From Actinomycetes bacterium (GTDB taxonomy: Bacteria; Actinomycetota; Actinomycetes; Prado026), in NCBI GenBank assembly GCA_036510875.1, contig DATCDE010000036.1:1-45280 (forward strand): 45,280 nucleotides of DNA, read 5' to 3'. A model generated the notes under the pieces. The model was not told the DNA's origin. It ran no database searches and saw only the letters and a list, made by a program, of their open reading frames with translations. Positions within the stretch are counted from its first letter, which is position 1. Every line of letters starts with the position of its first letter. Both the position numbers and the translations under genes were made by a program. Of this stretch, positions 1 through 45,280 are shown in pieces.

Positions 1-1
1 C

Positions 2-1084
2 GTCGAGCAGGACGACATCATCGAGATCGGCGAGGCCGTCGTCCGGGCGCTGTGGAAGGGGGTGCTGGACCACGAGATCGGCGAGATCCCGCAGATGACG
101 TACGCCGAGGCGATGACCCGATACGGCACCGACAAGCCGGACCTGCGGTTCGGCCTCGAGCTGGTGGACCTCACCGACTACTTCGCGCAGACCCCGTTCC
201 GGGTCTTCCAGGCCCGCCACGTGGGCGCCGTGGTCATGCCCGGCGGTGCCGACCAGCCGCGCAAGACGTTCGACGCGTGGCAGGAGTGGGCCAAGCAGCG
301 CGGGGCCAAGGGGCTGGCCTACGTCACGTTCCTGCCCGACGGCGAGCTCGGCGGGCCGGTCGCCAAGAACCTGTCCCAGGCGGAGCGGGCCGGCCTGCGC
401 GAGGCGGTCGGGGCGAACGAGGGCGACTGCGCCTTCTTCGCAGCGGGCCACCGCGCCGAGGCGCTGGCCCTGCTCGGCGCGACCCGGCTCGAGGTCGCCC
501 GCCGGGTCGGCCTCATCGACGAGTCGGCATGGTCGTTCCTGTGGGTGGTCGACGCCCCCATGTTCGAGGAGACCGAGGACGGCGGCTGGACCGCCGTCCA
601 CCACCCGTTCACCTCGCCCAACCGCGAGTGGGCCGACGGGTTCGAGAAGTCCCCTGGCGAGGCGCTGGCCTATGCCTACGACATCGTCTGCAACGGGAAC
701 GAGATCGGCGGCGGGTCGATCCGTATCCACCGCCGGGAGATGCAGCAGCGGGTGTTCGAGGTGATCGGGCTGACCACCGAGGAGGCCCAGGAGAAGTTCG
801 GCTTCCTGCTCGAGGCGTTCAACTACGGCCCGCCGCCGCACGGCGGCATCGCCTTCGGCTGGGACCGCATCTGCATGCTGCTGGCCGGCGCCGACTCGCT
901 GCGTGAGGTGATCGCGTTCCCCAAGACGGGCGGCGGCTTCGACCCGCTGACCGGGGCACCGACCCCCATCACGGCAGAGCAGCGCAAGGAGGCCGGCATC
1001 GACGCCGTCCCGCCGGCGGACAGGCACGCTCCGGTGCCGAACGAGCCCGGCCGCGAGGTGATCCCGGACACCCGCCGCAACTAG
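2..1084 (+). CDS. aspS: Aspartyl-tRNA synthetase, C-terminal part (5' end outside window)
   Basis: The reading frame is open from the window edge to the TAG at 1082-1084, so only the C-terminal ~360 residues are present. The enzyme charges tRNA with aspartate in the cytoplasm. Seen directly: the AspRS signatures [21 protein letters not shown], and class II motif 3 near the end ([13 protein letters not shown]), whose Arg contacts ATP. The fragment also covers the bacterial-type insertion domain upstream of these motifs. The start codon and the anticodon-binding domain lie outside. The gene is convergent with the MMPL transporter gene and followed by a long hairpin. Whether the enzyme is discriminating (AspRS) or non-discriminating cannot be judged from this part. 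Confidence 0.97.
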
Positions 1085-1095
1085 ACCTGCGCGCG

Positions 1096-1158
1096 AGTGG
1101 AGTCTCGGTGAGCGTCATCGACGTCGATGAGCGGCATACCGCTCACGGGGACTCCACT
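1096..1158. terminator. Long inverted repeat between convergent aspS and MMPL genes
   Basis: Two 19-nt arms (1096-1114 and 1140-1158) are complementary with two mismatches. Between them is a perfect 16-bp palindrome, TCATCGACGTCGATGA (1115-1130). It sits 11 bases after the aspS stop and runs into the last codons of the MMPL gene on the other strand, so it probably ends transcription in both directions. There is no T tract, as is usual for actinobacterial hairpin terminators. Confidence 0.7.
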
Positions 1159-3269
1159 GGATCGTGGGTGGCCTCCTCCGGCTCCTCGCGCAGGCCGAAC
1201 CGGTCGTGGAAACGCCGCAGCGGAGCCGGTGCCCACCAGTTGAGGTCGCCGAGCAGGGTCATGGTCGCGGGCACGAAGATCATGCGGACCAGCGTGGCGT
1301 CGATGATCACGGCCAGCGCCAGGGCGACGCCCATCTGCTTGATTCCGAGCATCTCGCCGGCGGCGAAGCCGAGGAACACGATGACCATGAGCAGTGCGGC
1401 GCTGGAGATGATCCGGCCGCTGCGCTGCAGGCCCACCCGAACGGACTCGTCGTTGCTGCGTCCGGAGTCGTGCAGCTCCTTGATCCGGGACAGCAGGAAG
1501 ACCTCGTAGTCCATCGACAGCCCGAACGCGAACGCGAAGACCAGCACCGGGAGCCAGGTCTCGATCACCCCGGTGGGCGTGAAGCTGAGCAGGGACGCGA
1601 GGTGGCCGTCCTGGAAGATCAGCACCAGCAGCCCGAACGTCGCAGACAGCGACAGCACGTTCATGATCAGGGCCTTCAGCGGGATCAGCACCGACCCGGT
1701 CATGAGGAACAGCAGCACGAACGCGGCGACCACCACGAACAGCAGCGCCCACGGCGCGCGTGCCTTGATCTCGTCCACGAAGTCGACCGCGACGGACGCG
1801 TTGCCGGTCACCCAGGACGTCCCAGCCGGGCGGTCGGCCCGCAGGTCCCTGACCAGGTTCTGTGCGGTGGCGTCGCGCCCGTTCCCCTTGGGGACGACGT
1901 TGACGATGGTGTCGGCCCCCTGCTGCACCGGAGTCCCGACCGCCGCGACGTCCGGCCGGGACGCCTGGGTCCTGGCCCAGCCGGACACGTCGGCAGGAGT
2001 GCCCCGCACCACCACGATCACCGGGTCGCTACCGGCACCGGGGAACCGGGCCGCCACGGTGTCGGCCAGCTGCCTGCTCTGGAAGGACGTGGGCAGCAGC
2101 CCCACGCCGCTGTTGCCCAGCTGGACTCGCAGGAACGGCGCCCCGAGGGCGCCGAACAACGCGAGCATCCCGACGACGACCGGCCCGGGGTGCCGCTGGA
2201 CGGCGGCCGCCAGCCGGGCGAAGAACCCGTCGTCCACCGGTGGGCGTGCGTCGGCCGAGACCCGGCGACCGACCAGGCCGAGCAGGGCGGGGGCCAGGGT
2301 CAGCGCGGTGGCCATGGCGATCAGCACGACCCCGACGCCCGCGGCCGCGATGGCGCGGTAGATCCGCGACTCGAAGACGAACAGGCCGCTCAGCGCCATC
2401 GCCACGGTCAGCCCGGAGAAGGTGATCGTGCGACCGGCCGAGGCCGACGTCCGCTCGATCGCGTCGAGCAGGCCATGGCCGTGTCCGCGCTCCTCCCGGA
2501 ACCGGTTGACGTACAGCAGCGAGTAGTCGATGGCCAGGCCGAGCGCGAGCACCGTCGTGACAGGGAGCACGTTCTGATCGATGTCGATCACGAACGAGAA
2601 GCCGTACAGGGTGATGAACCCGCCGGCGACGGTGGCGAGGGCCCCCATGAGCGGGACGCCGGCCGCGGTCAGCCCGCCGAAGATCAGGACCATCAGGACC
2701 AGCGTGATCGGTAGGGCGATCAGCTCGCCGCGCCGGGTGTCCTTGTCGACCTGCTCCCGGATCTCCCGGTTGGTGAGCTCCTCGCCGCCGAACAGCACGG
2801 TGGCCCCTGGGACCTGCGGGGAGATGCCGCCGAACTGTTTCTCGACCTGGGCGATCGCCGTGGAGACGTTGGTGTCGGACAGCCCGTGCTCGAGGTCCAC
2901 CAGGGCCAGCTGCGCCGTGCCGTCGGTCGCGCGCATCGCCGGGTCGGCCACGTCGTAGGCGGTGACCACCCGGCCCACCCCGGCCACCTCGCGGGTGGCG
3001 TTGGCCGCCTCGGTCACGGCTGTCTTGGTGGCGACGTCGTGCACCGCGACGCGGTCGACGAGCACCTGCACCTGGACGCCGTAGGGGTTGGTGTCGGCGA
3101 TCTCGTGGAAGCCGCGGATCGACTCGAACGAGTCGGCGGCGCCGAAGCCGCCCTGCAGGCGACCGATCACGGCCGAGCCGGCGATGGCCCCCGCGACGAG
3201 GACGAGGCCCCAGACTCCCAGCACCAGCCAGCGGTGGGTCGCGCTCCAACGTCCGAGGCGCCCCAGCAC
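1143..3269 (-). CDS. MMPL/RND-family membrane transporter
   Basis: A 708-residue protein of the MMPL family (proton-driven RND-like exporters of lipids or drugs in the cytoplasmic membrane). It has the family's two-fold architecture: one TM helix at the N-terminus ([19 protein letters not shown]), a large extracytoplasmic loop, a block of about five TM helices, a second loop, and a second TM block ending near [13 protein letters not shown]. Family-like motifs are [20 protein letters not shown] and [19 protein letters not shown], which carry the Asp and Tyr of the proton relay. I chose the GTG at 3269 because a longer frame upstream has low-complexity, non-homologous sequence and would overlap rarA, while GGAGGAG lies 11 bases before this GTG. 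It is divergent from rarA. The substrate cannot be inferred. Confidence 0.9.
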
Positions 3270-3314
3270 CCCTCCAGTCTCCTCCGGGGCGGACGAGCCG
3301 GCGTCGGCGGGGCA

Positions 3315-3320
3315 TAGGGT
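3315..3320 (+). promoter_or_regulatory. -10 element of leaderless rarA promoter
   Basis: TAGGGT ends 7 bases before the GTG chosen as the rarA start at 3328. This is the spacing of actinobacterial leaderless transcripts, and it supports that start. No convincing -35 was seen. Confidence 0.5.
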
Positions 3321-3327
3321 CACGGCC

Positions 3328-4677
3328 GTGGCCGAGGACCTGGACCTGTTCGCCGCCGCCGGCGAGGAGCGAGCCGCCGCGACCGCTCCGCTGGCCGTGC
3401 GGATGCGGCCGCGCTCGCTCGAGGAGGTCCTCGGGCAGGACCACCTGCTGCAGCCGGGAGCGCCGCTGCGCCGGCTGGTCGAGGGCGGGGAGGCTCCCGC
3501 CTCGCTGCTGATGTGGGGCCCGCCTGGGACCGGCAAGACGACGCTGGCCTACCTGGTGGCACAGGCCACCGGGCGAGCCTTCGTCGAGCTGTCCGCCGTC
3601 ACGGCGGGCGTCAAAGAGGTCCGGGCCGTCGTCGACCAGGCCCGGCGCCAGCTCGGCATGGGCGGCCGGGAGACCGTGCTGTTCGTCGATGAGGTGCACC
3701 GGTTCTCCAAGACCCAGCAGGACGCGCTGCTGCCCGCCGTGGAGAACCGCTGGGTCACCCTGGTCGCCGCCACCACCGAGAACCCGAGCTTCGCCGTGGT
3801 AGCGCCCCTGTTGTCCCGCAGCCTGCTGCTGACCCTGCGGCTGCTCGACGAGCCGGTGGTCCGGGCCCTGCTCGAGCGCGCAGCCACCGACCCGCGGGGG
3901 CTGCACGCCCAGGTCGACGTCGAGGACGAGGCCCTCGACCTGCTGGCCCGGCTCGCGGCCGGGGACGCCCGCTGGGGGCTCACCGCGCTGGAGGCCGCCG
4001 CCGGCGCCGCGCGGGCCCGTGGCTCGGCCACCATCGAGGTCGAGGACGTCGAGCGCGCGGTGGACCGGGCCGCCGTCCGCTACGACCGGGACGGCGACCA
4101 GCACTACGACATCACCAGCGCGCTGATCAAGAGCATCCGTGGCAGCGACGTGGACGCCGCCCTGCACTACCTGGCCCGCATGGTCGAGGCGGGGGAGGAC
4201 CCGCGGTTCATCGCCCGCCGGCTGGTCATCTCGGCGTCGGAGGACATCGGTGCGGCCGACCCTACGGCGCTGCCGCTGGCGGTGGCCGCGTACCAGGCGG
4301 TCCAGCTGGTCGGGCTGCCCGAGGGCCGGATCCCGCTGGCCCAGGCGGTCGTGCACCTGGCCACCGCTCCCAAGTCCAACGCCGTGTACCTGGCGATCGG
4401 TGCGGCCATCCAGGACGTCCGGCGCGGGCTGACGGGTCCGGTCCCCGTCCACCTGCGGGACTCCTCCTACCCGGGCGCCAAGCCCCTCGGTCACGGCCAG
4501 GGCTACCAGTACCCGCACGACGCCCCGCACGGCATCGTGGCCCAGCAGTACGCCCCGGACGCCGTCCAGGGCCGGGAGTACTACCAGCCCACCGAGCGGG
4601 GTGCCGAGCGGGACGTGGCCGAACGGCTGCAGCGGCTGCGAAAAATCCTCAAGGGCGGGCCGCAGGCCTCCGGGTAG
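3328..4677 (+). CDS. rarA: Replication-associated recombination protein A (RarA/MgsA family AAA+ ATPase)
   Basis: A 449-residue clamp-loader-like AAA+ ATPase that acts at stalled replication forks. Visible motifs: N-terminal ..DLDLF.. leader typical of actinobacterial Rar[18 protein letters not shown], Walker [10 protein letters not shown], Walker [10 protein letters not shown], and the C-terminal MgsA region ([18 protein letters not shown], then a basic [12 protein letters not shown] end). The GTG start at 3328 fits both the leaderless promoter at 3315 and the normal family length; the frame upstream is open only because it shadows the divergent MMPL gene. It lies 58 bases upstream of alaS in the same direction and may be cotranscribed. 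Confidence 0.95.
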
Positions 4678-4735
4678 GGTCGGAGGGCTTGACGCCCCGC
4701 CCCAGCCCGCCACGCGAAGGAAGGACCGGACCGCG

Positions 4736-7390
4736 ATGAGGTCGGCCGAGATCAGGAGCCGCTTCCTGCGATTCTTCGAGGAGCGCGAGCACACGCACGT
4801 GCCCTCGGCCTCGCTGATCGCCGACGACCCGAACCTGCTCCTGGTCAACGCCGGCATGGTGCCGTTCAAGCCGTTCTTCCTGGGCGAGCAGACCCCGCCG
4901 TACCCGCGGGCGACGAGCGTGCAGAAGTGCGTGCGCACCCTGGACATCGACGAGGTCGGCAAGACCACCCGGCACGCGTCGTTCTTCCAGATGGCCGGCA
5001 ACTTCTCCTTCGGCGACTACTTCAAGGAAGGCGCCATCCCGCTGGCCTGGGAGCTGCTGACGTCGCCTCAGGACGAGGGCGGCTTCGGGTTCGACCCGCG
5101 GCGGCTGTGGGTCACGGTCTTCCACGACGACGACGAGGCGATCGACATCTGGCACCGGAAGGCTGGGATCCCGCAGGACCGGATCCAGCGCCGCGGGCTG
5201 AGTGACAACTACTGGCACATGGGTGTGCCCGGTCCGGGGGGGCCGTGCTCGGAGATCTACTACGACCGCGGCCCGCAGCACGGCCGCGAGGGCGGTCCGG
5301 TTGCCGACGAGGAGCGCTACCTCGAGGTGTGGAACCTCGTCTTCATGCAGTCCGAGCTCTCGGCGGTCCGGACGAAGGTCGACTTCGACATCCGGGGGGA
5401 CCTGCCGACCCGCAACATCGACACCGGCATGGGCCTAGAGCGGATGGCCGCGATCCTGCAGGGCGTCGACAACATCTACGAGATCGACACCACCCGGCAG
5501 GTCCTGGACCGGGCCAGCGAGCTGACCGGACGCCGGTACCACGCGGACCACGTCGACGACGTCCGGCTGCGGGTCGTGGCCGACCACGCCAGGACCGCGG
5601 TCATGCTCATCGGGGACGGCGTGACGCCCGGCAACGAGGGCCGTGGGTACGTGCTGCGCCGGATCATGCGCCGCGTGGTCCGCTCGATGCGGCTGCTCGG
5701 CGCCCACGACCCGGTGTTCGGCGAGCTGGCCCGCACCAGCCTGGCCGCGATGGAGTCGCAGTACCCCGAGCTGAGCCAGCACGCGGCCCGCATCCTGACC
5801 ATCGTGGAGGCTGAGGAGGCGTCCTTCCTGCAGACCCTGCAGCAGGGCACCAAGCACTTCGACCTGTTCGTCGCCGACCACCCGAGCGGGGTGCCCGGCG
5901 AGATCGCGTTCCGGCTGCACGACACTTACGGCTTCCCGATCGACCTGACGCTGGAGATGGCCGCCGAGCAGGGGCTGCGCGTCGACGAGGAAGGCTTCCG
6001 GCGGCTCATGCTCGAGCAGCGGGAGCGGGCCAAGGCCGACGCGAAGGCCAAGAAGTCGGGGCACGCCGACCTGTCGATGTACCGCGAGATCGCCGACGTG
6101 GCCGGGGCCACGACGTTCACCGGCTACGACGAGGTCGCCAGCGAGGCGCGGGTGGCCGGCCTGGTCGTGGACGGCGCGGTGGCCAGGGCAGCGCAGGCCG
6201 GTCAGGACGTCGAGATCGCGCTCGACCGCACCCCGTTCTACGCCGAGGGCGGTGGTCAGCTCGCGGACGAGGGGCTGATCCGGCTGGCCAACGGCGCCAT
6301 CATCGAGGTGGTCGATGTCCAGACGCCGGTCGCCGGGCTGATCGTGCACCGCGGTCGGGTGGTGGACGGCGAGGTGCAGGTCGGGGAGCTGGCCGAGGGG
6401 TTCGTCGACGTCGAGCGCCGCCGGGCGATCTCGCGGGCGCACACGGCCACCCACATGGTGCACCGGGCGTTCCGGGAGGCGCTGGGGGAGACCGCGACCC
6501 AGATGGGGTCGGAGAACGCCCCCGGCCGGCTGCGCTTCGACTTCCCGAGCCCCACGGCGGTGCCGCCCTCGGTGCTGGCCGACGTGGAGCAGCGGGTCAA
6601 CGAGGTGCTGCTGGAGAACCTCGCGGTCACCGCCGAGGTGATGAGCCAGTCGGAGGCCCACGCGCTCGGTGCGATGGCGCTGTTCGGCGAGAAGTACGGC
6701 GAGCGGGTCCGCGTGGTCAGCGTCGGTGACTGGGCCCGCGAGCTGTGCGGCGGCACCCACCTCAACCGCACCGGCCAGCTCGGCGTGGTCAAGCTGCTGC
6801 ACGAGTCCTCGATCGGGGCCGGGGTGCGGCGCGTGGAGGCGCTGGTGGGCGTCGACGCCTACCGGTTCCTGGCCCGCGAGCACCTGCTGGTCAGCCAGCT
6901 CACCGACGCGCTCAAGGCGCGCCCCGAGGAGCTGCCGGACCGGGTCGAGGCCCTGGTCGGGCGGCTGCGCGACGCCGAGCGGGAGATCGACCGGATGCGC
7001 GCCGCCCAGGTGCTCGCCCAGGCCGGTGAGCTCGCGGCGCGCCGCCGGCAGGTCGGCACGGTGGGCCTGGTGGTCGAGCTGCTGCCGGCCGGGGTCCGGC
7101 CAAACGACGCCCGCACCCTGGCGCTGGACGTCCGCGGGCGCGCGCAGGCGGCCGGCCCGACCGTCGTCGCGCTCGGGGCACCGGAGGCCGACGACCAGAT
7201 CGGGCTGGTGGTGGCCTGCGACCCCGCCGCCGTGGAGCGTGGCATCTCGGCGGGAACGGTCATGCAGGCTCTCGCCGGGGCGCTGTCCGGCAAGGGCGGC
7301 GGCCGGGCGGACGTCGCCCAGGGCTCGGGCCGCGGCGTGGCCGGCTGGGACGCGGCCGTACGGGCCATCGAGGAGCTGCTCGGCCCGTGA
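4736..7390 (+). CDS. alaS: Alanyl-tRNA synthetase
   Basis: A full-length 884-residue class II synthetase. It has the N-terminal catalytic core ([19 protein letters not shown], class II motifs), the editing domain with zinc ligands HTATH (about residues 569-573) and CGGTH (about 671-675), and the C-terminal C-Ala domain ending in a Gly-rich [14 protein letters not shown] motif. It charges tRNA-Ala and removes mischarged Ser and Gly. The ATG at 4736 follows a GAAGGAAGGA ribosome-binding site and matches the family N-terminus. Its stop overlaps the ruvX start (GTGA). Together with ruvX, mltG and aroE it forms a common actinobacterial operon. Confidence 0.98.
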
Positions 7391-7863
7391 GACCGGGCGT
7401 GCGCCTCGGCGTCGACGTCGGCTCGGTGCGGATCGGGCTGGCCTCCTGCGACCCTGGCGGGCTGCTCGCCACGCCGGTCGAGACGGTGGCCCGCGGTCGG
7501 GGCGACTTCGACCGGATCGTCGGCCGGGCTGCCGAGCTGGGCGCGGTCGAGGTGGTGGTGGGCCTGCCCCTGTCGATGTCCGGCGGAGAGGGCCCGGCCG
7601 CGGCCACGGCCCGGGCGTTCGCGGCCGAGCTGGCCACCCGGGTGGCCCCGGTGCCCGTGCGTGTGGTGGACGAGCGGCTGACCACCGTGGGGGCGCGTCG
7701 CGACCTGGCGGCGGCCGGGGTCCGAGGAAGGCGGGGTCGCTCCGTGGTGGACCAGGCGGCGGCTGTCATCATTCTGCAAGGAGCGTTGGACGCGGAACGG
7801 GCCTCGGGGAGCCCCCCGGGCTCCGTCGTACCCGTTGTCCCCCAGCCCCAGGCGGAGGAATGA
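7387..7863 (+). CDS. ruvX: RuvX/YqgF-family putative Holliday junction resolvase
   Basis: A 158-residue RNase H-fold protein with the N-terminal [12 protein letters not shown] motif (first catalytic Asp), the central [11 protein letters not shown] strand-turn, and VVDERLTT followed by [11 protein letters not shown] with the last acidic positions. YqgF proteins act in 16S rRNA 3'-end maturation and/or Holliday junction processing. It is translationally coupled on both sides: GTG overlaps the alaS stop and its own TGA overlaps the ATG of mltG. The last ~20 residues are a Pro-rich tail. Confidence 0.93.
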
Positions 7864-8933
7864 GCCAACTCGGTCTCGGCATGACCACGGCCCCGCACGA
7901 GCCGCGCGGGCGCCGCAGCCGTCTGGCCCCGCTGATCGCAGGGCTGGCCGTCGTGGTGCTGCTCGCTGGTCTCGTGTGGGCGGGCCTGAGCTTCTTCAGG
8001 GGAGCCGCGGACTACCCGGGCCCCGGGTCGGGTGAGGTCGTCGTCAAGGTGCGGCCGGGGGACACGGCCACCCGCATCGGGGACACCCTGGCGGCCGCCG
8101 GTGTCGTCCGCAGCGCCAAGGCGTTCGTCGCGGCGGCCACGTCCGACCCGAACTCCAGCTCGATCCAACCCGGCTCGTACAAGCTGCTCAAGCAGATGAA
8201 GGCCTCCGACGCCCTCGCGCTGCTCCTCGACCCGTCGTCCCGGATGACCAACCAGGTGGTGATCCCGGAAGGTACCCAGGCGCGCCAGATCGTCGAGCTG
8301 GTCGCCAAGGCGACCGGCATCCCGGCGGCTGACCTCACCGCCATCCTCAAGGAGCCGACTCCGCTGGGGCTGCCGGACTACGCGAAGGGCAACCCGGAGG
8401 GGTTCTTGTTCCCGGCCACCTACGAGCTGGAGCCGGGGGTCTCCGCGAAGCAGGCGCTCGAGCCGATGGTGCGGCGCTTCGACCAGGCCGCGGCCACCGT
8501 CAACCTGGTGCAGCGGGCTCAGGCGATCGGCCGGACCCCATACGAGGTGCTCATCGTGGCCAGCCTGGTCCAGGCCGAGGGCCAGCCCGCGGACTTCGCC
8601 AAGGTTTCCCGGGTCATCTACAACCGGCTCGACCAGGGCATGAAGCTGCAGCTCGACGCCACCGTGAACTACGCGCTGGGACGCAGCACGCTGAAGCTGA
8701 CCAACCAGGACATTGGGGTCGTCTCGCCGTACAACACCTACAAGATCCCCGGATTGCCCCCGACGCCGATCAACTCTCCGGGTGAGCTGGCGTTGCGGGC
8801 CGCGCTGACCCCGGCGGCGGGGGACTGGCTCTACTACGTGACGGTCAACCCGACCACGGGGGAGACCAAGTTCACCTCCTCGTACTCGGAGTTCCTGAAG
8901 TTCAAGGCCCAGTTCGAGGCCAACAACCCGTGA
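7860..8933 (+). CDS. mltG: Endolytic murein transglycosylase MltG (YceG family)
   Basis: A 357-residue membrane-anchored lytic transglycosylase that cuts nascent glycan strands and so limits peptidoglycan chain length. A short basic cytoplasmic tail is followed by one TM helix (LIAGLAVVVLLAGLVWAGLSFF, about 24-45). Then comes a LysM-like segment (VVVKVRPGDTATRIGDTLAAAGV) and the YceG domain with the IVASLVQAEGQ catalytic motif, VSRVIYNRL, and NTYKIPGLPPTPINSPG. Of the two acidic residues usual in the ASxxExE motif, the first is Gln here and the second is kept. The ATG at 7860 overlaps the ruvX stop. Confidence 0.95.
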   Translation: MSQLGLGMTTAPHEPRGRRSRLAPLIAGLAVVVLLAGLVWAGLSFFRGAADYPGPGSGEVVVKVRPGDTATRIGDTLAAAGVVRSAKAFVAAATSDPNSSSIQPGSYKLLKQMKASDALALLLDPSSRMTNQVVIPEGTQARQIVELVAKATGIPAADLTAILKEPTPLGLPDYAKGNPEGFLFPATYELEPGVSAKQALEPMVRRFDQAAATVNLVQRAQAIGRTPYEVLIVASLVQAEGQPADFAKVSRVIYNRLDQGMKLQLDATVNYALGRSTLKLTNQDIGVVSPYNTYKIPGLPPTPINSPGELALRAALTPAAGDWLYYVTVNPTTGETKFTSSYSEFLKFKAQFEANNP

Positions 8934-9754
8934 GGGCGGCGGTCCTCGGCTCGCCGATCGCGCACTCGCTGTCGCCGGCGCTGCACCGAGCCGCCTACCG
9001 CTGGCTGGGACTGGACTGGAGCTACGTGGCGGTCGAATGCACGGAGTCCGAGCTGGCTGCCCTGCTGGACCGCTGCTCGGCCGAGGGTGACTGGGCGGGG
9101 CTCTCGCTCACCATGCCGCTGAAAACGGCCGCACTCGGGCTGGTCGACACGGTGGACCGGGTGGGCGAGCTGACGTCTGCGGTCAACACGGTTCTCTTCG
9201 CGGCCGGACGGCGCGATGGCTCCAACACCGACGTCCCGGGACTGGTGGCGGCGCTGGCCGAGCGCGGGGTGCGTGCCCCCCGCAGCGTGGCGGTGCTCGG
9301 GGGCGGGGCGACCGCCCGGTCGGCGGTCGCCGCGCTGGCCGAGTTGGGCGTGGTCGAGGCGACCGCCTACGTCCGGCGGCCCGAGGCGTCGGCCGACCTG
9401 GTCGAGACGGGGCGCCGTTGCGGCGTGACCGTGCGGCTGGCCCCCTGGGTGGAGGCGGTGGGCGGCCTCGGCGCCGATCTGGTGATCTCCACCGCGCCGT
9501 CCGGGGCGGCTGACCCGCTTGCAACCGCCGTCCCGGACCGGCCGGCGGCGCTGATGGACGTCGTGTACCGACCCTGGCCCACCCGGCTGGCCCAGGCCTG
9601 GGGCGACTCCGGTGGAGTGCTGGTCGGGGGGCTGGACCTGCTCGTCCACCAGGCGGCGCTGCAGGTTCGGGCCATGACGGGCTGCACGGCCACCGCCGAG
9701 GAGCTGGTGGCCGTGATCCGCCCGGCCGGTGAGGCGGCGCTGGCAGCCGGGTGA
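8930..9754 (+). CDS. aroE: Shikimate 5-dehydrogenase
   Basis: A 274-residue enzyme that reduces 3-dehydroshikimate to shikimate with NADPH. Seen: the shikimate-binding start SPIAHSLSPALH, the catalytic Lys in TMPLKTAAL, the conserved NTD (SNTDVPGL), and the Gly-rich nucleotide loop VLGGGATARSAV. The GTG overlaps the mltG stop by 4 bases. The rest of the shikimate genes (aroC, aroK, aroB, aroQ) follow only at 28618, after the 18.8-kb pilus locus, so aroE has been separated from its usual neighbours. Confidence 0.96.
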   Translation: MRAAVLGSPIAHSLSPALHRAAYRWLGLDWSYVAVECTESELAALLDRCSAEGDWAGLSLTMPLKTAALGLVDTVDRVGELTSAVNTVLFAAGRRDGSNTDVPGLVAALAERGVRAPRSVAVLGGGATARSAVAALAELGVVEATAYVRRPEASADLVETGRRCGVTVRLAPWVEAVGGLGADLVISTAPSGAADPLATAVPDRPAALMDVVYRPWPTRLAQAWGDSGGVLVGGLDLLVHQAALQVRAMTGCTATAEELVAVIRPAGEAALAAG

Positions 9755-9763
9755 CGGCCGCGA

Positions 9764-9790
9764 CTCAAGGGCACCTGGGCAGACGCCGAA
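9764..9790 (+). promoter_or_regulatory. FliA/WhiG-like promoter for the switch-module operon
   Basis: CTCAAG (9764-9769), 14 bases, then CGCCGAA (9784-9790), about 60 bases before the roadblock gene. The two boxes match the -35/-10 pattern of motility-type sigma factors (TAAA / GCCGATAA in other bacteria; CTCA(A) / GCCGAA as I recall for actinobacterial FliA). It is one of seven such sites in the pilus locus with identical spacing. Confidence 0.65.
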
Positions 9791-9853
9791 GGGACGGTGG
9801 AGGGCATCGGGGCGCCGGTGCTCCGACCCATCGGCTTGCGAAAAGGGTGCGCG

Positions 9854-10714
9854 ATGACCGACCAGTTCCCCGCCTACGGGCGCTCGGCCCGGCTCGACCG
9901 GGTGCTGTCTGACCTGCTGGGTCAGGCCCCCGAGCTGCAGGCAGCGTCCGTGGTGTCCTTCGACGGGCTGCCGATGGCCTCGGCCCTGCCCGTCGGCATG
10001 GACGAGGACCGCGTCGCGGCCATGAGTGCCGCCCTGCTCTCCCTCGGGGAGCGCGCCGCGGACAACTTCGGCCGTGGCGACCTGAACCAGGTCTACGTCG
10101 AGGGTGAGCGCGGGACCGTGTTCCTGGTCTCCGCCGACGACGAGGCCGTGCTGGTCGCCATGGGCGCGCAAGGCGCCAAGGTCGGCCTGCTCATGTACGA
10201 GGTGCGCCGGGCCGCCATCGCCGTGGCGGCCGCGCTGCGCGCGGACGATGCCACGGCCCTGGCTCTCGCCGAGGACCAGCGGGTGGCTGCCGAGGCCGCC
10301 GAGGTGGCCGAGCAGCGGATGGCGGCGCAGGCCGCGGAACAGGCCGCCGTCGAGGCGGCGCTGGCCGAGCGGCGGGCGCAGCTGGCCGCCGTCCCGGCCG
10401 CCGAGCCGGTGGCTGAGCCGGTCGTCGAGGAGATGTCGGACAACACCGAGAAGCTCGAACCGGTGGGCTACTACACCGGCGGGCCGGTCGAGGTCCCGGC
10501 GGAGTACGCCACCCTCGCAACGTCGGTGGCATCCGGCTGGGACAGCCCCCCGGCCGAGCCCGACCCGGAGCCGGAGCCGGAGCCGGTGGCCGCCGTCCCG
10601 GTGGCGAGCGTCGCTGCCAATCCCGACCTCGGTGCCTGGGCCACGTTCACCCCGAGCGAGCCGGTCGCGAGGCCGGTCCTCTCGGCCGCCGAGGAACCGA
10701 ATCTCTGGGCCTGA
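9854..10714 (+). CDS. Roadblock/LC7-domain protein with Pro/Glu-rich tail
   Basis: A 286-residue protein. Residues ~10-125 form a roadblock/LC7 domain (VLSDLLGQAPELQAASVVSF...MSAALLSLGERAADNF..., GERGTVFLVSADDEAVLVAMG), a fold that regulates small GTPases (MglB is the best-known bacterial case). A heptad-like Ala/Glu helix (about 140-185) and an acidic Pro-rich tail with EPEPEPEP follow. The ATG at 9854 has GAAAAGGG upstream and starts just before the domain; the longer frame adds no homology. It is the first gene of an operon with a DUF4388 protein and a GTPase, directly upstream of the pilus motor genes, so a role in controlling the GTPase and the pilus is likely (inference). Confidence 0.85.
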   Translation: MTDQFPAYGRSARLDRVLSDLLGQAPELQAASVVSFDGLPMASALPVGMDEDRVAAMSAALLSLGERAADNFGRGDLNQVYVEGERGTVFLVSADDEAVLVAMGAQGAKVGLLMYEVRRAAIAVAAALRADDATALALAEDQRVAAEAAEVAEQRMAAQAAEQAAVEAALAERRAQLAAVPAAEPVAEPVVEEMSDNTEKLEPVGYYTGGPVEVPAEYATLATSVASGWDSPPAEPDPEPEPEPVAAVPVASVAANPDLGAWATFTPSEPVARPVLSAAEEPNLWA

Positions 10715-10752
10715 CCGACCGCTGACCAGCCATCGACCAGACGGGAACTGAT

Positions 10753-11955
10753 GTGAAACTCGAGGGCTCGCTCGATGCCTTCGGCCTCCCGGACATCTTC
10801 CAGCTGCTGAGCCACACGAAGAAGACCGGAGGCCTGCACCTGCGGCGCGGGGGAGCCGACGGTGTCGTCTACTTCGCGGACGGCGCGGTCTGCGGCGCCT
10901 CGGCCGACGAGCGCCAGCAGACGCTGGCCCGACGGCTGGTCGGCAGCGGCACCGTGGACGACGACGCGCTACGGTCTGCGGTCCAGCGCGCGGTCAACGA
11001 CCAGGTGGGCATCGGCCGGGCGCTGCTCGAGTCGAACGCGGTCGACCCCGAGCTGCTGCGCGAGGCCGCCACCGAGCAGACCTTCGACGCGGTGTTCGAC
11101 TTGATGTGCTGGACCGAGGGCGACTTCGCCTTCGCGGGCGACGAGTCGGACCCGGACGGCGTCGGGCTGCGGCTGCCCGCCGACACGGTGGTCGACGAGG
11201 CGCAGAGCCGGCGCGAGGCCTGGGATGCCGCGGCCTCCGGCGTGCCGTCGCCGGACACCGTCCTGGCCATGCCCGTCGTCCTCGACGACGATCCCGCCTT
11301 GACCAGGGACGAGTGGGCGCTGCTGGCCCTCGTCGACGGCCGTCGCCCGGTTCGGGAGATCGTCGAGCTCACCGGGGCCGGCCAGTTCGCCGTCGTGTCC
11401 ACGCTCTCCCGTCTGGTCGAGCGCGGGTTGCTCGGTGTCCGCAACGACGCGCACGACCATGCGGCCGTCGTCGCCCGCCGGCTCGCCCTGCTCTCCCCGC
11501 TGGAGCGAGAAGGCAAGCGCCAACGCGGGAATGAGAGCGACGCGGGCGGCGCCGAAAAGCCCGCCTCTGAGGAGCCTGAACCAGCGCCGGTCGTGTCGTC
11601 AGCCACGACCGAGGCGGCACCTGAGACTGCCGACGAGCCGGACTCATCGGCGGACGAGCAGCCGCACGACCTTGAGCCGGTGGGCATCTCTGCCGTCCGG
11701 CAGGAGACGCTGGCTCCCGTGATGACCACGGATCAGCCGTCGCCCCTGAGTCGCGTGCACGTCAACGTCTCCCAGCAGGCCGGTTCACCGCTGCGGGTGG
11801 GCGAGAGCACCCTCGGTGGGGGCCTGAGCGGGGTCGGTGGCGTCGTGGGCAGCACCGCGACCGCGCCCGAGCCGGCATCGTCGGCCATCGAACGTGACCC
11901 CAATGTCAACCGCAGCCTCCTGCTGAGGCTCATCGCCGGCGTCAGGGGGCTGTGA
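10753..11955 (+). CDS. DUF4388 (PATAN-like) domain protein
   Basis: A 400-residue protein. The first ~110 residues match DUF4388: KLEGSLDAFGLPDIFQLLSHTKKTGGLHLRRGG, then a helical segment around FDLMCWTEGDFAFA. DUF4388/PATAN domains occur in bacterial signalling proteins, some linked to gliding or T4P motility. A second region (about 175-240: LTRDEWALLALVDGRRPVREIVELTG) looks like a winged helix. The rest is acidic, disordered sequence that ends in a short amphipathic helix NRSLLLRLIAGVRGL, a possible docking peptide. Translation starts at GTG 10753, 38 bases after the roadblock gene; the GTPase follows after one base. Confidence 0.8.
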   Translation: MKLEGSLDAFGLPDIFQLLSHTKKTGGLHLRRGGADGVVYFADGAVCGASADERQQTLARRLVGSGTVDDDALRSAVQRAVNDQVGIGRALLESNAVDPELLREAATEQTFDAVFDLMCWTEGDFAFAGDESDPDGVGLRLPADTVVDEAQSRREAWDAAASGVPSPDTVLAMPVVLDDDPALTRDEWALLALVDGRRPVREIVELTGAGQFAVVSTLSRLVERGLLGVRNDAHDHAAVVARRLALLSPLEREGKRQRGNESDAGGAEKPASEEPEPAPVVSSATTEAAPETADEPDSSADEQPHDLEPVGISAVRQETLAPVMTTDQPSPLSRVHVNVSQQAGSPLRVGESTLGGGLSGVGGVVGSTATAPEPASSAIERDPNVNRSLLLRLIAGVRGL

Positions 11956-11956
11956 G

Positions 11957-12532
11957 ATGGCGACCAAGGCGCGTAGCCGTCGTGGTGGACAGGCGGTGAA
12001 GATCGTCGTCACCGGCCCGTTCTCGGCCGGCAAGACCACGCTCATCCGCACCATCAGCGAGATCACCGTGCTGTCGACCGAGCGCAGCATCACCGACTCG
12101 ACCCGCAGCCGCAAGGCCGAGACGACAGTGGCCATGGACTTCGGCCGCATCACGATCGACCGTGAGCTGGTGCTCTACCTGTTCGGGACGCCCGGCCAGG
12201 AGCGGTTCGACTTCATGTGGGAGATCCTCGGCGAGGGCATGCTCGGCTACGTGCTCCTGGTGGACGCCGAGCGCGAGGACTCCCTCATCGAGGCGGTGGG
12301 CATCCTGGACGCGTTCCGGCGGATGGCCCGGGTGCCGTTCGTGGTGGCGCTGAACCGCTCGAGCGCGGTGGATGACCGCACCGAGGACCGGATCCGAGAC
12401 GTGCTGCAGCTGGGACCGGAGACGGCGCTGCTGCCGGTGGACGCCACCGACAAGGAGTCGGTCAAGGGCGTGCTGCTGGCGCTGCTCTACGCCGTGCTGG
12501 ACGAGGTCGAGACCGAGCGCGCCTCCGTCTGA
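11957..12532 (+). CDS. Small Ras-like GTPase (CvnD/MglA-like)
   Basis: A 191-residue P-loop GTPase. G1 is GPFSAGKTT (residues 20-28) and G3 is FGTPGQERF (76-84), the CvnD/MglA-type variant in which the usual Asp is Thr. A conserved Thr in switch I is probably in STERSITDSTR. The G4 region reads ALNRSSAVDD (131-140), so the Asp of NKxD that reads the guanine base is missing; G5 may be VDATD (161-165). Roadblock plus GTPase pairs occur in actinobacterial conservons (cvnB/cvnD) and in Myxococcus (mglB/mglA), where the GTPase sets T4P polarity. Here the pair sits at the head of the pilus locus, so a matching role is inferred. No membrane segment is seen. Confidence 0.88.
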   Translation: MATKARSRRGGQAVKIVVTGPFSAGKTTLIRTISEITVLSTERSITDSTRSRKAETTVAMDFGRITIDRELVLYLFGTPGQERFDFMWEILGEGMLGYVLLVDAEREDSLIEAVGILDAFRRMARVPFVVALNRSSAVDDRTEDRIRDVLQLGPETALLPVDATDKESVKGVLLALLYAVLDEVETERASV

Positions 12533-12549
12533 GTCGAGAATCTCTCGAC
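12533..12549 (+). other. Small perfect hairpin before the O-antigen-ligase-like gene
   Basis: GTCGAGA / TCTCGAC form a 7-bp stem with a 3-base loop directly after the GTPase stop and just before the AGGAG site of the next gene. It could attenuate transcription or affect translation of the ligase gene. It is too short to call a terminator. Confidence 0.35.
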
Positions 12550-12561
12550 CTACAGGAGTGG

Positions 12562-14004
12562 TTGGATCCCGCCGATCCTTCAGCCGTGACGATCGCTGAG
12601 CGGCTGGGAGTCGCGCTGGGGGAGGCATCCGAGACCGACCGAGCCACCACGTGGGGCTCCCCGATGACGTGGATCGGGCTGGTCGTCGTGGCCTTGCTCG
12701 TCACCTGGTTCCCGCACCCCTTCGGCGGACGTGATGTCGGTGCCACGTCAGTCGCTGCCATCGGGGTGGCTGTCAGCCTCGTCCTGGTCCGGCCCTGGCG
12801 CTCGGCCGGGCCGGCGCTGATCGGCCTGCTGGCCTGGCTCGCGGTCGCAGCGCTCCTCGTGGTCCCGTTGACCAGCGGGGGGCGTGGCGCGGCGGTGGCG
12901 GCAACGACCTATGGCCTGGCTGCCGGTGCCTTCCTGCTGACTCGCTGGCTGGGCAGGGATGATCTGGCTCGCCGGGCCCTGGTCGCCGCGGTCGCGCTCG
13001 GCGGGATCCTGCAGTTCGGCTGGGCGTTCCTGCCCTGGTGGGGATCCGGTGACCCCGCCCACGGGATGGTCGGAACGTACTACTGGAAGAACCAGTACGC
13101 GGCGGCGCTGCTGGCCCCCGCGGTTCTCGGGCTGGCTCTCGCGGTCCTCAACCGGCGCCCTTGGCGCCTGATCGGCTGGGTCGCAGCCCCGCTGTCGGTG
13201 ACCGGGACGTTCCTGTCCGGCTCGCGGGCGGCGTTGGCCATCCTCGCGGTCGGCTGGCTCGTCGTCGGCGTGCTTCTCGTGGCTGGGGCGAAGCAGCGGC
13301 GTGCCCGAGTGGTCCGGTGGGTCGCTGTCTCCCTGCTGACCGCGGCGGTGGCCGTCGTCCTGCCCGGCCCGCCGCTGTTCTCCCACCAGCGATCACCACT
13401 GAGCCAGACGGTGGCGAGCACCGCCGATGGTCATCTGCAGTCCAGCGGCGACTACCGGCTGCAGGTCTGGACCGAGGCCGTCCACGTCTTCACCGACCAC
13501 CCGCTGACGGGCGCCGGCTACGGCCGGGTGGCCTCGGCGACGGCAGCGTGGAAACCGGCGGGCTGGCCGGTGTCGTCGCTGGTGCACAACGGTGCGCTTC
13601 AGGCCCTGGCGGACGGCGGCCTGTTGCTGGCCGTCCCGTTCCTGGTCCTGCTCGGGGCGGCGGTTCTCGTCCTGCTGCGCAGGGCGGTCCCGAAGGGGGG
13701 ATCAGAGCGGGATCCGTTGGTCGAGGTGGCCGCCGTCGCCGGTCTGATGCTGATCGCGCACTCGATGGTCGACTTCGACTGGTCCTACCCGGCGCTGGCC
13801 GTGATCACCGCCGTCGTCATCGGGCTGGCGATCCCCGCCCGGCCGGTCCAGCAGGTGGGAGTCACTGCGGGTCAGTCGAGAGCCACCGGCTGGCTGGCCG
13901 CGGTGCTGGTGGGCTCGCTCGTGGTCGGGGGCCTCGCCTCGTGGGGGCAACAGTTCCACATCAACGCGTCCGTCGCAGTCACGAGCCAGGGGGCCAGCAA
14001 GTGA
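12562..14004 (+). CDS. O-antigen ligase/polymerase-like (Wzy_C family) membrane protein
   Basis: A 480-residue polytopic membrane protein with about 12 hydrophobic segments. The family hallmark is the central YYWKNQYAAALLAPAVL...FLSGSRAA, followed by a periplasmic-type loop with DYRLQVWTEAVHVFTDHPLTGAGYGRV and a late VHNGALQALADGGLL, as in WaaL/Wzy/PglL proteins. These transfer or polymerise lipid-linked glycans. Its place inside the pilus operon, with its stop overlapping the pilB start (GTGA), suggests pilin O-glycosylation (inference). The start is uncertain: TTG at 12562 has AGGAG only 3 bases upstream, while GTG at 12586 would shorten it by 8 residues. Confidence 0.8.
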   Translation: MDPADPSAVTIAERLGVALGEASETDRATTWGSPMTWIGLVVVALLVTWFPHPFGGRDVGATSVAAIGVAVSLVLVRPWRSAGPALIGLLAWLAVAALLVVPLTSGGRGAAVAATTYGLAAGAFLLTRWLGRDDLARRALVAAVALGGILQFGWAFLPWWGSGDPAHGMVGTYYWKNQYAAALLAPAVLGLALAVLNRRPWRLIGWVAAPLSVTGTFLSGSRAALAILAVGWLVVGVLLVAGAKQRRARVVRWVAVSLLTAAVAVVLPGPPLFSHQRSPLSQTVASTADGHLQSSGDYRLQVWTEAVHVFTDHPLTGAGYGRVASATAAWKPAGWPVSSLVHNGALQALADGGLLLAVPFLVLLGAAVLVLLRRAVPKGGSERDPLVEVAAVAGLMLIAHSMVDFDWSYPALAVITAVVIGLAIPARPVQQVGVTAGQSRATGWLAAVLVGSLVVGGLASWGQQFHINASVAVTSQGASK

Positions 14005-15665
14005 AGCAGTTGGGGGACATTCTGCTCGAGGGTGGCTTGGTCACCCATGAGCAGCTGCAGGCGGCCTTCGAGGTGCACGAGTCGGCGGGTCGGGCGCTCG
14101 GCCGGGTCCTCGTCGACCAGGGTGTCTTGTCCGAGAGCCAGCTGGTGGCCGCTCTGGCCACTCAGATCGGCATGCGGTTCGTCGAGCTGGGCGACCAGCA
14201 GGTCGACCCGTCGGCCATGTCACTCGTTCCGGCGGCGCTCGCCCGCCGCTACGTCGTCCTGCCGTTCGGGTTCGAGGACGGCAAGCTGCTCCTCGCCATG
14301 GCCGATCCGGCCAACTTCCTGGCCATCGAGGACGTCCGGGCGGTCGCCCAGGTCGAGGTCAAGCCGTGCGTCGCGACCCGGCAGGACGTGCTGGCCGCGA
14401 TCGACCGGCTGTACCGGGCCGACTCCGAGCTCGAGGACCTGACAGCGGTCCTGGACACCTCGAACGATGAGGAGGACCTCTCCAAGGTCACGGCGGACGT
14501 CGACGACGCCCCGATCGTGCGCTACGTCAACATGCTGATCACCCAGGCGATTCAGGACCGTGCCTCTGACATCCACCTGGAACCCACGGAGCGCGACCTG
14601 CGGGTGCGCTACCGCATCGACGGCGTCCTGCACGAGGTGATGCGCTCCCCGAAGAACGTGCAGGCGGGTGTGATCAGCCGGTTGAAGATCATGGCCGACA
14701 TCAACATCGCGGAGCGCCGGATCCCCCAGGACGGCCGCCTGTCGGTGTCGAGCAACGGCAAGAAGGTCGATCTCCGGGTGGCGACGCTTCCCACGGTGTG
14801 GGGGGAGAAGGTCGTCATGCGAATCCTGGACAACTCCACCGCGCGCCTCGACCTGTCGGACCTGGGGTTTTCGGACGGCAACTACGAGCGGTACTCCAAG
14901 AGCTTCACCAAGCCCTACGGGATGATTCTGGTCACCGGGCCGACCGGTTCCGGAAAGTCGACGACGCTGTACGCGACGCTGAACATCCTGAACAAGCCCG
15001 AGGTCAACATCATCACGGTGGAGGACCCGGTCGAGTACCGGCTGCCGGGGGTCAACCAGGTGCAGACCAACAACAAGGCCGGGCTGACCTTCGCCTCGGC
15101 GCTGCGCTCGATCCTGCGCTCGGACCCCGACATCGTCCTCATCGGTGAGATCCGGGACCACGAGACGGCCCAGATCGCCATCGAGGCGGCGCTGACGGGT
15201 CACTTGGTCCTGGCCACGCTGCACACGAACGACGCGCCGAGCGCCATCACCCGGCTGACCGAGATGCGCATCGAGCCCTTCCTGGTCGGCTCGGCCGTCG
15301 ATGCCGTGCTCGCCCAGCGGCTGGCCCGGCGGCTGTGCACCAAGTGCAAGGAGCCGTACGACCCGACGCCCGACATGCTCCGGGCCGCCCGATACCCGTG
15401 GCAGGAGGGGGATCAGATCCCCACCTTCTACCGGGCGGTCGGATGCCCAGCCTGCGCCAAGACCGGCTACCGGGGGCGGTTGGCGCTGCACGAGGTCATG
15501 CAGGTCACCGAGGAGATCGAGCGGCTGACGGTCGAGCACAGCTCGGCGTCGACCATCAACGAGGCGGCCATCGCCCAGGGCATGGTGACGCTCCGCAACG
15601 ACGGGCTGGCCAAGGTCGCCCAGGGGGTCACGTCGATGGACGAGATCCTGCGCGTCGTGGTCTGA
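14001..15665 (+). CDS. pilB: Type IV pilus extension ATPase PilB
   Basis: A 554-residue GspE/PilB-type ATPase that powers pilus assembly at the inner face of the membrane. The N-terminal T2SSE_N domain (about 1-150: MKQLGDILLEGGLVTHEQLQ) is followed by the catalytic domain with Walker A GPTGSGKST (about 312-320), Asp box, Walker B IGEIRD (about 380) and His box. A zinc-binding tetracysteine, CTKC (about 446) ... CPAC (about 481), is typical of PilB/GspE and absent from PilT. The GTG at 14001 overlaps the previous stop. It is the last gene of the first pilus transcription unit; pilT has its own promoter. Confidence 0.96.
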   Translation: MKQLGDILLEGGLVTHEQLQAAFEVHESAGRALGRVLVDQGVLSESQLVAALATQIGMRFVELGDQQVDPSAMSLVPAALARRYVVLPFGFEDGKLLLAMADPANFLAIEDVRAVAQVEVKPCVATRQDVLAAIDRLYRADSELEDLTAVLDTSNDEEDLSKVTADVDDAPIVRYVNMLITQAIQDRASDIHLEPTERDLRVRYRIDGVLHEVMRSPKNVQAGVISRLKIMADINIAERRIPQDGRLSVSSNGKKVDLRVATLPTVWGEKVVMRILDNSTARLDLSDLGFSDGNYERYSKSFTKPYGMILVTGPTGSGKSTTLYATLNILNKPEVNIITVEDPVEYRLPGVNQVQTNNKAGLTFASALRSILRSDPDIVLIGEIRDHETAQIAIEAALTGHLVLATLHTNDAPSAITRLTEMRIEPFLVGSAVDAVLAQRLARRLCTKCKEPYDPTPDMLRAARYPWQEGDQIPTFYRAVGCPACAKTGYRGRLALHEVMQVTEEIERLTVEHSSASTINEAAIAQGMVTLRNDGLAKVAQGVTSMDEILRVVV

Positions 15666-15692
15666 GGTTGTCGGTTCGAACCACCGGTCAGG

Positions 15693-15719
15693 CTCAAGCG
15701 GCCGAGGTGAACGACCGAT
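15693..15719 (+). promoter_or_regulatory. FliA/WhiG-like promoter for pilT-pilC
   Basis: CTCAAG (15693-15698), 14 bases, GACCGAT (15713-15719), in the 113-bp gap between pilB and pilT and 59 bases before the pilT start. It has the same spacing as the other six sites in the pilus locus. Confidence 0.6.
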
Positions 15720-15778
15720 GCCTCGGAGGACAACCGATCAGGCTCGCGCCGTTGGGCGCGACCGTGAAGGGGGCAGGT

Positions 15779-17368
15779 GTGGAGACCTCCGGGTACAGCG
15801 GGGGATTCGTCCCGGGACCGAATCCGGTCCCGGCTCAGGACGAGTCCGTCCCGCCGTTGTCGCCGTTGGACGCCGCGTGGCAGCCGCCGCATCCGGCCGA
15901 GGCGCAGCTGCCGCCCCCCCCGTTCCCGGTGGGGCAGGCGACGCCTGAGGCATCGTCCATCGCGCTCGTGCCGCTCGACGACATCAGCCCGTCTGAGGCG
16001 GTCTCGATGTTCGGGCTGCCTGATGCGGCGCCGGTGTTCACCCCTGAGGCCGTTCCGGCGCAGCCGGTGATGGTGCCGGCCGCGGTGGCCCAGCCGGTCC
16101 TGGCGGCCGAGCCGGTCGCCGCGGTCGTCCCGTTACTCGAGCCGGTGGGCGCGCCGGAGCCACTCGCGGTCGCCCCGGTCTGGACGGAGCCTCCGGTCGA
16201 GCCGGTCGAGCCGCCGGCGGCACCCACGGTGACGATCGCTCAGACGGAAGCCTTCGAGGGTGCCTACCATCGCGGCAGCACAGAGGAGGACACCCAGGAG
16301 GGCGACCTCAACCTGCACGAGCTGCTGGCCCTGGTCCTCGAGCGCAGCGCGTCCGACCTCCACCTGACCTCCGGCTCGCGGCCGCAGCTGCGGCTCAACG
16401 GGCACCTGACCCCGCTCGAGGACTACCCCGAGCTGACCCCGGCGATCATCCAGCGGGCCATGTACGCCACGATCACGCAGCGGCAGCGGGAGAAGTTCGA
16501 GGAGCAGCTCGAGCTGGACTTCGCCTACTCCGTTCCGGGCAAGGCCCGGTTCCGGGTGAACCTGTACCGCCAGCGGGACTCGGTCGGCGCCGCCTTCCGG
16601 CTGATCCCGTTCGAGCTCAAGAAGCTCGAGGACCTCGGCGTTCCGCCGTCGGTCGCGAACTTCGCGATGCTGCCGCGGGGCTTCGTCCTGGTCACCGGGC
16701 CGACCGGCTCGGGCAAGTCGACGACCCTGGCCTCGCTGGTCGACCTTGCCAACCGGCAGCGCCGGGACCACATCATGACCGTCGAGGACCCGATCGAGTT
16801 CCTACACAACCACCAGTCCTGCATCGTCAACCAGCGTGAGGTGGGGGAGGACACGCACTCCTTCGCCAACGCGCTGAAGCACGTGCTGCGGCAGGACCCC
16901 GACATCATCCTGGTCGGCGAGATGCGGGACCTCGAGACGATCTCTGTCGCGCTCACCGCGGCTGAGACCGGCCACCTGGTCTTCGCCACCCTGCACACCC
17001 AGGACGCCGCCCAGACCATCGACCGCATCATCGACGTCTTCCCCCCGCACCAGCAGCAGCAGGTGCGGGTGCAGCTGGCGGGATCGCTCCAGGGGGTGGT
17101 CGCCCAGACCCTGGCCCGCACCGTCGACGGTCGCAGCCGCGTCGTCGCCACGGAGGTCCTCGTCGCGACGCCGGCCATCCGCAACCTGGTCCGCGAAGGC
17201 AAGACCCACCAGATCTACTCCGCCATGCAGGCGGGCTCCCAGCACGGCATGCACACGATGGACCAGCACCTGGCTGACCTGGTGAAGCGGGGACGCATCA
17301 CCTATGAGACCGGCCTGGAGAAGTGCCACCACATCGAGGACTTCAACCGGCTTTCCGGCCGGGGCTGA
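15779..17368 (+). CDS. pilT: Type IV pilus retraction ATPase PilT with long N-terminal extension
   Basis: A 529-residue protein; the last ~350 residues are a normal PilT: LHELLALVLERSASDLHLTSG, Walker A GPTGSGKST (about 305-313), Walker B VGEMRD (about 378), the AIRNLVREGK motif typical of PilT, and no tetracysteine. It drives pilus retraction. The first ~175 residues are a Pro/Val/Glu-rich low-complexity segment with repeated EPV/EPL motifs, similar in style to the tail of the roadblock protein. GTG at 15779 was chosen for the GAAGGGGG site 5 bases upstream; another GTG at 15764 would add five residues. Confidence 0.93.
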   Translation: METSGYSGGFVPGPNPVPAQDESVPPLSPLDAAWQPPHPAEAQLPPPPFPVGQATPEASSIALVPLDDISPSEAVSMFGLPDAAPVFTPEAVPAQPVMVPAAVAQPVLAAEPVAAVVPLLEPVGAPEPLAVAPVWTEPPVEPVEPPAAPTVTIAQTEAFEGAYHRGSTEEDTQEGDLNLHELLALVLERSASDLHLTSGSRPQLRLNGHLTPLEDYPELTPAIIQRAMYATITQRQREKFEEQLELDFAYSVPGKARFRVNLYRQRDSVGAAFRLIPFELKKLEDLGVPPSVANFAMLPRGFVLVTGPTGSGKSTTLASLVDLANRQRRDHIMTVEDPIEFLHNHQSCIVNQREVGEDTHSFANALKHVLRQDPDIILVGEMRDLETISVALTAAETGHLVFATLHTQDAAQTIDRIIDVFPPHQQQQVRVQLAGSLQGVVAQTLARTVDGRSRVVATEVLVATPAIRNLVREGKTHQIYSAMQAGSQHGMHTMDQHLADLVKRGRITYETGLEKCHHIEDFNRLSGRG

Positions 17369-17379
17369 GAGGCAGACTG

Positions 17380-18606
17380 ATGGCTACAGCGACCATGACC
17401 TTCCAGTACTCGGTGCGGGACCGGACCGGGAAGCTGGTCACCGGCAAGATCGATGCCGACTCGCCGGGTGCGGTGGCGAGCAAGCTGAAGAGCATGGGCT
17501 ACGCCCCGGTGAGCATCACCCAGACCAACGCCGGCATGTCGCGCGAGATCAACATGCCGAAGCTCGGCGCGAAGGTGAAGCTCAAGGACCTGGCGGTCTT
17601 CTCCCGCCAGTTCGCCACCATGATCAACTCGGGGCTGTCGCTACTGAGGGCCTTGAGCATCCTCGAGGAGCAGAGCGAGAACAAGGAGCTGAGCAAGGTT
17701 CTGACCCTGGTCCGCCAGGACGTCGAGACCGGGCAGTCGCTGTCCTCCGCGCTGGGCCAGCACCCCGACATCTTCCCGCCGCTCATGGTCAACATGATCA
17801 AGGCCGGCGAGGTCGGCGGCTTCCTCGACTCGGTCATGCTGCAGATCGCAGAGAACTACGAGACAGAGACCAAGCTGCGCGGCAAGGTCAAGTCGGCGAT
17901 GACCTACCCGGTGGTCGTCTTCATCATCGCCATCCTCGCCGTCATCGGCATGCTGATCTTCATCGTCCCGGTGTTCGCCAACCTGTTCAAGACGCTGGGC
18001 GGTCAGTTGCCGGCCCCGACGCGGGTGTTGGTGTTCTTCTCCGACGTGCTCAAGACCTGGGCTCCTGTCATCGTCATCGTGCTTGTGGCCGGCTTCATCG
18101 TCTGGACGAAGGTCAAGCGCACCGAGCGGGTCCGTAACGTCGTCGACCCGCTCAAGCTGAAGGCCCCGATCTTCGGCAACCTCTTCCAGAAGATCGCGCT
18201 CAGCCGCTTCACCCGCAACCTTGGCACCCTCATGCGCTCCGGCGTGCCGATCCTGCAGAGCCTGGACATCGTCGCCGACACGACGGGGAACGTCGTGGTG
18301 GCTAGGGCGGTGCGCGACGTGCAGGACAGCGTCCGCAAGGGTGAGTCGCTGACCGCGCCGCTGGCCAACCACGCGGTCTTCCCACCGATGGTGGTTCAGA
18401 TGATGTCCGTCGGTGAGGACACCGGCGCTCTGGACACGATGCTGCACAAGATCTCTGACTTCTACGACCAGGAGGTTGAAGCGACCACCGAAGCGCTGAC
18501 CTCACTCATCGAGCCGTTGATGATCGCGGTCCTCGGCGGGATCATCGGCTCCATGATCATCGCGCTCTACATGCCGATCTTCAAGATCTTCGACCTGATC
18601 AAGTAG
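17380..18606 (+). CDS. pilC: Type IV pilus inner-membrane platform protein PilC
   Basis: A 408-residue GspF/PilC-family protein that couples the PilB and PilT motors to the growing pilus. It has two T2SSF domains (around 65-190 and 270-400), each with the FSRQFATMINSGLSLLRAL / FTRNLGTLMRSGVPILQSL type start. TM segments are near 177-203 (VVVFIIAILAVIGMLIFIVP), 226-245 and 375-400. The ATG at 17380 is 11 bases after the pilT stop. A strong hairpin follows the gene, so the pilins downstream are separate units. Confidence 0.96.
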   Translation: MATATMTFQYSVRDRTGKLVTGKIDADSPGAVASKLKSMGYAPVSITQTNAGMSREINMPKLGAKVKLKDLAVFSRQFATMINSGLSLLRALSILEEQSENKELSKVLTLVRQDVETGQSLSSALGQHPDIFPPLMVNMIKAGEVGGFLDSVMLQIAENYETETKLRGKVKSAMTYPVVVFIIAILAVIGMLIFIVPVFANLFKTLGGQLPAPTRVLVFFSDVLKTWAPVIVIVLVAGFIVWTKVKRTERVRNVVDPLKLKAPIFGNLFQKIALSRFTRNLGTLMRSGVPILQSLDIVADTTGNVVVARAVRDVQDSVRKGESLTAPLANHAVFPPMVVQMMSVGEDTGALDTMLHKISDFYDQEVEATTEALTSLIEPLMIAVLGGIIGSMIIALYMPIFKIFDLIK

Positions 18607-18623
18607 CTCGCTCGCGCTGCGCG

Positions 18624-18663
18624 CGACCGATGGGGCCCAGGAATGGCCGGGCCCCATCGGTCG
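18624..18663 (+). terminator. Hairpin terminator after pilC
   Basis: A perfect 15-bp stem (arms 18624-18638 and 18649-18663, starting CGACCGATGG) with a 10-base loop, 17 bases after the pilC stop. No T tract follows. Confidence 0.85.
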
Positions 18664-18703
18664 TAGGTCCCAACGGGTGATCTTCGCGTGGTTGCAGCTA
18701 GCC

Positions 18704-18730
18704 CTCAAGCCGACCACCTGGCCGGTCGAT
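18704..18730 (+). promoter_or_regulatory. FliA/WhiG-like promoter of the first pilin gene
   Basis: CTCAAG (18704-18709), 14 bases, GGTCGAT (18724-18730). The same boxes recur in the duplicated region before the second pilin gene. Transcription would start near 18737, giving a leader of about 150 nt before the ATG at 18887. Confidence 0.65.
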
Positions 18731-18740
18731 CACACCCTAG

Positions 18741-18840
18741 TCATCGAGTTGCACGGACAAGGGACGAACACGCCAGCCGCGAAATGGGTGCGGGCGCCCA
18801 GTCGGTCTGCATCGATCGGGTCTTTCCAGGGCGCCGTGGG
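18741..18840 (+). other. Structured leader of first pilin gene, diverged copy of the riboswitch-like leader
   Basis: This leader aligns base for base over much of its length with the leader at 19515-19635: both share TCAT-GAG-TGCA, then a GAC-A----ACG--CAC-CC stretch and GGGT-----GCC. The GEMM core GCAAAGCC of the second leader reads as GCGGGCGCC here. It is probably a decayed or altered cyclic-di-GMP aptamer. Confidence 0.35.
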
Positions 18841-19095
18841 GGATCTGTCGGAGTAGCTCACCGAACTGTCCCGGAGGGGAACACACATGCTCGAACGGAT
18901 CCGCAAGGCCCAGGAGGAGCACGAGGGTGGCTTCACCCTCATCGAGCTCCTGGTCGTCATCATCATCATCGGCATCCTCGCCGCGATCGCCATTCCGGTC
19001 TTCCTGAACCAGCGGAAGAAGGCCGTGGACGCGTCGCTGAAGTCCGACCTCCGCACCATGGCCACCGCCGAGGAGACCTACTTCGTGGACAACCG
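18827..19095 (+). repeat. Copy 1 of tandem duplication (leader end and 5' half of pilin gene)
   Basis: The stretch is nearly identical, without gaps, to 19622-19890 (offset 795 bases). It covers the last 60 bases of the leader, including CGGAGTAGCTCACCGA and the CCGGAGGGG ribosome site, and about the first 70 codons of the pilin. The 3' halves of the two genes are clearly diverged. Confidence 0.9.
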
Positions 19096-19321
19096 GGCCT
19101 ACCTTGCGGTGGCCGCCTCCACGGGCACTGCCACCGTCGGAACGCAGACGGTCAAGCTGTCGCCGAACAACTCCGTCACCGTGGTCTTCACCGGAGCCAA
19201 GGCCGGCACGTACTGCGTCAAGGCGACCAACCCGAACGGGACCGACCCGACGAACGGTTTCGTCTACCAGTCGGACAACGGGGGGCTCCAGGGAACAGGT
19301 GGGAACTGCACCGGCTACTAG
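18887..19321 (+). CDS. pilA: Type IV major pilin, copy 1
   Basis: A 144-residue prepilin. The 15-residue leader MLERIRKAQEEHEGG is cut by PilD before Phe16 (GG/FTLIELL), and the mature protein has the required Glu at +5 and the hydrophobic assembly helix. The globular domain has two Cys (TYCVKATN and GGNCTGY at the C-terminus) that likely form the D-region disulfide. Start ATG 18887 follows GGAGGGG. The gene is monocistronic, with its own promoter and terminator. Its N-terminal half is almost the same as copy 2 at 19682, while the surface-exposed C-terminal half differs, so the two may form different or mixed fibres. Confidence 0.95.
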   Translation: MLERIRKAQEEHEGGFTLIELLVVIIIIGILAAIAIPVFLNQRKKAVDASLKSDLRTMATAEETYFVDNRAYLAVAASTGTATVGTQTVKLSPNNSVTVVFTGAKAGTYCVKATNPNGTDPTNGFVYQSDNGGLQGTGGNCTGY

Positions 19322-19346
19322 CCTAGTCGAGTGCCTGATCGACCCA

Positions 19347-19382
19347 GTCTGGGGTCGGGACCGTATGGTCCCGACCCCAGAC
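19347..19382 (+). terminator. Hairpin terminator after first pilin gene
   Basis: A perfect 16-bp stem (19347-19362 with 19367-19382, starting GTCTGGGGTC) with a 4-base loop, 25 bases after the stop. The 360-base gap 19322-19681 holds this terminator, the promoter at 19474 and the riboswitch-like leader of the next pilin; no gene is seen in it. Confidence 0.88.
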
Positions 19383-19473
19383 GGCTTTGTGCTGACCACA
19401 GTTGTTCTGCTGATGGCCGCTGCTCACCGAGGCATAGGCCTTTCGGGTGATTCGGAGTTAAGTTCGGCTTGTC

Positions 19474-19500
19474 CTCAAGACGGCTCGGCGGTGGGTCGAT
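19474..19500 (+). promoter_or_regulatory. FliA/WhiG-like promoter of the second pilin gene
   Basis: CTCAAG (19474-19479), 14 bases, GGTCGAT (19494-19500), followed by CAC as in the first pilin promoter. Transcription starting near 19507 would give a 175-nt leader that contains the riboswitch candidate. Confidence 0.65.
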
Positions 19501-19520
19501 CACTTTCCTGTCATAGAGCT

Positions 19521-19610
19521 GCAACGACCAGAAACGGCACACCCGTCGTGAGGCGGGGTCGCAAAGCCAGGGGACCTGCGGGCGTGCAGGCCGGCCCAGC
19601 TGCCTCGGTC
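19521..19610 (+). ncRNA. Putative cyclic-di-GMP-I (GEMM) riboswitch aptamer in pilin leader
   Basis: Landmarks in GEMM order: GACC (19526-19529) able to pair with GGTC (19607-19610); GGCACACC (19536-19543); a stem CGTC-GTGA-GGCG with a GNRA tetraloop (19544-19555); the hallmark GGGGTCGCAAAGCCAGGGG, compared with GGGACGCAAAGCCNNGGG in known GEMM RNAs; a hairpin CCTGC-GGGCGT-GCAGG (19575-19590) closed by GGG/CCC; then CAGCTGCC near the place of the ligand-contacting AGC. It lies wholly inside the predicted leader. No clear expression platform was seen; a small GCCCT/AGGGC hairpin follows at 19613-19627. Assigned by eye, without a covariance-model search. Confidence 0.6.
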
Positions 19611-19621
19611 AGGCCCTTTCG

Positions 19622-19890
19622 CAGGGCGCTGTGGGGGATCTGTCGGAGTAGCTCACCGAACCGTCCCGGAGGGGAACACACATGCTCGCACGGATCCGCA
19701 AGGCCCAGGAGGAGCACGAGGGCGGCTTCACCCTCATCGAGCTCCTGGTCGTCATCATCATCATCGGCATCCTCGCCGCGATCGCCATTCCGGTCTTCCT
19801 GAACCAGCGGAAGAAGGCCGTGGACGCGTCGATGAAGTCCGACCTCCGCACCGTGGCCAACACGGAGGAGACCTACTTCGTCGACAACCA
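19622..19890 (+). repeat. Copy 2 of tandem pilin duplication
   Basis: Gap-free near-identical partner of 18827-19095. Upstream of the repeat the two leaders still align but with many substitutions, so the coding half and the 60 bases before it have been kept alike by recent duplication, gene conversion or strong selection. Confidence 0.9.
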
Positions 19891-20107
19891 GACCTACGTC
19901 GCTTTGACCGGCGCCGCGCCGGCGTACACGGTCGGCACGATCCCGGTCAAGACGTCGACTGGCAACACCCTCACCGTCAAGACTCCTGGTGCGGGTGGTG
20001 CAGGCACCTACTGCATCGCGGCGAGCAACACGAACGGCAGCCAGCCCTGGGTGTACATCAGCGACAACGGCGGCCTGCAGCCGTCCAGCGTCACTGTCTG
20101 CCCGTAA
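19682..20107 (+). CDS. pilA: Type IV major pilin, copy 2
   Basis: A 141-residue prepilin with leader MLARIRKAQEEHEGG and cleavage before Phe16 (FTLIELL, Glu at +5). The N-terminal assembly helix is the same as in copy 1. The C-terminal domain is distinct: it keeps the two Cys (TYCIAASN and the terminal VTVCP) but has a different loop (GAGGAGTYC). The ATG follows CCGGAGGGG. This copy has the better-preserved cyclic-di-GMP riboswitch candidate in its leader, so it may be the copy controlled by second messenger. It has its own promoter and terminator. Confidence 0.95.
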   Translation: MLARIRKAQEEHEGGFTLIELLVVIIIIGILAAIAIPVFLNQRKKAVDASMKSDLRTVANTEETYFVDNQTYVALTGAAPAYTVGTIPVKTSTGNTLTVKTPGAGGAGTYCIAASNTNGSQPWVYISDNGGLQPSSVTVCP

Positions 20108-20139
20108 CACCTGCACCGCAGAGGCAGAACCCTAGGACC

Positions 20140-20174
20140 GGTGGGGCCAGAGCGCAGTGCGCTCTGGCCCCACC
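20140..20174 (+). terminator. Hairpin terminator after second pilin gene
   Basis: A perfect 16-bp stem (20140-20155 with 20159-20174, starting GGTGGGGCCA) and a 3-base loop, 32 bases after the stop. Confidence 0.88.
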
Positions 20175-20192
20175 GCCTTGCGGGCGGGGGGC

Positions 20193-20219
20193 CTCAACCG
20201 ATCGGGCCAACAGGACGAG
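20193..20219 (+). promoter_or_regulatory. Weaker FliA/WhiG-like promoter of the third pilin gene
   Basis: CTCAAC (20193-20198), 14 bases, GGACGAG (20213-20219). It has one mismatch in the first box and two in the second compared with the other sites, but the same spacing and the same position, about 58 bases before the start codon. The gene may be transcribed less strongly. Confidence 0.45.
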
Positions 20220-20276
20220 GCATCGGTGGCCGAAGTAGCCGAGAAGGAAACTCGACATCATGAATGGGGGGCGTCA

Positions 20277-20726
20277 ATGAGACCCCGGGAAACTGTCCCG
20301 GGCCAGGAGCGAACTGCTGACGAAGGCTTCACCCTGATCGAACTGCTCGTCGTCATCATCATCATTGGCATTCTGGCGGCGATCGCGATCCCGGTGTACC
20401 TGAGCCAGCGAGACCGCGCGTACGACAGCGCGGCGAAGTCGGATGTACGGAACCTGGCCCAATTCGAAGAGACCCTGCTAGCTGGCACAGGCACGTACGG
20501 CTCATTCACGGACTTGGCGGCGGGCAACTTGACGGTCAAGCCCACTCGCCTGGTCACGCTGACCATCACGTTCAACAGCGCGGCCAGCTACTGCCTTTCG
20601 GCCAAGCATCTGAACGGGTCAACGACCTGGTACTACGACAGCCAGGCGGGGGGGATCCAGCCGAGGGGCAGCTCAGGCTGTCCGGTGACCACCGCCGGCA
20701 CGAGTGGGGGGTCGCTCACCGGCTAA
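20277..20726 (+). CDS. Type IV pilin-like protein, copy 3
   Basis: A 149-residue prepilin with leader MRPRETVPGQERTADEG and cleavage before Phe18 (FTLIELLVVIIIIGIL, Glu at +5). The rest differs from the first two pilins (VYLSQRDRAYDSAAKSDVRNLAQFEETLL) but keeps the two-Cys pattern (SYCLSAKHLNG and SSGCPVTT). The ATG at 20277 has GGGGGG upstream and gives a leader peptide of normal length. It may be an alternative or minor pilin. Its leader RNA does not match the other two. Confidence 0.92.
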   Translation: MRPRETVPGQERTADEGFTLIELLVVIIIIGILAAIAIPVYLSQRDRAYDSAAKSDVRNLAQFEETLLAGTGTYGSFTDLAAGNLTVKPTRLVTLTITFNSAASYCLSAKHLNGSTTWYYDSQAGGIQPRGSSGCPVTTAGTSGGSLTG

Positions 20727-20754
20727 CCACGCTCAGCCGAGTCACACGGCGGGG

Positions 20755-20790
20755 ATGAGGGTCCGGAACCGGTCGGTTCCGGACCCTCAT
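20755..20790 (+). terminator. Hairpin terminator after third pilin gene
   Basis: A perfect 16-bp stem (20755-20770 with 20775-20790, starting ATGAGGGTCC) and a 4-base loop. It lies just before the promoter of the minor pilin operon. Confidence 0.88.
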
Positions 20791-20799
20791 CATGTCCCG

Positions 20800-20826
20800 T
20801 TCAAGTCGCCTGCTCCAGACGCCGAT
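20800..20826 (+). promoter_or_regulatory. FliA/WhiG-like promoter of the minor-pilin operon
   Basis: TTCAAG (20800-20805), 14 bases, CGCCGAT (20820-20826). The start codon at 20836 is only 10 bases beyond the -10 box, so the transcript would be almost leaderless, which supports that start. Confidence 0.62.
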
Positions 20827-20835
20827 GTGTCAGGC

Positions 20836-22179
20836 ATGGGGAAGCCGTGCCATGGGGGAGTCCTGCGTCGACTCCCTCGTCGAGGCAATGACGCGGGGCT
20901 CACGTTGATCGAGCTGATGTTCGCACTGGTGATCTTCGCGATCGTGGCAGCTGCCACAGTGGCGGGGCTGACACTCGCGCTGAACACCGGTCGCCTGGAC
21001 CGCAACCGGGTAGCCGCCGCAAACCTGGCTGCGCGTGAGCTCGAGATCGTGCGCGACGAGTTCAACGCCACGGCATCGGGCCCGACCACGCTCGCGGCCC
21101 AGAACTACGTGACGGACCCTCATCCACTTCCTGCCGGCACCGCCGGGCAAGCGTTGGTCGTCGACAACGTGGCGTACACGGTGGTGCGCAATGTGCAGTG
21201 GTTGCCGACCGGAACCGGGCAGAGTGCCTGCGACGGTGGGAGCGCGATCACCTACCCCACGCTCGCGGTCAACGTGCAGGTGACCTGGCCGCGGATGGAT
21301 GGGGTGCAGCCGGTCACCTCGAACACGATCCTGACCCCTCCCAAGGGTGTGCTGTCGAGCTCTCTGGGTTTCGTGGCGATCCCGGTGGTGAACGCGGCGG
21401 GGCAGCCCTCGGCGGGACAGCCGGTCACGCTGACCGGACCGGGGGGAACCTCCACGGACACCACCGCCGTCGATGGGTGCGCTGTCTTCTCGATCGCTAC
21501 GGCTGGCACCTACACGGCCAGCATCTTCGTCCCTGGCGGCGTTGACTTCTACGGCAGCGCCACTTCGAGCCAGTCCGTCCTGGCCAAGGCCGGCACCCTG
21601 GTGAAGGGCAAGGCCTTCACCTACGACCAGGCCGCTACGCTGAACGTGAAGCTCACGACGGACGCCGGCTACCAGATCCCCACGTCGCTGCCCCAGTTGA
21701 CCTTGGGCAACACCAACCTGCAGCCCACCGGGACGAAGACCGTTGCCTCTACCGGTGCGACCACCCCGCTCTCGGGGCTGTTCCCGTTCTCCGATGGGTA
21801 CACCGTGTGGGCCGGCGGCTGCCAGCAGTCCGACCCGGCGGCCGCTGGTGGCACCAGAACGGCAATTGTGGTGGCGCCCGGAGCGACCCAATCGGTCTCG
21901 GTGCGGCTCGCCCCGGTGACCGTGACAGCAGTCAAGGGGGTGAATCCCTTGGCTGGAGCCACGGTGGTCGCAGTCCCGTCGTCGACTACCGGCTGCGGGC
22001 CGACCGAGAACCCACTCACGCTGGGCGTCACCGATGCCTCGGGGACCTTGCGGACCTCGCTGCCCGCTGGAGCGTGGACCCTGAAGCTGTCCGGAATGTC
22101 ACCGAACGGGAGCTGGCCGACGACGCCGACTCTGTTGCCCAACAGCGCTCCCTCCTCGATAACGGTGGTGGCCTCATGA
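20836..22179 (+). CDS. PilV-like minor pilin with extracellular carboxypeptidase-regulatory-like domains
   Basis: A 447-residue prepilin. Leader of 21 residues (MGKPCHGG...GNDAG), cleavage before Leu22 (G/LTLIELM, Glu at +5), then a hydrophobic helix FALVIFAIVAAATVAGLTLAL and a pilin-like stem (AARELEIVRDEF). After about residue 190 come beta-rich segments that look like carboxypeptidase regulatory-like (CarboxypepD_reg) or Ig-like repeats: IPVVNAAGQPSAGQPVTLTG...GCAVFSIATAGTYTASI, and later NPLAGATVVAVPSSTTGCG...TLRTSLPAGAWTLKLSG. It is large for a minor pilin, so a tip or adhesive role is likely (inference). Its stop overlaps the next ATG. Confidence 0.85.
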   Translation: MGKPCHGGVLRRLPRRGNDAGLTLIELMFALVIFAIVAAATVAGLTLALNTGRLDRNRVAAANLAARELEIVRDEFNATASGPTTLAAQNYVTDPHPLPAGTAGQALVVDNVAYTVVRNVQWLPTGTGQSACDGGSAITYPTLAVNVQVTWPRMDGVQPVTSNTILTPPKGVLSSSLGFVAIPVVNAAGQPSAGQPVTLTGPGGTSTDTTAVDGCAVFSIATAGTYTASIFVPGGVDFYGSATSSQSVLAKAGTLVKGKAFTYDQAATLNVKLTTDAGYQIPTSLPQLTLGNTNLQPTGTKTVASTGATTPLSGLFPFSDGYTVWAGGCQQSDPAAAGGTRTAIVVAPGATQSVSVRLAPVTVTAVKGVNPLAGATVVAVPSSTTGCGPTENPLTLGVTDASGTLRTSLPAGAWTLKLSGMSPNGSWPTTPTLLPNSAPSSITVVAS

Positions 22180-22880
22180 GCCCGGTGCTGAGCCGGATCC
22201 GACGGCGACTGACGGGTCAGGGAGGTTTCACCCTGGTCGAGATGATCGTGGTGACCGTGATCTTGGGTGTCGTGCTGGCCGCAGTCCAGACAACCCTGAT
22301 CATGACCCAGAAGACAGTCGGGCAGAACGCCAGCCGGATCGACCAGACGCAGCAGGCCAAGCTGGCGGTCGACGCCATGTCCAAGACGCTGCGCACGGCG
22401 GTACTACCCGCGCTGCTCGGCTGCCAGACCTGTGACTCCACCGCGTTCATCCAGGGCGGCAGCAACTCGGTGCAGTTCTACGCCAACATCAACAACGACT
22501 CGAACGCAATCGGACCCAGCCGGGTCAGCTACACCGTGAACGCCAATGGTGACCTGGTGGAGACCATCCAGGCACCGGACGCGCACGCGGCCAACAACTT
22601 CAGCTACACCTACTGCACCCCCGGGCCGGGCTGCACTGTCTTGACCAGAGTCCTCGCGCGGCGCGTCCCGACCAGCCTGGCCGTCTTCACCTACTACGAC
22701 GCGAACGGCGCCGTGGTGAGCCCACCGTTGACGGCGACGACGCTCGCCCAGGTCGACAGCATCGACCTGGTGGTCAAGGTCCAGGACACCAGCAACGGAA
22801 CGCCCCCCGCCACCACCTTCGTGACCAGGGTGACGCTGCCGAACGCTGACGCCCAGGCCCAGTCGTCGCCGAGCCCGTGA
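22176..22880 (+). CDS. PilW-like minor prepilin
   Basis: A 234-residue prepilin with leader MSPVLSRIRRRLTGQGG and cleavage before Phe18 (FTLVEMIVV, Glu at +5), followed by the hydrophobic helix VTVILGVVLAAVQTTLIM. The LAVDAMSKTLRTAV helix resembles PilW/PulJ-type minor pilins, which help to start pilus assembly. Two nearby Cys pairs (GCQTC and YCTPGPGC) suggest disulfides. ATG overlaps the upstream stop, and the next gene follows after 11 bases. Confidence 0.85.
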   Translation: MSPVLSRIRRRLTGQGGFTLVEMIVVTVILGVVLAAVQTTLIMTQKTVGQNASRIDQTQQAKLAVDAMSKTLRTAVLPALLGCQTCDSTAFIQGGSNSVQFYANINNDSNAIGPSRVSYTVNANGDLVETIQAPDAHAANNFSYTYCTPGPGCTVLTRVLARRVPTSLAVFTYYDANGAVVSPPLTATTLAQVDSIDLVVKVQDTSNGTPPATTFVTRVTLPNADAQAQSSPSP

Positions 22881-22891
22881 CAGGAGTAACG

Positions 22892-24526
22892 ATGATTCGT
22901 CGTATGAGGCGCCGTCGCCGCAGTGGTGACGAGGGAATCGCCATGATCATGGTGATGGCCTCCATCACGGTGCTCACGCTGCTCATCACGGCCGCTGTCG
23001 GTTACGCGATGGCTGCCATGCCGCAGGCCCGGCACGACCAGGACTGGAACGCAGCGATGGCGGCCGCGCAGTCCGGCGTGGACGACTACGTCGCGCGGCT
23101 GAACCAGAACGACAGCTACTGGCAGACAGTGGACTGCACCAACACGGCGCTCAAGGGCGGCAAGAACGGGACCAACTCGTGCGGCTGGACGACGTCCACC
23201 TCGCCCGGCTGGCAGCTGGTGGAGCCTGGCAACTCCAAGGGGGGCCAGTTCCACTACGACGTGAGCACCGCAGGCATCAACAGCCAGGGCTACGTGCAAG
23301 TCACGTCCACAGGCCAGGTCAACGGGGTCAGCCGGACCATCCAGGCGAACGTGGGACGGGGCGGTTCGACCAACTTCCTCTACTACACCGACTTCGAGGA
23401 CGCCGACCCCGCAAACACGTACGTGTATCCGTCCGGCGCGTCGACCCAGTGCGGCGGCAGCGGACCCACCAACGCGAAGTACTACTGGCCCAGCGGCCGG
23501 TCGGGCTGTGTTGAGATCACCTTCGTGGGTGGCGACACGCTCGACGGCGCGGTGCACTTCAACGACACCCCGCTGATCAGCGGGACGCCCTTGTTCAAGA
23601 AGGGCTTCGAGACCGCGGACCCGAATTGCGCGACGACGCCCTACAGCGAGAGCAACTGCTACCGAGGCAGCGGCAACCCCAACCTGAACGGGTTGAACGC
23701 CCAAGCTGTGGGCCTGCTCAACCTCCCGGACAACAGCAACCAGTTCGTGAACTTCCCTGGCTGCCAGTACACGGGAGACACCCGAATCAAGTTCAACTCC
23801 AACGGCACGATGACCGTGTGGAACAAGGGGGGTGTCTCCGGAACCAACTGTGGGTCGGCCAGCCAGCTTGCCAGCACCAACGGGCAGTCCGGCATTCCGG
23901 TCCCCACCGACCAGGTGATCTACGTCCGGAACGCGGCGACCCAGACCAAGTGCACGGCCGGCCAGATCGGCGACGGACTCCCGCTCAGCGGCGACGTCAA
24001 CATCGTCGGGAGCAATGCGTTGCCTCAGTTCTACTGCGGCAACGGGAACCTCTACGTCGAGGGGACCCTCGGCGGACGGGTGACGGCCGCTGCGCAGAAC
24101 GACATCATCGTCACGAACGACCTGCTGCTAGCGAACACAACGAAGGGGCAGCCCGCCACCGGTCCGGACATGCTGGGCCTGGTCGCGGGGAACTCCGTGG
24201 TCGTCTACCACCCGGTGAACAGCTCGGGCAACGAACTGGTGTCGATCAGCGACCGCTGGATCTACGGATCGATCCAGACCCTGCAGCACAGCTTCTGGGT
24301 GCAGAACTACAACAACGGCAGCACGGCCGGTACCGCGAAGCTGCACGTCCGCGGCTCGATCGCGCAGCGCTGGCGTGGCATCGTCGGCACGAGCGGCGGG
24401 ACCGGCTACCTCAAGGACTACGGCTACGACACCCGGCTGAAGTACACGTCCCCGCCGTACTTCCCACAGTGGACCAACGCGGTCTGGAAGGCGACAACCA
24501 CGGGAGAGCTCAAGCCAGCCTACTGA
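22892..24526 (+). CDS. PilX-like large pilus-associated protein
   Basis: A 544-residue protein with a very basic start (MIRRMRRRRRSGDEG) and one hydrophobic helix (IAMIMVMASITVLTLLITAAVGYAM), then a PilX-like helix (DWNAAMAAAQSGVDDYVARLNQ). The cleavage-like Gly15 is present but Glu at +5 is not, as is common in PilX/PilK-type proteins. The rest is an Asn/Gly/Ser-rich extracellular region of the kind found in large PilX-like proteins with DUF4900/DUF7305-type domains (NDIIVTNDLLLAN, MLGLVAGNSVVVYHP). ATG at 22892 follows CAGGAG; a GTG 15 bases upstream is less likely. It may be a tip component together with the PilV-like protein. Confidence 0.8.
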   Translation: MIRRMRRRRRSGDEGIAMIMVMASITVLTLLITAAVGYAMAAMPQARHDQDWNAAMAAAQSGVDDYVARLNQNDSYWQTVDCTNTALKGGKNGTNSCGWTTSTSPGWQLVEPGNSKGGQFHYDVSTAGINSQGYVQVTSTGQVNGVSRTIQANVGRGGSTNFLYYTDFEDADPANTYVYPSGASTQCGGSGPTNAKYYWPSGRSGCVEITFVGGDTLDGAVHFNDTPLISGTPLFKKGFETADPNCATTPYSESNCYRGSGNPNLNGLNAQAVGLLNLPDNSNQFVNFPGCQYTGDTRIKFNSNGTMTVWNKGGVSGTNCGSASQLASTNGQSGIPVPTDQVIYVRNAATQTKCTAGQIGDGLPLSGDVNIVGSNALPQFYCGNGNLYVEGTLGGRVTAAAQNDIIVTNDLLLANTTKGQPATGPDMLGLVAGNSVVVYHPVNSSGNELVSISDRWIYGSIQTLQHSFWVQNYNNGSTAGTAKLHVRGSIAQRWRGIVGTSGGTGYLKDYGYDTRLKYTSPPYFPQWTNAVWKATTTGELKPAY

Positions 24527-24546
24527 GTCTCCGGGGACTGACGCCC

Positions 24547-24552
24547 TACGGT
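24547..24552 (+). promoter_or_regulatory. Candidate -10 of a leaderless pilD promoter
   Basis: TACGGT ends 7 bases before the GTG start of pilD at 24560. It would allow pilD to be made independently of the minor pilins. Confidence 0.4.
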
Positions 24553-24559
24553 TACTCCC

Positions 24560-25330
24560 GTGCTTGAAGCCCTAGCCGGCCTGCTCGGCCTGCTCGTCGG
24601 CTCGTTCCTCAACGTGGTCATCTACCGGGTGCCCCGTGGGGAGTCGGTCGTGCACCCGCGGTCACGCTGCCCGGGGTGCGGATACGAGCTGGCCTGGTAC
24701 GACAACGTGCCGGTGCTCAGCTGGCTGCTGCTGCGCCGGCGGTGCCGTCGCTGTCGGGCGCCGATCAGCGCCCGGTACCCGCTGGTCGAGGCGCTGACTG
24801 CGGTGGTCTTCGGCATGCTCGCCTGGCGGTTCGGGGCAACCTGGCAGCTGCCGGCCTTCCTCTACCTGGGGGCGGTCGGGGTCGCGCTGGCGTTCATCGA
24901 CCTGGACACCAAACGGCTGCCGGACGTCCTGACCCTGCCGTCCTACCTGGTCGGCGGGGCTCTGCTGCTGCTGCCGGCCGCGCTGGACGGGAACTGGTCG
25001 GCCTATCTGCGCGCCTGGCTGGGCGCCTTGGCGCTGTTCGGGTTCTACTTCCTGCTGGCCTTCATCTACCCGGCCGGCATGGGCTTCGGCGACGTGAAGC
25101 TGGCGGGCGTCCTCGGCCTCTACTTGGCCTGGTTGGGGTGGGGGGTCCTCGTGGTCGGCGGCTTCCTGGGATTCCTGCTCGGTGGCCTCATCGGCGGCGG
25201 CCTGATGATCGTCCGGCGGGCCGGCCGCAAGTCGAAGATTCCCTTTGGGCCCTTCATGATTCTCGGCGCCTTCCTGGCCTTGTGGATCGGCCAGCCGCTC
25301 ACCGACTGGTACGCCGGCATCCTCGGCTGA
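24560..25330 (+). CDS. pilD: Prepilin peptidase / N-methyltransferase
   Basis: A 256-residue polytopic aspartic protease of the cytoplasmic membrane that removes the leader of type IV prepilins and may methylate the new N-terminus. Seen: SFLNVVIYRVPRG, a zinc-binding CPGC ... CRRC loop (N-methyltransferase part), FIDLDTKRLPD and GFGDVKL with the two catalytic Asp, and about seven TM helices. All substrates (six prepilin-like genes) lie directly upstream. GTG start at 24560. Confidence 0.96.
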   Translation: MLEALAGLLGLLVGSFLNVVIYRVPRGESVVHPRSRCPGCGYELAWYDNVPVLSWLLLRRRCRRCRAPISARYPLVEALTAVVFGMLAWRFGATWQLPAFLYLGAVGVALAFIDLDTKRLPDVLTLPSYLVGGALLLLPAALDGNWSAYLRAWLGALALFGFYFLLAFIYPAGMGFGDVKLAGVLGLYLAWLGWGVLVVGGFLGFLLGGLIGGGLMIVRRAGRKSKIPFGPFMILGAFLALWIGQPLTDWYAGILG

Positions 25331-25374
25331 CAGCGCTTTCTCCCGGGCGTTTCCCGCCCAATCGAGAGCAAAGG

Positions 25375-25401
25375 CTCAAGCCAGCCCCCCCACAGGCCGA
25401 T
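25375..25401 (+). promoter_or_regulatory. FliA/WhiG-like promoter of the pilM-N-O operon
   Basis: CTCAAG (25375-25380), 14 bases, GGCCGAT (25395-25401), the closest match to the sigma-28 GCCGAT box among the seven sites. It lies 70 bases before the pilM start. Confidence 0.68.
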
Positions 25402-25471
25402 CCTCCGGCTGACATCGCCCACAGGGGTGACCAGTGCGGCCGCAGGGCTGCCTCGGGGAAAGGTTGGCGTC

Positions 25472-26536
25472 GTGGCAGGACGAACCGCCATCGGTCTCGA
25501 TATCGGGACGTCGGGGGTACGCGCCGCCGAGCTGCACTTCGGCAAGGGTGACGTAACCCTCGCGAAGTTCGGCCAGGTGGCCCTCCCGGAGGGAGCCGTA
25601 CGCGACGGCGAGGTCATCGACCCCGTCGCGGTGGGCCAGGCCATCAAGCAGCTGTGGGCCCATACCAAGTTCAGCAGCAAGAAGGTCGTCGTGGGGGTGG
25701 CCAACCAGCGGGTGATCGTCCGCCAGGTCGACCTGCCCTGGCTGCCGCCGGACGAGCTGAAGAAGTCGCTGCCCTACCAGGTTCAGGACTTCATCCCCAT
25801 GCCCGTGGAGACGGCGGTCCTCGACTTCTACCCGCTCGAGGAGACGACCAACGACGCCGGGGGGCGCACCTTGCGCGGCCTGCTCGTCGCTGCATCCCGT
25901 GAGATGGTGCTCAACGCCGTCCACGCGGTGCAGAAGGCGGGCCTGACCCCCAGCATGGTCGACCTGTCGTCGTTCGCGGTGCTTCGCTCGATGGCGCGTC
26001 CCGACCACCTCGGCCTCAGCAGCCAGGTGGAGGCGCTCGTCGACGTCGGTGCCAGGGTCACCAACATCGTCGTCCACGAGGGTGGGGTGCCCCGGTTCAT
26101 CCGGATCCTGCTCATGGGCGGCCAGGACCTCACCGATGCGGTCGCCGAGCGGATCGGTGTCCCGGTGCCCCAGGCCGAGGCCCTCAAGCAGGAGCTCGGG
26201 CTCGGTGACACCTCTGCGGACATGAACGCCGAGGTGACCGCCCGAGTCCTCGAGGCGGCGGCCGCCGCGTTCATCGATGAGGTCCGCGGCTCGCTGGACT
26301 ACTACATGGCCTCCAGCGGCTCGGCCTCCATCGAGCGCCTGCTGCTCACGGGTGGCGGGAGCCGGCTCAACGGCCTCGCCGAGCGGCTCAGTGCCGCGAC
26401 GCGGATCCCCGTGGTGCAGGGCAGCCCGCTGGGCAGCATCTCTGTTGGACGCACCGGGCTGACCCCGGAGCAGATCGAGTTCGTCGACCCGCTGGCAGTT
26501 GTCCCGGTCGGCCTGGCCCTCGGAGCGGCGTCATGA
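25472..26536 (+). CDS. pilM: Type IV pilus assembly protein PilM
   Basis: A 354-residue actin-like (FtsA-fold) ATPase that binds the cytoplasmic tail of PilN. Seen: AIGLDIGTSGVRAAEL (phosphate-1 motif), VDVGARVTNIVV (phosphate-2) and LLLTGGGSRLNGLAERL (adenosine motif). The GTG at 25472 begins right before the first strand and has GGGGAAAGG upstream; the longer frame adds an unrelated basic stretch. It is the first gene of the pilM-N-O-P unit, and its stop overlaps the pilN ATG. Confidence 0.95.
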   Translation: MAGRTAIGLDIGTSGVRAAELHFGKGDVTLAKFGQVALPEGAVRDGEVIDPVAVGQAIKQLWAHTKFSSKKVVVGVANQRVIVRQVDLPWLPPDELKKSLPYQVQDFIPMPVETAVLDFYPLEETTNDAGGRTLRGLLVAASREMVLNAVHAVQKAGLTPSMVDLSSFAVLRSMARPDHLGLSSQVEALVDVGARVTNIVVHEGGVPRFIRILLMGGQDLTDAVAERIGVPVPQAEALKQELGLGDTSADMNAEVTARVLEAAAAAFIDEVRGSLDYYMASSGSASIERLLLTGGGSRLNGLAERLSAATRIPVVQGSPLGSISVGRTGLTPEQIEFVDPLAVVPVGLALGAAS

Positions 26537-27195
26537 GCACGACGACGGCGGTGCGGAGCACCACCCTGCCACGGGTGAACCTGCTTCCCCCGGAGATCTC
26601 GGAGGAGGCCCGGTTCCGTTCGGTGCGGGCCATCCTCGCCCTGACCGTCCTTGCCGCGGCTGGAGTGGTCGGTGGGCTGTACTACCTGGCGGCGAACGAG
26701 GCTTCGTCGGCTCAGGAGGAGCTCAGCGCGGCCCAGGCGACCCAGACGTCACTGCAGGCCGAGGCGGCCAAGTACGCCGAGGTGCCGAAGGTCTACGCGG
26801 CACTGGCCGCGGCGCAGACCCAGCTGGACCGGGCGATGGGCCAGGAGGTCCGGTACTCCTACGTGCTCAACGACCTGAGCCTGACGATCCCCAGCAAGGT
26901 CTGGCTCACCCGGATGACCGTCACGCAGGACGTGGACGGCACCGGGTCGGTCACCGGAGCCTGGGGCAGCCCGGCCATCGGCAAGATCACGTTCACCGGG
27001 GTCGCCCTGTCGCACAACGACGTCGCGGCCTGGCTGGACGCGCTGGCCAAGAACGCGACGTACACCGACCCGTACTTCACCAACTCGACAGCTGGTGAGC
27101 CGATCGGCACGACACCGGTCGTGGACTTCAACTCCGAGGTCTCCCTCACGGACAAGGCCCTCTCCGGCCGCTACACCCAGAAGGCGGTGAAGTAA
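26533..27195 (+). CDS. pilN: Type IV pilus assembly protein PilN
   Basis: A 220-residue single-pass membrane protein. The short cytoplasmic tail has the PilM-binding motif RVNLLPPEI (residues 14-22), then a TM helix (ILALTVLAAAGVVGGLYYLA), a coiled coil (ASSAQEELSAAQATQTSLQAE) and a PilN-type ferredoxin-like domain with IPSKVWLTRMTV and FTGVALSHNDVAAWLDAL. With PilM and PilO it forms the alignment complex of the pilus machine. It overlaps pilM by 4 bases. Confidence 0.94.
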   Translation: MSTTTAVRSTTLPRVNLLPPEISEEARFRSVRAILALTVLAAAGVVGGLYYLAANEASSAQEELSAAQATQTSLQAEAAKYAEVPKVYAALAAAQTQLDRAMGQEVRYSYVLNDLSLTIPSKVWLTRMTVTQDVDGTGSVTGAWGSPAIGKITFTGVALSHNDVAAWLDALAKNATYTDPYFTNSTAGEPIGTTPVVDFNSEVSLTDKALSGRYTQKAVK

Positions 27196-27196
27196 G

Positions 27197-27877
27197 GTGA
27201 CCCGCACCCGGCAGTGGACGGTGGGAACCGCGCTGCTCGTCGTGCTCATGCTCGTCGCGGGCTGGTTCCTACTCATCTCGCCCAAGCGCAGCGAGGCCGC
27301 CGACCTGCAGACTCAAACCACGGCGCAGATGGCGCAGAATGCCAGCCTGCAGAACCAGATCGCCGTGCTCCAGTCCCAGGCGAAGAACCTGCCTGCACAG
27401 CAGGCCGAGCTGGCCGCCATCCGTCAGCACCTGCCAGACAACCCGGCGCTGCCCGGTCTGGTGAGGTCGCTCACCGACGCGGCGGCCAAGTCCGGCGTGA
27501 CACTGGTGTCGTTGGCACCGTCCACGCCCGCTGCGGCTCCGGCGCCCAAGACCACGGCACCTTCGGGCACGTCGGCAACGGCGCCTGCCACGGGGACCGG
27601 CCAGTCCGCCGCTGCTGCGGCCGCGGCCGGGGCGACCCTGCAGATGGTGCCGATCGTGGTCACCGTGACGGGGAGCTACTACGACACCGAGCAGTTCCTC
27701 AACAAGGTCGAAGGTCTGACCCGCTCGTTCCTGGTCACCGGCTTCTCGGTCACGCCTGCAGAGAGCCAGGCCTCGAGTGGGGCGAGCACCGGTGATCTCA
27801 CCACGGCCATCCAGGGTCGCGTCTTCTACACACCGGCCGCCGCGGCGGCCCCGACCACTGCCACCGCGCAGCAGTAA
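27197..27877 (+). CDS. pilO: Type IV pilus assembly protein PilO
   Basis: A 226-residue protein with one N-terminal TM helix (LLVVLMLVAGWFLLISP), a coiled coil with repeated Gln/Ala (QTTAQMAQNASLQNQIAVLQSQAKNLPAQQAEL), and a globular domain (LPGLVRSLTDAAAKSGVTLVSL, then VTGSYYDTEQFLNKVEGLTRSFLVTGFSV). An Ala/Pro/Thr-rich insert separates the two halves of the domain. It pairs with PilN. The GTG start is one base after the pilN stop. Confidence 0.93.
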   Translation: MTRTRQWTVGTALLVVLMLVAGWFLLISPKRSEAADLQTQTTAQMAQNASLQNQIAVLQSQAKNLPAQQAELAAIRQHLPDNPALPGLVRSLTDAAAKSGVTLVSLAPSTPAAAPAPKTTAPSGTSATAPATGTGQSAAAAAAAGATLQMVPIVVTVTGSYYDTEQFLNKVEGLTRSFLVTGFSVTPAESQASSGASTGDLTTAIQGRVFYTPAAAAAPTTATAQQ

Positions 27878-27888
27878 GGGAGCCGACG

Positions 27889-28536
27889 ATGAGTGAGCAG
27901 TTCTCTCCGTTCGGTACGCCGCCCTCCGGCGGTGTCGGGCTGGCCGAGCCGCCGGCCGTGGAGGAGGAGTCGGCCGAGTCGGGCAACCGGAACAAGCTGT
28001 ACCTGCTGATCGGCGGAGCGGTAGCGGTCGTGGTCGGCGTCGCCGTCTACTTCCTGCTCTTCTCCGGCGGGTCGAGCGACACGGCTGCGACGGGGCCGGT
28101 GGTGGCGACGCCGCCGCAGGCCCAGGCCTCTGCGTCAGCGTCGCCGTCGGCAGCGGCTTCCACCGCGGCGGTTCCGCCGACCCAGACCATCAGCCAGGTC
28201 CGGGACCCGTTCAAGCCGGTGGTCGTGGCCCCGGTCGCGGCCGCATCGACGGCCCCGTCCGCGGCGGCGAGCACGGCTCCGACAGCGCCCACCGCGGGCC
28301 TGCCGGCTGCGCCGGCGACCGGCGGACCGGCGACCTTCTCGGTCGTGAGCGTCGACTCCAAGGCCGGGACCGCAGTCACGATGGTCGACGGCGTCAAGTT
28401 CACTGCGTCGGTGGGCCAGACGTTCGCCACCTACTTCAAGCTGGTGGCGGTCAACGTCAGCACGCCGTGCGGCGTGTTCCAGTACGGCGACTCGTCGATG
28501 AACCTGTGCGCGAAGGACACGGTGTCGCTGTCCTGA
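27889..28536 (+). CDS. Membrane-anchored pilus-locus protein in the PilP position
   Basis: A 215-residue protein with a Pro/Glu-rich cytoplasmic tail, one TM helix (LYLLIGGAVAVVVGVAVYFLLFS, about 37-59), an Ala/Pro/Ser/Thr linker with TISQVRDPFKPVV, and a small C-terminal domain (FSVVSVDSKAGTAVTMVDGVKF...CGVFQYGDSSMNLC) with two Cys. RDPF is a motif of PilP-like proteins, and position after pilO also fits PilP. Monoderms have no secretin for PilP to bind, so its partner here is unknown. It ends the pilus locus. Confidence 0.75.
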   Translation: MSEQFSPFGTPPSGGVGLAEPPAVEEESAESGNRNKLYLLIGGAVAVVVGVAVYFLLFSGGSSDTAATGPVVATPPQAQASASASPSAAASTAAVPPTQTISQVRDPFKPVVVAPVAAASTAPSAAASTAPTAPTAGLPAAPATGGPATFSVVSVDSKAGTAVTMVDGVKFTASVGQTFATYFKLVAVNVSTPCGVFQYGDSSMNLCAKDTVSLS

Positions 28537-28549
28537 CCGCCTGATCGTC

Positions 28550-28582
28550 CGAGGGGCCGCTCCCACAGGGGGCGGCCCCTCG
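28550..28582 (+). terminator. Hairpin terminator ending the pilus locus
   Basis: An 11-bp stem (28550-28560 CGAGGGGCCGC with 28572-28582) and an 11-base loop, 13 bases after the last pilus gene and 35 bases before aroC. Confidence 0.75.
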
Positions 28583-28617
28583 GCGTTCGTCCGACCGCTC
28601 ATGGGAGGATCTGCGGC

Positions 28618-29792
28618 ATGCTGCGCTGGCTGACCGCGGGGGAGTCCCATGGCCCCGCCCTTGTGGCCATCCTCGAGGGCCTGCCGTCCGGTGTTGAGAT
28701 CACCACGGCGGACCTCATGGCCGAGCTGGCGCGGCGCCGCCTGGGTTACGGCCGCGGCGCCCGGATGTCCTTCGAGCAGGACGAGGTGGCCTTCCTGGGT
28801 GGCGTCCGGCACGGCCGCACGATCGGATCTCCGGTCGCCGTCCAGGTCGGCAACACCGAGTGGCCGAAGTGGGAGCAGGTCATGGCCGCCGATCCGGTGG
28901 ACCTGGAGGTGCTCGAGGGGCTGGCCCGCAACGCGCCGCTGACCCGGCCGCGCCCGGGCCACGCCGACCTCGCCGGGATGCAGAAGTACGGCTTCGACGA
29001 CGCCCGCCCGATCCTGGAGCGGGCCAGCGCCCGCGAGACGGCGGCGCGAGTCGCCCTCGGCGCCGTCGCCAAGGCCTTCCTCGCCCAGGCGCTGGGAGTC
29101 AGCGTGGTCAGCCATGTGGTCGCCATCGGCGCGGCGAGCGCGCCCGCGAATTCGGTACCCGGCGCTGGCGACGCGCAGCGGATCGACGACGACCCGGTGC
29201 GCTGCCTCGACCCCGTGGCCGCCACCGCGATGGTCGCGCAGATCGACGCGGCGCGGAAGGACGGCGACACGCTGGGCGGCGTCGTCGAGGTCGTGGTCCA
29301 CGGCCTGCCCCCGGGCCTCGGCAGCCACGTGCACTGGGACCGCCGGCTGGACTCCCGGCTAGCTGGTGCCCTCATGGGCATCCAGGCGATCAAGGGCGTC
29401 GAGGTCGGCGACGGGTTCGCCGTCGCGGCGGCTCGCGGCTCCGCGGCCCACGACGAGATCGAGTCGACTCCCGAGGGCGTCCGCCGGCGGACCGGCCGTG
29501 CCGGGGGGACTGAGGGAGGCATGAGCACCGGCGAGGTGCTGCGGGTGCGCGCGGCGATGAAGCCCATCTCCACCGTGCCGCGCGCGCTGGCCACCGTCGA
29601 CGTGCGCACCGGGGAGGCAGCGCAGGCGATCAACCAGCGATCCGACGTGTGCGCCGTGCCGGCGGCCGCCGTCGTCGCGGAGGCCATGGTGGCGCTGGTG
29701 CTGGCGGATGCGACGCTGGAGAAGTTCGGCGGCGACTCGCTCGATGAGACCCGGCGCAACGCTCGCGGCTACCTCGACCACCTGATCATCTC

Positions 29793-29796
<4 letters not shown>
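28618..29796 (+). CDS. aroC: Chorismate synthase
   Basis: A 392-residue enzyme that converts EPSP to chorismate with reduced FMN. Seen: [67 protein letters not shown] and [12 protein letters not shown], all in family order and at normal actinobacterial length. The ATG at 28618 has GGGAGG 11 bases upstream. It starts a tightly overlapping operon aroC-aroK-aroB-aroQ-pepP and continues the pathway begun by aroE on the other side of the pilus locus. Confidence 0.98.
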
Positions 29797-31819
<2,023 letters not shown>

Positions 31820-31827
<8 letters not shown>

Positions 31828-32902
31828 GGATCACCAGGAGCGCCGGGAGCGACTGCGCGGCGCGCTGGCCGACCTGGACGTCGAGGCGGCGCTGATCACC
31901 CGGCTGGTGAACGTCCGGTACCTCACCGGTTTCACCGGCAGCAACGCCGCGCTGCTGGTCACCCATGACAGCGCCGTGCTGGCCACCGACGGCCGCTACA
32001 CCGAGCAGTCCGCACGTGAGGTCCCCGACCTCGAGCGGGTCATCGACCGCCGCTGCGCCGAAGTGCTGCTCGAGCGCGCGGCAGCCGGAGGAGCACGAGC
32101 CATCGGCTTCGAAGCCCACGACGTCAGCGTCGAGCGGTTCGCCGACCTGGAGCGGGCCGCCGGACCGGCCCGGCTGACCCCGCTCGGCCACGCCGTCGAG
32201 ACGCTGCGGCAGGTCAAGGACGACGGCGAGATCGCGCTGCTCCGCGAAGCCTGCGCGATCGGTGACCGCGCCCTCGCCGACCTCCTGCCCACCCTGCACC
32301 CGGGCCAGAGCGAGCGGGAGATCGCCCGGCGGCTGGAGAACCTCATGCTCGACCACGGCTCCCACGGGCTGTCCTTCGAGACCATCGTGGCCGGCGGGCC
32401 GAACAGCGCCGTGCCGCACCACCAGCCCACGACCCGTCCGGTGCAGGCCGGCGAGTTCCTCAAGCTCGACTTCGGCGCCCAGTACGGCGGGTACCACGCG
32501 GACATGACCCGGACGATCGTCGTCGGCAAGCACGTCGAGCCCTGGCAGGAGGACCTCTACGTGCTGGTCCGGGCCGCCCAGCGGGCCGGCCGGCAGGCGC
32601 TCGCCCCCGGCGTCTGGCTGGCTGATGTGGACCGGGCCGCCCGATCGGTGATCGAGGCCGCCGGGTTCGGGGAGGCGTTCTCGCACGGGCTGGGCCATGG
32701 GGTCGGCCTGGAGATCCACGAGGCGCCGATGATCGGCGCCTCGCTGCCGGGTACCCTTGGCGCTGGCATGCCGGTCACTGTCGAGCCTGGGGTGTACCTG
32801 ACCGGGCGGGGTGGGGTCCGCATCGAGGACACCCTCGTCGTGAGGGACGACACGCCGGAGCTGCTCACCACCACCACCAAGGAGCTGCTCGCCGTCGGCT
32901 GA
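31820..32902 (+). CDS. pepP: Xaa-Pro aminopeptidase (M24B family)
   Basis: A 360-residue pita-bread metallopeptidase. The N-terminal creatinase-like domain ([16 protein letters not shown]) is followed by the catalytic domain with dimetal ligands in [33 protein letters not shown], and [20 protein letters not shown]. It removes N-terminal residues preceding Pro. ATG at 31820 overlaps aroQ by 8 bases. It lies just before efp, whose product relieves ribosome stalling at polyproline, an old actinobacterial gene pairing. Confidence 0.94.
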
Positions 32903-32945
32903 CCGAGCCCGCGGCGCGCGGCCGACGTATGCAGGAGACACCGCA

Positions 32946-33509
32946 GTGGCGACCACGAACGACCTGAAGAACGGCCTGGTCCTCAACATCGACGGACAGC
33001 TGTGGACCGTCGTCGAGTTCCAGCACGTCAAGCCCGGCAAGGGCGGTGCATTCGTGCGCACCAAGCTGAAGAACGTGCTCTCCGGCAAGGTGGTGGACCG
33101 GACCTTCAACGCCGGCGTCAAGGTCGAGACGGCGAGCGTGGACAAGCGGACGATGCAGTACCTCTACAAGGAGGGCACCGACTTCGTCTTCATGGACACC
33201 CAAACCTACGAGCAGCTCCCGGTCCCGGCCGCGACCGTCGGGGACGTCGCGCACTTCCTGCTGGAGAACCAGGAGGCGATCGTCGCGGTGCACGAGGGCG
33301 CGCCGCTGTACGTCGAGCTCCCCGCGTCGGTCGAGCTGACCATCACCTACACCGAGCCGGGCCTGCAGGGCGACCGGTCCACCGGCGGCACCAAGCCGGC
33401 CACCGTCGAGACCGGCTACGAGATCGCCGTCCCGCTGTTCATCACGACCGGCGAGAAGGTCAAGGTCGACACCCGCGACGGCTCGTACCTCGGCCGGGTC
33501 ACCGGCTGA
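32946..33509 (+). CDS. efp: Translation elongation factor P
   Basis: A 187-residue three-domain protein that binds between the ribosomal P and E sites and rescues polyproline stalling. The conserved loop KPGKGGAF carries the tip Lys, and the C-terminal OB domain has [23 protein letters not shown] and TREGSYLGR-like [10 protein letters not shown]. No modification genes (epmA/epmB, earP, ymfI) are in the window. GTG at 32946 has AGGAG 8 bases upstream. Poly-Pro stretches in PilT and other pilus proteins here are natural clients (inference). Confidence 0.98.
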
Positions 33510-33513
33510 CCTG

Positions 33514-33933
33514 GTGACCGCCCGCAGCAAGGCCCGCAAGCGGGCCCTCGACGTGCTGTTCGAGTCCGACCTGCGGGGCGTCGCCACCCTCACGGTCCTG
33601 GCCGACCGCCTGCACCGCGCCGACCCCCCGATCGGTGAGTACGCGGTCACCCTCGTGGAGGGTGTCGCCCAGCACCGCGACCGCATCGACGACCTGGTGC
33701 GGACCTACGCGCAGGGCTGGGAGCTGGACCGGATGCCCGCCGTCGACCGGGCGATCTTGCGGCTGGCGATCTACGAGCTCATGTACGAGGACGACGTCCC
33801 GGACAGCGTCGTCATCGACGAGGCGGTCGAGCTGGCCAAGCAGCTGTCGACCGACGAGTCGCCGGCGTTCATCAACGGGCTGCTCGCCCGGATCTTGGCA
33901 ATGAAGAGCGTGGCGGGCCCGTCAGCCGACTAG
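33514..33933 (+). CDS. nusB: Transcription antitermination factor NusB
   Basis: A 139-residue all-helical RNA-binding protein of the rRNA antitermination complex (with NusE/S10). Seen: ARSKARKRALDVLFESD at the N-terminus (the Arg-rich RNA-binding region), WELDRMPAVDRAILRLAIYEL, and VIDEAVELAKQLSTDESPAFINGLLARI. It starts 4 bases after efp. In many actinobacteria bldD and pyrR follow nusB; here a transporter gene follows. Confidence 0.97.
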   Translation: MTARSKARKRALDVLFESDLRGVATLTVLADRLHRADPPIGEYAVTLVEGVAQHRDRIDDLVRTYAQGWELDRMPAVDRAILRLAIYELMYEDDVPDSVVIDEAVELAKQLSTDESPAFINGLLARILAMKSVAGPSAD

Positions 33934-33936
33934 CCT
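33931..33936 (+). promoter_or_regulatory. -10 of leaderless transporter promoter
   Basis: TAGCCT overlaps the nusB stop codon (TAG) and ends 7 bases before the GTG at 33944, the usual leaderless spacing. It supports that start and an independent transcript for the transporter-lyase pair. Confidence 0.45.
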
Positions 33937-33943
33937 GCGTTAG

Positions 33944-35296
33944 GTGCGCGGGACCCAGCTGAGCAGGGGCAACTACCTGTCCTACGCACTCGGCTCGGTA
34001 GGCACCGCGGGCTTCTCCACGGTCCCGGGCCTGCTGCTCGCCTACTACCTGACCAACATCCTCGGGGTGGCCGCTGGTGCGGCTGCGTTCGTGGTGGTGC
34101 TTCCCAAGATCTGGGATGTCGGGTTCCTGCCGGTGGTGGGCAACCTGTCCGACCGGTCGGTCGGGCGGAGGGGCAGCCGTCGTCCGTTCCTGCTGCTCGG
34201 AGGCGCCACGCTGCCGGTGCTGTTCGCGCTCATGTTCGCCGCCCCGCCGTCCGCCGGGTCGGTCGTGGGGGCGCTGTGGGTGTTCGTGTTCTTCCTGCTC
34301 GCGGCCAGCGCCTTCGCGGTGTTCCAGGTGCCCTATATCGCCATGCCGGCAGAGATCACCGACGACCCGGAGGAGCGCACCACCGTCATGTCCTGGCGGG
34401 TGGCCTTCCTCGGCGGCGGGATCCTGCTGTTCGGCGCCGGAGCACCAGCGCTGAAGGACGCCATGGGCGGGGGCGCCGGGGGATACCTCGTCATGGGCAT
34501 CGTGGTCGGTGCGCTGATCGGCCTCGGGATGCTCGGCTGCTGGTGGGGGCTGCGCCGCACCCGGATCCTGCACCGAGCCGAGGCCGAGCCGTCGCTGCGG
34601 GTCCAGCTGTTGGTGGCCCGGCAGAACCGACCGTTCGTGTTCCTGCTGTCGGCGTTCTTTCTGCAGGCGCTGGCGACCGGTGCCATGCTCGCGGGCGCGC
34701 AGTACTACGCCACGTACGTCCTGGGCAAGGAGTCGCTCATCACGGTGCTGTTCGTGTGCCTGGTCGGGCCCGCCGTGCTGGTGATGCCGCTGTGGGCGGC
34801 CGTCGGTCACCGGATGGGGAAGCGAGCCGGGTTCCTGGCCGCGTCGCTGGCGTTCCTCGCCGGGACGGTGCTGCTCGCCTTCTCCCGCTCCTTCCCCGAC
34901 GGCGTGGTCTACCTGGTCGTGGCCCTGTGCGGCGTCGGCTACGCCGGCATGCAGATGTTCCCGTTGGCGATGCTCCCGGACACCGTGGCGGCCGATACGG
35001 CCGTGTCGGGAAAGCGCCGGGCCGGCATCTTCACCGGATTGTGGACGGCGGGGGAGACCACCGGGTTCGCCCTTGGCCCGGCGCTGGTGCTGGGCGTCCT
35101 CGCGGTGACCGGCTTCGTCTCCACCACGGGGGACAAGACGGTCGCGCAGCCGTCGTCCGCCGTCACGGGTGTGCTGCTGTCGTTCAGCGTGGTGCCGGCC
35201 GTGCTGCTCCTGCTCAGCCTGCCGTTCCTGCGCCGCTACGAGCTGGAAGCCGTCGAGCCGACCGATCGTGCCGAGGACGAGGGGGAGAGGGTATGA
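33944..35296 (+). CDS. GPH-type (MelB-like) MFS cation:solute symporter
   Basis: A 450-residue transporter with 12 predicted TM helices. The start (LSYALGSVGTAGFSTVPGLLLAYYLTNILGV) and IWDVGFLPVVGNLSDRSVGRRGSRRPF are typical of the glycoside-pentoside-hexuronide:cation symporter family. In MelB two Asp four residues apart bind the cation; here the first is present (Asp58) but the second is Leu62, so coupling may differ. The substrate is unknown. Its stop overlaps the start of the PLP lyase gene (ATGA), so transporter and enzyme are probably used together. Confidence 0.85.
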   Translation: MRGTQLSRGNYLSYALGSVGTAGFSTVPGLLLAYYLTNILGVAAGAAAFVVVLPKIWDVGFLPVVGNLSDRSVGRRGSRRPFLLLGGATLPVLFALMFAAPPSAGSVVGALWVFVFFLLAASAFAVFQVPYIAMPAEITDDPEERTTVMSWRVAFLGGGILLFGAGAPALKDAMGGGAGGYLVMGIVVGALIGLGMLGCWWGLRRTRILHRAEAEPSLRVQLLVARQNRPFVFLLSAFFLQALATGAMLAGAQYYATYVLGKESLITVLFVCLVGPAVLVMPLWAAVGHRMGKRAGFLAASLAFLAGTVLLAFSRSFPDGVVYLVVALCGVGYAGMQMFPLAMLPDTVAADTAVSGKRRAGIFTGLWTAGETTGFALGPALVLGVLAVTGFVSTTGDKTVAQPSSAVTGVLLSFSVVPAVLLLLSLPFLRRYELEAVEPTDRAEDEGERV

Positions 35297-36777
35297 ACCT
35301 TCCGGAACAGGGCCTGACGGCCGACGAGATCCTGGCCCGGCTCGACGTGATGCGCGCTGACGACGTGCCGACCCATGGTGGCAAGACCTACGCCTACGTC
35401 TACGACTCGGGCCTGGACGGCCTGGACGAGCTGGCGGCCCGGGCGCACCGGCTGTTCCAGTCCGCCAACGGGCTCGACCCCACGGTGTTTCCCAGCATCG
35501 CCACGCTGGAGAACTCGGTGGTCGGGATGGTCGCCGGGCTGCTGGGCGGGTCCGCGGGCACCGCTGGCACCGTGACCAGTGGGGGCACCGAGTCCTGCAT
35601 CCTCTCGGTCAAGACCGCCCGCGAGCACTGGCTGTCCGCCCACCCGGACGGCGGCCGCCCCGCGGTGGTGCTGCCGGAGACGGCCCACCCGGCGTTCCAC
35701 AAGGGCGCCTACCTGCTCGGCGTCGACGTCGTCACCGTGGCGGTGGACCCGGCGACCTTCCGGGTCCGGCCGGACGACGTCGCGGCAGCGATCGATGCGC
35801 ACACAGCCATGGTCGTGGTCAGCGCGCCGTCCTACGCCCACGGCGTCATCGACCCGGTGGGCGAGGTGGCGGCGCTCGCCGCGCGGCACGGGGTGCTGTG
35901 CCACGTCGACGCGTGCATCGGCGGGATGCTGCTGCCCTACCTGCGCCGGCTGGGTGTCCCGCTGCCGCCCGTCGGGATCGACGTCCCCGGGGTCACGTCC
36001 TTGTCGGTCGACCTGCACAAGTACGCCTACGCGACCAAGGGCACCTCGGTCCTGCTGTTCCAGGACGCCCAGCTGCGCCGACACTCCTACTACGCGTTCG
36101 CCGGGTGGCCGGGCTACCCGGTGGTGAACTCCACGCTCCAGTCGACCAAGTCGGCCGGACCGCTGGCGGCTGCGTGGGCCGTGCTGCACTCGGTCGGTGA
36201 GCAGGGCTACCTCGAGCTCGCCCGTCGTACCCGCACGGCCACCGAGCAGATCGCGTCCGGGGTGGACTCGATCGAGGGGTTGCGGGTGCTGGTGCCACCG
36301 GACTCGTCGCTGGTCTCGGTGGTGGGGGACGCCGACGTCGACGTCCTGGTGGTCGCCGACGAGATGCGGGAGCGGGGCTGGTACGTGCAGCCGCAGCTGG
36401 CCTTCAAGGACATGCCGCGCAACATCCACCTCACCGTGACGGCGGCCTCGTTGGGCCGGGTCGAGCCGCTGCTGCGTGACCTGGCCGCCTCGGTCGCCGC
36501 GGCACGTGACCTGCCGCCGGCCGCCGTCGACCCGGAGCTCGCCGTGCTGGCCGGCTCGCTCGACCCGGACACCCTCGGGCCCGAGCAGATGGACGCCGTG
36601 CTGCAGGCGGCCGGGTTCGCCGGAGGGTCCGCGCTGCCCACCCGGATGGCTCCGGTGCTGGCTCTGCTCGAGGCGCTGCCCTCGGCCCTGCAGGAGCGGC
36701 TGCTGCAGGAGGTCATCGGGCGGGTGTTCACCGCGGTGCCCTCGGTGGGATTCGAACCCACACTGGACGGTGTTTGA
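35293..36777 (+). CDS. PLP-dependent lyase/decarboxylase, sphingosine-1-phosphate-lyase-like
   Basis: A 494-residue fold-type I PLP enzyme. Motifs match the S1P lyase branch of the group II decarboxylase family: TSGGTESCILSVKTAR, HPAFHKGAYLLGVDVV, HVDACIGGMLLPYL, and SVDLHKYAYATKG with the PLP Lys at about 243. Substrate could be a phosphorylated amino-alcohol, an amino acid or another amine; this cannot be told from sequence. A normal family core ends well before the C-terminus; the last dozen residues (SVGFEPTLDGV) are translated from the antisense of the tRNA-Leu gene. ATG 35293 overlaps the symporter stop and follows GGGGGAGAGG. Confidence 0.85.
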   Translation: MNLPEQGLTADEILARLDVMRADDVPTHGGKTYAYVYDSGLDGLDELAARAHRLFQSANGLDPTVFPSIATLENSVVGMVAGLLGGSAGTAGTVTSGGTESCILSVKTAREHWLSAHPDGGRPAVVLPETAHPAFHKGAYLLGVDVVTVAVDPATFRVRPDDVAAAIDAHTAMVVVSAPSYAHGVIDPVGEVAALAARHGVLCHVDACIGGMLLPYLRRLGVPLPPVGIDVPGVTSLSVDLHKYAYATKGTSVLLFQDAQLRRHSYYAFAGWPGYPVVNSTLQSTKSAGPLAAAWAVLHSVGEQGYLELARRTRTATEQIASGVDSIEGLRVLVPPDSSLVSVVGDADVDVLVVADEMRERGWYVQPQLAFKDMPRNIHLTVTAASLGRVEPLLRDLAASVAAARDLPPAAVDPELAVLAGSLDPDTLGPEQMDAVLQAAGFAGGSALPTRMAPVLALLEALPSALQERLLQEVIGRVFTAVPSVGFEPTLDGV

Positions 36778-36809
36778 GACCGCTTCCTCTGCCATTGGGA
36801 TACGAGGGC
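36737..36809 (-). tRNA. tRNA-Leu (anticodon CAA), short variable loop
   Basis: A 73-nt cloverleaf on the minus strand: acceptor GCCCTCG/CGAGGGC (7 bp, perfect), D arm with TCC/GGA stem and GG in the loop, anticodon stem GCGGT/ACCGT with loop CTCAAAC (anticodon CAA, reads UUG), variable loop CCAGT of only 5 nt, T arm GTGGG/CCCAC with loop TTCGAAT, and discriminator A73. CCA is not encoded. A73 and the CAA anticodon indicate Leu, but canonical tRNA-Leu has a long variable arm, absent here. A candidate -10, TATCCT, lies 9 bases upstream (36819-36824). The 3' end overlaps the end of the lyase gene by 41 bases. Confidence 0.9.
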
Positions 36810-36834
36810 GTGCGGTCCAGGATATCGACGCGAC

Positions 36835-36840
36835 TAGGCT
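36835..36840 (+). promoter_or_regulatory. -10 of leaderless response-regulator promoter
   Basis: TAGGCT ends 8 bases before the ATG at 36849, fitting a leaderless transcript and supporting that start. It is divergent from the tRNA promoter region. Confidence 0.5.
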
Positions 36841-36848
36841 GTTCCGAC

Positions 36849-37448
36849 ATGATCGACCCCGCGCCGCGCCGCGTCGTCATCGCCGAGGACGAAGCACTCA
36901 TCCGGATGGACCTCAAGGAGCTGCTCCAGGAGGCCGGCTACGCGGTGGTCGGCGAGGCGGGGGACGGCGAGACCGCGGTGCGGCTGGCCGAGGAGCTGCG
37001 GCCCGACCTAGTCGTGCTGGACGTGAAGATGCCGGTCCTCGACGGTATCTCAGCGGCCGAGCGGATCACCGAGGCCCGGCTGGCCGCGGTGCTCGTGCTT
37101 ACCGCGTTCTCCCAGCGTGACCTGGTGGAGCGGGCCCGGGACGCCGGCGCGATGGCCTACGTGGTGAAGCCGTTCCAGGCCAGCGACCTGGTCCCGGCCA
37201 TCGAGATGGCCGTCGTGCGGTACGCCGAGCGGGTCGCCCTCGAGGACGAGGTGGCCGACCTGACCGATCGGCTGGAGACCCGCACGCTGGTGGACCGGGC
37301 CAAGTCGGTCCTGCAGACCGAGCACGGCATGACCGAGGCGCAGGCGTTTCGTTGGATCCAGAAGGCGTCCATGGACCGGCGTCTGAGCATGCGAGCGGTG
37401 GCCGAGGCGTTGCTCGCCGGGGGCACCGGCGACCCTGACTCTGCGTGA
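36849..37448 (+). CDS. pdtaR: ANTAR-domain response regulator (PdtaR-like)
   Basis: A 199-residue two-domain protein. The receiver domain has the acidic pair in IAEDEALIRMDL, phospho-acceptor Asp in LVVLDVKMPVLDG, the Thr in LTAFSQRD, and Lys in VVKPFQ. A short coiled coil leads to the C-terminal ANTAR RNA-binding domain (VDRAKSVLQTEHGMTEAQAFRWIQKASMDRRLSMRAVAEALL). Such proteins bind paired hexaloop stems in nascent mRNA and prevent termination. It matches Rv1626/PdtaR, the partner of the kinase PdtaS, which is not in the window. No ANTAR target hairpin pair was recognised nearby. Confidence 0.93.
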   Translation: MIDPAPRRVVIAEDEALIRMDLKELLQEAGYAVVGEAGDGETAVRLAEELRPDLVVLDVKMPVLDGISAAERITEARLAAVLVLTAFSQRDLVERARDAGAMAYVVKPFQASDLVPAIEMAVVRYAERVALEDEVADLTDRLETRTLVDRAKSVLQTEHGMTEAQAFRWIQKASMDRRLSMRAVAEALLAGGTGDPDSA

Positions 37449-37527
37449 CCGCTACCCCCTGGTAGGTCACAAAGCCACAACATCGTGCTCACTCCTGGGT
37501 CGCTACGGGCTCTTTGCGGCCCCTTGT

Positions 37528-37547
37528 GGTCTAGGTTCGGACCCCTA
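37528..37547 (+). promoter_or_regulatory. Shared liv promoter element upstream of livK
   Basis: GGTCTAGGTTCGGACCCCTA contains a -10-like TAGGTT and inverted GGTC/GACC ends. The same element, with small insertions, precedes livH on the other strand at 43099-43122. It lies 58 bases before the livK start. The 157-base gap before livK holds no gene. Confidence 0.5.
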
Positions 37548-37605
37548 CAGCGGGCCCACCTGGTCCCAGGGTCCGCCTGACGCGTCCCTTTGAAGGAGAT
37601 TCTGA

Positions 37606-38898
37606 ATGAATCGATCCACCGTGTGGCGGTCGGCCGCCGTGCTCGGCGCGGCGAGTCTCGCGCTTGCCGCGTGTGGCGGCAGCAGCTCCGGCGGTGCCGG
37701 CACCAGCGCCTCGGCGTCGGCGAGCAGCACCATCCCCGTCAACAAGGGTCCGCTGGTCATCGGCAGCGTGCTGCCGCAGACCGGTTCGCTGGCCTTCCTT
37801 GGCCCCCCCGAGTTCGCTGGCGTCGCACTGGCCATCAAGGACATCAACGCCGCTGGCGGGGTGCTCGGCCAGCCGGTCACCAACATCCCTGGCGACTCGG
37901 GTGACACCTCGACCAACATCGCGTCGCAGACCGTCGACCGGCTGCTGTCGCAGAAGGCTGACGTGATCATCGGCGCGGCTTCGTCGTCGGTGACTCTGAC
38001 GATCATCGACAAGATCACGAGCGCGGGCGTGCTTGAGATCTCGCCGGCGAACACGTCGATCAAGCTGTCCACCTACCCCGATCACGGCCTGTACTGGCGT
38101 ACTGCACCGCCGGACACCTTCCAGGGAGCCGTGCTCGGCAACCTGGTGGCCAAGGACGGCAACGCCACGGCGGGTGTGCTGGCCCTGCAGGACGCCTACG
38201 GTGAGGGACTGGCGAAGACCTTCTCGGAGAAGTTCACCTCCTCGGGTGGCACGGTGACCAAGCAGGTCATCTACGACCCCAAGGCGCCCGACTTCTCGGC
38301 CGAGGTCTCCCAGATCAAGGCGACGAACCCGGACGCCGTCGTCCTGATCGGCTTCGACGAGTCCAAGAAGATCCTGCAGGAGCTCATCAAGCAGGGCATC
38401 GGTCCGGACAAGAAGAAGCTGTACCTGGTCGACGGCAACCTGTCCAACACTCTCGCTACCGGTCTGCCGGCCGGCATCATGAACGGCGTCAAGGGCACCA
38501 CGCCCGGTGCGCAGGCGCCCGATGCCTTCCGCCAGCAGCTGCTCGCGGTTGACCCGAAGCTGACCGACTTCTCCTACTCGGCTGAGTCGTACGACGCGGT
38601 GATCCTGGCCGCGCTCGCTGCGGACGCTGCGAAGAACGTCGACGGCCGGGCGATCGCGACCAAGATGGTGGACGTGTCCAAGGGCGGCGTCCAGTGCACC
38701 ACGTACAAGGACTGCCTTGCCCTTCTCAACGCGGGCAAGGACATCAACTACGACGGCGTCAGCGGTCCGGTGGACTTCTACGACAACGGTGACCCGTCGA
38801 AGGCGACCATGGGCATCTACCAGTTCGGCAAGGACAACAAGTACGCGCCGATCGCCATCCAGTACGTGACCGGCGACGTTCCCGCGGCCACTGGCTGA
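37606..38898 (+). CDS. livK: Branched-chain amino acid/amide ABC transporter substrate-binding lipoprotein
   Basis: A 430-residue type I periplasmic-binding-like protein. The lipoprotein signal has a lipobox LALAAC with the lipidated Cys at residue 23, followed by a Gly/Ser linker (GGSSSGGAGTSASASASS). The mature domain has PLVIGSVLPQTGSLAFLGPPEFAGVALAIKDINAAGGVLG and VDRLLSQKADVIIGAASSSV, typical of LivK/UrtA-like proteins. It captures the ligand outside the membrane for the LivHMGF importer. ATG at 37606 follows GAAGGAG. It is unusual in being convergent with its own transporter genes. The exact ligand (Leu/Ile/Val, amide or urea) is not certain. Confidence 0.92.
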   Translation: MNRSTVWRSAAVLGAASLALAACGGSSSGGAGTSASASASSTIPVNKGPLVIGSVLPQTGSLAFLGPPEFAGVALAIKDINAAGGVLGQPVTNIPGDSGDTSTNIASQTVDRLLSQKADVIIGAASSSVTLTIIDKITSAGVLEISPANTSIKLSTYPDHGLYWRTAPPDTFQGAVLGNLVAKDGNATAGVLALQDAYGEGLAKTFSEKFTSSGGTVTKQVIYDPKAPDFSAEVSQIKATNPDAVVLIGFDESKKILQELIKQGIGPDKKKLYLVDGNLSNTLATGLPAGIMNGVKGTTPGAQAPDAFRQQLLAVDPKLTDFSYSAESYDAVILAALAADAAKNVDGRAIATKMVDVSKGGVQCTTYKDCLALLNAGKDINYDGVSGPVDFYDNGDPSKATMGIYQFGKDNKYAPIAIQYVTGDVPAATG

Positions 38899-38912
38899 TC
38901 TTCTGGGGGACA

Positions 38913-38949
38913 AACAGCGGGGCCCGGCCGATGGCCGGGCCCCGCTGTT
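38913..38949. terminator. Shared terminator between livK and livF
   Basis: A perfect 17-bp stem (38913-38929 starting AACAGCGGGG, with 38933-38949) and a 3-base loop, between the convergent ends of livK and livF. It should work on both strands. Confidence 0.85.
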
Positions 38950-38976
38950 GTACGCCTGGAGTGGTCGAGCCCCCTG

Positions 38977-39804
38977 TCAGGCCTTCGCCAGGGTGCCCAG
39001 GTACAGCTCGATGACCTTGGGGTCGTTGGCGAGCTCGGAGCCGGTGCCGGTGTAGGCGTTGCGGCCCTGGTCCAGGACGTAGCCCCGGTCGCAGATCTGC
39101 AGGCAGCGCCGGGCGTTCTGCTCCACCATGATCACCGTGACTCCGGTCCGGTTGATCTGCTTGGTGCGGATGAAGACCTCGTCCTGCATGACGGGCGAGA
39201 GCCCCGCCGACGGCTCGTCCAGCAGCAGCACCGAAGGCTCCATCATCAGCGCCCGGCTCATCGCCACCATCTGCCGCTCCCCACCGGACAGGGATCCGGC
39301 GCGCTGTTTGCGCCGGTCCGCGAGGGCGGGGAAGAGGCCGGCGACGAACTCGAATCGCTCGGCGAACCGCTTGGGGGCCTGGTACAAGCCCATCTGCAGG
39401 TTCTCCTCGATGGTGAGACTCGGGAACACGTTGTTGGTCTGGGGGACGAACCCGATGCCCTTGTGGACCAGCTTGTTCGCCTTCAGCCCGGTGATGTCCT
39501 CACCGGCCAGTGTCACGGTCCCGGTGGTGACCTTGACCAGTCCGAAGAGGGCCTTGAGCAGAGTCGACTTGCCGGCCCCGTTCGGGCCGATGATGCCGAC
39601 CAGCTCGCCTCGCTTGGCGTAGAAGTCGCAGCTGTTCAGGATGGTGACGCCCGGCAGGTAGCCGGCCACCAGCTCGTCAGCGACCACCAGGGCGCCCGCA
39701 GCCTCGGCCGAGTGCTCGCTACGGTCGCTGATCACCCGGGCGCCGGTGCGCGCCGCTGCGTCAAGGTCGAGCTCACGTTCGCGCTCGTGCGGGTCCATGG
39801 TCAT
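38977..39804 (-). CDS. livF: Branched-chain amino acid ABC transporter ATPase
   Basis: A 275-residue ABC ATPase. After a ~40-residue non-conserved N-terminal extension come Walker A GPNGAGKST, Q-loop VPQTNNVFPSLTIEENL, signature LSGGERQMVAMSRAL, Walker B VLLLDEPSAGLSP, and the His-switch region, where the usual His is replaced by Gln (MVEQNARRCL), normal for LivF. It overlaps livG by 4 bases. ATG at 39804 or the in-frame ATG at 39798 could be the start. Confidence 0.94.
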   Translation of the reverse strand: MTMDPHERERELDLDAAARTGARVISDRSEHSAEAAGALVVADELVAGYLPGVTILNSCDFYAKRGELVGIIGPNGAGKSTLLKALFGLVKVTTGTVTLAGEDITGLKANKLVHKGIGFVPQTNNVFPSLTIEENLQMGLYQAPKRFAERFEFVAGLFPALADRRKQRAGSLSGGERQMVAMSRALMMEPSVLLLDEPSAGLSPVMQDEVFIRTKQINRTGVTVIMVEQNARRCLQICDRGYVLDQGRNAYTGTGSELANDPKVIELYLGTLAKA

Positions 39805-40772
39805 GTCGGGTGTCCTTCGTCCGGCTGTTCGCTCGGCGGGCCGGTGTACCCGGCGTCACCGTGCCGCAGCTGATCCTCGTCCTCGGCCAGCTGCCGCTGC
39901 TCGTCCTCGATGGTCAAGGGGGCGTCGTGATGCGACCCGAGGTAGGCGTCGACCACGGACTGGTCCGCCATGATCGAGTCAGGGGGACCCTCCGCGATGA
40001 CGCGGCCCTCGGCCATGACGACGACCCAGTCGCTGATGTCGCGCACCATGTCCATGTCGTGCTCGACGAACAGCACCGTCATGCCGTCCTCGCGCAGCTG
40101 TTTGACATGGCCGAGCAGGGACTGGGTCAGCGCCGGGTTAACGCCGGCCATCGGCTCGTCCAGCATCACAATCTCGGGCTCGACCATGAGCGCCCGCGCC
40201 ATCTCGAGCAGCTTGCGCTGGCCGCCCGAGAGGCTGCCGGCGAAGTCCTCGCTCTTCTCGTGCAGCTTGAAGCGGGTCAGCAGGTCCTGGGCCCGCTCGG
40301 TGACCTTCTGCTCCTGAGCACGCCAGAGCATCGGCAGCAGCGCGGTGAGGAACCGCTCGCCCTTCTGGTCGGTGGCGCCCAGCCGCATGTTCTCCAGCAC
40401 GGTGAGCCTGGACAGCGCCTTGGTGAGCTGGAAGGTGCGCACCATGCCCATCCGGGCCACCTTGTGCGGCGGCACACCGGCCAGTGGCCTGCCGTTAAAC
40501 GACCATTTGCCCTGGTCGGGCTGGTCGAACCCGGTCAGCAGGTTGAAGAAGGTGGTCTTGCCGGCGCCGTTGGGCCCGATCAGGGCAGTGATGGCGCCGC
40601 GCTGGATCTCGACGTGGTCGACGTCGACGGCGGTGAGGCCGCCGAAGGTCCGGGTGATCCCGTCTGCCACCAGGATCGGGTCCGGTTTCGGGGCGCCGGG
40701 GACCCGCGGTACGTCGGCCAGGGCGGCGACCGCCTGGTCGCGCCGGGTGGTGGCGGGTGCGTCAGCGGGCAT
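39801..40772 (-). CDS. livG: Branched-chain amino acid ABC transporter ATPase
   Basis: A 323-residue ABC ATPase with Walker A GPNGAGKTT, signature LSGGQRKLLEMARAL, Walker B IVMLDEPMAGVNP and His switch FVEHDMDMV, all as in LivG. It has a ~40-residue Pro/Ala-rich N-terminal extension and a ~45-residue acidic C-terminal tail beyond the usual YLGSHH end. It overlaps livM by 11 bases and livF by 4. Confidence 0.94.
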   Translation of the reverse strand: MPADAPATTRRDQAVAALADVPRVPGAPKPDPILVADGITRTFGGLTAVDVDHVEIQRGAITALIGPNGAGKTTFFNLLTGFDQPDQGKWSFNGRPLAGVPPHKVARMGMVRTFQLTKALSRLTVLENMRLGATDQKGERFLTALLPMLWRAQEQKVTERAQDLLTRFKLHEKSEDFAGSLSGGQRKLLEMARALMVEPEIVMLDEPMAGVNPALTQSLLGHVKQLREDGMTVLFVEHDMDMVRDISDWVVVMAEGRVIAEGPPDSIMADQSVVDAYLGSHHDAPLTIEDEQRQLAEDEDQLRHGDAGYTGPPSEQPDEGHPT

Positions 40773-41754
40773 CGAGTGCGATCTCCCTCTTGTCGCCGAA
40801 GATCCCTTGCGGTCTGAAGATCATGAGGAGCATGAGCCCCAGCCCGACCAGCATGAACCGGACGGCGCCGACCTGCTGGGTGTCCATGATCCAGGTCGGG
40901 ATGACGCCAGCGGCAACCGCCTGGGTGAGGAAGTTGTCGGTGAAGGCCAGCGCGGCCCAGAAGATGATCGAGCCGACGATCGGGCCGAGGATCCGGGCCG
41001 CGCCACCGAGGATGAGCACCGCGTAGGCGAAAAACGTCAGCTCGGTGCCGTAGTTGTCCGCCTGCACGGACTGGTTGCCGACGGCGAAGATGAAGCCGCC
41101 GAATGAGCCGAGCACGCCACCGAGGATCAGGCTCTGCATCTTGTAGCCGTAGACGTTCTTGCCGAGGCTGCGCACCGCGTCCTCGTCCTCGCGAATCGCC
41201 TTGAGCACCCGGCCCCACGGGCTGCGCATGAGGGTCCACACGACGAGCGAGGTCAGGGCCACCAGCGTCCAGCCGACGGTGATCGTCCACATGTCGTTCT
41301 GGCTAAACGTGAGTGGCCCGAAGGTGTACTCGGGCTGGCTGTAGGGGTTCAGCTTGAAGAAGTCGTCAGCGAAGCGGTTGAGGCCGTCGGATCCGCCGAG
41401 CCACTTGCGGAAGGTGACCGACCGGGCGATCAGCCGCAGGATCTCGGCCGCCGCGATGGTCACGATGGCGAGGTAGTCGGCTCGCAGCCGCAGCGTCGGA
41501 GCACCGAGCAGCAGCGCGAGGATGACGGCGCCGATGAGGCCCACCACCACCCCGACCCACAGCGGCAGCCCCCAGGTGGCCACCGAGGCGGCGAGGCCGT
41601 ACGCGGCCACAGCGAGGAACCCGGCCTGCCCGAAGTTGAGCAGCCCGGTGTAGCCGAAGTGCACGTTGAGCCCGATGGCCGCCAGCGCGTAGATGACGGC
41701 CTGGACGCCCACGGCGGCGATCAGCGAGTTGCTGAGGATGTTGCCCCAGTCCAT
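40762..41754 (-). CDS. livM: Branched-chain amino acid ABC transporter permease
   Basis: A 330-residue membrane permease with about nine TM helices. Typical LivM features: GLNVHFGYTGLLNFGQAGFLAVAAYG, LRLRADYLAIVTIAAAEILRL, the EAA-like cytoplasmic loop SPWGRVLKAIREDEDAVRSLGKN, and the end RPQGIFGDKRE. It pairs with LivH to form the channel. It starts 18 bases after the livH stop. Confidence 0.94.
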   Translation of the reverse strand: MDWGNILSNSLIAAVGVQAVIYALAAIGLNVHFGYTGLLNFGQAGFLAVAAYGLAASVATWGLPLWVGVVVGLIGAVILALLLGAPTLRLRADYLAIVTIAAAEILRLIARSVTFRKWLGGSDGLNRFADDFFKLNPYSQPEYTFGPLTFSQNDMWTITVGWTLVALTSLVVWTLMRSPWGRVLKAIREDEDAVRSLGKNVYGYKMQSLILGGVLGSFGGFIFAVGNQSVQADNYGTELTFFAYAVLILGGAARILGPIVGSIIFWAALAFTDNFLTQAVAAGVIPTWIMDTQQVGAVRFMLVGLGLMLLMIFRPQGIFGDKREIALDAR

Positions 41755-41772
41755 GTCGGCCCCTCTCCGCCG

Positions 41773-43035
41773 TCAGCCGACTCGCTCGCGGCGGCCCAGG
41801 ATGCCCTGGGGCCGGACGAGGAGAATGATGATCAGGATCGCCAGCGCGCCCAGGTTCTTCAGCTCGGGGGGCACGAAGAGCGTCGAGACCTGGATGAGCA
41901 GGCCGACGATCAGAGAGCCGACGAGCGCTCCGAAGGCCGTCCCGAGTCCACCCAGCGTGACCCCGGCGAAGACGAGCAGCAGGATCTGGAAGCCCATCTG
42001 GAAGCTCACCTGCTGGGTCAGCCCCAGGATCACGCCGGACAGCGCGGCCAGCCCGCCCCCGAGGATCCAGACCACGTTGATCACCCGCTCGACGTCGATC
42101 CCGGACGCTGCCGCGAGCGCCGGGTTGTCCGACACGGCCCGGGTGGCCTTGCCGATGCGGGTACGCAGCAGCCACAGCCCAGTGAGCACGATCACGATGA
42201 TCGCCACGATGCTGCTGACCAGGGCCCGCGGGGTGATCGCGATCGGTCCGACGTCGATGCCGGCTTGGCCCTGGTACTGCGCGTAGGGGCGGTTCGCCCC
42301 TCCGAACAAGTAGAGGTAGAAGTACCGCAGGAAGATGGACAAGCCGATCGAGATGACCAGCATGGCGATGAGTCCAGTGCCGCGCTTGCGCAGCCGGCGC
42401 CAGAACAGGGCGTCCTGCACGCCGCCCAAGACGCCACAGATCAGCACGCCCAGCGCCCCGGCGAGGATGAACGGGATGTTCAGCAGGACGTTGAGGAAAT
42501 AGGTGACCAGGCCACCAAGAGTGACCAGCTCACCGTGGGCGAAGTTGGTCAGGCCGGTCGTCCCATAGATCAGGGAGAGGCCCACCGCCGCGAGGGCGAT
42601 GATCAGGCCCAGCACGATGCCTTCCCAGACCAGCTGGGGTGCTTGGCTCCACTTCGACGCGGTAGTGACTCCCGTTCCGGGGCCCTTGGTGAGCGGAATG
42701 ATGACGAAACTGGTCTGGCCGGCGGGCACGTTGACGACGAGGTCGGTCCGGTCGGGGTGCTGACCGCTCGGCAGGCCGCCGGTGACTTTGACCGTGTAGT
42801 TGCCAGCACCGGGGACCGGCAGGTTGAAGCTCCCCTTGGCGTCCGTGGTGACCGTCTTCGAGAAGCCCTCGCCCTTGATGGCGATCTCGGCCCCCTGGAC
42901 CGGCTTCTTGTCCGCGTCGATGACCCGGCCGCCGATCGACTCACCCGCCGCGTGGGCGGCCGCCAGTGGTCCGCCGAGCAGAATCGCTGCTGCGCCGATC
43001 AGCGCGGCGAGGAAGGCCGCGGCACGTCTGGGCAC
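41773..43035 (-). CDS. livH: Branched-chain amino acid ABC permease with extracytoplasmic N-terminal domain
   Basis: A 420-residue protein in two parts. Residues ~1-30 are a signal peptide (AAAFLAALIGAAAILLGGPLAAAHAA). Residues ~33-115 form a beta-rich carboxypeptidase-regulatory-like domain (GGRVIDADKKPVQGAEIAIKG, TTDAKGSFNLPVPGAGNYTV). From ~136 on it is a normal LivH: GIVLGLIIALAAVGLSLIYG, GLTNFAHGELVTLGG, IGKATRAVSDNPALAAASGID (EAA-like loop) and RPQGILGRRER. Ordinary LivH proteins are ~290 residues, so the N-terminal domain is added. The GTG at 43035 has CAGGAG 7 bases upstream, and the signal peptide supports it. Confidence 0.9.
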   Translation of the reverse strand: MPRRAAAFLAALIGAAAILLGGPLAAAHAAGESIGGRVIDADKKPVQGAEIAIKGEGFSKTVTTDAKGSFNLPVPGAGNYTVKVTGGLPSGQHPDRTDLVVNVPAGQTSFVIIPLTKGPGTGVTTASKWSQAPQLVWEGIVLGLIIALAAVGLSLIYGTTGLTNFAHGELVTLGGLVTYFLNVLLNIPFILAGALGVLICGVLGGVQDALFWRRLRKRGTGLIAMLVISIGLSIFLRYFYLYLFGGANRPYAQYQGQAGIDVGPIAITPRALVSSIVAIIVIVLTGLWLLRTRIGKATRAVSDNPALAAASGIDVERVINVVWILGGGLAALSGVILGLTQQVSFQMGFQILLLVFAGVTLGGLGTAFGALVGSLIVGLLIQVSTLFVPPELKNLGALAILIIILLVRPQGILGRRERVG

Positions 43036-43098
43036 GCAGTGCTCCTGTCGCTCGTGGGGGTCGCGACAGCTCCGACCAGGCGCTCGGCGACTGCCCCC

Positions 43099-43122
43099 TA
43101 CGGGTCTGCGAAACCCTAGACC
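43099..43122 (-). promoter_or_regulatory. Shared liv promoter element upstream of livH
   Basis: On the minus strand it reads GGTCTAGGGTTTCGCAGACC followed by CGTA. It matches the livK element nearly throughout apart from four inserted bases, and has a -10-like TAGGGT. It lies 64 bases before the livH start. The gap 43036-43169 has no gene. Confidence 0.5.
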
Positions 43123-43169
43123 CAATCGCGCCCTGAGATCACGCAATCCGATACCAGGTTGGCCAGGTG

Positions 43170-43937
43170 TTACCGGACTGCAGCGACCAGCGCCGTGAGC
43201 AGAGGTGCCACGACCAGCGCGGGGAGCAGGTCGCCCACCGGCAGCGGCCGGATCCGCAGCAGCCGCAGAGCGACTCCGACGAGCAGCAGCCCGCCGGTGG
43301 CGGTCAGCGCGGCGATCCCGGAGTCGGGCAGGAGGCCGCCGGCGAGCACCGCCACGAGCGTGAACCCCCCCTGGACGACGGCCACGGACAGCGCTGCCGC
43401 CGCCACCCCCCAGCCCAGGCTGGCCGCGAAGGCGATCGAGGCGAACCCGTCCAGGGTGGCCTTGAGGGCCAGCTGGTCGATGCCGCGTCCCAGCCCGTCG
43501 GACAGCGAGCCCAGGATCGCCAGGGGGCCGATGACGTAGACCAGGGACGCGGTGACGAAGCCCTCGACGAACCGGCGGCGGGTGTCGCTGCCGCCGGGGT
43601 CGGTCTCGCTGCCCGAGCGCGCCCCGAGGCGCTGCTGCAGCCGGCCGCCCAGCCCTTCGAGCCGGCTCTCCAAGCGGAGCAGCGATCCCACCAGGCCGCC
43701 GATCAGGATCGAGCCGAGCACCACGAGGACTGGCCCGCCGCTGCCCACGGCCGCTCGGAACGTGGGGTCGAGGACCGAGGCCGCGTTGAGGACCGCGATC
43801 ATCAGCGTCACCAGCCCGAGCCCGTCCGTGACGACATCCCGGGCCCGTTGCGGCAGGCGATGGCCGAGCGCCACGCCGATCGCCGACCCGACCAGGATGG
43901 TCGCCACGTTGAGCACGGTGCCGGCCCCGGGGAACAC
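43170..43937 (-). CDS. DUF554 family membrane protein
   Basis: A 255-residue polytopic membrane protein with about seven hydrophobic segments. It matches DUF554 (YdfK/YqgA-type): N-terminal GTVLNVATILVGSAIGVALGHRLP, the central FVEGFVTASLVYVIGPLAILGSLSDGL, and KATLDGFASIAFAASLGWGV. The function is not known; some members are thought to be transporters. GTG start at 43937 has AAGGAGCC 6 bases upstream. It is divergent from the GNAT gene. Confidence 0.88.
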   Translation of the reverse strand: MFPGAGTVLNVATILVGSAIGVALGHRLPQRARDVVTDGLGLVTLMIAVLNAASVLDPTFRAAVGSGGPVLVVLGSILIGGLVGSLLRLESRLEGLGGRLQQRLGARSGSETDPGGSDTRRRFVEGFVTASLVYVIGPLAILGSLSDGLGRGIDQLALKATLDGFASIAFAASLGWGVAAAALSVAVVQGGFTLVAVLAGGLLPDSGIAALTATGGLLLVGVALRLLRIRPLPVGDLLPALVVAPLLTALVAAVR

Positions 43938-44103
43938 GCTGGCTCCTTATGATCGAATTCGACCGTCTGAGTGCGCGGCCGGCACGCCTGGTCGTAGGCT
44001 CGCGGCTGCGGTCGCCGATCAGGGAGGCTACTGGGTCGGTGAGAGTTCCGGGGGACCGGCTGGTTCTGGCATCGTGCGGGTGAGTACTTGACAGGGAGGA
44101 ATA

Positions 44104-44676
44104 ATGTCGCGCGCCCACGTGGTGGTCCGTGCTCCCCGAGATTCCGACGTTCCCGCGCTCCTCGACATGTGGGAGGAGCTGCGGCAGGCGAGCGGTCGTA
44201 ACGGGTCACTCGCGCCAGCGTCGACGGAGAAGCGGCTGGTCGACCGGTTGGCGGCCATCCGGGGGATGGCGGGCTGCCGCCTGCTGATCGCCGAGCTGGA
44301 CGGCGAGGTCGTCGGCGCCGCGGTGTTCCAGGCGCGCCCGATGGGCCCCTTCCACGACGACCCCATGGTGCAGATCGACTACCTGCACGTGCGCCCCGGC
44401 CGGAACAACCGAGGCGTCGGGCATGCCCTGATGAGCGCCGCCGTGGCCTTCGCCGAGGAGAGCGGGGCCGAGCACGTGGGTGTGGGCGTGCTGCCGCAGC
44501 TTCGCGAGGCGCAGCGCTTCTACGCGCGGCTCGGGTTCAGCCCGCTGGTGATGCGGCGGGTCGCGTCGACGGCTGGTCTGCGGCGCAAGCTGGAGCCGGA
44601 GCCGGTCGTCTCCCGGCAGCTGGCCAGGGTGCTGGCCCGCCGTCGGTCGGTGCTGCGCGGCCCCGCCTCCGGTTGA
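44104..44676 (+). CDS. GNAT family N-acetyltransferase
   Basis: A 190-residue protein with a GNAT fold (about 5-155): VRAPRDSDVPALLDMWEELRQ, VQIDYLHVRPGRNNRGVGHALM, where the RGVGHA loop binds acetyl-CoA pyrophosphate, and AQRFYARLGF near the end. The C-terminal ~35 residues are basic. ATG at 44104 follows GGGAGGAATA. The substrate is unknown. It is convergent with the thioesterase gene, 6 bases between stop codons. Confidence 0.88.
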   Translation: MSRAHVVVRAPRDSDVPALLDMWEELRQASGRNGSLAPASTEKRLVDRLAAIRGMAGCRLLIAELDGEVVGAAVFQARPMGPFHDDPMVQIDYLHVRPGRNNRGVGHALMSAAVAFAEESGAEHVGVGVLPQLREAQRFYARLGFSPLVMRRVASTAGLRRKLEPEPVVSRQLARVLARRRSVLRGPASG

Positions 44677-44682
44677 GTGGCG

Positions 44683-45126
44683 TCAGGACTCCGGTCGGGC
44701 GTTCGCTGCGGACCCCGGTGCGTCCCGCAGCAGGCAGGTGATCCGCGCGGTGCACAGCCGCCGTCCCGCCTCGTCCGTGATCTCCACCTGCCAGGTGGCC
44801 AGGGTGCGACCGACCGAGACGGGCGTGGCCACGCCGGTGACGGTGCCCGAGGTGACCGACCGGTGGTGGCTGGCGTTGATTTCGATGCCCACGGCGATCC
44901 GGCCGGGGCCCGCGTGCAGCGCCGACCCGATCGAGCCGAGGCTCTCCGCAAGCACGACCGACGCCCCGCCGTGCAGGAGCCCGTAGGGCTGGGTGTTCCC
45001 CTCGACGGCCATGGTGCCCGCGACCCGCTCCAGCGTCGCCTCGGTGATCTCGATGCCCATGCGCTGGTGGAGTGCCGCGGGCTGCTCGGTCACGAAGCGG
45101 AGGAATTCGTCGTCGGAAGTTGTCAT
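44683..45126 (-). CDS. PaaI-type hotdog-fold thioesterase
   Basis: A 147-residue hotdog thioesterase. The family motif is GLLHGGASVVLAESLGSIGS, with a second strand IAVGIEINASHHRSV. It hydrolyses acyl-CoA, probably phenylacetyl- or hydroxyphenylacetyl-CoA-like substrates, but this is not certain. In many actinobacteria a gene of this kind stands divergent to polA. The start ATG at 45126 is 6 bases after a TAGGCT box, suggesting a leaderless mRNA. Confidence 0.9.
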   Translation of the reverse strand: MTTSDDEFLRFVTEQPAALHQRMGIEITEATLERVAGTMAVEGNTQPYGLLHGGASVVLAESLGSIGSALHAGPGRIAVGIEINASHHRSVTSGTVTGVATPVSVGRTLATWQVEITDEAGRRLCTARITCLLRDAPGSAANARPES

Positions 45127-45132
45127 GCCAGC

Positions 45133-45138
45133 AGCCTA
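45133..45138 (-). promoter_or_regulatory. -10 of leaderless thioesterase promoter
   Basis: TAGGCT on the minus strand, 6 bases before the thioesterase ATG. It overlaps an oppositely directed -10 box within the palindrome CCTAGG. Confidence 0.5.
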
Positions 45139-45142
45139 GGAT
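45137..45142 (+). promoter_or_regulatory. -10 of a divergent leaderless promoter (+ strand)
   Basis: TAGGAT followed by 7 bases and a GTG (45150-45152), the leaderless arrangement seen for other genes in the window. The gene it once or still serves (polA by comparison with other actinobacteria) is not visible, because intron-like sequence begins at the next base. Confidence 0.4.
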
Positions 45143-45152
45143 CGGGCCCGTG

Positions 45153-45280
45153 GTGCGTCCTGAAAGTTGGATCAGGCCTGCGGGTGTGAGTCCCGCCTGG
45201 GTAGGTACCGGAGCGCCCAGTAGCAGACCCCGGTTCGTTGGAGAGATCTGGCGGGCTGAGCGGGGTGTCGAGAGCCTCTT
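45153..45280 (+). mobile_element. Putative group II intron, 5' end (cut by window edge)
   Basis: The segment begins with GTGCG, the group II intron 5' boundary consensus. It continues with domain I-like sequence: a hairpin GCGGG-TGTGAGT-CCCGC (45180-45196), the type of GTGNNAGTC loop found in bacterial group II introns, then GTAGGTACCGGAGC and a structured GC-rich tract. One + strand frame is open through it, but its translation (starting VVRPESWIRPAG) matches no family I know. The reverse transcriptase gene and domain V would lie beyond the window. Confidence 0.5.

Follow-up and report, generated by a model that had tools for sequence, protein, structure and literature searches.

Probable WhiG-type promoter sites along an actinomycete type IV pilus locus and a predicted c-di-GMP-I riboswitch behind one of them

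The window, which is the whole 45,280-base stretch of DNA that was analysed, carried a type IV pilus locus on the + strand. It opened with genes for a Roadblock/LC7 protein (9854..10714; PF03259, 64 bits), a DUF4388 protein (10753..11955; PF14332, 84 bits) and a small GTPase-like protein (11957..12532; PF03029, 70.5 bits, with weak Ras/Arf matches). These were followed by pilB, encoding a pilus extension ATPase with an MshEN domain (14001..15665; PF00437, 476 bits, and PF05157, 79 bits), a gene for a pilT-like ATPase (15779..17368; PF00437, 164 bits) and a pilC-like gene (17380..18606) that was named by synteny and has counterparts in relatives' pilus loci. Three type IV prepilin genes lay downstream: pilA1 (18887..19321), with the prepilin motif GFTLIELLVV, and pilA2 (19682..20107) and pilA3 (20277..20726), both recognised by prepilin sequence. 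Three minor-pilin-like genes with prepilin-like N termini (20836-22179, 22176-22880 and 22892-24526) came next, and no Pfam match was found for the third of these. A pilD-like prepilin peptidase gene (24560..25330) and a pilM-pilN-pilO-pilP-like operon (25472..28536), named by sequence and synteny, completed the locus. The start codons of pilB, the pilT-like gene and the pilM operon were chosen in the analysis.

When the entire window was scanned with the pattern YTCAAS-N14-SRNCGA, exactly seven matches were obtained, all on the + strand, compared with a mean of 0.37 and a maximum of 3 in 100 dinucleotide shuffles, confirming the seven identically spaced sites that an earlier note on this DNA had described. 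All seven preceded pilus-locus genes, as that note had claimed, and no match occurred elsewhere in the window. These motif matches, taken here as WhiG-type promoters 1 to 7, lay before the Roadblock-DUF4388-GTPase module (9764..9790), pilT (15693..15719), pilA1 (18704..18730), pilA2 (19474..19500), pilA3 (20193..20219), the minor-pilin genes (20800..20826) and pilM (25375..25401). The site before pilA3 was the weakest (CTCAAC..GGACGAG). The start codons lay between about 10 bases (the 20800 site and ATG 20836) and about 180 bases (the 19474 site and ATG 19682) past the second box, in agreement with the earlier range of 10 to 180; both of these start codons were chosen in the analysis. The transcript from promoter 6 is predicted to be almost leaderless. 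The leaders of pilA1 and pilA2 were duplicates of each other, so their two sites are not independent.

In promoters read by sigma-28/WhiG factors, about 15 bases separate the -35 and -10 boxes. By our own alignment, the sites were read as a -35 box CTCAAG and a -10 box GNCGAT with 15 bases between them, a spacer one base longer than in the published consensus. That consensus is given as TAAA at -35 and GCCGATAA at -10 (PMC8325347). The -10 box GNCGAT fitted the published one; the -35 box was TCAA in most sites and TTAA or TAAA in some relatives, against TAAA in the published flagellar consensus.

The site before pilM was retained among relatives while the flanking sequence diverged. With a broader pattern, picked post hoc after the sequences had been viewed, it was found at N14 in 28 of 30 pilM loci (own locus included), with at most one match at any other spacing and one on the other strand. 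The strict motif was present at N14 in 16/30 loci, and no match to it was found in the 30 loci at spacings 9-13 and 15-19 or on the other strand. One of the two pilM loci lacking the site belonged to the sole pilM genome without WhiG and RsiG. Genome G030 (L092) had both proteins and a pilM without the site; G002 and G051 (78% and 93% complete) had the pilM site and no WhiG over the cut-off. Before the pilin homologues of relatives, the strict pattern was present in only a minority of loci (pilA1 4/18, pilA2 5/17, pilA3 2/16, minor pilin 3/12), and it was absent upstream of their pilB (0/8), pilC (0/12) and pilD (0/28) genes. Like sites also preceded the Roadblock gene in two relatives' loci (L090 and L229), pilT in one (L088) and a minor-pilin homologue in two (L077 and L084).

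Across the own genome, the loose pattern YTCAAS-N14-SRNCGA matched 131 times against 53 for the reversed control, and by itself it has no genome-wide specificity; of the matches beyond the locus, a few were inspected. The tight form CTCAAG-N15-RYCGAW gave 14 matches against 1 in the control, 5 of the 14 inside the pilus locus. The intermediate CTCAAG-N15-GNCGA gave 38 against 33, indicating no whole-genome enrichment. Random occurrence across the genome, named beforehand as evidence against the promoter reading, was thus not seen for the tight motif and was partly seen for the looser forms. A coding-like frame overlapped 24 of the 30 intermediate sites inspected (out of 38), a test that overstates coding because the sites at 9764 and 25375 were flagged too. 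Candidate sites outside the locus in likely non-coding gaps were C94 (secreted DUF4082 protein), C47 (secreted protein) and C357 (acyltransferase/aminotransferase genes); C236, C253 and C268 looked coding. Among 60 genomes, whose members are not phylogenetically independent, the motif occurred 199 times in 150.2 Mb of the 41 RsiG-positive genomes (control 26, 7.7-fold) and 37 times in 104.8 Mb of the 19 RsiG-negative ones (control 28, 1.3-fold).

The genome encoded a WhiG (L072; NF004935, 431 bits, cut-off 343) matching Streptomyces venezuelae WhiG of structure 6pfj at E=1.3e-120. The two proteins are much alike in the regions that read the promoter, and L072 was the genome's only TIGR02479 match above the cut-off. 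The sigma-28-family factor whose absence would have spoken against the earlier reading was therefore present. An RsiG, the anti-sigma factor armed by c-di-GMP, was also encoded (L144; PF22802, 101 bits; match to 6pfj RsiG, E=1.5e-27), with the second c-di-GMP motif exact and the first carrying D for E. RsiG was found in 30 of 31 pilM genomes and in 11 of 29 others. The strict motif preceded whiG in only 1/30 and the main rsiG in 0/26 upstream windows of 450 bases. A second RsiG-like protein of the own genome had one full and one degenerate (second) c-di-GMP motif. The strict pattern was found upstream of this second gene in 19/37 windows, and a second pattern, which did not cover every strict match, in 11; a motif at this position suggests feedback. 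In family f13, a second WhiG-family sigma gene and an RsiG-like gene lay inside the pilus locus.

The motif preceded GGDEF-EAL genes twice in the own genome. For the DGC/PDE orthologues, 23 of 30 loci that aligned near the protein start were used. With the relaxed pattern, a site at spacing 14 was found in 4/23, namely G028 and three members of family f1, and a site at spacing 13, one base shorter and allowed post hoc, in 9/23; the strict pattern was found in one at spacing 14 and two at spacing 13. Orthologues in which no site was found included five RsiG-positive ones (G025, G043, G051, G034 and G013), all three RsiG-negative ones (G055, G018 and G038) and two of f19 whose start was less surely placed. 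The first reading had overlooked RsiG, the pilA2 leader's riboswitch and the occurrence of the motif ahead of the GGDEF-EAL and second rsiG-like genes.

A predicted c-di-GMP-I riboswitch aptamer lay in the pilA2 leader (19526..19607, + strand; RF01051, 50.4 bits, gathering 35), 25 bases behind the promoter. It was the only match found in the own genome, where 60 of 98 candidates were scored, and no riboswitch was found in the pilA1 leader at E<=5. The 60 genomes yielded 27 c-di-GMP-I riboswitches; when the exact coordinates of the scored RF01051 matches were used, a WhiG-type promoter was upstream in 22. Eighteen of these pairs had one spacing and four were one base shorter, while controls gave 0-2 at other spacings and none on the other strand. 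Before prepilin genes, every riboswitch (17/17) had the promoter 23-29 bases upstream. Four of the five riboswitches without a promoter were in RsiG-positive genomes. The L083 and L088 leaders, two of nine, were missed by one pattern and carried CTAAAG variants.

At the level of sequence, the motif, its conservation, the sigma and anti-sigma factors, the riboswitch and their co-occurrence were demonstrated. We consider it likely that the seven sites are WhiG promoters, with probable gating by RsiG and c-di-GMP and a second, riboswitch-based test of pilA2. RNA polymerase carrying WhiG would read the seven sites and turn on transcription of the pilus locus along with that of some c-di-GMP enzymes and the second RsiG-like gene. 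At high c-di-GMP, RsiG would probably sequester WhiG, as published for Streptomyces and Rubrobacter; RsiG probably holds WhiG with c-di-GMP in this organism as well. The pilA2 transcript would then be tested again near its 5' end by the riboswitch, which is predicted to bind c-di-GMP and may act in either the on or the off direction, while its paralogue pilA1 has the promoter and no recognisable riboswitch. One signal, c-di-GMP, may thus control the pilus twice. PilB was considered as a third c-di-GMP sensor and rejected: its MshEN domain is present, yet both key arginines are replaced by Q and A and one glutamine by H (by eye, against the motif given in PMC5013675), and these losses make c-di-GMP binding doubtful.

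The earlier note had placed the pilus under the motility or sporulation programme. If the sites belonged to a flagellar FliA programme, pili and flagella would be switched on together, as in Actinoplanes zoospores, where both use FliA-family sigmas (PMC8325347); the sigma family and promoter class would be the same. However, no FlhA (PF00771, the marker used) was found in the own genome, which is 95% complete, so the motility part of that claim was not supported. FlhA was present in 12 of the 60 genomes, each with a FliA-like match of 172-194 bits; no such match was found in the own genome, whose sigma is WhiG by a curated model, and a flagellar programme is very unlikely. It is extremely unlikely that the motif is functionless and arose by chance and copying along with the pilin genes. 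The duplicated pilA1 and pilA2 leaders would fit such an origin, but outside the boxes the sequence differs at sites 1 (GTPase module), 2 (pilT), 5 (pilA3), 6 (minor pilins) and 7 (pilM), and the pilM site persists in nearly all loci despite diverging flanks.

Rigid spacing is also expected of a dimeric DNA-binding protein, and the motif could be bound by a transcription factor dedicated to the pilus genes instead of being a promoter. We regard this as improbable: the boxes are ordered and spaced much as in sigma-28-class promoters, the motif is directional (0 strict matches and 1 broader match on the opposite strand in the 30 regions upstream of pilM), its presence tracks RsiG/WhiG, and the boxes stand at a short, narrow distance before prepilin-leader aptamers, which must be within RNA. 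Alternatively, WhiG could read the promoters while RsiG, serving another partner, and c-di-GMP do not control it here. The two RsiG-like proteins of the genome and the second WhiG-family sigma in f13 genomes would allow this. Yet every genome whose WhiG passed the cut-off also had RsiG (37/37), none of the 19 RsiG-negative genomes had such a WhiG, and c-di-GMP enzymes and riboswitch leaders are among the genes with the motif, so that this arrangement is unlikely. Sigma-28-family promoters, as proposed earlier, are supported by the WhiG gene, the conserved pilM site and the enrichment in RsiG/WhiG-positive genomes, and a single pilus regulon including the Roadblock/GTPase module is likewise upheld. 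WhiG promoters under RsiG gating, our preferred reading, can be extended to a broader proposal that we hold to be about evenly balanced: WhiG would be mainly a pilus or surface sigma in many actinomycete families, its targets gated twice by c-di-GMP (through RsiG and the c-di-GMP-I riboswitch), which would put the pilin with the riboswitch under band-pass or reinforced control, and a third RsiG type, itself a WhiG target, would close a feedback loop.

The new element here is a c-di-GMP-I riboswitch in series with a WhiG-type promoter, placing two predicted sensors on one transcript, a layout directly testable with a reporter. In the literature searched, no case was found of a single transcript governed first by a sigma/anti-sigma switch and then by a riboswitch for the same molecule. 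For Clostridioides difficile, type IV pilus genes are described as being controlled by a c-di-GMP riboswitch. There, a class II aptamer precedes a pilin gene, whereas a class I aptamer lies directly behind a WhiG-type promoter here. The WhiG and twin-motif RsiG are close homologues of those of the Streptomyces sporulation switch (PMC8325347), but here the pilus locus, and not a set of sporulation genes, is the predicted target. As described in that source, Actinoplanes missouriensis also has its zoospore pilus genes under a FliA/WhiG-family sigma; it is flagellated and reported to lack RsiG, whereas RsiG is present and FlhA gave no match in the genome studied here. WhiG, known as the Streptomyces sporulation factor, was tied to pili in the basal Rubrobacter, for which control of pili by WhiG/RsiG was published in 2021 (PMC8325347). 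The pilM promoter conserved across many actinomycete families suggests that the pilus is a widespread, perhaps ancestral output of WhiG-RsiG. The present locus resembles that of Rubrobacter in having WhiG and RsiG, with predicted WhiG promoters both within a cluster of type IV pilus genes and ahead of GGDEF/EAL genes. It differs from the published description (PMC8325347) in the twin-motif form of RsiG, in a -35 box CTCAAG instead of TAAA, in seven cluster sites instead of three, in a second RsiG-like gene that has the same promoter and encodes a protein whose second motif is degenerate (a second RsiG was found in 1 of 134 genomes in the survey reported there), and in the c-di-GMP-I riboswitch behind a pilin promoter.

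The pilus locus lay between aroE and aroC, in the order Roadblock-DUF4388-GTPase module, pilB, pilT, pilC, three prepilin genes, three minor-pilin-like genes, pilD and pilM-N-O-P (some names from Pfam domain matches, the rest from reading translations and synteny). The seven FliA/WhiG-like promoters that an earlier note had placed here, at 9764 (Roadblock module), 15693 (pilT), 18704 (pilA1), 19474 (pilA2), 20193 (pilA3), 20800 (minor pilins) and 25375 (pilM), were all recovered: YTCAAS-N14-SRNCGA had 7 matches in the window, each on the + strand and upstream of a pilus-locus gene, compared with a mean of 0.37 (maximum 3) after shuffling. Because T, read from the sequence, extended the second box in 5 of 7 sites, the site was written as CTCAAG-N15-GNCGAT. 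Over the whole genome, the loose YTCAAS pattern was unspecific (131 matches, 53 in the reversed control), as was CTCAAG-N15-GNCGA (38 vs 33). CTCAAG-N15-RYCGAW gave 14 matches in 4.05 Mb compared with 1 in the control, and 5 of the 14 fell within the pilus locus. In PilB (14001-15665), the c-di-GMP-contacting residues of the MshEN domain appeared by eye to be lost. A group II intron start (RF02003, 65 bits) at 45178-45280 was cut off by the contig end.

PilM was detected at ≥215 bits in 31 of 60 genomes, this one included. When 30 pilM upstream windows (from this genome, 3 named contigs and 26 other genomes) were scanned, the strict motif was present at spacing 14 in 16; spacings 9-13 and 15-19 gave no match in any window, nor did the reverse strand. 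Among the remaining upstreams were variants like CTTAAG and NCCGAT. With a broader pattern, picked after these variants were inspected, 28/30 had a site at spacing 14, no other spacing exceeded 1, and the reverse strand had 1. The two windows lacking it came from G030 (L092), which has both WhiG and RsiG despite the missing site, and G055 (L094), the sole pilM genome with neither RsiG nor WhiG above cut-off. The missing site in G055 fits its lack of both proteins, but is suggestive only because its PilM (44% identity) is also among the more distant ones. Strict sites, own genome included, preceded pilA1 in 4/18, pilA2 in 5/17, pilA3 in 2/16, the first minor pilin in 3/12, and Roadblock and pilT each in 2/2 windows; none preceded pilB (0/8), pilC (0/12), pilD (0/28), pilN (0/29) or pilO (0/28). 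The Roadblock-DUF4388-GTPase module (9854-12532) sat under the first promoter. A similar promoter lay upstream of the Roadblock gene in G058, where pilM was not found in the 60-genome search, and the module may thus act beyond pili.

A single protein of the genome exceeded the FliA/WhiG cut-off. It scored 431 bits against the WhiG equivalog model, above the cut-off of 343, and matched S. venezuelae WhiG (6pfj) at E=1.3e-120, the aligned promoter-reading regions of the two being closely similar; its gene neighborhood read trmD-rplS-lepB-rnhB-dprA-whiG (our naming). The motility programme also proposed in the earlier note was not supported. FlhA was present in 12 of the 60 genomes searched, all 12 with a FliA-like match at 172-194 bits; in this genome neither FlhA nor a match in that range was found, so that a flagellar programme, judged from FlhA among flagellar genes, is unlikely. 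The c-di-GMP-armed anti-sigma factor RsiG was found by a pattern for its c-di-GMP motif (L144, C255, 186 residues; PF22802, 101 bits), and matched S. venezuelae RsiG of 6pfj at E=1.5e-27 and Rubrobacter RsiG structures. RsiG (PF22802) occurred in 41/60 genomes, including 37/37 with WhiG above cut-off; the other four were G002, G051, and G028 and G052, the last two with incomplete WhiG-like matches, of which some sat where a contig begins. The RsiG-positive genomes, 150.2 Mb in all, contained 199 copies of CTCAAG-N15-GCCGAW against 26 for the reversed control, and the RsiG-negative ones, 104.8 Mb, contained 37 against 28 (Mann-Whitney p=4e-8); the pilM-RsiG table read 30, 1, 11 and 18 (p=6e-7), both statistics ignoring shared ancestry.

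At 19526-19607, starting 25 bases downstream of the pilA2 promoter, lay an aptamer of the c-di-GMP-I family (RF01051), which scored 50.4 bits (gathering 35) and was the sole match in the genome among 60 of 98 candidates scored. The pilins pilA1 and pilA2 (18887-20107) are duplicated and their leaders differ by this aptamer, the pilA1 leader having none at E≤5. At least 27 RF01051 matches were found in 19 of 60 genomes, own included. Among the 27 listed, taken at their exact coordinates, 22 were preceded by the promoter at a distance of up to 70 bases, 18 of them with one common spacing and 4 with a spacing one base shorter; the other spacings in the 6-25 range gave 0-2 and the reverse strand none. 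A prepilin gene followed 17 of the 27, all 17 with the promoter, which ended 23-29 bases before the aptamer. Of the five other promoter-bearing aptamers, four (L265, L271, L272, L280) preceded secreted CAP-like proteins by our reading. The promoter was absent before five (G023, two; G004, G013 and G052, one each); G004 lacks RsiG. When 23 further loci were scanned with Rfam, L040, L074, L075, L081, L082, L083, L084 and L088 carried RF01051 or the GGC variant of it within the pilus locus; the loci of family f13 (G014, G036, G053) yielded neither. In G031 and G008, c-di-GMP-II-GAG aptamers lay ~3 and ~7 kb from pilM (L223, L224).

The genome encodes a second RsiG-like protein (L142, C106; 57 bits) with one full and one degenerate motif, and a CTCAAC variant lies ~58 bases upstream of its start by our count. 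A survey of 37 further lower-rank PF22802 places from 34 genomes, own included, gave this second type in all 16 aligned. Of the 37 upstream windows (300 bases), 19 had the strict motif at spacing 14, this genome's own gene among them, 4 had it at spacing 11 and 2 at spacing 13, with none at other spacings or on the reverse strand. It preceded whiG in 1/30 and the main rsiG in 0/26 windows of 450 bases. In f13, a second-type RsiG and a second WhiG-family sigma lie inside the pilus locus (L217-L222), the RsiG-like gene adjoining pilB.

Most likely, low c-di-GMP would release WhiG from RsiG, allowing transcription of the pilus locus; the second RsiG-like protein would then increase and dampen WhiG, and the pilA2 leader would provide a second readout via its aptamer. 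Two outcomes would follow, depending on the direction of the aptamer: as an on switch, it would confine pilA2 production to mid-range c-di-GMP; as an off switch, promoter and riboswitch layers would reinforce one another.

Pilus control by WhiG/RsiG is already known, and so, separately, are pilus genes with c-di-GMP riboswitches. Searches of open-licence literature gave no precedent for a WhiG-type promoter and riboswitch in series on one transcript or for a second RsiG linked to the promoter; the Rubrobacter paper reports a second RsiG in 1 of 134 genomes (PMC8325347). The motif also lay upstream of two GGDEF-EAL genes here (C216 and C56). Among 23 upstreams of C56-gene orthologues, the relaxed form occurred in 4 at spacing 14 and 9 at spacing 13, the strict form in 1 and 2, respectively; orthologues of three RsiG-negative genomes had no relaxed-form site. 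For R. radiotolerans, 12 mapped WhiG promoters are reported, 3 in the pilus cluster and 5 before DGC/PDE genes (PMC8325347), the latter paralleled by the motif before the GGDEF-EAL genes here.

Follow-up and report, generated by a model that had tools for sequence, protein, structure and literature searches.

The described systems closest to the locus reported here are the conservons (CvnA-B-C-D; Mfp in mycobacteria), the MglA GTPases with their partner MglB, and the PATAN proteins of cyanobacteria. The mycobacterial homologues of CvnB and CvnC, MfpD and MfpC, are a GAP and likely a GEF, respectively (PMC13343842), and in Myxococcus exchange on MglA is driven by the C-terminal helix of MglB, which binds to it (PMC6785124, PMC11016934). 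The arginine finger is replaced by Thr in MglA Groups 2-5, and Group 5 genes occur occasionally beside PATAN genes, though the available part of that paper does not speak of a pil locus (Wuichet and Sogaard-Andersen 2014, PMC4316618). A PATAN domain contacts PilB in Synechocystis according to the accessible passage of PMC10519157, citing Han 2022, and the contact is also reported in PMC9090330. The component families are already known and so, as far as the excerpted text of PMC4316618 goes, is the occasional MglA-PATAN neighbourhood. In a review of monoderm pili the pili studied in Actinobacteria are Tad-type (PMC6916266); type IVa pili (T4aP) are not named among them. Neither a description of a pilus-linked roadblock/DUF4388/GTPase unit nor an experiment on one was found in the literature searched, in agreement with the original prediction that the function of such a unit is not yet described.

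Such a unit is present in the window, by which we mean the whole stretch of 45,280 nucleotides analysed here. The three genes proposed for it, encoding a roadblock protein, a DUF4388 protein and a small GTPase (the trio), are confirmed by Pfam. PilB, PilT, PilC, PilMNO, a prepilin peptidase and N_methyl pilins are encoded together in the same stretch, which identifies a T4aP locus:

9854-10714, + strand: roadblock/LC7 (MglB/CvnB-like) gene; ATG start, 286 aa, PF03259 E 9.5e-18
10753-11955, + strand: DUF4388 (PATAN-type) gene of the putative adaptor; GTG start, 400 aa, PF14332 E 1.2e-23
11957-12532, + strand: Ras-like small GTPase gene; ATG start, 191 aa, ATP_bind_1, Ras and Roc matches
12562-14004, + strand: Wzy_C (O-antigen ligase-like) membrane protein gene; PF04932 E 5.7e-16
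14001-15665, + strand: PilB extension ATPase with N-terminal MshEN; PF00437 E 5.8e-143, PF05157 E 3e-22
15764-17368, + strand: PilT-type ATPase, start codon putative; PF00437 E 5.6e-48, ATPase domain C-terminal
17380-18606, + strand: PilC platform protein; PF00482 E 3e-69
18887-20726, + strand: three tandem type IV pilin genes; N_methyl Pfam match on the first
24560-25330, + strand: PilD, by Pfam
25427-26536, + strand: PilM, by Pfam
26533-27195, + strand: PilN, by Pfam
27197-27877, + strand: PilO, by Pfam
27889-28536, + strand: ORF 3' of PilO

The trio genes all lie on the + strand and are closely spaced, with 38 nt between the roadblock and DUF4388 genes and 1 nt between the DUF4388 and GTPase genes, and the start of pilB overlaps the end of the Wzy_C gene by 4 nt. 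The predicted position just upstream of the pilus motor genes holds as to the locus, but the Wzy_C gene (12562-14004) intervenes before pilB. No terminator-like site was found between 9600 and pilB, so that a single transcript from the roadblock gene to pilB is plausible on sequence grounds, promoter and terminator scans being uninformative in this GC-rich DNA. Upstream of the trio lie alaS, ruvX, mltG and aroE, the last as its direct neighbour. Pilins two and three were assigned by an N-terminal motif like that of the first, and further pilin-like ORFs sit after the three pilin genes and before PilD.

Some additional features of the locus and the genome were noted. Shikimate-pathway genes bracket the T4aP locus (window 8930-31399), with aroE before it and aroC and aroB after it, and the aroE side is conserved among relatives. 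The PilT-type protein appears to carry a Pro/Ala/Val-rich N-terminal extension of ~190 residues before its ATPase domain (15764-16330, start codon putative). A second PilT-like ATPase of 51% identity is encoded away from the pil locus (L147; G000:C177:11019-11852, - strand), as in most T4aP genomes of the host's class. Most trio genomes likewise have a second DUF4388 gene, which here encodes DEPVEDA-type repeats and runs off its contig (L146 3-1019; G000:C255:366-836, - strand). The only annotated insert between GTPase and pilB in a relative (L035 7600-15930) holds Wzx, glycosyltransferase and Wzy genes, and inserts of similar size are found in other relatives.

The roadblock protein consists of a roadblock domain and a long disordered tail, and its orthologues in the host's class mostly end in ..W[SA]. 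Its roadblock domain is the only one in the genome (4.05-Mb assembly, completeness 95%), so the trio is not a broken conservon among others.

Across Actinomycetota, pil motor genes share a contig with the trio in 64 of 72 loci from several classes, and in 7 of the remaining 8 the contig ends within 5 kb. Within the host's class, window-type GTPases (~64-92% identity) were found in 35 of 198 genomes and are clearly separate from conservon-type GTPases (~43-52%). The recurring order in the 34 loci fetched from these 35 genomes is, on one strand, aroE, roadblock, DUF4388, GTPase, pilB, pilT, pilC. Pil motor genes are on the contig in 28 of the 34, with pilB in the fetched stretch in 27 and, in one further locus, pilT 18.5 kb downstream; the contigs of the other six end within 5 kb. 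The trio and window-type pilT co-occur in the class with an odds ratio of 27 (p 2e-14, uncorrected for relatedness), and no PilB was found in 14 conservon loci. In T4aP loci free of the trio, ruvX-aroE-pilB is found at the same site (L149, L150, L152, L153, L156), which marks the trio as a cassette, seemingly a distinct unit whose genes occur all together or not at all. Pilus assembly does not require the trio, as 16 T4aP genomes of the class are without it.

When the whole phylum was searched, the GTPase turned up in 45 more genomes that do not belong to the host's class. pilB lies within ~10 kb of the trio in 36 of the 38 loci fetched from these genomes; in the two exceptions the contig ends (L230) or the trio is unlinked, on a contig of 7.8 kb (L228). 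These 38 loci show at least three gene orders, namely aroE-trio-pilB, aroE-pilB-trio-pilB, which is the order in Coriobacteriia (named records), and roadblock (1-3 copies)-DUF4388-GTPase-aroE-pilB. The linkage of trio and pilB thus outlasts reshuffling of gene order, which argues for a functional tie. Chance adjacency of the trio and the pil genes is ruled out by the linkage, the co-occurrence and the varied gene orders.

Variants of these arrangements were also seen. Two different pilB genes flank the trio in the Coriobacteriia-type order (L080-L082, L211, L212, L218). Two to three tandem roadblock genes precede the DUF4388 gene in L213-L215, L217, L219-L221, L235 and L237-L239, where the DUF4388 protein reaches ~1300 aa and contains a very large linker of low complexity. 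In L151 and L158, T4aP loci of the host's class, pilT and pilC adjoin aroE with no pilB match there.

Anaerolineae keep a DUF4388-GTPase pair with no pil genes nearby, its neighbours at annotated loci being hydrolase, V4R protein, REC-GGDEF and GAF-kinase genes. The contrary expectation, that the trio is usually found away from pilus genes, therefore fails across Actinomycetota but does describe the pair of the Chloroflexota. No PilT was found in 28 Anaerolineae genomes with the pair, a search without a positive control in that group, so PilB binding cannot be the sole job of the pair. These observations indicate that the DUF4388-GTPase pair is a module of a general kind, which the Actinomycetota recruited to their T4aP. 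In L097 (10578-18443) and other Anaerolineae the pair heads a run of genes for an alpha/beta hydrolase, a V4R-domain protein and a hexapeptide transferase, which also includes a REC-GGDEF and a giant GAF protein. The V4R protein may replace the roadblock protein as GTPase partner in Anaerolineae.

DUF4388 (PF14332) we take to be the PATAN domain that covers cyanobacterial PatA and PixE in InterPro. PF14332 matched in a Synechococcus elongatus control, and a plasmid tblastn search for a cyanobacterial PATAN reference returned Thermomicrobium only. The window protein is built of an N-terminal beta domain with a helical insertion, a winged helix, a disordered linker and a conserved C-terminal helix. 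In an AF2 model of residues 1-259 (pLDDT 93.7) the beta domain with its helical insertion is followed by the winged helix, and modelled strands at 3-50 and 124-129 around helices at 57-118, together with the PF14332 match, identify a PATAN-type fold. Three segments are of particular relevance:

10924-11091, + strand: PilB-N-like helical insertion, ~residues 58-113, by hhalign and Foldseek
11299-11460, + strand: winged-helix segment, ~residues 183-236, by MarR_2/HTH matches and hhalign to CvnC
11890-11952, + strand: C-terminal helix IERDPNVNRSLLLRLIAGVRGL, conserved in Actinomycetota and Anaerolineae, with a counterpart in CvnC

In hhalign the insertion matched the PilB N-terminal domain at 97% (E 1.1e-10, 56 columns), the roadblock, GTPase, AroE, PilC and PilT controls reaching at most 1.1%. 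The top Foldseek hits in the PDB were the N-terminal domain of Xanthomonas citri PilB in the PilB-PilZ complex (7lko/7lkn), which fits the insertion with a prob of 0.99 and 1.6 A over 48 residues at 33% identity, and the list also holds Thermus PilF and MshE; the shortness of the match keeps the Foldseek E-values weak (0.26 at best). Profile comparison and structural search agree on the likeness, which is visible only by profile-profile and structural comparison. MshEN is absent from the best 25 Pfam families listed for 97 DUF4388 domains in direct scans, and searching the PDB sequences with the DUF4388 protein yielded no real match. No statement of a PATAN-MshEN likeness was found in the accessible text of papers naming both words, and the likeness may already be implied in domain databases.

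The winged helix aligned with CvnC/DUF742 in hhalign at 56% (E 1.2e-4), with controls at 1.2% or below, and Pfam gave no DUF742 match for the window DUF4388 protein. At the other end of the linker, all DUF4388 proteins of the host's class end in forms of SLLLRLIAGVRGL, those of Coriobacteriia in forms of DLVLKIIEGIxxL, those of Anaerolineae in forms of SLVNRLIxRIRSL and those of other classes in related forms. This helix is kept while the stretch past the DUF4388 region ranges from ~30 to 1200 aa. CvnC proteins, four of which were confirmed to carry DUF742, have C-terminal helices resembling LLERVLSGLRKL, and when scored with a matrix built solely from DUF4388 ends, 10 of 10 CvnC ends rank within the best 0.3% among 6968 C-termini and 7 of 10 within the best 0.02%. 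An SD-like AGGGGG of the GTPase gene lies inside the DUF4388 codons for the C-terminal V-R-G-L, so part of the conservation in Actinomycetes may be translational. A model of a stop-read-through fusion of the DUF4388 protein and GTPase of a relative (locus L048) gave the C-terminal helix a pLDDT of 81-92 between disordered flanks, a predicted confidence that is suggestive only with regard to mechanism; the folds that Foldseek listed for this model, including MglA, were all of the Ras superfamily. The original view was that DUF4388 replaces the sensor kinase and DUF742 parts. A kinase gene is absent from the unit, but a winged helix and C-terminal helix like those of CvnC, together with a PilB-N-like domain, imply that DUF742 was not simply replaced.

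The GTPase carries the motifs GPFSAGKTT (P-loop), ETTVAMDFG and GTPGQ, and TTVAMDFG and GTPGQ are kept in 27 of 27 orthologues. Aligned to MglA DRTLFFDF, it has Thr at the arginine-finger position. Its G4 is NR.., not NKxD (NRSS in the window), the consensus being NKQD in a set of paired DUF4388-GTPase sequences, mostly from Anaerolineae, and its G5 is DAT, not the conservon DAR. Among solved GTPases M. xanthus MglA comes nearest (E 1.3e-5). A tree of 121 sequences gives the conservon CvnD clade a support of 1.0 and the GTPase clade of the host's class 0.88, and places the window GTPase outside the CvnD clade. Membership of MglA Group 1 was rejected, as the arginine finger is missing and G3 reads GTPGQ, not TVPGQ. 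Compared by motif rule alone, as given in the available part of PMC4316618, the trio GTPase resembles Group 5 in GTPGQ and in Thr for the arginine finger, a feature shared by Groups 2-5, as well as in the PATAN neighbour and the occurrence in Actinobacteria and Chloroflexi, but the NR.. of the window clade departs from the canonical [NT]KxD in G4.

The trio shares with the conservons the order of a roadblock protein, a winged-helix protein with a C-terminal helix and a Ras-like GTPase, the last with GTPGQ and no arginine finger. Unlike them it is without a histidine kinase, its middle protein is PATAN-type with a long linker, and it occurs in one copy per genome, tied to T4aP genes. Conservon membership was rejected on the aroE gene in place of the CvnA histidine kinase, the missing DUF742 match and the separate GTPase clade. 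MglA/MglB of Myxococcus and Thermus (Group 1) is likewise a small GTPase with a roadblock partner, in Myxococcus with T4aP as its output, whereas the trio encodes its own putative adaptor, lies in the pil locus and would carry the exchange helix on the DUF4388 protein and not, as there, on the MglB partner. The cyanobacterial PATAN-CheY proteins (PixE, PixG, LsiR) have a PATAN-type domain, a reported PilB1 contact and a role in T4P steering, but their PATAN is fused to a phospho-receiver, whereas that of the trio is coupled to a GTPase and a roadblock protein. With the MshEN-type N-terminal domain of PilB/GspE, finally, the DUF4388 protein shares a two-motif helical module, which here is inserted into a beta domain and is not joined to an ATPase.

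These data are best read as a conservon-like G-protein switch that lacks a kinase and acts on the T4aP motor, and we consider it reasonably probable that the trio is a dedicated switch of actinobacterial T4aP with the following roles. The small GTPase would be the timer, the roadblock protein its GAP, and the DUF4388 protein both exchange factor (GEF) and output adaptor. The flexibly tethered C-terminal helix would dock on the GTPase, as is thought for CvnC and shown for the MglB Ct-helix, while the N-terminal PATAN-type domain with its PilB-N-like insertion would contact PilB or PilB docking partners, and the GTP state would set PilB engagement at the pilus base. The reports on MfpD and MfpC, on the MglB Ct-helix and on PATAN-PilB contact together suggest the GAP, GEF/adaptor and timer roles, and we infer GAP, GEF and PilB binding from these relatives. 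A more specific idea, which we hold only tentatively and regard as doubtful, is that the PATAN domain with a captured copy of PilB-N serves the extension motor as an additional subunit or as a decoy. Acting via the tethered C-terminal helix, the GTPase would then time decoy occupancy of the PilB docking site, candidates for which are PilM, PilC or a place within the PilB ring.

The original prediction named polarity beside activation; nothing observed here supports the setting of a pole or polarity, and the data fit motor activation equally well. In a polarity switch the GTP-bound GTPase would mark a cell pole or site and recruit the pilus machinery, as MglA does in Myxococcus, where MglA, SgmX, FrzS and SopA set T4aP formation (PMC11580455); the GTPase and roadblock families are those of MglA/MglB, and M. 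xanthus MglA is the nearest solved relative. Such a role is nevertheless unlikely, as the locus holds no recognised landmark or polar partner such as RomR, a response regulator or a TPR protein, the GTPase is without the Group 1 arginine finger, no sequence feature bears on localisation or favours polarity over simple activation, and the PilB-N-like domain indicates the motor and not a landmark. Improbable, too, is a transcriptional switch in which the DUF4388 winged helix is a DNA-binding module and expression of pil or polysaccharide genes depends on the GTPase: the MarR-type matches in 56 of 97 homologues that speak for it are weak, that of the window having E 0.009, CvnC has a similar winged helix and yet a reported role as GEF (PMC13343842), and winged helices are frequently protein-protein modules.

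The Wzy_C gene between the window GTPase and pilB, and the inserts of several kb between trio and pilB in five to six loci of the class, would suit a switch that primarily governs surface polysaccharide or pilin glycosylation accompanying the pili, and not the motor. In most class loci, however, pilB stands directly 3' of the GTPase with no such gene, and we find this role scarcely probable; a part for the Wzy_C and polysaccharide genes in pilin glycosylation or pilus-associated exopolysaccharide is possible. The trio might also belong to the conserved ruvX-aroE region by history and be unrelated to pili, given that ruvX, mltG and aroE, themselves unrelated to pili, are conserved neighbours as well. 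This is very improbable, since trio and pilB stay together despite at least three orders around aroE across classes, the trio co-occurs with window-type T4aP, and the DUF4388 adaptor resembles PilB-N.

A G-protein switch acting on the pilus motor thus remains our preferred reading, and the trio is a defined candidate for the control of actinobacterial T4aP, with a proposed role for each part. The PilB-N-like insertion would explain PATAN-PilB contact at the level of a domain, and the C-terminal helix common to CvnC suggests an exchange-factor design shared by conservons and pilus-linked systems. If the decoy idea is true, pilus extension would be gated by a GTP timer, and the repeated association of PATAN proteins with T4P, seen in cyanobacteria, myxobacteria and Actinomycetota, would find an explanation.
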